Below are positions 1 to 64,000 of a DNA stretch of 64,000 nucleotides, one piece after another. This DNA comes from Motacilla alba alba (lineage: Eukaryota > Chordata > Aves > Passeriformes > Motacillidae). Position numbers and translations under genes: made by a program. The stretch lies in NCBI RefSeq assembly GCF_015832195.1, contig NC_052027.1, positions 14,442,149-14,506,148 of the forward strand. Reading direction: 5' to 3'. Within the stretch, counting starts at the first letter, position 1; each line of letters starts with the position of its first letter. The notes beneath the pieces are model-generated. The model had not been told where the DNA came from. It did no database searches and was given only the letters and a program-made list of their open reading frames with translations.

Positions 1-369
1 AAGAACTTGGGTAATTTTAATAACCCTGCAACAAAGACATTTACACGAAGTAACACAACAAAGCTAACCCACCAGAATAATCCAGAAGATCAAAAGCCAC
101 CCTTATCTGCACCACAGCTGCTTTTCAGAACATCCCAGCTACTTTCTCCCTCGTCATCCCAAATTAGTTATTTTAACTGTGTAGTCTTGGGCTTACAATC
201 CCAAGCACAATCATTACTGTAAAAGGCAGTGTTAGAAGGGAACACATGCTGGGGAATAATTTAACTTTATGGGGAGCAGGCTTGATTCAGGCGTCACTTT
301 CTTTAAAACACTGAGGAAGTGGTGAGCTCTAGAGCAGCACAAACTCTCGCACAGAAACATGTGTTGTAC

Positions 370-3300
370 CTTGTTGCAGAGCCAGTCCTCAAATTTAGGC
401 CTTGGGTTGCTGTAGTGCATTGCAATCTGCTTCCCTTGGATCACCAGCTTTTTCTGCAAAAAAAGTGGTTTCAATTATTCCTGTATCAAGACACACATGT
501 CCATTTTCCCATGGCAGAGCACCCTTCGGAGGAATCAGTGCTCCTGAATTAAATGGACAACATATGGGGAGGATGTGGAGGACAACCACCGCCACCTACA
601 CCCTGCCCATCCAATCCTGCAGAGAGGAGGACGAGGGCAGTAAGAGAATGGGATGTGGAGCAAAGATAAACAGAATCAGGGAGTGTAGAAAAAGCTGCCA
701 AACACTAAACGCTGACATGGAACCAGAAAGTGTCTCGAAGGAGACAGAGTCCTAATCTGTTGCATTCAGATTAACACATTTTTAGGAGTCTCTTTGCCCC
801 CACATTTCTATTCACTTCTGGCATAGCACTGAGAGGCTTTTTAAACGTGTCCTTAGGTGACTGCTTCACTTCGTCCCCTACTCCAAACACCCCAGACCTT
901 TTAACCACACTTGGATTTACTTTTTCCAAGTACACTTCAGAAGTGTCCCCTTGAAAATACAGTAATTCCTCCCAAAGGGACCCTGCTTAGACTTCTTGAA
1001 GGCTGGATTACAAGTGCCATCAACTGAAACATAACTCAAGAGTGGTTTCATTTGACTACTGCATCAGTTCAATTGGAAGCCTGCACAAGAGGTTTGTGTT
1101 CTTCATTCAGGCAAGAGTTCTCCAAAATGAGTAACTAGATTGCACGTGAAGCTTCTCCAGGGGTAGGAAAAGTTCATAATGCTTTCATCACGTCCTCTCA
1201 CTCTGACTTCAGAGGAGTTAGTAATTTACAGCTATTAAGAAGCCTTGACTGTCAGCCTCACGCTTTGCCAAGCGTGGGTATGCAGAATGACCTTTCAAAA
1301 TATGGCTATCAACATATTTTGGTCAAACAGGTGGAAGCACATGTGAGGAAGTGCGTATTAGAGGCCACACCCCAGACACTGCAATGGCAGAACCATTTTT
1401 ATGGCAGGTTGGCTTTCTGCAGAGGTACCAGTGTCAGCACCAGTGGCTTTTCTGATAACAGGGTCTGACACAGATCTAGCACGTAGCATGAATAAGGCTC
1501 TCACATTCTGCACGACTGAACAGGGCAAAGCCATTGCTCCTACCGGCAGGAGGGAGGGTTGGAGGGCCCAGCACTCACTGGATGTGCACACATAGAAACA
1601 AGGCTGCTGGCATAGTTGCAATACATCGTTCTGTCATCTAACAGTCAGCAACCCGGCTGCTGGGGACAGGCTATGTTTTCCCTACTACTAAGGTGGTTGC
1701 TTACTGGAGTGAATTTGAGTATACTTCAATAAATTATGCATCAGTACAGCTTTGTATATATTAAAAAAAATTAAATTTCTGGAAATATGCTCTGCATTAA
1801 TTTCTTGGTATTAGTCTTTCCCCTGCAGCCACCTGCCCTACTGAGCAGCATGTCAGGAAAACAGTATTTGAAAGCTGCTCTCTGGCTGGGGAACACACCC
1901 ACAGTGTGGGACATATGAAACACTATTCCAGCACAAGGCATATGACAACTTCCATCTGCTGGAACTGCCATGAATCCCATGATGGTGCCATTTCTTTATT
2001 ATAACATCAACAGAGCAGAAAACCAGTCATAATGTTGTCTTAGGACTGCTGCATCAAATATTCAGGTCCAAGAAAAAAAATTAGTGATTTGACACTTTGC
2101 TCACTTTGAGAGTATTTTTAAGTTCTGTTGTTAAAATAGCTTATGAATCTCAAAGTAGTGAAAGCAAGTGAAACTGTTTGCAGAGCCACAGGAAAATCTC
2201 ACAGGAAAACAAACCAGAGGATCCTTACTGCATTTTGGCTTCCTATCAAGTCATAGTAACAAAAAAGCCAAAATACAGAGTCTAACAGATGTGAGATCTC
2301 ACTGTCTGCCTCATTTAGTTGAAATGAATATGCTTTTTTCTCTAGAAGAGCCAGTTCCCCCTCTTTAACTGGGGTAATAGATTATTGCCAAGAACTGACA
2401 CTTCTCTTTCAGGGTTAATACCAATGTAACACAGAGATGTGGTGCTTTCTCTGACAACAGAGAAAGAAACATCAAGTGGAAATAAGCTAGGACTTTTTAA
2501 AGACTACTAGCCAAATCTTCATAAGACCAATTAAACAGCAACCAAGTCATTTAATACAATGGCACCTTTCACCAAAGTAGAACTTTCTCTCCTAATTTTC
2601 TTACATGTTATAAATTTTAATATATACAAAGCTTTTATTCTTTAAATCACTGTTATGGAACAAACCACTCCTTCCACCTCTATTTTTTCCTTTTTTTTTT
2701 TTTTTCTTGTTAAACTGTACAGACTTGTTCCATTTTCAGGAATATCTAGACTTGGTGAGTGAAGCAACCTGATTGGCTTCCATCCAGCTGGTAGCATCTT
2801 GAAAGTGATAAAACTCCACGAAGGCGAAACCACGGCTTACACCTAGAGACAGCATTCAGATATAGACGGGATACTTGTGTTAGTCAGTTCCTTTAAAACA
2901 GGTGAATCTCTCTCCAACTGCTTCATTACTTCATGACAAAGCAGCTTTACAAATGCGACGTCAACTGCTGGGATCTGCTCGTTATTTTGCCATGGCAAGG
3001 AACCAAGCTGCCTTAACTGGCTACATTTCACTCGATCTGAATCCACGTTTAAGGGTAACCATGCAACAGACTACATACTATTAAATGGGTTTACACTATT
3101 ATTACTTACCAATACCTGTTAACAAAACCCCCTGTAGACAGACTTCTTTTAACATGTTGACCAGCTATCTAAGTCTTCCAAAAAGCCACATTCCTTAGCC
3201 ATGGCAAACCTTTTTTTTTTATTGCATGTGCTTGCAGTTTGGGGACAATTCTGGATACTCTTTTGGGCTGGGGAAGAGGAAGGTGATGTCAAAAACTGGA

Positions 3301-6131
3301 TTAAGAGCTCTCACCTGTCTTTCTTTTCATCAGCCTCACGTCTGCAGGCTGAGGACCTTCAAAGGATTCAATAAGCTCACGAATCTGCAGGAGATTTTGA
3401 TCGAACAGTTAAAATTTTCATAGCTTGCCAGACAGAAGTCACAGAAACCACCTACCTTGCAGCACCATGAAAGAGATACACAAAACAATGTTTTCAACAC
3501 CATCTCAAAGACAAAGAAAACATTTACTGAGAACCCAACGGGACTGATGAGCATCAAAGTCCATATAATCTTTTGCTACAGGCTAAATCAACTGTAATCC
3601 TCACTCAGGACACTGAATCATCCACAACCTGATTCCCTACGATTGCGTGTTCTCAGATTAATTGGTCAGTATTTGGCAAAGACTGTGCATGATCCCAAGA
3701 TTTAAAAAAGAACACGGCTGGTAACCCTCTCCCTGCCTGTCTAGAAACCCTTTGCTCCTAGCAATGAAAAACAAGAAGCCTGCACTGCAAGGCTCCATGA
3801 TGAATGTATTCTTACACCTCACGCTAAAGATCTCAGTTCTTCTGGTGTAACAAAGCTGCTGCGGCACAGGCAGCCTCAGCCTCAGTGCAGAGGCATGGAG
3901 GAAAAACAAACGCTAACAAATTCTTTAATTCCAGAGCAGAAGACAAGGTTTTTCAGCAGCTTCCACAGAATTCAAAGTACATTACATGCAACAGGGCTGC
4001 TCAGCAGAATCAAAACTTATCTAAAGCTCCCCATTTATATGCTGAATAGAAACAATATCAGATATGCAAGTGATTTTTTCTAATGAAAAATATAGGGGAA
4101 AAAAAGAGAATTGTGTACACAACCAGGAGTAATGTTAACAAAAGAACTCAACTCTACATTCCAAGATGCATTGTCTACACTCTGAGTCCAGATTTAAACA
4201 TTCCTATAAATTATGCTACAGTTACTGCACAGCTGTAGAGCTACACCAGTATCTCAGAAACAAGAACCGTTCTACAGCATTCTGTGTAATGTCTGACTGG
4301 GCTGTCTCATTTGTATGCAGGAACCTATACTTATTTCAAACACTCATGAAAATGTTAGATCAGTATTCGGTGATTAGGAACCCTCAATATCAGGAGGGTA
4401 ACAAGCAATCGACGAAAAAGCAAAAGAAAAAATCTCCATTGTAGGAATGGTGCAAATGTATTCTCTGTGTTAGCAATTAAGGCATATAGACATCGAAGGC
4501 AGAGGCGGAGTCTTGACTGAAAACAAACTGGGATAGCTCAGCTTTTACCTCTCAAATAACACTTTTGTGCTTATAGCTTGGTAACCAAAATAACCCACGA
4601 AGGAAAAAAAACTCTAAAAAGTTCCCACAGATAAGAAAACCTTAAAGCTTTAACATCTTTTTAATGAACAAGTCAGACAAGCAAGCACCGAGCTCATCAG
4701 TACTTGCTCCCTCAGCTCGGCAGCAGCCATTTTGACTCCCACAGCTGTGCCCACACAAAGCAGCTTTGTGCAGGGCTGTGCTCGGCTAAGGAGCTCGGTG
4801 ACTGTGTGTGACCCCATCGGTCACAAGTTCTGGCCCCGATAAAGACCAGAAAAACTGGTGATTGCCACCTCTTTGTCTCTGTCCCCCTCCCCCCTCCCTG
4901 CAGTGGGGCGAAACAGCAAAAAAAATCCGCCTCTTCGCTCTCACACAGAAAAGCAGCAAAGAGCAGACAGTTTAAAATCCACTCTTCGGGAAAGCATCCG
5001 TGAAAAAAGGAGCATTCACAGCTCGTTCTATCTGAAAAGGACTGATTAACATTGAACTGACCTCTATAATTTAACACTGGGAGTTTAAACGCTTTCAGGA
5101 CTCAAAATGGCAGCGCGACAGCGCTCGAGAGGGGCCACCATGATGCAGCGCTCAACAAAATGGCAGCAACCGCTCCGGCACGGCCCTGCCCGGGGGCAAG
5201 GCAGGCACAGCCCTGCCCGGCTACTCACATCGTTCTCCGTGACCGTGATGGGGAGCCCACGCAACATGATGGTCTTGCTTTCTTTTTCATCGTTAATATC
5301 GTTCCTGTAGTCGTGCTCGCCGTAGTCGCCATCGGAATGGTATCCGTCCTCCGATTTGTCGCTGTTCCTGCGCTCCCGCTCCCTCTGGAAGCCAGCGCCC
5401 AGGGTTAGCCACCGCGACTCCCGGCAGCGTGTCCCCCCAGCGCCACACGGGCCCCGCCCGCCGGCCCGGGGCTGCTCCCCCCGGCCCCGGGCAGCGCTCC
5501 GGCACCGAACCCGCTCCCGGCGCCCTCCGCCCCGCAGCGCCGGCCCCGGCCCCCGGCCCCGCTCACCTCGGGGCTATCGTAATCGCGGCTGTCGTAGTCT
5601 CTATCATAGTCTCGGCTATCGCGACTGTCGTAGTCTCGGCAGTCCCGACTATCGTAGTCCCGGCAATCGTAGTCTCGGCTGTCCCGGCTGTCGTAGTCGC
5701 GGCAGTCTCGGCTATCGTAGTCTCGGCAATCGCGGCTGTCGCGACTGTCGTAGTCTCGGCAGACCCGGCTGTCTCGACTGTCGTAGTCCCGACTGTCGTA
5801 GTCGCGGCAGTCTCGGCTATCGCGGCTGTCGTAGTCTCGGCTATCGTAGTCGCGGCTGTCGTAGTCGCGATAGTCATCATAGCGGTCACCGCGGCGCTCC
5901 TCACTGGACCTCTTGTAGTCATCCCTCCGCCGGCTGCGGGACTCCCGCTCGTCGCGGTCCTCCCTCTCCACGATGGAGCCGTAGCGGCCGCTCCGCTCCG
6001 TCCTGCTCACCCTGCGGGGCACAGCGGGCCGAGCTCAGAGCGTGAAGCGCCCGTCGCGACCCCCACCACTGCCCGCCTCCTCCCGTCTCCCCTCGCCCTC
6101 CCGCCGCCGCTCACCGCTTGTCCGAGCCCAT
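370..6131 (-). CDS. RBM5: RBM5, RNA-binding motif protein 5, copy 1 (5' part; runs off window start)
   Basis: RBM5 is a nuclear spliceosome-associated regulator of alternative splicing. Coding exons read on the minus strand are 6131-6115 (ATG, MGSDK...), 6011-5567, 5384-5229, 3384-3315, 2842-2769 and 453-370; all are in frame with GT-AG borders. Together they encode 282 residues. The N-terminal RS/RE-rich start is followed by a greatly expanded RDYDS-type repeat (about residues 52-152) and an acidic linker. RRM1 follows, with RNP2 around IMLRGLP and RNP1 RGFAFVEF. The last exon begins the RanBP2-type zinc finger region (DWLCNK). Downstream exons lie left of base 1. RBM6 and RBM10 are relatives, but the start and the [10 protein letters not shown] linker fit RBM5. 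Introns are otherwise featureless to my eye. Confidence 0.93.
5573..5875 (-). repeat. Coding tandem repeat in RBM5 exon 2 ([16 protein letters not shown] units), copy 1
   Basis: About 300 bases of a degenerate 15-base unit encode repeated Arg-Asp-Tyr-Asp-Ser with RDS and RDC variants. The tract continues the single RDYDS that human RBM5 has just before its SPE sequence, as I recall it. Its length is a multiple of three and the frame stays open into the following exon. The predicted protein is identical in the second copy (23232-23534). The opposite strand also stays open because the repeat unit lacks antisense stops. Confidence 0.9.
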
Positions 6132-6345
6132 GCCGCCGCCCAGGATCCGCAGGCACCCGGCACAGCACTATCCGGCACCACACGCCAAGCACACCCGCAC
6201 AGTCCCTCTCGCTGCCTCGCCACAAAATGGCGCCTAAGGGACCGCCCGTCTTCTACCCAGCAGCCACCTCGCGCCCCGACTGGAAGCTTCCAATCGGGGC
6301 GCAGGCGCAGCGGCCGCGCGGCACGCCGGGAAATGTAGTTGGGGG
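6132..6345 (-). promoter_or_regulatory. RBM5 CpG-island promoter / 5'UTR, copy 1
   Basis: This GC- and CpG-rich stretch lies immediately upstream of the RBM5 start codon. It carries a YY1-like AAAATGGCGCC at 6224-6234, a CCAAT at 6290-6294 and an NRF1-like GCGCAGGCGCAG at 6299-6310. At 6328-6340, GGGAAATGTAGTT is the reverse complement of the ZNF143/THAP11-type AACTACATTTCCC element. There is no TATA box. The motifs fit a housekeeping promoter; the exact start site is inferred. Confidence 0.65.
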
Positions 6346-8630
6346 GCTGCCGCCATTAAGGGCCCTGCGGTCCGGTCTCCCCCACTCATGGCACCGGGAT
6401 GCTCAGAGCCCCGTCCAGCTCGACTCTGGACACTGCCCGGAATGGGGCAGCCGCAACTGCTCTGTGAAACAGGTCCCCGTGCCTCGCCACAGTGCATTCC
6501 TTCCTCATGTCCAATCGAAAACTGTTGTCAGTTTAGAGCAGTTATCCCTTGTGCTGTGACTATGTGCCCCATCCAAAGCCCCGCTCCCGCCGACTTGGAG
6601 CCCTTTAGGAAGGGGCTCTTAAGTTCCCTCTGGAGTCATCTCTTCTGCACAGTGAAGAACCCCAGCTCCTACCCCCTGTCAATAGCTAAATAGTTGTCAT
6701 GGCCCACCGTCCCTTTGGGGAGCACCTGCCTCAGTTCGAAGTGAAAAATTTCTGCCCCAAGGGAGGATGTGGGACTGTACCCCCACTGCCCTGCACTGCT
6801 CGGGCTCATACGGCCAAGCCCAGGAGCTGCAAAGCCAGCAAGACTTTGGCCCCAGCAACGTTGTCCTCTCCATATTTCCAGCACAGAGGGCCCCTCTGCC
6901 CCCTTCCCACGAAACCAGCAGCATCCCTGCTCCTGCACAGCTGCTCCTGCCTGGACCTGCAGCCTTCAGAGCATGGCAGGCACTGGCAGGAGCAGGCAGA
7001 GGCTGCTGAGAACCCTTCAAACCACATTCAAATGCAGTCAGGTCCTCCTCACTGCCTGACCCTTAGCCCTGAGAGTTTGCTTGGGACCCAATAAAAGGTA
7101 TTTAACATTCAAATGGTGCCATCTTTGTTTTTTTTCAAGACAGTTTTGTTAGTCTCAGAGCATGGCGGAGTGGGGCTGGCTGGAGGGCAGGGTGGGTCAG
7201 GGTCACCTCATCCAGGGACTGCTTGGCAGAGCAGGCAGTACAGAACAGTCAGGCAGTACAGACAGTACAGACAGGCAGTACATGCAGTGCAGGCAGACAG
7301 ACAGGCAGTGCAGGCAGTACAGAGCAGTCAGGCAGTGGAGACAGACAGGACAGGCAGTACAGACAGTACAGACAGGCAGTACATGCAGTGCAGGCAGACA
7401 GACAGGCAGTGCAGGCAGTACAGAGCAGTCAGGCAGTGGAGACAGACAGGACAGGCAGTACAGACAGGCAGCACAGACAGACAGGAGTACAGACAGGCAG
7501 TGCAGTCAGTACAAACAGACAGACAGACATGCAGTACAGGGAGTGCAGGCTGACAGGCAGTGCAGACAGACAGGAGTACAGACAGACAGACAAACAGACA
7601 GTATAGGCAGTGCAGACTGACAGGCAGTGCAGACAGACAGTGCAGTCAGTACATACAGACAGACAGACATGCAGTACAGGCAGAGCAGACAGGCAATGGA
7701 GTCAATACAGACAGACACGCAAACAGACAGTATAGGCAGTACAGACAGACAGGCAGTACAGGCAGTACAGGCTGAGAGGTAGTGCAATCAGTACAGACAG
7801 ACAGACAGACAGGCAGTGGAGTCAGTACAGACAGACAGACAGACATGCAGTACAGGCAGACGGGCAGCGGAGTCGAGCAGCAGGCAGGTCTGTCACAGGG
7901 TGCATGCGTCACAGCTGTTTCCGCTGTCATCTGTGGGTGTTGCAAAGGAAAAAGTTTCTCCTCTGGGCAGGCTGCCTGGCCAGCCTGGAGGCTCTCGGCA
8001 GCTCCTCGGCAGGCAGCCCTGGGCAGCGGGAGCAGGTAGGACACGGCTGCTGTCTGTGCCTCTGTCCCCACTGCTGTCCTCTTCAGCTGGGACTGGCCGG
8101 GGACACAGCAGACAGGGGCTGTCCGAGCCCCCTCCTGCCCAAATCAAAGCATTCCACTGGTCTTGAGAGCGGCTGGGGGGATGGCATTTCAAGTCTGGTG
8201 GCGTGTCGTTGCATTGTTTCCCTTCTTGCATGTCCCAGGGGGCACAGAGCTGGTCGAGCCTTGGGGACACACTCCTGAGGATTGGGGGTTCCTGGTGAGG
8301 GGAGGTGGGGGCACAGGTCCCCTGTGCTCCCCCTTGGCTCTGTGTCACTGGGCTCTTTCCACTTTGGGGTCCCTCAAGGGCTGAAGGGTGCTGAGAGGCT
8401 CTTTCACCCACCCTGAACACAGGACAGGATTGAGACAGTTTGTGGGCAGAGGTCCCATCCCCTCCTCCAGCCCTGCTGTGGGCTGAAGCAAAGGGAAAGC
8501 AAGGCGCAGCCCCCTGGACTTTCCCGGAAGGGCAGCATGGCATCTCTCACCTCTCCCTCTGCTGTCTCCAAGGATTTTTCTGGGGGATTAAGGCTGCTCT
8601 GACCCGGTGACAGCGGGGAGTGGCTCAGTC
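6346..8630. other. Intergenic region between RBM5 and PARP3, copy 1
   Basis: This is the interval between the divergent RBM5 and PARP3 genes. It contains the minisatellite listed separately and, just before PARP3, pyrimidine-rich sequence that could hold a non-coding first exon of PARP3. I find no coding exon. Bases 8325-8415 are a 91-base segment missing from copy 2; CCCTG occurs at both deletion borders. Confidence 0.6.
7233..7872. repeat. CAGTACAG/ACAGACAGG minisatellite (VNTR), copy 1, about 640 bp
   Basis: The tract is an array of GCAGTACAG, ACAG and GACAGACAGG units with a higher-order 18-60 base pattern, for example two long near-identical stretches starting near 7259 and 7361. The sequence is purine-rich on the plus strand. 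It has long open frames in several phases that merely reflect the repeat (Gln/Thr/Asp/Arg-rich). The homologous array in copy 2 is about 140 bases shorter. Confidence 0.92.
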
Positions 8631-11600
8631 ATGGCTTCCAAGCGCCAAGCTTCTTCCTCGAAGCAGCCAGACAGCAGGGAAAAGAAACCCAAAGGGGAAG
8701 AGGAGGACGACACCTGGAGCTCCACCTTGGCAACCCTGAAAACTGCTCCCAAGGAGAAGCTGCCCGCCACAATTGATGGATTGTGCCCCCTGAGCACAGC
8801 ACTGGGTGCCCGGGTGAGAGCAGGGCTGAGCTACTCAGGGGGGCAGGGGTGGGAGGGTGGGGGAGTCTCAGACCAGCCCCTGCCCTGTTGACACAGGGTC
8901 AGCCCCAATTCTCCTTGCAGACCCAGTGTGTTCCCACTGGGACATTTCTGCACCCTCTCCTTCCCCAAACGCTCCCCGGTGCCAGCCCAGGCCACGTCAC
9001 TCGCTATAGGTCTATGAGGACTATGACTGCACCCTGAACCAGACCAACATCAGTGCCAACAACAACAAGTTCTACATCATCCAGCTCCTGGAGCACGATG
9101 GTGCCTATAGTGTCTGGAGCCGCTGGGGCCGCGTGGTGAGTCCACCTGGCCATCGCTCATCCCCTGCACCTCAGCTGTCCTCACCCTTGCCTTCAGAGCC
9201 CCAAAAATCCAGGGTGAACCTGGTGGTCCCTGGTCCCAAAGCAAGCACCCAAGTGTCCTGCTGTAGCACTTTAATGGCGGGGCTTCAGGAACTTTTCCCC
9301 ATACAACATAGTCAGCCTGTCTGGGGTATAGTCACCTGTCCCTGCAGTGAATGTGAGGGTGACAGCCCAGCAAGGGGTCCTGGGGTGTCTTCCTGAGCTG
9401 GTGGCTCAGCACATTCCTGCCACTGCCGAACAGCCTTGCTATCCCAGCCCCCCTTGTTCCTGCCTGCCTGCTTCCACTGGCATGGGGCTGGTGGAGCAGG
9501 GATGCAGGGGAGGTCCTGACCGCTGCTGTCCACTGCCAGGGAGAGGCAGGCCAGTCCAAGCTCATGCCCTGTGCCTCCCTGGAAGCTGCCAAGAAGGACT
9601 TCGAGAAGAAGTTTCGAGAGAAGACCAAGAACAGCTGGGCAACAAGGGAGAACTTTGTTGCCCACCCAGGGAAGTACACACTCATTGAGGTGCAGCCAGG
9701 GGCTGGGCAGGAGATGGAGGCTACACTCAGGGTGAGTACTGAGAGCTTGTCACCATGATGGTGTGGTCCTCATTGCCCTCCTGCCCCAGGACGTCCAACA
9801 GGGTCAGCAGGATGGGATGGGTTTTGAGGGGGGTGTGGGTGCTTGCTGAAACAGCTTGCTGGCAGAGATTTGGGGCTAATGGGTTAAAACAGACTGGGAG
9901 GGCATCCTGGATGAGAAACATGGCCTTGTGGGTGGCATCGGCCATGGAAAGTGGAGGCAACACCTGCCCGTTGCTCTGCTGCCCCAGGACCAGGCTCTCC
10001 TCACAGAGGTGGGCAGCACTGGTGCTGTGCTCCCACAGCCTCTTGCAGGCCCACAGCTGATGGGGTGTGTCTGCAGGTGGATGCCGTGGATGGGGACAAG
10101 GTCTGCAAGCAGCGGGTGCTGCCCTGTACCTTGGACAGAGCCACACAGGAGCTGGTGTCCCTCATCTTCAGCAGTGACATGTTCCGGGATGCCATGCAGA
10201 CCATGAATATCGGTAGGAGGTGGTGGGTTGATGGGTGGCATGGGCTCGGTCTGGGGGTGCAGGTGGGGAGGTGAACGGAGCAGAGGTGCTGATGGATTTT
10301 AGAGCACCCCCTCTGATATCCTGGCTCCTGGTGGGACTGTGGACAGCCCGTGCTGGGTGCCCACACTTGCCCATGGTGATACTGGGGGTTCTTGGAAGTG
10401 GCTGCAGGGCGAGTGGGGTGGATGGGTTCCCCTTGTCCTCCCCTGTAGACGTGAAGAAGATGCCTCTGGGGAAGCTGAGCAAGCAGCAGATCGCACGGGG
10501 CTTTGAGGCACTGGAGGAGCTGGAGGCAGCGCTGAAGGAGCAGCCCCCCCAGGCCACTCGCCTGGAGGAACTCTCCTCACGCTTCTACACCATCATCCCA
10601 CACAACTTTGGACGGGCACGGCCACCCACCATCAACTCCCCTGACCTGCTGCGTGCCAAGAAGGACATGCTGTTGGTGAGATGCCAGAGCACGAACTGTG
10701 TGACATCCCTTCCTGGTGGGGCAGGAGCTGCTGGCAGGAGGCTGGACTTGCCCTGGTCCCCCAGCACAGTGCCAAGCACTGGTGCTGAGGATGTCCCTGC
10801 TCTGTCCCTGCCAGGTGCTGGCTGACATTGAGGTTGCACAGAGCCTGCAGGCACAGAAAGAGAAGGAGGAGGCGGAGAAAGAAGTTGCCCATCCACTGGA
10901 TCAGGATTATGCCCTGCTGTGCTGCCAGCTCTCCCTGCTTGACCCAGCTTCCCGGGAATACCAGGTGCTGCTTGTGCCACAGTGTCCCATAATGGGAAAC
11001 AATTATGTCAGGTCTGTGGGCACCCCAAAGGTTCCTACTGTCCCAGGGGGACCGTGGGCATTGATGAGATGGCTGCCTGGAGTGACACAGCTTTTTTGCC
11101 TCCCCCTTGGCAGCTGATCCAGACCTATGTGACGCAGACTGGGCACAAGCTCCACATCCTCAACATCTGGCAGGTGGCCCGAGATGGTGAGGTGAGGAGG
11201 AGGTGATTCTCCCCGTGTCACAGTGGGGAAGCCATGGTTGCACCCCAGGGTTGCTTTAGGGCTTCTCCACCCAGGAGGGGATTCAGCCCAGCTGGCCAGG
11301 GCTGAACAGGCACCCAGTCTCCTGCCCCTCCAGCTGGGCACTGGGGCTGGGCTGGGGAGGTGGGTGGCACTCCTCCACCCCTGGGCACCCATGAGTCCCT
11401 CTGTGGACAGCCTTTAGCTCTGCATCTCTCCAGGATGAGCGTTTCAAGGCCCATGACCTCCTGGAGCACCGGCGCCTGCTGTGGCACGGCACCAACGTGG
11501 CAGTGGTGGCGGCCATCCTGAAGAGCGGGCTGCGCATCATGCCCCACTCCGGCGGGCGCGTGGGCAAGGGCATCTACTTTGCCTCAGAGAACAGCAAATC

Positions 11601-12260
11601 AGCCTGCTATGGTGAGGGCCCTGGGATGGGATGGGCTGGGCTGCTTGTGATGCCCACAGGGTCTGTGTGAGCCTGGCCTCCCTTGCATACCCTCTGCCAG
11701 GCAGCTGTGGGCTTGCCAAGCCCCTTCCCTGCCATGGCAATTGGTCCCTGTGGTCCAGCGTGGCCTGGGCACAACCAGATGGGAGTACCAGGGATGGTAC
11801 TGTCATTCCCATCCCTTTCTCCCATGGCAGTGGGCCGTACATCTAAGAATATTGGCATCATGTTCCTGACGGAGGTGGCCCTGGGCAAGCCCTACCGCAT
11901 CACCTGCGATGACCCCACGCTGTGTCAGCCCCCTGCTGGCTATGACAGTGTCCTGGCCTGTGGCCAGACAGAGCCGGGTGAGCTGCGGGCAGGAGGGCCG
12001 TGGCAGTCTGGGGCTGTGGTGCCCACAGGGCAGGGGGGAGAGAGGCCAGATCTCATGTTTCATGTGGTGCTGGGATGTCTCCTGGCCCAGATCCAGCACA
12101 GGATGAAGAGGTGCTGCTGGATGGCAAGAAGGTGCTGGTGTGCCAGGGCAAGCCCATTCCCATGCCTGCCTACAAGGACTCCTCCTTCAGCCAGAGCGAG
12201 TACCTCATCTACAAGGAAAGCCAGTGCCGGATCCGCTACCTTGTCCAGCTCCGCTTCTGA
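8631..12260 (+). CDS. PARP3: PARP3, mono-ADP-ribosyltransferase, copy 1 (528 aa)
   Basis: PARP3 is a nuclear, DNA-strand-break-activated mono-ADP-ribosyltransferase acting in double-strand-break repair. Exons are 8631-8813, 9010-9135, 9540-9731, 10077-10212, 10449-10675, 10815-10964, 11114-11191, 11434-11611, 11831-11977 and 12091-12260. A short Lys/Ser/Glu-rich N terminus precedes a WGR domain (about residues 62-170, containing SRWGRV). The helical regulatory domain (VKKMPLGKLSKQQ) and the ART catalytic domain follow. The H-Y-E triad is visible: His382 (LLWHGTN), Tyr412 (GKGIYFA) and Glu509 (SQSEYLIY). The length matches human PARP3 (533-540 aa). Differences from copy 2 include EEAE versus seven Glu in exon 6 and three missense changes in exon 7. 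The exon 6 donor (CAG|GTGCTG) is weak. Confidence 0.96.
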
Positions 12261-12407
12261 GGGTGCCTGGGAGTACCACGGCCCTTGCCCAGCACCAGGA
12301 GGTGACACCCATCAGCCCGGAGCACAGTGATCTGGACTCCCTGGCCACCCCACCAGGGGCTTGGCAAGGGACAGGCTGGCATGGGGACTGAGCTTGCTTT
12401 GACTGTG

Positions 12408-12413
12408 AATAAA
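12408..12413 (+). terminator. PARP3 poly(A) signal AATAAA, copy 1
   Basis: A canonical AATAAA lies about 150 bases after the PARP3 stop codon and is followed by GT-rich sequence, giving a compact 3'UTR. Confidence 0.85.
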
Positions 12414-13762
12414 AGCACTGTGCCTTGCACCGGGTGGTGCTCTCGCTCTCCTGCCCAGCAAGGCGGGTGTGCTGTAGGGAAGGGTGTCAGTGGGACCCTG
12501 AAGGGATGGCATGGGTGGCTTTTGAGGGGCTGAAGCCTTCAGATGAAAGCTGGTGTCTTTGAGAGCCAGCTGCTCTCATCAGCTTAGCAAGGCACACAGC
12601 TCATGCCCACCCTGTGGTATCAGAGCTACAGAGGGTGAGCAAGATCTGATGCCCTGCCTGGGCATAGAGGAATTCATCCATCCATCCTGAGAGCGAGTGA
12701 CTGCCCTCCCTCTAGTGCCATGCCTCATGCCATGTCTGCTGTCCTGCCCCAGCCTGGCACCCATGCCAAGCCCTTCTTTGTGCTCATGTGTGTCCCTTGA
12801 GCACATATCCGGGTGCTCAGGCTGCCAGGGAAGCGCAACTCCCAGCTGTGTTACCCTGATGCCCCGGGTATCGGTCACCCTGATACCCGGTGCCAGCGGA
12901 GATGATTTGCTCCAGACCTGCCTGTAGCTCTGTCCCTCGAGCCCAAGGAACTTGAGGGCTGAGGTGTTCCTGTGGAAGGACCAGGCCTGGTGCAGTGGGT
13001 GGCCATTCTGGGGGGGCATAGGGCTCAGGAACCCCGATCCCCCCTTCCTGAGCCCCTGCCGGCTGCTAGGACCCAGCAGCTGTCCCCGTGGGAGTGCCAC
13101 GGGTGCAGGCAGTGCAGGCAGTGCCGGGAGTGACAGCTGGTGCCATCCGCAGCTGGCGGGCTGCAGGCAAACAGGATGACGAGCGGGTGACGGGAGCGGG
13201 GACGGGCGAGCGTGGCCTCACACGGGGCCAGCAGCCCCGTTCTGCTGCGGCAGCAACACCAGCAAGCAGGACCCCAGTGAGGAGAGGAGCATCACTCATC
13301 TCCCCAGGAGCAAAGGTGCGCTGAATCCCACCCACCCTGGGGTCCCCTGTGGCCACAGCAAGAGGGTTGAGACAGGCAAGTTGTGCTGTCCCACCTCAGG
13401 ACATACTGGTGCCGTTGGAGGGGGGATGGGGTGTCAGCCTGGCATGGGTGCCCACAGGACCTAGCTATGCTTATCCCTGGCCAGGTTTGGGACAGCCTGG
13501 GTGGCAGCTCTAGGAGAGCCAGAGTGATATGACTTCACTGGCTACCTCTCCCTCCTCAGCACCTTGGAAGTGTGCTGGTTGTCTCTGTATTTCTCTGTGG
13601 CTCTTCTCCATTTTGGTTCGTTCCCTTCACACCTGGCTCCTGATCCCAACAGGCAAGGAGAAGGTAGCAGCCATGGTTGTGGTGGGGTTACCCTCTCTGG
13701 GACACAGGAGAAGAGCCCTTGCTGCCCGGGCACCAGAGCTGCTGGCTTAGTCCTGGAGGGGG
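12414..13762. other. Intergenic PARP3-GPR62 region, copy 1
   Basis: No coding exon is seen. The stretch from about 13500 could hold the 5'UTR and a splice acceptor for GPR62 (pyrimidine tract ending CTCCTCAG at 13559). A single extra G just upstream of the GPR62 start (near 13757) distinguishes this copy from copy 2. Confidence 0.5.
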
Positions 13763-14992
13763 ATGCCGAGCTGGACGGGGTCAAACACCACGGACAGCCT
13801 AGAGCTGCTCTCCATCCCCGAGCACTCCATTGGCCAGGAGGTGGTGGGCCTCTTCTGCATGATCCTGCTCACCCTCACTGCCCTGGTGGCCAACATCGTG
13901 GTGATGGTCACCATCCTCAAAACACCCCTTTTCAGGAAGTTCATCTTTGTGTGCCACCTTTGTGTGGTCAATCTCCTCTCAGCCATTTTCCTCATGCCCC
14001 TGGGGATCATCTCCAGCTCCTCCTGTTTCAACTGGGTTATCTACAGCATTGCTGAGTGCAAGGCCGTGATATTCCTGAACATCTGCTTCATCAGTGCCTC
14101 CATTCTCACCATCTGTATCATCAGCGTGGAGCGGTACTACTACATCGTGCACCCCTTGAGGTATGAGGTCAAGATGACCATCAGGCTGGCGGTGGCTGGA
14201 GTGGTTTTCATTTGGCTCAAGTCTGTTCTCATCACTGTCTTGGCACTAGTGGCATGGCCTCATGGCAACGGGGCCACCAGTGCCAGCCGCTGCACAGTCT
14301 ACTGGAGCCCCGGGGCCCACAAGAAGGTTTTCGTGATCCTCTTCAGCATCACCTGCTTTATTCTGCCCACCATCATTATCCTCGCCGTCTACTCCAGCAT
14401 CTACCGCGTGGCCCGGACTGCGTCCCTGCAGCAGGCACCCGTGCCAGCACAGGCAGTTGCACGCAGACCCCGCTGTGACTCCATCGCCAGCCAAGTGACC
14501 ATCCTCACTGCCAGGATCCTGATGCTGCCCAGGCTGATCCCAGATCGCCTTCTAGGAAGCAACAAGGCCATCCTCACCTTGGTCCTCATTGTGGGACAAT
14601 TCTTGTGCTGCTGGCTGCCTTTCTTTGCTTTCCACTTGCACTCCTCTGTCACTGCTGGCACTGTGGGTGGTGGGCACGGGGAGATGGCGGTCACCTGGAT
14701 TGCCTACTCCTCCTTTGCTGTTAACCCTTTCTTCTATGGGTTGCTGAACCGCCAAATCCGTGAGGAGCTGGCCCGGCTCCGGCGCAGCTGTCTTAACCAT
14801 CCACTTGGTCAGGAGCTCTGTCTTTCCATCTCAGAGGCTTCTGTTCAGGAAAACTTCTTGCAGTTCCTCCAGAGAGCAACTTGCACACTGGAGACCCACA
14901 CCAGCTGCATCAGCCCCAGCCCCAGGAACAGGCTGGACCAGACCACAACCGGCTTCCCCACCCCAGGCCAAGTTCCTGAAGAGGGCAGCTGA
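13763..14992 (+). CDS. GPR62: GPR62, orphan class A GPCR, copy 1 (409 aa)
   Basis: This is a single-exon rhodopsin-family receptor. Seven hydrophobic segments are visible, starting with VVGLFCMILLTLTALVAN. TM3 ends in the ERY motif (SVERYYYIVHP), TM6 carries CCWLP and TM7 NPFFY. An N-terminal NTT sequon supports the chosen start MPSWTGSN. The C-tail ends in SVQENFLQFLQ and a Pro/Ser/Thr-rich end. Similarity is to the GPR61/GPR62 pair. The position between PARP3 and PCBP4 identifies it as GPR62, although the tail also resembles GPR61. The family is reported to signal constitutively through cAMP without a known ligand. Copy 2 differs at one residue (Pro versus His after VARR). Confidence 0.88.
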   Translation: MPSWTGSNTTDSLELLSIPEHSIGQEVVGLFCMILLTLTALVANIVVMVTILKTPLFRKFIFVCHLCVVNLLSAIFLMPLGIISSSSCFNWVIYSIAECKAVIFLNICFISASILTICIISVERYYYIVHPLRYEVKMTIRLAVAGVVFIWLKSVLITVLALVAWPHGNGATSASRCTVYWSPGAHKKVFVILFSITCFILPTIIILAVYSSIYRVARTASLQQAPVPAQAVARRPRCDSIASQVTILTARILMLPRLIPDRLLGSNKAILTLVLIVGQFLCCWLPFFAFHLHSSVTAGTVGGGHGEMAVTWIAYSSFAVNPFFYGLLNRQIREELARLRRSCLNHPLGQELCLSISEASVQENFLQFLQRATCTLETHTSCISPSPRNRLDQTTTGFPTPGQVPEEGS

Positions 14993-15074
14993 GAAGGAGT
15001 CTCTGTCCCACTGTGCTGGGCAGGAGACCTGCCAGGGACACATCAGACCTGCTCGGACCCAATCTCTTGGATTT

Positions 15075-16074
15075 NNNNNNNNNNNNNNNNNNNNNNNNNN
15101 NNNNNNNNNNNNNNNNNNNNNNNNNNNNNNNNNNNNNNNNNNNNNNNNNNNNNNNNNNNNNNNNNNNNNNNNNNNNNNNNNNNNNNNNNNNNNNNNNNNN
15201 NNNNNNNNNNNNNNNNNNNNNNNNNNNNNNNNNNNNNNNNNNNNNNNNNNNNNNNNNNNNNNNNNNNNNNNNNNNNNNNNNNNNNNNNNNNNNNNNNNNN
15301 NNNNNNNNNNNNNNNNNNNNNNNNNNNNNNNNNNNNNNNNNNNNNNNNNNNNNNNNNNNNNNNNNNNNNNNNNNNNNNNNNNNNNNNNNNNNNNNNNNNN
15401 NNNNNNNNNNNNNNNNNNNNNNNNNNNNNNNNNNNNNNNNNNNNNNNNNNNNNNNNNNNNNNNNNNNNNNNNNNNNNNNNNNNNNNNNNNNNNNNNNNNN
15501 NNNNNNNNNNNNNNNNNNNNNNNNNNNNNNNNNNNNNNNNNNNNNNNNNNNNNNNNNNNNNNNNNNNNNNNNNNNNNNNNNNNNNNNNNNNNNNNNNNNN
15601 NNNNNNNNNNNNNNNNNNNNNNNNNNNNNNNNNNNNNNNNNNNNNNNNNNNNNNNNNNNNNNNNNNNNNNNNNNNNNNNNNNNNNNNNNNNNNNNNNNNN
15701 NNNNNNNNNNNNNNNNNNNNNNNNNNNNNNNNNNNNNNNNNNNNNNNNNNNNNNNNNNNNNNNNNNNNNNNNNNNNNNNNNNNNNNNNNNNNNNNNNNNN
15801 NNNNNNNNNNNNNNNNNNNNNNNNNNNNNNNNNNNNNNNNNNNNNNNNNNNNNNNNNNNNNNNNNNNNNNNNNNNNNNNNNNNNNNNNNNNNNNNNNNNN
15901 NNNNNNNNNNNNNNNNNNNNNNNNNNNNNNNNNNNNNNNNNNNNNNNNNNNNNNNNNNNNNNNNNNNNNNNNNNNNNNNNNNNNNNNNNNNNNNNNNNNN
16001 NNNNNNNNNNNNNNNNNNNNNNNNNNNNNNNNNNNNNNNNNNNNNNNNNNNNNNNNNNNNNNNNNNNNNNNNNN
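15075..16074. other. Assembly gap (1000 N)
   Basis: Exactly 1000 undetermined bases sit between the two near-identical blocks. The round number suggests a placeholder of unknown true size. Copy 1 breaks off about 80 bases after the GPR62 stop. Copy 2 resumes inside or downstream of RBM5 intron 9, so the RBM5 3' exons of copy 2 are missing. Confidence 0.99.
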
Positions 16075-16374
16075 CTTTTCATGTAGATCCACTGAAAAGA
16101 GCTAAAGATGTAAAAACACCTCCATCTCCTCACATTACACACATGCAGAAGAGCACAGTGAGACCCCTAACAGCCCATGTGAACATACTGAGCCTTTCCC
16201 TGGGTCACGTATTAAATATGTTCCAGAAGCTTAGCTTTTATCAAGACACAAACTACTCCAAATGGGACATCAGCAAAAACTGAGATTAGGCACCTGTTTT
16301 AATCCAACCACCTTTCCTCTAATTAAAGCAGGTCCAAAGAGATCACACTGCTGCTCGAGTTTGATGTACAGACT

Positions 16375-16680
16375 CAAGGAATCATTCAAGTTGGAAAGGA
16401 CCTTAAAAACCATTGAGTCCAATGGTTAACCCAGCATTGTCAAGTCCACCACTATGCCACATCCCTCAGTGTCACACCCAGGAACAGAGATTCACTGCCC
16501 TTCACAGACCCCATGCCAGCAAATGACCTCCCTGAAACTTAGGAGACTTTTCTTGTACCTCTGTAATTTCCTGTGTTCCAATTTATGGCTGCTCCCTATT
16601 GTCCTCTCCTTATGTATCCTTGAGAATATGTTTCTGCTGCCCTTAGACCCTCCCACTGGATGCTGCTAAGAAGAGCAGCA
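16375..16680 (-). mobile_element. CR1-type LINE fragment (3' end)
   Basis: The plus strand shows the familiar reverse complement of a CR1 3' end: GAATCATTCAAGTTGGAAAG, then CCAATGGTTAACCCAGCATTG, CAAGTCCACCACTATGCCAC and further degenerate sequence. The element is therefore on the minus strand and 5'-truncated; weaker similarity may continue to about 16760. CR1 is the dominant LINE of birds and other sauropsids, which supports the taxonomic guess. It lies in an intron of RBM5 copy 2; the corresponding part of copy 1 would be outside the window. Confidence 0.8.
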
Positions 16681-17045
16681 TCTGCCTCCTCCTCTCTTCT
16701 CAAGGTGGAAGAAGCCTAACTCAATGCACCTGTTCCCACACTGCACGCCCCAGATCTTACAATCTGCCAACAAAGTATGAACCCGCACCAGTACTTCTGC
16801 AATCAAAGCACGAAGCTAGGCTGCAATCCAGAACAGAACTCTGCTACCAAAATAGATTTCCCAAGTGCTCCCAACATCCCACCACCCTTCAAACTGCAGC
16901 TACATATTATCAGCTTTGACACACTGCAGCCATTAACAGTCCCTGAAGGGGGACAGTCCTTCAGACAGCTCAGGGCTCTATATGCTGCGAGGGAGAGAAG
17001 GAGTTCACCAGCTGTTTCTCTCCAGAACACCAGTAAAGTCCTCAC

Positions 17046-20000
17046 CATGGCAGAAGACAGCTGCACAAACGCAAAGCCTCTGTTTTGCTGAGTCTGCTTG
17101 TCTTTGATGAGACGAATATTATTGACTGCCAGAGATGCATACGGAGACAAGGCAGTCATGATGGATTCCACTACTGTGTGAGGAGCAATGTTTCGAAGAA
17201 TGATGGCTGAGGAGAAAAAGGACGACATTAGCAGGGCACACCATGGCTTTGCAGAGTATTTCAAGCCTTCAGCTGGCAGGCTGAGGTACGGAAAGGATTT
17301 TTAGTATGTGTGTTTACATTTCACATTCTAGAGTAAGTCAAAGATCACTTACTATCACAGTAATAATCCACAGACTGAACGGCTTCTGCTGCCCCAGGTG
17401 GTACCTCCTGTTCTGAATCTTCACATGAAGAGAAAATATTTCAGTCAGGACATGGTTCATGCACTTCAAGCTCAGCACTTCATAAGCCAGTGTAGAATCT
17501 ACACGGAACTCTGGTTCCTACACAGGCCAGAAGGTTTCCCACAAACTGAACATGAAAGAGATGATGGTAACGTACCAAATTTGTCCGCTCCACAGCGGAA
17601 GCATTTTAGCCTCCTTCTGAAGTTGTAAAGGCAGCACTGTGACAAACAAGAGAAGCCCAGTAAGAACTTGGGTAATTTTAATAACCCTGCAACAAAGACA
17701 TTTACACGAAGTAACACAACAAAGCTAACCCACCAGAATAATCCAGAAGATCAAAAGCCACCCTTATCTGCACCACAGCTGCTTTTCAGAACATCCCAGC
17801 TACTTTCTCCCTCGTCATCCCAAATTAGTTATTTTAACTGTGTAGTCTTGGGCTTACAATCCCAAGCACAGTCATTACTGTAAAAGGCAGTGTTAGAAGG
17901 GAACACATGCTGGGGAATAATTTAACTTTATGGGGAGCAGGCTTGATTCAGGCGTCACTTTCTTTAAAACACTGAGCAAGTGGTGAGCTCTAGAGCAGCA
18001 CAAACTCTCGCACAGAAACATGTGTTGTACCTTGTTGCAGAGCCAGTCCTCAAATTTAGGCCTTGGGTTGCTGTAGTGCATTGCAATCTGCTTCCCTTGG
18101 ATCACCAGCTTTTTCTGCAAAAAAAGTGGTTTCAATTATTCCTGTATCAAGACACACATGTCCATTTTCCCATGGCAGAGCACCCTTCGGAGGAATCAGT
18201 GCTCCTGAATTAAATGGACAACATATGGGGAGGATGTGGAGGACAACCACCGCCACCTACACCCTGCCCATCCAATCCTGCAGAGAGGAGGACGAGGGCA
18301 GTAAGAGAATGGGATGTGGAGCAAAGATAAACAGAATCAGGGAGTGTAGAAAAAGCTGCCAAACACTAAACGCTGATATGGAACCAGAAAGTGTCTCGAA
18401 GGAGACAGAGTCCTAATCTGTTGCATTCAGATTAACACATTTTTAGGAGTCTCTTTGCCCCCACATTTCTATTCACTTCTGGCATAGCACTGAGAGGCTT
18501 TTTAAACGTGTCCTTAGGTGACTGCTTCACTTCGTCCCCTACTCCAAACACCCCAGACCTTTTAACCACACTTGGATTTACTTTTTCCAAGTACACTTCA
18601 GAAGTGTCCCCTTGAAAATACAGTAATTCCTCCCAAAGGGACCCTGCTTAGACTTCTTGAAGGCTGGATTACAAGTGCCATCAACTGAAACATAACTCAA
18701 GAGTGGTTTCATTTGACTACTGCATCAGTTCAATTGGAAGCCTGCACAAGAGGTTTGTGTTCTTCATTCAGGCAAGAGTTCTCCAAAATGAGTAACTAGA
18801 TTGCACGTGAAGCTTCTCCAGGGGTAGGAAAAGTTCATAATGCTTTCATCACGTCCTCTCACTCTGACTTCAGAGGAGTTAGTAATTTACAGCTATTAAG
18901 AAGCCTTGACTGTCAGCCTCACGCTTTGCCAAGCGTGGGTATGCAGAATGACCTTTCAAAATATGGCTATCAACATATTTTGGTCAAACAGGTGGAAGCA
19001 CATGTGAGGAAGTGCGTATTAGAGGCCACACCCCAGACACTGCAATGGCAGAACCATTTTTATGGCAGGTTGGCTTTCTGCAGAGGTACCAGTGTCAGGA
19101 CCAGTGGCTTTTCTGATAACAGGGTCTGACACAGATCTAGCACGTAGCATGAATAAGGCTCTCACATTCTGCACGACTGAACAGGGCAAAGCCATTGCTC
19201 CTACCGGCAGGAGGGAGGGTTGGAGGGCCCAGCACTCACTGGATGTGCACACATAGAAACAAGGCTGCTGGCATAGTTGCAATACATCGTTCTGTCATCT
19301 AACAGTCAGCAACCCGGCTGCTGGGGACAGGCTATGTTTTCCCTACTACTAAGGTGGTTGCTTACTGGAGTGAATTTGAGTATACTTCAATAAATTATGC
19401 ATCAGTACAGCTTTGTATATATTAAAAAAAATTAAATTTCTGGAAATATGCTCTGCATTAATTTCTTGGTATTAGTCTTTCCCCTGCAGCCACCTGCCCT
19501 ACTGAGCAGCATGTCAGGAAAACAGTATTTGAAAGCTGCTCTCTGGCTGGGGAACACACCCACAGTGTGGGACATATGAAACACTATTCCAGCACAAGGC
19601 ATATGACAACTTCCATCTGCTGGAACTGCCATGAATCCCATGATGGTGCCATTTCTTTATTATAACATCAACAGAGCAGAAAACCAGTCATAATGTTGTC
19701 TTAGGACTGCTGCATCAAATATTCAGGTCCAAGAAAAAAAATTAGTGATTTGACACTTTGCTCACTTTGAGAGTATTTTTAAGTTCTGTTGTTAAAATAG
19801 CTTATGAATCTCAAAGTAGTGAAAGCAAGTGAAACTGTTTGCAGAGCTACAGGAAAATCTCACAGGAAAACAAACCAGAGGATTCTTACTGCATTTTGGC
19901 TTCCTATCAAGTCATAGTAACAAAAAAGCCAAAATACAGAGTCTAACAGATGTGAGATCTCACTGTCTGCCTCATTTAGTTGAAATGAATATGCTTTTTT

Positions 20001-23000
20001 CTCTAGAAGAGCCAGTTCCCCCTCTTTAACTGGGGTAATAGATTATTGCCAAGAACTGACACTTCTCTTTCAGGGTTAATACCAATGTAACACAGAGATG
20101 TGGTGCTTTCTCTGACAACAGAGAAAGAAACATCAAGTGGAAATAAGCTAGGACTTTTTAAAGACTACTAGCCAAATCTTCATAAGACCAATTAAACAGC
20201 AACCAAGTCATTTAATACAATGGCACCTTTCACCAAAGTAGAACTTTCTCTCCTAATTTTCTTACATGTTATAAATTTTAATATATACAAAGCTTTTATT
20301 CTTTAAATCACTGTTATGGAACAAACCACTCCTTCCACCTCTATTTTTTCCTTTTTTTTTTTTTTCTTGTTAAACTGTACAGACTTGTTCCATTTTCAGG
20401 AATATCTAGACTTGGTGAGTGAAGCAACCTGATTGGCTTCCATCCAGCTGGTAGCATCTTGAAAGTGATAAAACTCCACGAAGGCGAAACCACGGCTTAC
20501 ACCTAGAGACAGCATTCAGATATAGACGGGATACTTGTGTTAGTCAGTTCCTTTAAAACAGGTGAATCTCTCTCCAACTGCTTCATTACTTCATGACAAA
20601 GCAGCTTTACAAATGCGACGTCAACTGCTGGGATCTGCTCGTTATTTTGCCATGGCAAGGAACCAAGCTGCCTTAACTGGCTACATTTCACTCGATCTGA
20701 ATCCACGTTTAAGGGTAACCATGCAACAGACTACATACTATTAAATGGGTTTACACTATTATTACTTACCAATACCTGTTAACAAAACCCCCTGTAGACA
20801 GACTTCTTTTAACATGTTGACCAGCTATCTAAGTCTTCCAAAAAGCCACATTCCTTAGCCATGGCAAACCTTTTTTTTTTATTGCATGTGCTTGCAGTTT
20901 GGGGACAATTCTGGATACTCTTTTGGGCTGGGGAAGAGGAAGGTGATGTCAAAAACTGGATTAAGAGCTCTCACCTGTCTTTCTTTTCATCAGCCTCACG
21001 TCTGCAGGCTGAGGACCTTCAAAGGATTCAATAAGCTCACGAATCTGCAGGAGATTTTGATCGAACAGTTAAAATTTTCATAGCTTGCCAGACAGAAGTC
21101 ACAGAAACCACCTACCTTGCAGCACCATGAAAGAGATACACAAAACAATGTTTTCAACACCATCTCAAAGACAAAGAAAACATTTACTGAGAACCCAACG
21201 GGACTGATGAGCATCAAAGTCCATATAATCTTTTGCTACAGGCTAAATCAACTGTAATCCTCACTCAGGACACTGAATCATCCACAACCTGATTCCCTAC
21301 GATTGCGTGTTCTCAGATTAATTGGTCAGTATTTGGCAAAGACTGTGCATGATCCCAAGATTTAAAAAAGAACACGGCTGGTAACCCTCTCCCTGCCTGT
21401 CTAGAAACCCTTTGCTCCTAGCAATGAAAAACAAGAAGCCTGCACTGCAAGGCTCCATGATGAATGTATTCTTACATCTCACGCTAAAGATCTCAGTTCT
21501 TCTGGTGTAACAAAGCTGCTGCGGCACAGGCAGCCTCAGCCTCAGTGCAGAGGCATGGAGGAAAAACAAACGCTAACAAATTCTTTAATTCCAGAGCAGA
21601 AGACAAGGTTTTTCAGCAGCTTCCACAGAATTCAAAGTACATTACATGCAACAGGGCTGCTCAGCAGAATCAAAACTTATCTAAAGCTCCCCATTTATAT
21701 GCTGAGTAGAAACAATATCAGATATGCAAGTGATTTTTTCTAATGAAAAATATAGGGGAAAAAAAGAGAATTGTGTACACAACCAGGAGTAATGTCAACA
21801 AAAGAACTCAACTCTACATTCCAAGATGCATTGTCTACACTCTGAGTCCAGATTTAAACATTCCTATAAATTATGCTACAGTTACTGCACAGCTGTAGAG
21901 CTACACCAGTATCTCAGAAACAAGAACCGTTCTACAGCATTCTGTGTAATGTCTGACTGGGCTGTCTCATTTGTATGCAGGAACCTACACTTATTTCAAA
22001 CACTCATGAAAATGTTAGAGCAGTATTCGGTGATTAGGAACCCTCAATATCAGGAGGGTAACAAGCAATCGACGAAAAAGCAAAAGAAAAAATCTCCATT
22101 GTAGGAATGGTGCAAATGTATTCTCTGTGTTAGCAATTAAGGCATATAGACATCGAAGGCAGAGGCGGAGTCTTGACTGAAAACAAACTGGGGTAGCTCA
22201 GCTTTTACCTCTCAAATAACACTTTTGTGCTTATAGCTTAGTAACCAAAATAACCCACGAAGGAAAAAAACTCTAAAAAGTTCCCACAGATAAGAAAACC
22301 TTAAAGCTTTAACATCTTTTTAATGAACACGTCAGACAAGCAAGCACCGAGCTCATCAGTACTTGCTCCCTCAGCTCGGCAGCAGCCATTTTGACTCCCA
22401 CAGCTGTGCCCACACAAAGCAGCTTTGTGCAGGGCTGTGCTCGGCTAAGGAGCTCGGTGACTGTGTGTGACCCCATCGGTCACAAGTTCTGGCCCCGATA
22501 AAGACCAGAAAAACTGGTGATTGCCACCTCTTTGTCTCTGTCCCCCTCCCCCCTCCCTGCAGTGGGGCGAAACAGCAAAAAAAATCCGCCTCTTCGCTCT
22601 CACACAGAAAAGCAGCAAAGAGCAGACAGTTTAAAATCCACTCTTCGGGAAAGCATCCGTGAAAAAAGGAGCATTCACAGCTCGTTCTATCTGAAAAGGA
22701 CTGATTAACATTGAACTGACCTCTATAATTTAACACTGGGAGTTTAAACGCTTTCAGGACTCAAAATGGCAGCGCGACAGCGCTCGAGAGGGGCCACCAT
22801 GATGCAGCGCTCAACAAAATGGCAGCAACCGCTCCGGCACGGCCCTGCCCGGGGGCAAGGCAGGCACAGCCCTGCCCGGCTACTCACATCGTTCTCCGTG
22901 ACCGTGATGGGGAGCCCACGCAACATGATGGTCTTGCTTTCTTTTTCATCGTTAATATCGTTCCTGTAGTCGTGCTCGCCGTAGTCGCCATCGGAATGGT

Positions 23001-23790
23001 ATCCGTCCTCCGATTTGTCGCTGTTCCTGCGCTCCCGCTCCCTCTGGAAGCCAGCGCCCAGGGTTAGCCACCGCGACTCCCGGCAGCGTGTCCCCCCAGC
23101 GCCACACGGGCCCCGCCCGCCGGCCCGGGGCTGCTCCCCCCGGCCCCGGGCAGCGCTCCGGCACCGAACCCGCTCCCAGCGCCCTCCGCCCCGCAGCGCC
23201 GGCCCCGGCCCCCGGCCCCGCTCACCTCAGGGCTATCGTAATCGCGGCTGTCGTAGTCTCTATCATAGTCTCGGCTATCGCGACTGTCGTAGTCTCGGCA
23301 GTCCCGACTATCGTAGTCCCGGCAATCGTAGTCTCGGCTGTCCCGGCTGTCGTAGTCGCGGCAGTCTCGGCTATCGTAGTCTCGGCAATCGCGGCTGTCG
23401 CGACTGTCGTAGTCTCGGCAGACCCGGCTGTCTCGACTGTCGTAGTCCCGACTGTCGTAGTCGCGGCAGTCTCGGCTATCGCGGCTGTCGTAGTCTCGGC
23501 TATCGTAGTCGCGGCTGTCGTAGTCGCGATAGTCATCATAGCGGTCACCGCGGCGCTCCTCACTGGACCTCTTGTAGTCATCCCTACGCCGGCTGCGGGA
23601 CTCCCGCTCGTCGCGGTCCTCCCTCTCCACGATGGAGCCGTAGCGGCCGCTCCGCTCCGTCCTGCTCACCCTGCGGGGCACAGCGGGCCGAGCTCAGAGC
23701 GTGAAGCGCCCGTCGCGACCCCCACCACTGCCCGCCTCCTCCCGTCTCCCCTCGCCCTCCCGCCGCCGCTCACCGCTTGTCCGAGCCCAT
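17046..23790 (-). CDS. RBM5: RBM5, RNA-binding motif protein 5, copy 2 (first 378 residues; 3' exons lost in gap)
   Basis: Coding exons on the minus strand are 23790-23774, 23670-23226, 23043-22888, 21044-20975, 20502-20429, 18114-18031, 17636-17576, 17418-17353 and 17206-17046. After the expanded RDYDS region come RRM1 and the RanBP2-type zinc finger (DWLCNK|CCLYNF...CFRCGADKF). A short linker and most of RRM2 follow (RNP2 IILRNIA, RNP1 RGFAFVQL). The next expected exon, continuing RRM2, is not in 16075-17045, so it and the OCRE and G-patch parts fall in the gap or beyond. The part shared with copy 1 encodes the same protein. Intron 9 contains the CR1 fragment. Confidence 0.94.
23232..23534 (-). 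repeat. Coding tandem repeat in RBM5 exon 2 (RDYDS units), copy 2
   Basis: The array has the same length and encodes the same protein as at 5573-5875. Its stability between copies contrasts with the non-coding minisatellite 1.5 kb away, which changed by about 140 bases. Confidence 0.9.
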
Positions 23791-24004
23791 GCCGCCGCCC
23801 AGGATCCGCAGGCACCCGGCACAGCACTATCCGGCACCACACGCCAAGCACACCCGCACAATCCCTCTCGCTGCCTCGCCACAAAATGGCGCCTAAGGGA
23901 CCGCCCGTCTTCTACCCAGCAGCCACCTCGCGCCCCGACTGGAAGCTTCCAATCGGGGCGCAGGCGCAGCGGCCGCGCGGCACGCTGGGAAATGTAGTTG
24001 GGGG
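23791..24004 (-). promoter_or_regulatory. RBM5 CpG-island promoter / 5'UTR, copy 2
   Basis: The motif set matches copy 1: YY1-like, CCAAT, NRF1-like and the ZNF143-type element at about 23987-23999. A C-to-T change sits just outside the ZNF143 core (GCTGGGAAATG instead of GCCGGGAAATG). Confidence 0.62.
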
Positions 24005-24884
24005 GCTGCCGCCATTAAGGGCCCTGCGGTCCGGTCTCCCCCACTCATGGCACCGGGATGCTCAGAGCCCCGTCCAGCTCGACTCTGGACACTGCCCGGA
24101 ATGGGGCAGCCGCAACTGCTCTGTGAAACAGGTCCCCGTGCCTCGCCACAGTGCATTCCTTCCTCATGTCCAATCGAAAACTGTTGTCAGTTTAGAGCAG
24201 TTATCCCTTGTGCTGTGACTATGTGCCCCATCCAAAGCCCCGCTCCCGCCGACTTGGAGCCCTTTAGGAAGGGGCTCTTAAGTTCCCTCTGGAGTCATCT
24301 CTTCTGCACAGTGAAGAACCCCAGCTCCTACCCCCTGTCAATAGCTAAATAGTTGTCATGGCCCACCGTCCCTTTGGGGAGCACCTGCCTCAGTTCAAAG
24401 TGAAAAATTTCTGCCCCAAGGGAGGATGTGGGACTGTACCCCCACTGCCCTGCACTGCTCGGGCTCATACGGCCAAGCCCAGGAGCTGCAAAGCCAGCAA
24501 GACTTTGGCCCCAGCAACGTTGTCCTCTTCATATTTCCAGGACAAAGGGCCCCTCTTCCCATGAAACCAGCAGCATCCCTGCTCCTGCACAGCTGCTCCT
24601 GCCTGGACCTGCAGCCTTCGAGCATGGCAGGCGCTGGCAGGAGCAGGCAGAGGCTGCTGAGAACCCTTCAAACCACATTCAAATGCAGTCAGGTCCTCCT
24701 CACTGCCTGACCCTTAGCCCTGAGAGTTTGCTTGGGACCCAGGAAAAGGTATTTAACATTCAAAATGGTGCCATCTTTATTTTTTTTCAAGACAGTTTTG
24801 TTAGTCTCAGAGCATGGCGGAGTGGGGCTGGCTGGAGGGCAGGGTGGGTCAGGGTCACCTCATCCAGGGACTGCTTGGCAGAGC

Positions 24885-25384
24885 AGGCAGTACAGAACAG
24901 TCAGGCAGTACAGACAGACAGACAGTACGGACAGGCAGTGCAGGCAGTACAGAACAGTCAGGCAGTACAGACAGACAGACAGTACAGACAGGCAGTGCAG
25001 GCAGTACAGAGCAGTCAGGCAGTGAAGACAGACAGGACAGGCAGTGCAGACAGTGCAGTCAGTACAGACAGACAGACAGACATGCAGTACAGACAGAGCA
25101 GACAGGCAGTGGAGTAAGTGCAGACAGACAGACAGGCAGTACAGGCAGAGCAGACAGGCAGTATAGGCAGTACAGGCAATGCAGACAGACAGACAGCCAG
25201 TACAGGCAGTACAGGCTGAGAGGCAGTGCAGTCAGTACAGACAGACAGACAGACATGCAGTACAGGCAGACAGGCAGTGGAGTCAGAACAGACAGACAGA
25301 TAGACATGCAGTACAGGCTGAGAGGCAGTGCAGTCAGTACAGACAGACAGACAGACATGCAGTACAGGCAGACAGGCAGTGGAG
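24885..25384. repeat. CAGTACAG/ACAGACAGG minisatellite (VNTR), copy 2, about 500 bp
   Basis: The unit composition and flanks match 7233-7872, but the internal order differs and the array is about 140 bases shorter. It sits between the divergent RBM5 and PARP3 genes, about 0.7 kb before the PARP3 start. The rest of the intergenic region (24005-26051) shows no coding exon. Confidence 0.92.
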
Positions 25385-26051
25385 TCGAGCAGCAGGCAGG
25401 TCTGTCACAGGGTGCATGCGTCACAGCTGTTTCCGCTGTCATCTGTGGGTGTTGCAAAGGAAAAAGTTTCTCCTCTGGGCAGGCTGCCTGGCCAGCCTGG
25501 AGGCTCTCGGCAGCTCCTCGGCAGGCAGCCCTGGGCAGCGGGAGCAGGTAGGACACGGCTGCTGTCTGTGCCTCTGTCCCCACTGCTGTCCTCTTCAGCT
25601 GGGACTGGCCGGGGACACAGCAGACAGGGGCTGTCCGAGCCCCCTCCTGCCCAAATCAAAGCATTCCACTGGTCTTGAGAGCGGCTGGGGGGATGGCATT
25701 TCGTGTCTGGTAGCGTGTCGTTGCATTGTTTCCCTTCTTGCATGTCCCAGGGGGCACAGAGCTGGTCGAGCCTTGGGGACACACTCCTGAGGATTGGGGG
25801 TTCCTGGTGAGGGGAGGTGGGGGCACAGGTCCCCTGAACACAGGACAGGATTGAGACAGTTTGTGGGCAGAGGTCCCATCCCCTCCTCCAGCCCTGCTGT
25901 GGGCTGAAGCAAAGGGAAAGCAAGGCGCAGCCCCCTGGACTTTCCCGGAAGGGCAGCATGGCATCTCTCACCTCTCCCTCTGCTGTCTCCAAGGATTTTT
26001 CTGGGGGATTAAGGCTGCTCTGACCCGGTGACAGCGGGGAGTGGCTCAGTC

Positions 26052-29000
26052 ATGGCTTCCAAGCGCCAAGCTTCTTCCTCGAAGCAGCCAGACAGCAGGG
26101 AAAAGAAACCCAAAGGGGAAGAGGAGGACGACACCTGGAGCTCCACCTTGGCAACCCTGAAAACTGCTCCCAAGGAGAAGCTGCCCGCCACAATTGATGG
26201 ACTGTGCCCCCTGAGCACAGCACTGGGTGCCCGGGTGAGAGCAGGGCTGAGCTACTCAGGGGGGCAGGGGTGGGAGGGTGGGGGAGTCTCAGACCAGTCC
26301 CTGCCCTGTTGACACAGGGTCAGCCCCAATTCTCCTTGCAGACCCAGTGTGTTCCCACTGGGACATTTCTGCACCCTCTCCTTCCCCAAACGCTCCCCGG
26401 TGCCAGCCCAGGCCACGTCACTCGCTATAGGTCTATGAGGACTATGACTGCACCCTGAACCAGACCAACATCAGTGCCAACAACAACAAGTTCTACATCA
26501 TCCAGCTCCTGGAGCACGATGGTGCCTATAGTGTCTGGAGCCGCTGGGGCCGCGTGGTGAGTCCACCTGGCCATCGCTCATCCCCTGCACCTCAGCTGTC
26601 CTCACCCTTGCCTTCAGAGCCCCAAAAATCCAGGGTGAACCTGGTGGTCCCTGGTCCCAAAGCAAGCACCCAAGTGTCCTGCTGTAGCACTTTAATGGCA
26701 GGGCTTCAGGAACTTTTCCCCACACAACATAGTCAGCCTGTCTGGGGTATAGTCACCTGTCCCTGCAGTGAATGTGAGGGTGACAGCCCAGCAAGGGGTC
26801 CTGGGGTGTCTTCCTGAGCTGGTGGCTCAGCACATTCCTGCCACTGCCGAACAGCCTTGCTATCCCAGCCCCCCTTGTTCCTGCCTGCCTGCTTCCACTG
26901 GCATGGGGCTGGTGGAGCAGGGATGCAGGGGAGGTCCTGACCGCTGCTGTCCACTGCCAGGGAGAGGCAGGCCAGTCCAAGCTCATGCCCTGTGCCTCCC
27001 TGGAAGCTGCCAAGAAGGACTTCGAGAAGAAGTTTCGAGAGAAGACCAAGAACAGCTGGGCAACAAGGGAGAACTTTGTTGCCCACCCAGGGAAGTACAC
27101 ACTCATTGAGGTGCAGCCAGGGGCTGGGCAGGAGATGGAGGCTACACTCAGGGTGAGTACTGAGAGCTTGTCACCATGATGGTGTGGTCCTCATTGCACT
27201 CCTGCCCCAGGACATCCAACAGGGTCAGCAGGATGGGATGGGTTTTGAGGGGGGTGTGGGTGCTTGCTGAAACAGCTTGCTGGCAGAGATTTGGGGCTAA
27301 TGGGTTAAAACAGACTGGGAGGGCATCCTGGATGAGAAACATGGCCTTGTGGGTGGCATCGGCCATGGAAAGTGGAGGCAACACCTGCCCGTTGCTCTGC
27401 TGCCCCAGGACCAGGCTCTCCTCACAGAGGTGGGCAGCACTGGTGCTGTGCTCCCACAGCCTCTTGCAGGCCCACAGCTGATGGGGTGTGTCTGCAGGTG
27501 GATGCCGTGGATGGGGACAAGGTCTGCAAGCAGCGGGTGCTGCCCTGTACCTTGGACAGAGCCACACAGGAGCTGGTGTCCCTCATCTTCAGCAGTGACA
27601 TGTTCCGGGATGCCATGCAGACCATGAATATCGGTAGGAGGTGGTGGGTTGATGGGTGGCTTGGGCTCGGTCTGGGGGTGCAGGTGGGGAGGTGAACGGA
27701 GCAGAGGTGCTGATGGATTTTAGAGCACCCCCTCTGATATCCTGGCTCCTGGTGGGACTGTGGACAGCCCGTGCTGGGTGCCCACACTTGCCCATGGTGA
27801 TACTGGGGGTTCTTGGAAGTGGCTGCAGGGCGAGTGGGGTGGATGGGTTCCCCTTGTCCTCCCCTGTAGACGTGAAGAAGATGCCTCTGGGGAAGCTGAG
27901 CAAGCAGCAGATCGCACGGGGCTTTGAGGCACTGGAGGAGCTGGAGGCAGCGCTGAAGGAGCAGCCCCCCCAGGCCACTCGCCTGGAGGAACTCTCCTCA
28001 CGCTTCTACACCATCATCCCACACAACTTTGGACGGGCACGGCCACCCACCATCAACTCCCCTGACCTGCTGCGTGCCAAGAAGGACATGCTGTTGGTGA
28101 GATGCCAGAGCACGAACTGTGTGACATCCCTTCCTGGTGGGGCAGGAGCTGCTGGCAGGAGGCTGGACTTGCCCTGGTCCCCCAGCACAGTGCCAAGCAC
28201 TGGTGCTGAGGATGTCCCTGCTCTGTCCCTGCCAGGTGCTGGCTGACATTGAGGTTGCACAGAGCCTGCAGGCACAGAAAGAGAAGGAGGAGGAGGAGGA
28301 GGAGGAGAAAGAAGTTGCCCATCCACTGGATCAGGATTATGCCCTGCTGTGCTGCCAGCTCTCCCTGCTTGACCCAGCTTCCCGGGAATACCAGGTGCTG
28401 CTTGTGCCACAGTGTCCCATAATGGGAAACAATTATGTCAGGTCTGTGGGCACCCCAAAGGTTCCTACTCTCCCAGGGGGACCGTGGGCATTGCTGAGAT
28501 GGCTGCCTGGGGTGACACAGCTTTTTTGCCTCCCCCTTGGCAGCTGATCCAGACCTATGTGATGCAGACTGGGAACAAACCCCACATCCTCAACATCTGG
28601 CAGGTGGCCCGAGATGGTGAGGTGAGGAGGAGGTGATTCTCCCCGTGTCACAGTGGGGAAGCCATGGTTGCACCCCAGGGTTGCTTTAGGGCTTCTCCAC
28701 CCAGGAGGGGATTCAGCCCAGCTGGCCAAGGCTGAACAGGCACCCAGTCTCCTGCCCCTCCAGCTGGGCACTGGGGCTGGGCTGGGGAGGTGGGTGGCAC
28801 TCCTCCACCCCTGGGCACCCATGAGTCCCTCTGTGGACAGCCTTTAGCTCTGCATCTCTCCAGGATGAGCGCTTCAAGGCCCATGACCTCCTGGAGCACC
28901 GGCGCCTGCTGTGGCACGGCACCAACGTGGCAGTGGTGGCGGCCATCCTGAAGAGCGGGCTGCGCATCATGCCCCACTCCGGCGGGCGCGTGGGCAAGGG

Positions 29001-29690
29001 CATCTACTTTGCCTCAGAGAACAGCAAATCAGCCTGCTATGGTGAGGGCCCTGGGATGGGATGGGCTGGGCTGCTTGTGATGCCCACAGGGTCTGTGTGA
29101 GCCTGGCCTCCCTTGCATACCCTCTGCCAGGCAGCTGTGGGCTTGCCAAGCCCCTTCCCTGCCATGGCAATTGGTCCCTGTGGTCCAGCGTGGCCTGGGC
29201 ACAACCAGATGGGAGTACCAGGGATGGTACTGTCATTCCCATCCCTTTCTCCCATGGCAGTGGGCCGTACATCTAAGAATATTGGCATCATGTTCCTGAC
29301 GGAGGTGGCCCTGGGCAAGCCCTACCGCATCACCTGCGATGACCCCACGCTGTGTCAGCCCCCTGCTGGCTATGACAGTGTCCTGGCCTGTGGCCAGACA
29401 GAGCCGGGTGAGCTGCGGGCAGGAGGGCCGTGGCAGTCTGGGGCTGTGGTGCCCACAGGGCAGGGGGGAGAGAGGCCAGATCTCATGTTTCATGTGGTGC
29501 TGGGATATCTCCTGGCCCAGATCCAGCACAGGATGAAGAGGTGCTGCTGGATGGCAAGAAGGTGCTGGTGTGCCAGGGCAAGCCCATTCCCATGCCTGCC
29601 TACAAGGACTCCTCCTTCAGCCAGAGTGAGTACCTCATCTACAAGGAAAGCCAGTGCCGGATCCGCTACCTTGTCCAGCTCCGCTTCTGA
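26052..29690 (+). CDS. PARP3: PARP3, mono-ADP-ribosyltransferase, copy 2 (531 aa)
   Basis: Exons are 26052-26234, 26431-26556, 26961-27152, 27498-27633, 27870-28096, 28236-28394, 28544-28621, 28864-29041, 29261-29407 and 29521-29690. Domain order and the H-Y-E catalytic residues are as in copy 1. Exon 6 is 9 bases longer because of a GAG repeat, giving a run of seven Glu where copy 1 has EEAE. Exon 7 reads YVMQTGNKPH against YVTQTGHKLH in copy 1. The Glu run lies between the regulatory and catalytic parts, where length change is probably tolerated. This copy is contiguous with the unique downstream genes and is the better reference model. Confidence 0.96.
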
Positions 29691-29837
29691 GGGTGCCTGG
29701 GAGCACCACGGCCCTTGCCCAGCACCAGGAGGTGACACCCATCAGCCCGGAGCACAGTGATCTGGACTCCCTGGCCATCCCACCAGGGGCTTGGCAAGGG
29801 ACAGGCTGGCATGGGGACTGAGCTTGCTTTGACTGTG

Positions 29838-29843
29838 AATAAA
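29838..29843 (+). terminator. PARP3 poly(A) signal AATAAA, copy 2
   Basis: This is the counterpart of the signal at 12408-12413, about 150 bases after the stop codon. Confidence 0.85.
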
Positions 29844-31192
29844 AGCACTGTGCCTTGCACTGGGTGGTGCTCTCGCTCTCCTGCCCAGCAAGGCGGGTGT
29901 GCTGTAGGGAAGGGTGTCAGTGGGACCCTGAAGGGATGGCATGGGTGGCTTTTGAGGGGCTGAAGCCTTCAGATGAAAGCTGGTGTCTTTGAGAGCCAGC
30001 TGCTCTCATCAGCTTAGCAAGGCACACGGCTCATGCCCACCCTGTGGTATCAGAGCTACAGAGGGTGAGAAAGATCTGATGCCCTGCCTGGGCATAGAGG
30101 AATTCATCCATCCATCCTGAGGGCGAGTGACTGCCCTCCCTCTAGTGCCATGCCTCATGCCATGTCTGCTGTCCTGCCCCCAGCCTGGCACCCATGCCAA
30201 GCCCTTCTTTGTGCTCACGTGTGTCCCTTGAGCACATATCCGGGTGCTCAGGCTGCCAGGGAAGCGCAACTCCCAGCTGTGTTACCCTGATGCCCCGGGT
30301 ATCGGTCACCCTGATACCCTGTGCCAGCGGAGATGATTTGCTCCAGACCTGCCTGTAGCTCCGTCCCTCGAGCCCAAGGAACTTGAGGGCTGAGGTGTTC
30401 CTGTGGAAGGACCAGGCCTGGTGCAGTGGGTGGCCATTCTGGGGGGGCATAGGGCTCAGGAACCCCGATCCCCCCTTCCTGAGCCCCTGCCGGCTGCTAG
30501 GACCCAGCAGCTGTCCCCGTGGGACTGCCACGGGTGCAGGCAGTGCAGGCAGTGCCGGGAGTGACAGCTGGTGCCATCCGCAGCTGGCGGGCTGCAGGCA
30601 AACAGGATGACGAGCGGGTGACGGGAGCGGGGACGGGCGAGCGTGGCCTCACACGGGGCCAGCAGCCCCATTCTGCTGCGGCAGCAACACCAGCAAGCAG
30701 GACCCCAGTGAGGAGAGGAGCATCACTCATCTCCCCAGGAGCAAAGGTGCGCTGAATCCCACCCACCCTGGGGTCCCCTGTGGCCACAGCAAGAGGGTTG
30801 GGACAGGCAAGTTGTGCTGTCCCATCTCAGGACATACTGGTGCCATTGGAGGGGGGATGGGGTGTCAGCCTGGCATGGGTGCCCACAGGACCTAGCTATG
30901 CTTATCCCTGGCCAGGTTTGGGACAGCCTGGGTGGCAGCTCTAGGAGAGCCAGAGTGATATGACTTCACTGGCTACCTCTCCCTCCTCAGCACCTTGGAA
31001 GTATGCTGGTTGTCTCTGCGTTTCTCTGTGGCTCTTCTCCATTTTGGTTCGTTCCCTTCACACCTGGCTCCTGATCCCAACAGGCAAGGAGAAGGTAGCA
31101 GCCATGGTTGTGGTGGGGTTACCCTCTCTGGGACACAGGAGAAGAGCCCTTGCTGCCCGGGCACCAGAGCTGCTGGCTTAGTCCTGGAGGGG
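29844..31192. other. Intergenic PARP3-GPR62 region, copy 2
   Basis: No coding exon is seen. A possible 5'UTR acceptor for GPR62 (CTCCTCAG) lies near 30990. The frame upstream of the GPR62 start is open back to 30995 in this copy. It is not open in copy 1, because one G is missing here, so I do not treat it as coding. Confidence 0.5.
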
Positions 31193-32422
31193 ATGCCGAG
31201 CTGGACGGGGTCAAACACCACGGACAGCCTAGAGCTGCTCTCCATCCCCGAGCACTCCATTGGCCAGGAGGTGGTGGGCCTCTTCTGCATGATCCTGCTC
31301 ACCCTCACCGCCCTGGTGGCCAACATCGTGGTGATGGTCACCATCCTCAAAACACCCCTTTTCAGGAAGTTCATCTTTGTGTGCCACCTTTGTGTGGTCA
31401 ATCTCCTCTCAGCCATTTTCCTCATGCCCCTGGGGATCATCTCCAGCTCCTCCTGTTTCAACTGGGTTATCTACAGCATTGCTGAGTGCAAGGCCGTGAT
31501 ATTCCTGAACATCTGCTTCATCAGTGCCTCCATTCTCACCATCTGTATCATCAGCGTGGAGCGGTACTACTACATCGTGCACCCCTTGAGGTATGAGGTC
31601 AAGATGACCATCAGGCTGGCGGTGGCTGGAGTGGTTTTCATTTGGCTCAAGTCTGTTCTCATCACTGTCTTGGCACTAGTGGCATGGCCTCATGGCAACG
31701 GGGCCACCAGTGCCAGCCGCTGCACAGTCTACTGGAGCCCCGGGGCCCACAAGAAGGTTTTCGTGATCCTCTTCAGCATCACCTGCTTTATTCTGCCCAC
31801 CATCATTATCCTCGCCGTCTACTCCAGCATCTACCGCGTGGCCCGGACTGCGTCCCTGCAGCAGGCACCCGTGCCAGCACAGGCAGTTGCACGCAGACAC
31901 CGCTGTGACTCCATCGCCAGCCAAGTGACCATCCTCACTGCCAGGATCCTGATGCTGCCCAGGCTGATCCCAGATCGCCTTCTAGGAAGCAACAAGGCCA
32001 TCCTCACCTTGGTCCTCATTGTGGGACAATTCTTGTGCTGCTGGCTGCCTTTCTTTGCTTTCCACTTGCACTCCTCTGTCACTGCTGGCACTGTGGGTGG
32101 TGGGCACGGGGAGATGGCGGTCACCTGGATTGCCTACTCCTCCTTTGCTGTTAACCCTTTCTTCTATGGGTTGCTGAACCGCCAAATCCGTGAGGAGCTG
32201 GCCCGGCTCCGGCGCAGCTGTCTTAACCATCCACTTGGTCAGGAGCTCTGTCTTTCCATCTCAGAGGCTTCTGTTCAGGAAAACTTCTTGCAGTTCCTCC
32301 AGAGAGCAACTTGCACACTGGAGACCCACACCAGCTGCATCAGCCCCAGCCCCAGGAACAGGCTGGACCAGACCACAACCGGCTTCCCCACCCCAGGCCA
32401 AGTTCCTGAAGAGGGCAGCTGA
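31193..32422 (+). CDS. GPR62: GPR62, orphan class A GPCR, copy 2 (409 aa)
   Basis: Same single-exon receptor as at 13763-14992, with ERY, CWLP and NPFFY motifs intact and one amino acid difference (VARRHRC here). Start MPSWTGSN is preferred over the longer open frame from 30995. The extra 66 residues there are not preserved in the other copy and contain no receptor feature. It lies between PARP3 and PCBP4, tail-to-tail with PCBP4. Confidence 0.88.
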   Translation: MPSWTGSNTTDSLELLSIPEHSIGQEVVGLFCMILLTLTALVANIVVMVTILKTPLFRKFIFVCHLCVVNLLSAIFLMPLGIISSSSCFNWVIYSIAECKAVIFLNICFISASILTICIISVERYYYIVHPLRYEVKMTIRLAVAGVVFIWLKSVLITVLALVAWPHGNGATSASRCTVYWSPGAHKKVFVILFSITCFILPTIIILAVYSSIYRVARTASLQQAPVPAQAVARRHRCDSIASQVTILTARILMLPRLIPDRLLGSNKAILTLVLIVGQFLCCWLPFFAFHLHSSVTAGTVGGGHGEMAVTWIAYSSFAVNPFFYGLLNRQIREELARLRRSCLNHPLGQELCLSISEASVQENFLQFLQRATCTLETHTSCISPSPRNRLDQTTTGFPTPGQVPEEGS

Positions 32423-32504
32423 GAAGGAGTCTCTGTCCCACTGTGCTGGGCAGGAGACCTGCCAGGGACCCATCAGACCTGCTCGGACCCAATCTCTTGG
32501 ATTT

Positions 32505-33676
32505 GGAGTAGTCCTTGTGCAGGTTTTGCCTCTTCTCTGAGCTTATGTTAAAATATGTTTTCTCCCCTGGGAGAAGGTAGCAGATCTGAGGAAGTCACAA
32601 CTCTCTTCTGCAGGCTGGAATTGTCTCTGGCTCCACCAGCACAGCCCAGTTCCAGGGAAGGGCTCTCCTCAAGCCATGGAGTGCCACGGGGCTCCTGCAC
32701 AGGGGCAGGGGACGGGACACCTCCATCTCCATTGCCTGGGTGGGAGCACTCCCGGCCAGCGGGAAAGGGCCGATGTCCCTTGCACTCTATCCAGGGACAC
32801 TGTTCCAGCTAATGCCACTAACACCAGTAACACCAGGGCCCCGAGCCCCTGCTGAGCCTGGATGGCAGACACGGAGACTTCCAGCCTTGGCTGTTTAACC
32901 CAAAACTAATGTCTGTGCAGAGGAGCTCCTGCTCCCTGTCACACTGATCAGGGGGACACGCCCACAGGCTGGCTCTGGCTGTGTCACTGTTTGTGCTGCT
33001 GGCAATGCAATGCCGTGGCCACGCCTGGCCATGCCCTCTGTCCCTCTCAGCTGGCAGTGATCAGCCCCCTGGGGGGAACTGGCTGTCTGGGGGTCCGAGC
33101 CGGGCTGTTTATGGACACAGCTGCCCAGTTTGAAGCCTGGTCAGCAGTGCCACGTGCCAGCCGACCTGGGCTGCGAGCCAAGGGCACGCTGGGTTGGACA
33201 TGGTGACACAGGGTGGTGGGGGGTGGCTGCGTGGGCTGCCCCAGGGCAGCAACAGCCAGAGGGGATCAGGACCTGCTGCTCCTCTTCAGTCTCATTGCTT
33301 TTAAAGGGCTTGGGGACACTTTCATAGGGTTCCCACTGCTTGAAAGGGGACTGGACCCTTTTGGGGAATGCTGCAGGGGTACATCACCCTCACCCTCTAC
33401 CCTCTGACAGGACAAAGGTCCCAGGGATGGTGTTTGCATGGTGGGTTGGCGATGTCCTACTCCAGTAGTAAGTGAAGGCCTGAGGAAAAACTGCCCTATG
33501 GCCTCTCTAACTGCCCGGTGGCAGGGAGGGGCTCCAGGAAGACCCCCAGAGAGATGGGGCTGAAGGCCAGCATCCCCCTAGACACAGGAATGCCCTTGCA
33601 GCCACCACCCAAGTACCCAGGAGCTGGGGCGACCCCTGCTCTGGGGGAAGTCTCCACCCAGGGTGTGGAATATCAC

Positions 33677-33677
<1 letters not shown>
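32505..33677. other. Intergenic GPR62-PCBP4 region
   Basis: This is the first unique sequence after the duplicated block. I see no exon with supported splice sites and no canonical GPR62 poly(A) signal close to its stop. The distal 3'UTR of GPR62 may extend into this region. Confidence 0.45.

Positions 33678-33728
<51 letters not shown>
33678..33728. repeat. (ATT)17 microsatellite
   Basis: Seventeen uninterrupted ATT units on the plus strand (AAT on the PCBP4 strand). The run begins about 26 bases beyond the PCBP4 poly(A) signal, at or just past the expected cleavage site. Confidence 0.97.
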
Positions 33729-33753
33729 GCTATTTTCTTGTAAATTTTATCTT

Positions 33754-33759
33754 TTTATT
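33754..33759 (-). terminator. PCBP4 poly(A) signal AATAAA
   Basis: TTTATT on the plus strand gives AATAAA on the minus strand, about 580 bases after the PCBP4 stop codon. That defines a plausible 3'UTR from 34339 down to about 33735. Confidence 0.75.
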
Positions 33760-34339
33760 AAACCATTGATAAGTTACAAAGGAGGAAAAAATATAGACTC
33801 ATATATATACAGCATTTCCAAGCCAGCAGGCTCTTGGATGGGGTTGCTGGGAGGTGATTGCCCCAGGGTGGCCCAGGCAGGGCCCCCCACCAGAGCCAGC
33901 AGAAGTGGGACTCCTGGAGAGGCCAGGCAGTCCTCATCCAGTGGGACCTGGCTTTTGGGCGCCAGATGGAGTGTGGGCATGAGCAGGATGGCAGGGGAGG
34001 CAGGGTGAGGAGCAGGAAGTAGGGGTCCCATACCAGCACAGGGCACTGGGAGAAGGGACCCTAGGCCAGCAGGGACAACCCCCCCACCCAATACTAGGAC
34101 ACATGGTCTCTGTGCAGAAAATCAGGGAGAGGGGCACAGTGCTGCTGGGATGGACAGCAGGCAACAAAACTGCCCCTTCCTCCAGCAGGCATCACCACCA
34201 GGAAGACCCTTCCCTTCCCTGGGGTGGGGGACATGGGGCACCTGGCAGAGGCTGAGATCAGGGTGGGTGGCAGGAAGGTGTCCCTGCTCCCTGCTACTGA
34301 GTAGCACCCTGGACCCCCTGGCCCACCCACCAGTGGGGA

Positions 34340-38229
<3,890 letters not shown>

Positions 38230-38252
38230 GGCGGGAGGGCGAGATGAGCCTG

Positions 38253-41049
38253 TGGGACACGGTGGTCTTCAGAAGGGGGGATGCCCCAGCTAACCCCCCC
38301 CCTTCAGATCTGCAGCTTGAATATCCTATGGCTGGGAAACAGGCTAACTGAGGCAGAGGCAGCACTATGCTCTCCTCTGGCAGGCGAGGCTCACATGGCC
38401 CCATGGCACCCCATAGGCACCCTGCACCCCCAAAAGGGACCCGCTACGTGTGTGCCTGAGCTGCCTCCAGGCTGTCCCGCACAAAGCCAGGATGGATACA
38501 GGGGGAGGAGGCAAGGTGTGCGGAGCGTGGCTGTGGGATAGGGTTCTGTTTGCAGACACTTGCTGGAGTGGGGAGAACAGAGGTGGCCCGGGTGATCTCA
38601 CAGGCTATGCAAGCCACCTTCTTTCTCCTCCTCCCTTCCCCGTGCCCATGCACAAAGCCCCAGGGGACACTGAGGCAAGCTCCGTGACGGGGAGCACCCC
38701 AACCAAACCACAGCACGATGCCTGCTGACTGACGCCGCTGCACCGCGTCCCCTCCTAGAGCACCCCAGGGCCCCCCCGACCCCTGTGCCCGGGCGGCCGT
38801 GGGCGGCCAGGGCCCCTGGGAGCCGGACAATTACAGTGTGTGCAGGCCCGGGTGGGCGGCTGCGGCACCGCTGGCTCCCGGCAAGCCGGGCGATGCCAAG
38901 CAGCTTTGAAACAAAGCACCCGTGTTGAGGCTGGGGCCGCGTCCGCGGGCATGGCGGGGGGGGGAAAGGGCTATTTTAGGTGCTGGCAGGACTCGCCACC
39001 GCTACAGCACATCTCCCGCACCAGGGTGACGGGGGGGCGGCGGCGCAGCCCCAAGCGCTATGCCTCGCACCCCCGGCGTGCTCCGAACGCCCCGTCTCCA
39101 CCCCCCTGTTACCGCGGGCTGGAGAAAGGTGGAGAGACTGGAGAGGGGGAATATTCCCGATCCCGGTGCAGAGGAGCCTGAAGCGGGGCGGAGGGGGAGG
39201 GAGGGATGCACCCTGCCCGCGGCATCCCGAGATGTGTGGGGTGCCGGCAGGGACGCGCGGCCGGCCAGGGTCCCCAGTCCCCCTGCGGATGAATGGCAGC
39301 AGGAATCCGCCGGGGACAAAGACCCCGCCGGGGGAAGAAGGATGAGCCCGGCGATGGGACGGGGGAACGCAGCGGGGCCACGCGTGTCCCCCCACTGCCA
39401 CAGACAGCCCCTGGGGGGTCTGCGGGCAGGGGGGCTGTCCCCCAGGTGAGGCAGGCTGGCAAGGACGCCAAAGGCCCCGGTGATGGGCACAGGCCACCTG
39501 CCATGGCTGGCATTGGGACAGCCACCACGCTGGGCACCGCCCGTCCTTCGGGGCACCTTCGGGTGACAAAGGGAGGGGGGACGACAGGAGGAAGCCCCCA
39601 CCCCGTCCCTGGGGAAACCTCTCTCTTCTCGCCCTCCCGGCTGCCCCAAGCCCCCTGTTCCCCGCGGGAGTGGGGCCTGGCGGGTACCTTTCTGTGCGCC
39701 TCGTCCCTCCACCGCCGGCCGCCCCTCTCAGTGCCACATTGTCCCCGGCGGCGCCCAGTGACACCCGGGGCAGGAACAATGAGCCGCTTGACAGGCCAGG
39801 GCCAAGCTGGCAGCCCCGGCCCCCACCCCGGTCCACGCCGGGGCCCCCCTCGCTCTTCCCCTCTCCCACATCCCTCCCTCCGGGATCCTATTACAGCGGA
39901 TAAGAGACACTAAAAGGAACAATGCACCCTGGGTAAGGCCATCTGCCACCGCTGGGGACATTCCTGCCCCCCCCGGCCCCCCTCCCTTTGGCTCACACAT
40001 CGCCCCTCTTTGTAATTGCGTGTTTTTTTTCCTGGAAGCCGATCAGCTGGCAGGGCTCGAGGGCTCAAGGACACCGGAGCGGGCAGGGATGGGGCAGCTG
40101 GTACCCCAAGGCCCGCTGGCACCCCGGGCTGCTGCTGCGAGGTGGTGCCTGGAGGGGCAGAGGCACCCTGTGTGGGGGGGCTTGGGACAGCAACAGGGGA
40201 CCTGAGCCATCTGGGGGGCCAGGGATGCTCTGGACAGGGGTCCTGCCAGACCACCAGGGCAGAGACCAGCTCCTGCACCCTTGGCACTGCCTTGTGTCCC
40301 CCACATGAGCATCCTGCACCCACAGAAAAGTGCCCCCCCCCCCTTACCTCCCCCACTAAATCCTCCTGGGCCCTGGCGTAAGCAGCTAAAGCCCAGGCAA
40401 GCTTGGGGAAGGGGGGGCACTGGGGGGGCACCCTGCTGCCGGCTCCATCTGTGCCCCCGAGTGCCCGGTGCAGCAGCACCAAAGGCAGAGCAGGCAGGTG
40501 ACAGGCAGGGGTCTTGTCCCCCGTCTGTCAGGCCTCCCTGCCCACCCCCTCATCTGTTCATGGCAGCCACTCCTTGGGTAAATCACCCCCCACCTCCCCA
40601 GGGTGCTGGGCAGATGCTGCCGTGGGCAGGAGCTTCCCAGGGCTGGCAGCTCCCTTTTAAGCTCCTGTGGATTACCCTGGACTTGGGTGCATGCCAGGAG
40701 AGGTAGGAGGAGGAAGAGGAGGATGAAGAGGAGGCTGGCCGGCTGGGGACACGGATGTCACTACCTTGGGGGACCTACCTGTCCCTGAACACAGCCCCAG
40801 GGCTCTCTGGGCACCCTCTGAGGTTCATGGGGGTCCCATCAGGAGTGATGGGTGGGCTCCAGCAAGGCTGGCACTCACCCATCCACAATCCCCAAATATA
40901 CCATCCCTCAGTGGCTGCATCTTCCCTGCTGTCACCCCCCAAACCTGTGTGGGACAGCAGCCATGGAGGTAGGGATGGGGAAAGGAGATGGGAAAGGTTG
41001 AAAAGAAGCAGGATGAAGGTGGCAGGAAAGCAGTGGCAGAGCTTGGGGT
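38253..41049. other. PCBP4 upstream region and PCBP4-ABHD14B intergenic DNA
   Basis: The region contains a strongly CpG-rich stretch at about 38740-39900, a candidate PCBP4 promoter. Possible minus-strand donors for non-coding first exons lie at about 40347 (GAG|GTAAGG) and 40774 (CAG|GTAGGT); which one is used cannot be decided from sequence. Long open frames here on both strands reflect GC content and have no recognisable domain. Confidence 0.4.
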
Positions 41050-41055
41050 TTTATT
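41050..41055 (-). terminator. ABHD14B poly(A) signal AATAAA
   Basis: TTTATT on the plus strand, about 130 bases after the ABHD14B stop codon on the minus strand. Confidence 0.8.
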
Positions 41056-41185
41056 TGGTCTCAAGAGAAGTGGGCACTTTTGTGGGCCAGTGCAGTGTGA
41101 GTGGTTGGGTTGGCACAAGGGTGCATGTGCAGGCAGAGGGGTGGGTGGGCTGGCCACATCCTCCTGCTCTGTGGTCCCATCTTGC

Positions 41186-42334
41186 TCACTTCAGCTGCTG
41201 CAGGAAGGCCAGGAGTCCACGGTGCCACTCATTGGGCTTGTCCAGGTAGCAGGCGTGTCCTGCACCCTGCAGCATCAGCACCTGGTGCTCAGGGAGGTGC
41301 TGCAGGTTGTTCAGACTGGTCTGCCCCAGCTCCGCATCCTGGTCCCCGTATACGATCAGTGTGGGGGTCTGTAGAGGGGGAAAGTACCCTGAGCCTGCAA
41401 GTGTCACCCAGGCACTTGCTCCTCCTTGCCAGGGACACCCTGGAGGGGAGTCACTTGCCCTTCTCCCCCACCCAGCATGACAAAGGGAAACTGAAGCTCA
41501 GACTCCTGCGTCTCCAGTTGTCCCTTCTTTACCTCCCACTACCCCACATTTACATTCTTTCATCATCAGGCTCTGCTCTTTCAGTGGCAACAAGAGTTTC
41601 TGGCCTGTTTGGCCTTTCCCCTGCTCAACCCCGGTGCCAGGGTCCCCTCTGCACCATCTCCTCCCAGTTCCCTGCCCTCCCCAGTGCCCTTCCAGGCCGT
41701 ACTTTGATCTGGGCATACTGCTTCTCCGTGAATTTCTCAGTGCAGATGGGTGCCACAGGTACATAGGCCTTGAACAGCTGGCTGTGCTCTAAGAGGAAGG
41801 GCAGCGAGTACATGCCACTGAGCGATGGGCTGATCACCACAGCTGGACCCAGGTCCAGAGCCTCTGAAACTGCCTTCAGGAACGCCGCCGGTGCCGGCTG
41901 GCCCACGGGTGCTGGGGCCACGGCATCCTTCGAGCGCCCCAGCCCTGAATCGTGCGAGACACAAGTGGCCCTGTCAGGCTCCACACCGCCTCAATGACGG
42001 GGAGAAGCCAGCACAGCACGGCACGGCACAGCACGGCACAGCACAGCAGGACACCGGGGCTGCCACCCTGCCGCCACAAACCGGTGGCTACCCCGCCTGA
42101 CCAGGGCTGTGCTCAGCACACCTTACCCGGCAGGTCGATGGCCACGGCTCGGTAGCCGTTCTCGGCCAGCGTGGCGAGTGTCCCCACCTGCAGCCAGGTT
42201 TCGGAGGAGAAGCGGATGCCGTGCAGCAGCAGCACCGTCAGCTTCGGCGCTGCCTGGGCAGGGTCAGCTTGGCGATAGAAGAGGGTCTGTCCTTGCACCG
42301 TGACGGTGCTCTCGGTGATCCGCGGGGTGGCCAT
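41186..42334 (-). CDS. ABHD14B: ABHD14B, alpha/beta hydrolase (CCG1-interacting factor B), 210 aa
   Basis: This is a cytosolic and nuclear serine hydrolase, reported in mammals to act as a lysine deacetylase transferring acetyl from protein lysine to CoA. Coding exons in reading order are 42334-42127, 41944-41703 and 41368-41186, giving 210 residues, the same as human. The oxyanion strand motif [13 protein letters not shown] is present. The triad is Ser110 (in ISPSLSG, the family's SxSxS-like elbow), Asp161 (GDQD) and His188 (GAGHACYL). A clean donor at 42550/42551 (CAG|GTAAGG) and an acceptor at about 42352 show that a non-coding first exon lies upstream. The gene is head-to-head with its paralogue ABHD14A. 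Confidence 0.96.
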
Positions 42335-42739
42335 GCCTGCCGGCCGGGGCGCTGGGAAGCGGGGCGAGAGGTGGGAACGGGAGGGATGACGGGCCTTCTG
42401 CCCTGTCGAGGCCCCGTGGTGGCTGGAAGGCAAGAGGGCTATGAGGGGTCACACCGGCATCGTCTTCACTCTGGTGGCACCACCGGGGTCACTGATGTGC
42501 CAGGCGGCCTCACGGGCCCGCCCCTGCCTCGCTGGGCCTGCAGCCCTTACCTGCTGCTCCGCACACGGGGCCGGCCGCCGCTCGCCTCCTGCCCGCCGCA
42601 CCACGGGACTGGAGGTGCCGCGCCCCGGGGCCAAAGACCGGCGGGGCGGGCGAGAGAACGGCGGCACCGCGTCATGGAGCGCAAGGTCCGGGGCGGCCCC
42701 GGGAACCGCCGGGGCCCCGCCGGGCCGGGCCCTGCCCCG

Positions 42740-42975
42740 CCAAGCGAAGCCGAGCTTTCCCGAGCAGAGCCGAGTATTGCCGAGGGAAACCGAGCGCTAC
42801 CCGAACTCTACCGAGCCAGGCCGAGCGCTGTAGAGCAGAGCCCGAGCTCTGCCCTGCAGTACTGAGCTCAACCCGAGCCCTGCCCGAGCTGTGGCGAGCC
42901 CCGCCGAGCTCTTGACGAACAGAGCCGAGCTCTGCCGAGCTCTGCCGAGCTTGGCCGAGCCCTAGCCGATCGCCC
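42740..42975. repeat. Degenerate CCGAGCTCTG tandem repeat
   Basis: The sequence repeats variants of CCGAGCTCTG and CCGAGC every 10-12 bases (for example CCGAGCTCTGCCGAGCTCTG near 42922). GAGCTC is palindromic, so the tract can pair with itself. It lies between the inferred ABHD14B and ABHD14A start sites. Confidence 0.75.
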
Positions 42976-43098
42976 GAGCGGGGCTCCGCTACGGGCCCGG
43001 CCGTTCTGTCCTTCGGGGCTGCAGTGCCACGGGCTGCCGCCAGGCGGGGCCCGAGGGCGCAGCGGCGCCGTGCGCGGCGGGCCGGGGGCGGCGGGGCC

Positions 43099-43174
43099 GA
43101 GCAGCGGGGCTCGGGCTGGGCCGGAGCTGAGCCGAGCAGCGGGGCTCGGGCTGGGCCGGAGCTGAGCCGAGCAG
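43099..43174. repeat. 35-bp tandem duplication upstream of ABHD14A
   Basis: Two nearly perfect consecutive copies of a 35-base unit beginning GAGCAGCGGGGCTCGGGCTG, with a third partial start, lie in the ABHD14A 5'UTR or promoter. Confidence 0.85.
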
Positions 43175-43258
43175 CGGGGACCGGGACCTGTTTTCCCGCA
43201 GCAGCGGGGCTGGCGTCCCGCAGCCCCGCGCCGCCGCTCCCCTCCAGCGGGAGCGGAG

Positions 43259-44696
43259 ATGCTGCTTGCCCGCAGCCGCCTGGGGCTGCTGCTCCTCGGG
43301 GCGCTCCTCACTGTCCTGCTGTACCTCTTGCTCCCGGCCGCCCGGCGCTCACGGCCTGACGAGGGGAAGCGGGCTTGGCGGGCGGCCAACGGCACCGTGC
43401 GGACGGGGATGGCTGCGGGAGAGCCCCCCGTGTTCTACAGGGAGGTGCCCGCAGCAGCTGTGGGCCCCGGGAGGTGGGTCGGCCCGCCGGCAGCTGGGGG
43501 TGGCAGGCCCTGGGGCCGGTCGTCACCAGCCCCGGTGCTCGCTGGACGCTGCCGGCACGGCAGCCTTCCTGAACGCCTTCCCGCCTGTCTTCCCCCCGCA
43601 GGCCTGATGTCCTGTTCCTGCACGGCCAGGCGTTCACCTCCAAGACGTGGGAGGCCTTGGGCACGCTGGCACTGCTCGCTGGAGAAGGCTACCGTGCGGT
43701 TGCCATAGATCTGCCCGGTAGGAGCGTGGCATTGTGCTTAGCTGATCTCTTTGGGCAGCTCCAGTCCCTTGCCATAGTCACTGCCGGGCTCTGGATCTCT
43801 TCAGGGAGGGCTCTGGGTAGCTGCTGGTGATCCCTGCTGGGGCAGTGTGTCTAGGCTTTTTCTGTGTCCTGGGGCATCGATGGCTGCGACTGCACAACCC
43901 TGGGGCTTAATCAAACGTCCATTTTTTTGCCAAGCCATTGAACCCTGGTGAGGAGAGACCATTGCAGGCTGCACAATGCCCCCCGACCACCCCATGCCCT
44001 CTTCCCCATCCCAGGCTACGGGGATTCGCCCCCAGTGGAGATGGCGCTGACAGCACAGGGCCGGAGGGCTTTCCTGGACCGTGTCCTCCAGGAGCTGGGC
44101 ATGCAGAGGCCTGTCCTCATCAGCCCCTCCATGAGCGGCCGCTTTGCCCTGCCCTTCCTCCTGGCACACGGGGACCGACTGGCTGGCTTTGTGCCCATCG
44201 CACCCGTGGGCACCAAGGACTACACTGCTGAGCAGTACCAGGGAGTCCAGGTGCGTTTTGGGGCCCTTGGGGACTGTGCTGGCTATTGATGAGCCTTGTG
44301 GGCCAGCTGGCTGCAGGGTGATGTACAGGGTGGCACTATTTTGGGGTGAGTGAGGGGAAGCTGTGACCCAGCTCACGGGGGTGCTGGCACCTGCCTCCCC
44401 TCAGCTTTGCAGCCCCCCGTGGTGACGGATGGAGGTAGGCACAGCCCAGGGGGAGTGTGGTGGCCATTTACCCCTCTGACAGCCGCTCTTGTTTTCTCTC
44501 TGCCCTTACCAAGACGCCCACCCTGATCCTGTATGGTGACCGTGACACTGGCCTGGCTCCCCAGGCCCTGCAGAACCTCCAACACCTCCCTAAGCACCGT
44601 GTGGCCGTGCTGTCTGGTGCTGGCCATGCCTGCTACCTGGACAAGCCCGAGGACTTCCACCGGGCCCTGCTGGGCTTCCTGCGCCAGCTGAAGTGA
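43259..44696 (+). CDS. ABHD14A: ABHD14A, membrane-anchored alpha/beta hydrolase (249 aa)
   Basis: Exons are 43259-43473, 43602-43717, 44015-44250 and 44514-44696, all in frame. An N-terminal hydrophobic stretch ([18 protein letters not shown]) followed by Arg-rich residues predicts a type II signal anchor, as in mammalian ABHD14A. The hydrolase fold shows [12 protein letters not shown], Ser149 (ISPSMSG), Asp200 (GDRD) and His227 (GAGHACYL), lining up with ABHD14B. Intron positions in the hydrolase domain match those of ABHD14B (after DLPG and before TPTL), which supports an old tandem or inverted duplication. The exon 4 acceptor is an unusual AAG (TTACCAAG|ACG). Substrate is unknown. Confidence 0.95.
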
Positions 44697-44866
44697 GCAC
44701 CGCCTCCTCCCTGCCCAGCAGAGGGGCTGCGGCGTCCGGGGGGCTGGGAGGCACAGACAGCCGGCATGGGGGATGCTGTTCCCTCCTGGGGTATTCCCAG
44801 CATGGCGGGGGGTGGGACTGGAGGCGTCCCTTGCTGGCAGGACAGGGTGTCGTCTGTCACGAGGCC

Positions 44867-44872
44867 AATAAA
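44867..44872 (+). terminator. ABHD14A poly(A) signal AATAAA
   Basis: A canonical signal about 170 bases after the ABHD14A stop codon. The next gene, ACY1, begins within about 200 bases, so readthrough transcripts like the mammalian ABHD14A-ACY1 fusion are plausible. Confidence 0.85.
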
Positions 44873-44899
44873 CTGATGCTGCTCTGGTTTCTGCGTGTG

Positions 44900-45131
44900 T
44901 CGCCGAGCGCCGCGGGGCTCCGAGCGCTCCAGCTCCATCTCTCTGCCGCCGGCGTAGGGCCAGGAGGGTGCCCTGTGCCCCTGGCGTGCACCCTGCCCCT
45001 CCTGCGCCCCCCGCTCCTCCCCTGCCCGCCCCTGCCCGCCTCCTGCCCGCTGCTGCCGGCGGGGCGGGGCGGAGCGGAGCGCGGCGGGCGGAGCGGGGCC
45101 GGCCGGGAGGCACGGCGGCGGCGGCGCTGAG
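44900..45131 (+). promoter_or_regulatory. ACY1 CpG promoter and probable non-coding exon 1
   Basis: The sequence has GC boxes (GGGGCGGGGC at 45061-45070), dense CpG and no TATA box, then a good donor GCTGAG|GTAGGG at 45131/45132. The coding exon has acceptors at about 46370 and 46382, so a non-coding first exon ending at 45131 is a reasonable inference. Confidence 0.55.
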
Positions 45132-45239
45132 GTAGGGCCGGGGCGGCGGGGGCCGAGCAGCGGGGCCGGGCAGCAGCGCCCCGCATCCCGCGGGTGGGTG
45201 CCCCGGTGCCTTCACCCCTCTTAAACCCGGGCCGAGGTA

Positions 45240-46010
45240 CCCTGCAGCCCCCGCCCTTGCACTCCTCCTCTGCTGTCCTGCGCTCCCTTGCCGCGCTGTT
45301 CTGCACCCCTAGCCGTGGTGCCCTGCACCCCCTGCGCTCCTAACCCCGCTGTCCAGCGCCCCTCTGCCCTGCTGCCCCTGCTACGCCTGCAGCCCGGTAG
45401 CGCAGCTGCTGCAGCCCTAACCGTGGTGTCCTGCCTGCCCTCTGCTTCACCCCGTACCCCCCTGGCCACAGTACCCCTGCAGCCCTGCCCCCATGGTGTC
45501 CCTGCGTCCCAGCTGCAGTGCCTCTGCACCCCACTGTGCCCCCTGCCTGCCCCCCAGCCATGGTAGCCCTGGACCCCACCTGTGCCCCTTTGCACCCCCA
45601 GCCACCGTACCCTTGCCCCCCTAACCACAGTCCCACTGCACCCCTCATGGCCTCTCTGTGCCCCCTGCTCCCATACCCCCCGTTCACCCCTCCTGCTGAA
45701 CCCCCATCTGCCCCTAAGCACCCCACATCCTACTGCTCCCCCAGCCACCCAGCTTCCCTCAAACAGCTCCCACAGTAGCCTGTCACCCTCCTGTGGTCCC
45801 CCAGTACCTCTAGCCTCTGTTAACATTCAATCTCCCTTCACCAATCCCATTTCCCTGCACCCCCAGAGCCTTTCCTTGCAGCTCTCCTGCACCCCCTAGC
45901 CAGGCAGGAGCCCCCTTTCCCTACCTGCACCCCCTTACACCAGCATCCTGCCTTCCCTGCCTGCATGCCCCAGCATTCCCACAAACCTCTAATCCCTGGA
46001 TAATCCCAAC
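45240..46010. repeat. C-rich degenerate minisatellite in ACY1 intron 1
   Basis: About 770 bases of loosely repeated CCCTGCACCCC, CCCCTGC and CCCCAGCCAC-type units. The plus strand is almost devoid of G runs while the minus strand is G-rich. Open frames on both strands here are repeat by-products. Confidence 0.75.
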
Positions 46011-46407
46011 TACCACATCTCCCTACCCAACATACCCTTCTTCCCCTTTACCCTTCTTCATACTCCCCCACCTAGCTGCCCCCCTTTCCTCCCAGCTAGC
46101 CCTTCCCTGGATTTCACCCCTTGCCTGGGTATCATACTCTGTCCTGGCACTGTGTTTGTGGCAGGAACATGCGTTTTGGGGGAAGAATGACAGGACAGTG
46201 TGGGGGGCACACCCCATCCTGCCCTGTACCCAAGTGGGGAGGGTTTCTCCCATGGTGGCAGTGTCCCAGGAATCGCTTGGAGACCTTTGCCCCATCTCCC
46301 TTTGGTTTCTGTGACGACCAAGCATGCAGGCGGACTTTGGAGGGGCTGGTGGGTGATTAACCGTCTTGCAGCTCTTTCCCCAGAGCTTTGCAGCCCTGGT
46401 CCCAGAC

Positions 46408-49400
46408 ATGGCACCTGGGAAGCCTGGGAAGAGCGCGGGGGCCTCAGAGAACCCCTCTGTTACGCTTTTCCGGGAGTACCTGCGGATTGACACTGTCCAC
46501 CCTAAACCGGACTATGGTGAGGATGGGGGGACAGGATGGGGAGCCATGTGGGGACTGGGTAATGCAGCTTTGCAGCTCTGATCTTTGGACCCAGGTGCCC
46601 AAGTCCTGTACTGGGGCTGTTTTGATTGTGGTGTTAAGGAGCGAACTCCTTTGTGCCTTATCTCTGCTGGTGCCTTTGGTCGGGGCAGGGACATCTCAAG
46701 TGCCCTCAGAGCTACTGTTTGCTTCTAGCCCCGTGTCCCTTGCTCCCCCTTCTGTGCTGCCCTGGGTTTGGGATGGGTGATCTCCTTCTGTATAGATCTC
46801 CTTCTGTAAACATTTATGTCTTCCCACTAAAGTGCATTTTATTGGTGAGGAGCTCCCTAAACTCCGCTGGAGAAACATTCCCCCGAACTCACCCCCATTC
46901 AATTTTAATTCTTTTCATATTTCCCAAGTCCTCACCCCAAAGGGATGGTGATGAGCTTCTCCCATCCCTGTTCATGGCCACTTCTTGTGCCCAGGACCTG
47001 CAGCACCTGTCTTCTTTTGTCACCTCTTTCCTTGGTCTGGGAACCCCACAGAGCCTTGGGGTCCCTGGGGGTTTGCAATGAGAGACCTCAGCGTAACTGT
47101 GGGCATCCCCCCTCTTCCCCAGATGCGGCTGTCCAGTTTCTGGAACGTGTCGGCACCGACCTGGGCTTGGCCTGCCAAAAAGTGGAGGTGAGCAAGCCAA
47201 GAAGCAGCCTTCAGTCAGCCCACCCACCCATCCATCCATCTATCCACCTGTGCTTGGGTCCTCAGTGACCAAGGCATTCCTCTGCCTGCACCCAGAGCTA
47301 GACAGGAGTGAATCCCCTCTGCCTGTAATCCTCTGCTGACCTGAGCCCTTCCTTAAGCCAGTATTCCGGCTGCTCCCTGCTGACCTTTGCAGCTGCCTGT
47401 GCTATGATTAGCAGGGGACCTGGCAGCGTCACGTTGGCTGGGGCCATCCTTCCTGCTGGGCACTGATTGTCCTGGGAGACTCCTGGGCACCAGGGAAGGA
47501 TGCTGGGTTTGTCGTCCCTCCTCTGAATTTTCAGCCAGGTTTTTCACCTGCAGCCGGGCTCTGTCTGACTCTGGGGGTTCAGGCAGGCCTGCTCCTGCTG
47601 CCTGCCCTCTGCCAGTGGAGAAAGGGGTGGCAGGTGGCATCCAGAAACTTTTCTCATACTGGTGCTTTTTGGCTCCAGCTTGCTGGTCCAAGCCTTTCTG
47701 TCCTGATCCTGGACCCTGGTGACATCCTGCCTTCGTCCTACAGGTGTGCCAGGGCCGTGTGGTGCTGATCCTGACCTGGCAGGGCACGAAACCCCACCTG
47801 CGCTCCATCCTCCTCAACTCCCACACTGACGTTGTGCCTGTCTTCGAGGTGCTGGAACAGAGTGAGGGGTGGGAAGGGCATGGAGAGGAGGACAGGGTGG
47901 ATTGGAGCTGGTGCCTTCTGTGCCCTTCTGCCATCGTGGACGCTCTTCCCTGCAGGAGCACTGGACCTACCCACCCTTCGAGGCAGTTAAAGACTCGCAA
48001 GGCAACATCTACGCCCGGGGTGCCCAGGATATGAAGTGCGTCTCCATCCAGTGAGTGGAGGGCTCTGCACCTGCTGGGTGAGCACGGTGCTGGTGGTGTC
48101 TCTGAGTGATGCAGGATGTCCCCAGGGTCTCTGGGGCCAGAGGTGCCACCTCTGCCCTGAGGTGGCTCAGAGCTCACAAGTCCCTCTCCTCCACAATGAC
48201 CGTACGCTACCTTCCCTTGCAAGGTACCTTGAGGCCATCCGGAGGCTGAAGACAGAAGGGAAGTCTTTTGCCCGCACCATCCACCTCACCTTTGTGCCTG
48301 GTGAGTCCCCAGGCTGTCCCCTCTCAGGAGGTACAGAGGGGCTGGCAGCTGGGTGGGGCTGTGCAGTCTCCCATGGCAGCCCGGCACCACCCAGCCAGGC
48401 TCCCCAAATTTTGACCTCCCCTAGCTTAAGGCTGGAGAGGACATCAGGTGTGCTGATGGCATCCAGGCTGGCATGGAAGGAGGACTAGGGGTGGTGGGCT
48501 GGGGGATGCCCCAGTCCCTTCATGCCAGGCTCTCTCCCACAGATGAGGAGGTGGGTGGACACAAGGGCATGGAGTTGTTCGTGCAGCGCCCTGAGTTTAA
48601 AGCACTCAACGTGGGCTTTGCCATGGATGAGGGTGAGTATTGGTAGGGCTGGCACTGGGACGTGTCTCTTCTTGGCATCACTCCCCAGGCACCAGCACCC
48701 CACGTGCTTCCAGGGACCCCCTTGTGGATCCTTCCCCTGGGCAGTGGGGAGTGCACACTGTGCCAGTCTGGAGGAAAATGCTGCTAGGACAGAGCAGAGG
48801 GGACACATCATGGTACCTCCATGTCCCACTGACCCTCTGTCTGTGCCCACCACAGGCCTGGCCAGCCCATCTGACACCTTCAGTGTCTTCTATGGTGAGA
48901 GGAGCCCGTGGTGTGAGTATCTGTGTGTCCACTGCCCTGTCCTTGGCTCTCCTGGGTGCTGGGGCACTGATGCTATCCCAGGCTTTCTGCTGAACCCTTC
49001 CCTCTACGCCTGCTGCTGCAGGGATAAAGGTGAAGTGCACGGGTAGCCCCGGGCATGGGTCCCGCTTCATCAGCAACACGGCGGCTGAGAAGATGGTAAG
49101 AGAGGGGGTAACCCCTGTGCACCCCCATGCCTGCCCTGGGCTGCCAGGCCCCTGCCCATGGGGCCGGTCCTCACCCGCTGCCCTTCCCTCCCCAGCACAA
49201 AGTCATCAACTCCTTCCTGGCCTTCAGGGAGAGCGAGAAGCAGAGGTAGGAGATGGGCAGCAGGATGGCAGTGGCTTAGTTCAGTCCATGAAGGGGGCCT
49301 TTGGGATCCCAAGCCGAGCTGTGATCTGGTGCTGCTGCCCTGTGCCTCAGTTTCCCCACTTTGGGTGACGGCAGGGTAGGGAAACACTTCTCCCCAGGTG

Positions 49401-50546
49401 GCAGATAGTGAGTGTCCCTTGCATCCCCCAAGGCTGAAGTCCGACTCAAGCCTGACCCTAGGCGATGTCACCTCTCTCAACATGACCATGCTGGAGGGGG
49501 GTGTCTCCTTCAACGTGGTGCCCTCCGAGATGGCTGCCAGCTTTGACATCCGCATCCCACCCACCGTGGACCTGAAGGTGGGCGCCATGCCAGCCCCACC
49601 CAGGAGAGGACGGGGATGAGGGTACCCTGCTCACACCCCTCCTCTGGTCTCTGCCCCAGGCCTTCGAGAAACAGGTGGCCACGTGGTGCCGTGATGCTGG
49701 GGAAGGTGTCACCTGTGAGTTCCACCAGGTGAGGGATCTCAGCTACCTGGCCTCTCCTGTCCCTCCCCTGCCAAATGCCCCTCCCTCGCCCCTTCATCTG
49801 CCTTCTCCCTCTTGTCAGAAATGCATGGACCAACACATCACCTCCACTGAGGAGTCGGACCCATGGTGGAAGGCCTTCAGTGGGGTCTGTAGGGACATGT
49901 AAGTAGTGTCCCTAGAAAGGGCAGGACCCTGGCAGGGACATCCTCTGGTGGAAGCCAGGTGGTCCCTGGGGGTCTCTGAGGTCATGTCAGGGGCCGGGAT
50001 GGATAGGCCGGGATGGAGCCTTGTGATATACCAAAGCATTTCCCTGTTGCCCCCCAAAAGGGATGGGATTGAGTGTCCTGCAGGGCTGAGGGATGTCCTG
50101 GCACAGTCTCTTTGCCCATGGGATGTGAGTAGGACAGGGGACTCGGCTGGCCATGTGTCCATGCTGACGCAGGGTTTGTCTTGACAGGAAGCTGCAGCTC
50201 AAGCTCGAGATCTTCCCAGCTGCCACCGACAGCCGCTACATCCGAGCGGTGAGTGTGATGCCAGCACAGGTCCCTCACCTGGGGCGAGACCTGCAGCCCC
50301 AAGCAGGAACTGTGGCTGGTGAAAGGGGGCATGTGGTGCCCATGCCAGCTGTGACCTCACTCTGTGTCTCCCCATCTCCAGGCAGGACACCCTGCTATTG
50401 GCTTTTCACCCATGAACCGCACGCCGGTGCTGCTCCATGACCACAACGAGTTCCTGAACGAGCAAGTCTTCCTGCGGGGCATCGAGATCTATGCCCGCCT
50501 CCTGACTGCCCTGGCCTCAGTGCCCCCACTGCCCGCCGAGGGCTGA
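46408..50546 (+). CDS. ACY1: ACY1, aminoacylase-1 (413 aa)
   Basis: Aminoacylase-1 is a cytosolic zinc M20 peptidase that hydrolyses N-acyl L-amino acids to free amino acids. Exons are 46408-46516, 47123-47187, 47744-47848, 47956-48050, 48224-48300, 48543-48632, 48856-48912, 49022-49095, 49196-49245, 49433-49577, 49660-49728, 49819-49898, 50188-50248 and 50382-50546, all in frame. Expected residues are visible: His85 and Asp87 (NSHTDVV), Asp118 (GAQDMKC), the Glu pair in PDEEVGGH and the C-terminal His in LLHDHNE. The start MAPGKPGK gives a slightly longer N terminus than human (408 aa total). The gene follows ABHD14A in the same orientation, as in mammals. Confidence 0.96.
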
Positions 50547-50920
50547 GTGCCTGGCGAGGGGCAGGGAGTGCCAAGCAGAGAGACCCAGGGCTTTGAAAGA
50601 GGGGCAGAGGCTGGGCACAGCAAATACCTGCTACGGTGCTGGGGGTGTAGTTGGCATCATGCCATGTTGGCTATGTTCAGGGATGGTGACACCTCTGGGG
50701 TTGTGTCCCCCTTGGTCAGGTGCCAGCAGAGCCTCATGCCCAGGTGCCTCCAGCCTTTCCTGGTGTTGTCAGTGCCTCCCCCTCTCCCTGTGCCATCTCT
50801 GGCTGTACTGGCTGGGTGGTGAGGGGTTGGCCAGTGCCCCACTCTGCCTCCCCATGCCTTGTCCTGCCTCCCTGCCTGCTTGCTGGGGGAGCTGGGGCCT
50901 GCGCTGCCCCCTCTCCTATC

Positions 50921-50926
50921 AATAAA
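50921..50926 (+). terminator. ACY1 poly(A) signal AATAAA
   Basis: A canonical signal about 375 bases after the ACY1 stop codon. A short GTCT repeat lies about 30 bases further on (about 50957-50974). Confidence 0.85.
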
Positions 50927-52264
50927 TCTCCTTGGTAAGCACAGCCTCGAGCGGCAGTTTGTCTGTCTGTCTGTCCGTGCTGGTGCTACCCACAGGTCTC
51001 ACCCAGGCACTGCGTCATTCCTGATGCAGTGCAGTTTGCTGGGACGCATCTCCTGCCCTGGGCTCATTGCCTGCATGACGGCAGTGCGGGCAGGATCCTG
51101 CCCGGGCAGGCTGAGGGCCTCTGCTCCCGATCAGCCTCGGGGGACGGGCACTGGGGTTCATCCTGCTCCCTCCCTGCAGAGCTTCTGCCGCTTCCGCAGA
51201 CCCTCTGGTCAGGGCAGGCAGCGTGCGGGTCTGGGCAGGCGCCTCTGCTCACCTGCCAGAGCTGCCTTGGCTGCAGCTCCTCCTTGCTTGATCCCAGCCC
51301 TGGGTGGCTCCCAGCGCTCCGGGGTGTGGGATCTGTCCCAGCCCTGTGGCTTCCTGGGGAAACCAAGGGCCCGCCGAGCAAATCGGGGTGGTTTTACACT
51401 GCTCGGGAGACTTCCAGAGCTGCTCCATTACAAAAGGATGGGGGTGAGCCAGGGCTCCCCAGCCTCCTGACCTCTGTTTTAATTAAGAAAGCTGCTGGAA
51501 CCCTTGGGGGGCTGGGGATAATGAGGGTGCCTGTGCCGGGCTGGGAGAAGAGATGAGGCTGGTGGCGATGAAGCACTGAGGGAGAAGACACCAGCTCCTC
51601 CGCTCCTTCTCTTCTCTCCATCCAGTGCAGGGGGAAGTCCAACATTTTTGGGTGCACGACACACTTGCTGTGTGATGAGGCTCCCGGGGAAGCTGGTGTG
51701 GATTCTCTGAGGTGTCATACAACCACATCCCGTGGTTATACAACCCAGCAGCCCTGGGGGAGGATGGCATGGGAGTGGTGTGGGTACTGTGGGGTCCTTG
51801 CTGGCCAGGATCCTTGCCCAGGGTGTTGGCTCCTTTGCAGGCAGGCAGCGGTGCCTCCCCTGCCCTGTCGGTGTGCCAGGGCTACCTGTGGCACCCTGTG
51901 CCCCCCTCGACCCTACTCAGTCCCCTTGCCCAGCTGGCCTGCTGTCCCCAGCTTGCCTGGCACTGAGATGGGACGTGACGGCTGTGTGCTTGCTGATGCT
52001 TGGAGATCACCACACTGAGCATCCTGCTCGGGGGTCTGCATGCCCGCTCCTACTCCTCCAGCGGAGCGAGGCTGGGGGATCAGAGCTTCCCTGCCTCGCT
52101 CCCCATCCTCAGGGATGAGCCAGAGGTGCTGGCAGGGTCCCTTCTGGGCAAGGGGGCTGCAGTAAGGTCTAAAGCATTGCTGGCAGGGGACTCTTCGGGG
52201 CGTGCGGCGCTCTCAGGGTCCCCCCGGGAGATGGGGCCGTCCCCCCGCGCATCCCCGCCGCCCG
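50927..52264. other. Intergenic ACY1-SEMA3G region
   Basis: I see no supported exon, RNA gene or repeat array beyond the short GTCT tract. CpG density rises towards the SEMA3G start. Confidence 0.5.
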
Positions 52265-52376
52265 GGGATGGGGCATGGCGGGGCCGGGCCGGGGCGGGCC
52301 GGGGCGGGCCGGGGGCGGTCGGATGTCGGCCCCATAAAAGCTCGGTGCCACCGGCGGCCGAGGGCGCGGCGGCGGG
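52265..52376 (+). promoter_or_regulatory. SEMA3G core promoter (GC boxes and TATA-like box)
   Basis: Two GGGGCGGG boxes at 52291-52298 and 52301-52308 are followed by a TATA-like CATAAAAG at 52333-52340. The ATG is 37 bases after the TATA-like element, which implies a very short 5'UTR if this box is used. An upstream non-coding exon cannot be excluded. Confidence 0.55.
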
Positions 52377-63019
<10,643 letters not shown>

Positions 63020-64000
63020 GGAGGGCAGGGGAACGGACATGGGGCAGCCGTGGGCAGGTGCCAGCTCCATGTGCTGCTGGTGGGGCCTCTTGACCTGCTG
63101 GGTGGCTTGCAGTGCTGCCAGCCTGGTCCCCCTGGCCGGAGTGGATGGGCAGGTCCCTGTCACCCTCACTGGTTGCAGGGCCACCTCACAAATAGGCAGT
63201 GAGGTGGGACACATTGGCCCCCCTTGCTCTTGAAGGTGATTAGCAGGTGGGGGCCGTACTGCCTGGGTGGGCTGGGGCACCGTGGCACGGTGCCACCCAG
63301 GCCATGCTGTCACCCAGATGCTGCCTGGATCCCTCTGTGAATACTGGGGCCATGTGTGCTGCTGTGGGGAGCGGTTGATGGCTCCAGGCTCTTTCCACAC
63401 CAGCACAGAGCCTGGGGAAGATGATGCCTGCTTGTATGGGGGAAAGCCAGCATCATCCCAAAAAGCCTCTGTGTGCAGGAGGAGCTCTGTCACCTGCTGT
63501 GCCTGGGGAGCCAGAGCTGTGCTGTGCCACCCAGGGTGTATCCTGTGGGACAGGGCTACTTCCTACCTTCCCATGGCACTGGGGCACACTCAGCAGTGCC
63601 AGCTGTTCCTGGGTGCAGCTCCCCACTTCCCCTCTGTCTGCCCCACAGCTCCCAGTTTTAGGGCTGGACAGGGCTGGGGAGAAGAGCAAACGGCTGTGGG
63701 CAGGTTAGACCTGTTCCTGGGTAAACACTGGGAGAGGCACTAATGCCACCGCTGTCACTGTGCCCAGGTGGGAGCAGGGACAGGCAGAAGGCAGCCCCAG
63801 CAGAGTTTGGGGGGCTGCACCACACCTGGGCTGGTTCCTGCTGGTTGGTGGCCCTGCAGGGCTGGGTGGGACACGGCTGGTTTGGGTGGGCTCCTGCTGC
63901 CTGGCCGAGCTAAAGCAGCACCCAGGGCCTCCCCCAAAGGCATGGGTTGGGGCTAGGCGCATGGGGGGCACCTCCAGGCTGCCAGCAAGGTGTTCCTTGC
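63020..64000. other. SEMA3G 3'UTR / downstream region
   Basis: No AATAAA is seen before the window ends, so the SEMA3G 3'UTR probably extends at least to near the edge. No further coding exon is recognised. Confidence 0.5.

What the first reader, a model, noticed from the sequence alone, without database searches (positions are those of the whole stretch)
1..32504. Near-identical direct duplication around a 1000-N gap: probable false (haplotype) duplication
RBM5 (5' part), the minisatellite, PARP3 and GPR62 occur twice in the same order, introns included, with few differences. Copy 1 stops at the N run at the base homologous to 32504. Copy 2 continues to both sides. A gap of exactly 1000 N is a typical placeholder. 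This geometry is expected when two overlapping contigs, often two haplotypes, are scaffolded without merging. If real, it would give two PARP3 and two GPR62 genes and one truncated RBM5.
Basis: partly seen in the sequence, partly recalled or inferred. Interest (0 to 1): 0.8.

Follow-up and report, generated by a model that had tools for sequence, protein, structure and literature searches.

The report
Allelic false duplication at assembly gap
A songbird genome assembly appears to carry the same stretch of chromosome twice on either side of a placeholder gap, most likely the mother's and father's versions laid end to end, so the second PARP3 and GPR62 genes are probably not real.

Summary
Bases 1-15074 and 17662-32504 are collinear direct copies. 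Between them lie exactly 1000 N (15075-16074), and the last 34 bases of copy 1 before the gap match copy 2 exactly. Outside a length-variable minisatellite they differ at 70 of 14,296 aligned bases (0.49%). Of these, 51 are transitions and 20 are transitions at CpG, which looks like natural variation rather than read error. A 91-bp deletion and a minisatellite length difference also separate them. PARP3 and GPR62 are open in both copies; RBM5 in copy 2 is cut off by the gap. Protein matches point to a songbird.

The geometry is that of the 'flanking contigs' form of heterotype false duplication described by the Vertebrate Genomes Project (PMC8081667, passage): one contig ends in one haplotype, the next begins in the other, and the scaffolder placed them in tandem. 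I prefer this at 0.93. A real tandem duplication with its junction in the gap is not excluded, because reads, a second assembly and the sequence left of the window were not available. Ordinary artefact, low interest.

The parts
1..15074 (+). copy 1 (right end of the left contig); starts off-window to the left
15075..16074 (.). assembly gap, exactly 1000 N
16075..32504 (+). copy 2 (left end of the right contig); 17662-32504 matches copy 1 inside the window; 16075-17661 has its presumed partner left of the window
17049..23790 (-). RBM5 5' part in copy 2, start codon to within RRM2 (matches up to residue 284 of an 824-residue RBM5 chain), then the gap; start codon placed by eye, no further exon recognised by eye in 16075-17048
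370..6131 (-). RBM5 5' part in copy 1 as far as the window shows it; coordinates carried over by hand from copy 2 through the alignment, approximate
7225..7867 (+). non-coding minisatellite, copy 1, about 643 bp
24877..25386 (+). same minisatellite, copy 2, about 510 bp
8320..8410 (+). 91 bp present in copy 1, absent from copy 2 (at about 25831); CCCTG stands at the start of the stretch and again just after it
8631..12260 (+). PARP3, copy 1, open over 10 exons, 528 aa
26052..29690 (+). PARP3, copy 2, 531 aa
13763..14992 (+). GPR62, copy 1, 409 aa
31193..32422 (+). GPR62, copy 2, 409 aa; one amino-acid difference from copy 1 (residue 236)

Best explanation
This is a heterotype (haplotype) false duplication made by the assembler and scaffolder. 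The left contig runs into one haplotype and ends at 15074. The right contig begins at 16075 inside the other haplotype and runs on to the right. The two ends overlap by a predicted 16.4 kb but were not merged, probably because they differ by about 0.5%, a minisatellite length change and a 91-bp indel. The scaffolder then laid them head to tail with a fixed 1000-N placeholder. Shown: the two copies, the gap, the contig-end position of copy 1, and the nature of the differences. Inferred: that the copies are alleles, why they were not merged, and that the true genome has one RBM5-PARP3-GPR62 block here.
For: Copy 1 matches copy 2 up to the gap with no foreign tail. Copy 2 begins at the gap. The gap is a round 1000 N; a plant paper reports 1000-N gaps at Hi-C joins (PMC6874827, passages). 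Divergence is 0.49%, with 51 of 70 transitions (P 1.6e-11 against 1/3) and 20 of 70 being CpG transitions. Heterozygosities of 0.95, 0.34 and 0.22% are tabulated in PMC9516828 (passage; the second and third are hummingbird and platypus, the first by column order zebra finch). Coding divergence is low in RBM5 (2 of 822) and GPR62 (2 of 1230) against 58 of 10,657 non-coding. A length difference sits in a minisatellite. [quoted passage not shown] PMC9516828 lists gaps between the pair on one scaffold as a primary mark of false duplications (Discussion).
Against: No read depth, k-mer or spanning-read data. A 0.49% divergence is also what a young tandem duplication could show. PARP3 coding divergence (8 of 1587, 0.50%) is hardly lower than non-coding (0.54%), and four of its eight differing codons change the amino acid. 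Seven differences cluster in 112 bp at 11040-11151, three of them changing PARP3 exon 7, and substitution density is uneven (variance/mean 1.67, P 0.014); both fit old haplotypes but also gene conversion between paralogues. The left end of the homology could not be seen.
Confidence: 0.93

Rival explanations
1. A real, young tandem segmental duplication (fixed or segregating as a copy-number variant), whose junction happens to lie in the unassembled gap. The bird would then have two PARP3 and two GPR62 genes.
For: Both PARP3 and both GPR62 copies are intact. Each copy carries a residue uncommon in relatives: copy 1 has P at GPR62 residue 236, where 40 of 57 listed relatives have H and 7 have P; copy 2 has P at a PARP3 site where 64 of 81 have L and 1 has P. 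Two separate gene lineages would look like this.
Against: It needs the junction of the two copies to fall exactly in the gap, with no junction sequence assembled. Two alleles predict the same pattern of residues. [quoted passage not shown]
Confidence: 0.05
2. A homotype false duplication: one haplotype assembled twice at a contig boundary, the differences being sequencing errors.
For: PMC8081667 says such overlaps lie at contig boundaries, are often as long as a corrected read, and end up as tandem copies with a gap (passage); 16.4 kb is a plausible long-read length (my judgement).
Against: The differences are transition-rich and CpG-rich, include a 91-bp deletion and an in-frame 9-bp change in PARP3, and only 6 single-base indels stand beside 70 substitutions outside the minisatellite. 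That is not the usual error profile of long reads (recalled).
Confidence: 0.02

Closest known systems
Heterotype false duplication, 'flanking contigs' form (Vertebrate Genomes Project, PMC8081667 figure legend; PMC9516828)
   Same: Two near-identical tandem copies on one scaffold, separated by a gap, one contig leading in from the left and the other leading out to the right; allele-like divergence.
   Different: No difference found in what could be tested; the read-based tests that define it could not be run.
Real tandem segmental duplication / copy-number variant
   Same: Direct orientation, complete PARP3 and GPR62 genes, introns included.
   Different: No assembled junction between the copies; the gap sits where the junction should be.

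Membership tests
heterotype false duplication | assembly gap between the duplicated pair on the same scaffold | tested here: met
   1000 N at 15075-16074 directly between the copies
heterotype false duplication | copies differ as haplotypes do, not as read errors do | tested here: met
   70 of 14,296, 51 transitions, 20 CpG transitions, few single-base indels; does not separate alleles from young paralogues
heterotype false duplication | copy ends coincide with contig ends | tested here: inconclusive
   right end of copy 1 met to the base; the partner of the left end 16075 lies outside the window
heterotype false duplication | half read depth on each copy | not testable with these tools
   no reads available
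heterotype false duplication | one-copy (haploid) k-mers at differing sites; discordant read pairs | not testable with these tools
   no reads available
real tandem duplication | assembled junction joining end of copy 1 to start of copy 2 | tested here: not met
   junction replaced by N; a gap could hide it
real tandem duplication | present in another assembly or in relatives | not testable with these tools
   protein listings of other birds are clustered at 90% identity and give no gene counts per genome; own-genome search did not complete

The most novel reading that the evidence does not exclude
A recent real tandem duplication in a songbird gave two working PARP3 genes that differ by three amino acids within seven codons of exon 7, one more (A/E) beside a glutamate run, and the length of that run, and two GPR62 genes; the junction is hidden in the gap.
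Probability: 0.05. Interest if true: 0.3.

Novelty: not a real feature. Interest (0 to 1): 0.08.

Why it matters
If the reading is right and the error is left in place, gene counts for this bird would show false gains of PARP3 and GPR62 and a false truncated RBM5, and variant calling here could miss some 70 heterozygous sites. It is useful for curating one assembly, not for biology in general.

Tried and rejected
Tried: finding the rest of the scaffold through the own-genome search; it did not complete. Tried: finding the 1000-N convention in songbird assemblies. '1000 Ns' with scaffold, contigs and passerine gave 0 papers; a songbird Hi-C query gave 105 papers with 3 of 4 terms, and the ten listed showed 0 uses of 'gaps of 1000' (listing only); '1000 Ns' with chromosome, contigs and Hi-C gave 4 papers, all on plants by title (listing), of which I saw passages of one. 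A search on haplotypic duplication and contig overlaps gave a listing that I did not follow. PARP3 + GPR62 + bird gave 0 papers. Tried: naming the species. PARP3's best five rows reach 92-94% in different songbirds, so I stop at 'songbird'.

Considered and rejected: chance similarity (14.8 kb at 99.5% outside the minisatellite); a repeat family (no further copy in 32505-64000); read error as the source of the differences. Considered but not discriminating: which copy carries the rarer residues. The GPR62 count rested on a pattern that missed 17 of 57 rows and gave too few P; it is replaced by the alignment count.

Full report
Observation. The window is 64,000 bases with one N run, 15075-16074, exactly 1000. 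Self-BLAST shows two direct copies: 1-7748 with 17662-25379 and 8411-15074 with 25832-32504, joined by a minisatellite stretch. A global alignment of 1-15074 with 17662-32504 has 142 substitutions and 19 indels. Of the substitutions, 72 lie in the minisatellite stretch, where the alignment is uncertain. Outside copy-1 7225-7900 there are 70 substitutions in 14,296 aligned bases, 0.49%. The longest identical run is 1125 bases. The last 34 bases of copy 1 before the gap match 32471-32504 exactly, and copy 2 then simply goes on.

A refinement. To the left it has 16075-17661, 1587 bases with no partner in the window, but copy 1 is cut there only by the window edge. The RBM5 exons in that stretch (17636-17049) follow in order on those shared by both copies, so copy 2 is collinear with an intact gene at least to 17049. 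If the two contigs overlap, the overlap is 16,430 bases.

Genes. RBM5 lies on the minus strand; in copy 2 it covers the start to within RRM2 and matches an 824-residue 'RNA-binding protein 5' chain to its residue 284. PARP3 is on the plus strand; it is open over ten exons in both copies, 528 and 531 aa, and its best solved match is Poly(ADP-ribose) polymerase 3 (3c49, E 1.4e-141). GPR62 is a single 409-aa frame in both copies with a 7tm_1 domain (copy 2 scanned); its best database row is a Passer montanus 'probable G-protein coupled receptor' at 98%, and further rows are named G protein-coupled receptor 62. Limits of the models: PARP3 exon 1 was given a GC donor by the script, exons 4 and 5 were set by hand and are one base off (the protein is unaffected), and RBM5 junctions were chosen by a simple splice-site rule, so a residue or two may be missing.

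Nature of the differences. Of the 70 substitutions, 51 are transitions (P 1.6e-11 against 1/3) and 20 are transitions at CpG, where about 5% of copy-1 bases lie in CpG. Outside the minisatellite there are 9 indels: 6 of one base and one each of 7, 9 and 91 bp. The 91-bp one has CCCTG at its start and again just after it, a simple deletion. By region: non-coding 58 of 10,657; RBM5 coding 2 of 822; PARP3 coding 8 of 1587; GPR62 coding 2 of 1230. PARP3 differs by four amino acids (A/E, T/M, H/N, L/P) and three glutamates; GPR62 by one, P/H at 236. Seven differences fall within 112 bp at 11040-11151. Density is uneven (variance/mean 1.67, P 0.014). In the 81 PARP3 rows P0121-P0201, 64 have L and 1 has P at the L/P site, 46 have H and 10 N at the H/N site, 54 have T and 6 M at the T/M site; in the 57 GPR62 rows P0001-P0057, 40 have H (one of them the window's own entry) and 7 have P. 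So copy 1 has the commoner PARP3 residues and copy 2 the commoner GPR62 residue. This fits two alleles or two paralogues equally.

Interpretation. [quoted passage not shown] The study of false gene gains lists half depth, a gap between the pair on one scaffold, discordant or spanned read pairs and one-copy k-mers as primary marks (PMC9516828; I saw the abstract, passages, the Discussion and two other sections). Of these four only the gap can be tested here, and it is met. A 1000-N filler at Hi-C joins is on record in a plant assembly (PMC6874827, passages). I conclude that the finding is most likely an assembly artefact made of two haplotypes, confidence 0.93. A real tandem duplication with its junction in the gap (0.05) and a same-haplotype overlap with errors (0.02) remain.

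Limits. No reads, no second assembly, and no sequence left of the window could be reached; the own-genome search was asked seven times and never answered. The species is not known beyond songbird. The odds are my judgement; no call computes them.

Noticed in passing
5572-5870 and 23231-23529 (- strand): An in-frame coding minisatellite in the N-terminal exon of RBM5 encodes runs of DYDSRD/DSRDCRD. Query residue 142 pairs with residue 55 of the 824-residue RBM5 chain, so roughly 90 residues are extra before that point. The 299 bases are identical in the two copies although the non-coding minisatellite differs. Not checked in other birds.
   Followed up: partly
11040-11151 (copy 1) against copy 2: Seven substitutions in 112 bp, three of them changing PARP3 exon 7 within seven codons; copy 1 carries the residues commoner in other birds.
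   Followed up: partly
about 23790 to 26052: In copy 2 the start codons of RBM5 and PARP3 lie about 2.3 kb apart in divergent orientation; in human the two genes are far apart on 3p21 (recalled, not tested).
   Followed up: no
36819-37427 (-): A frame with KH-domain matches (KH_1 49.5 bits against a cut-off of 21.5), probably PCBP4 (gene name recalled).
   Followed up: no
60025-63019 (+): Frames that look to me like a class 3 semaphorin (name recalled). Pfam does not confirm it: the frame at 60025 matched nothing, and the one at 62165 had only sub-cut-off matches, DUF2656 best and a V-set Ig next.
   Followed up: no
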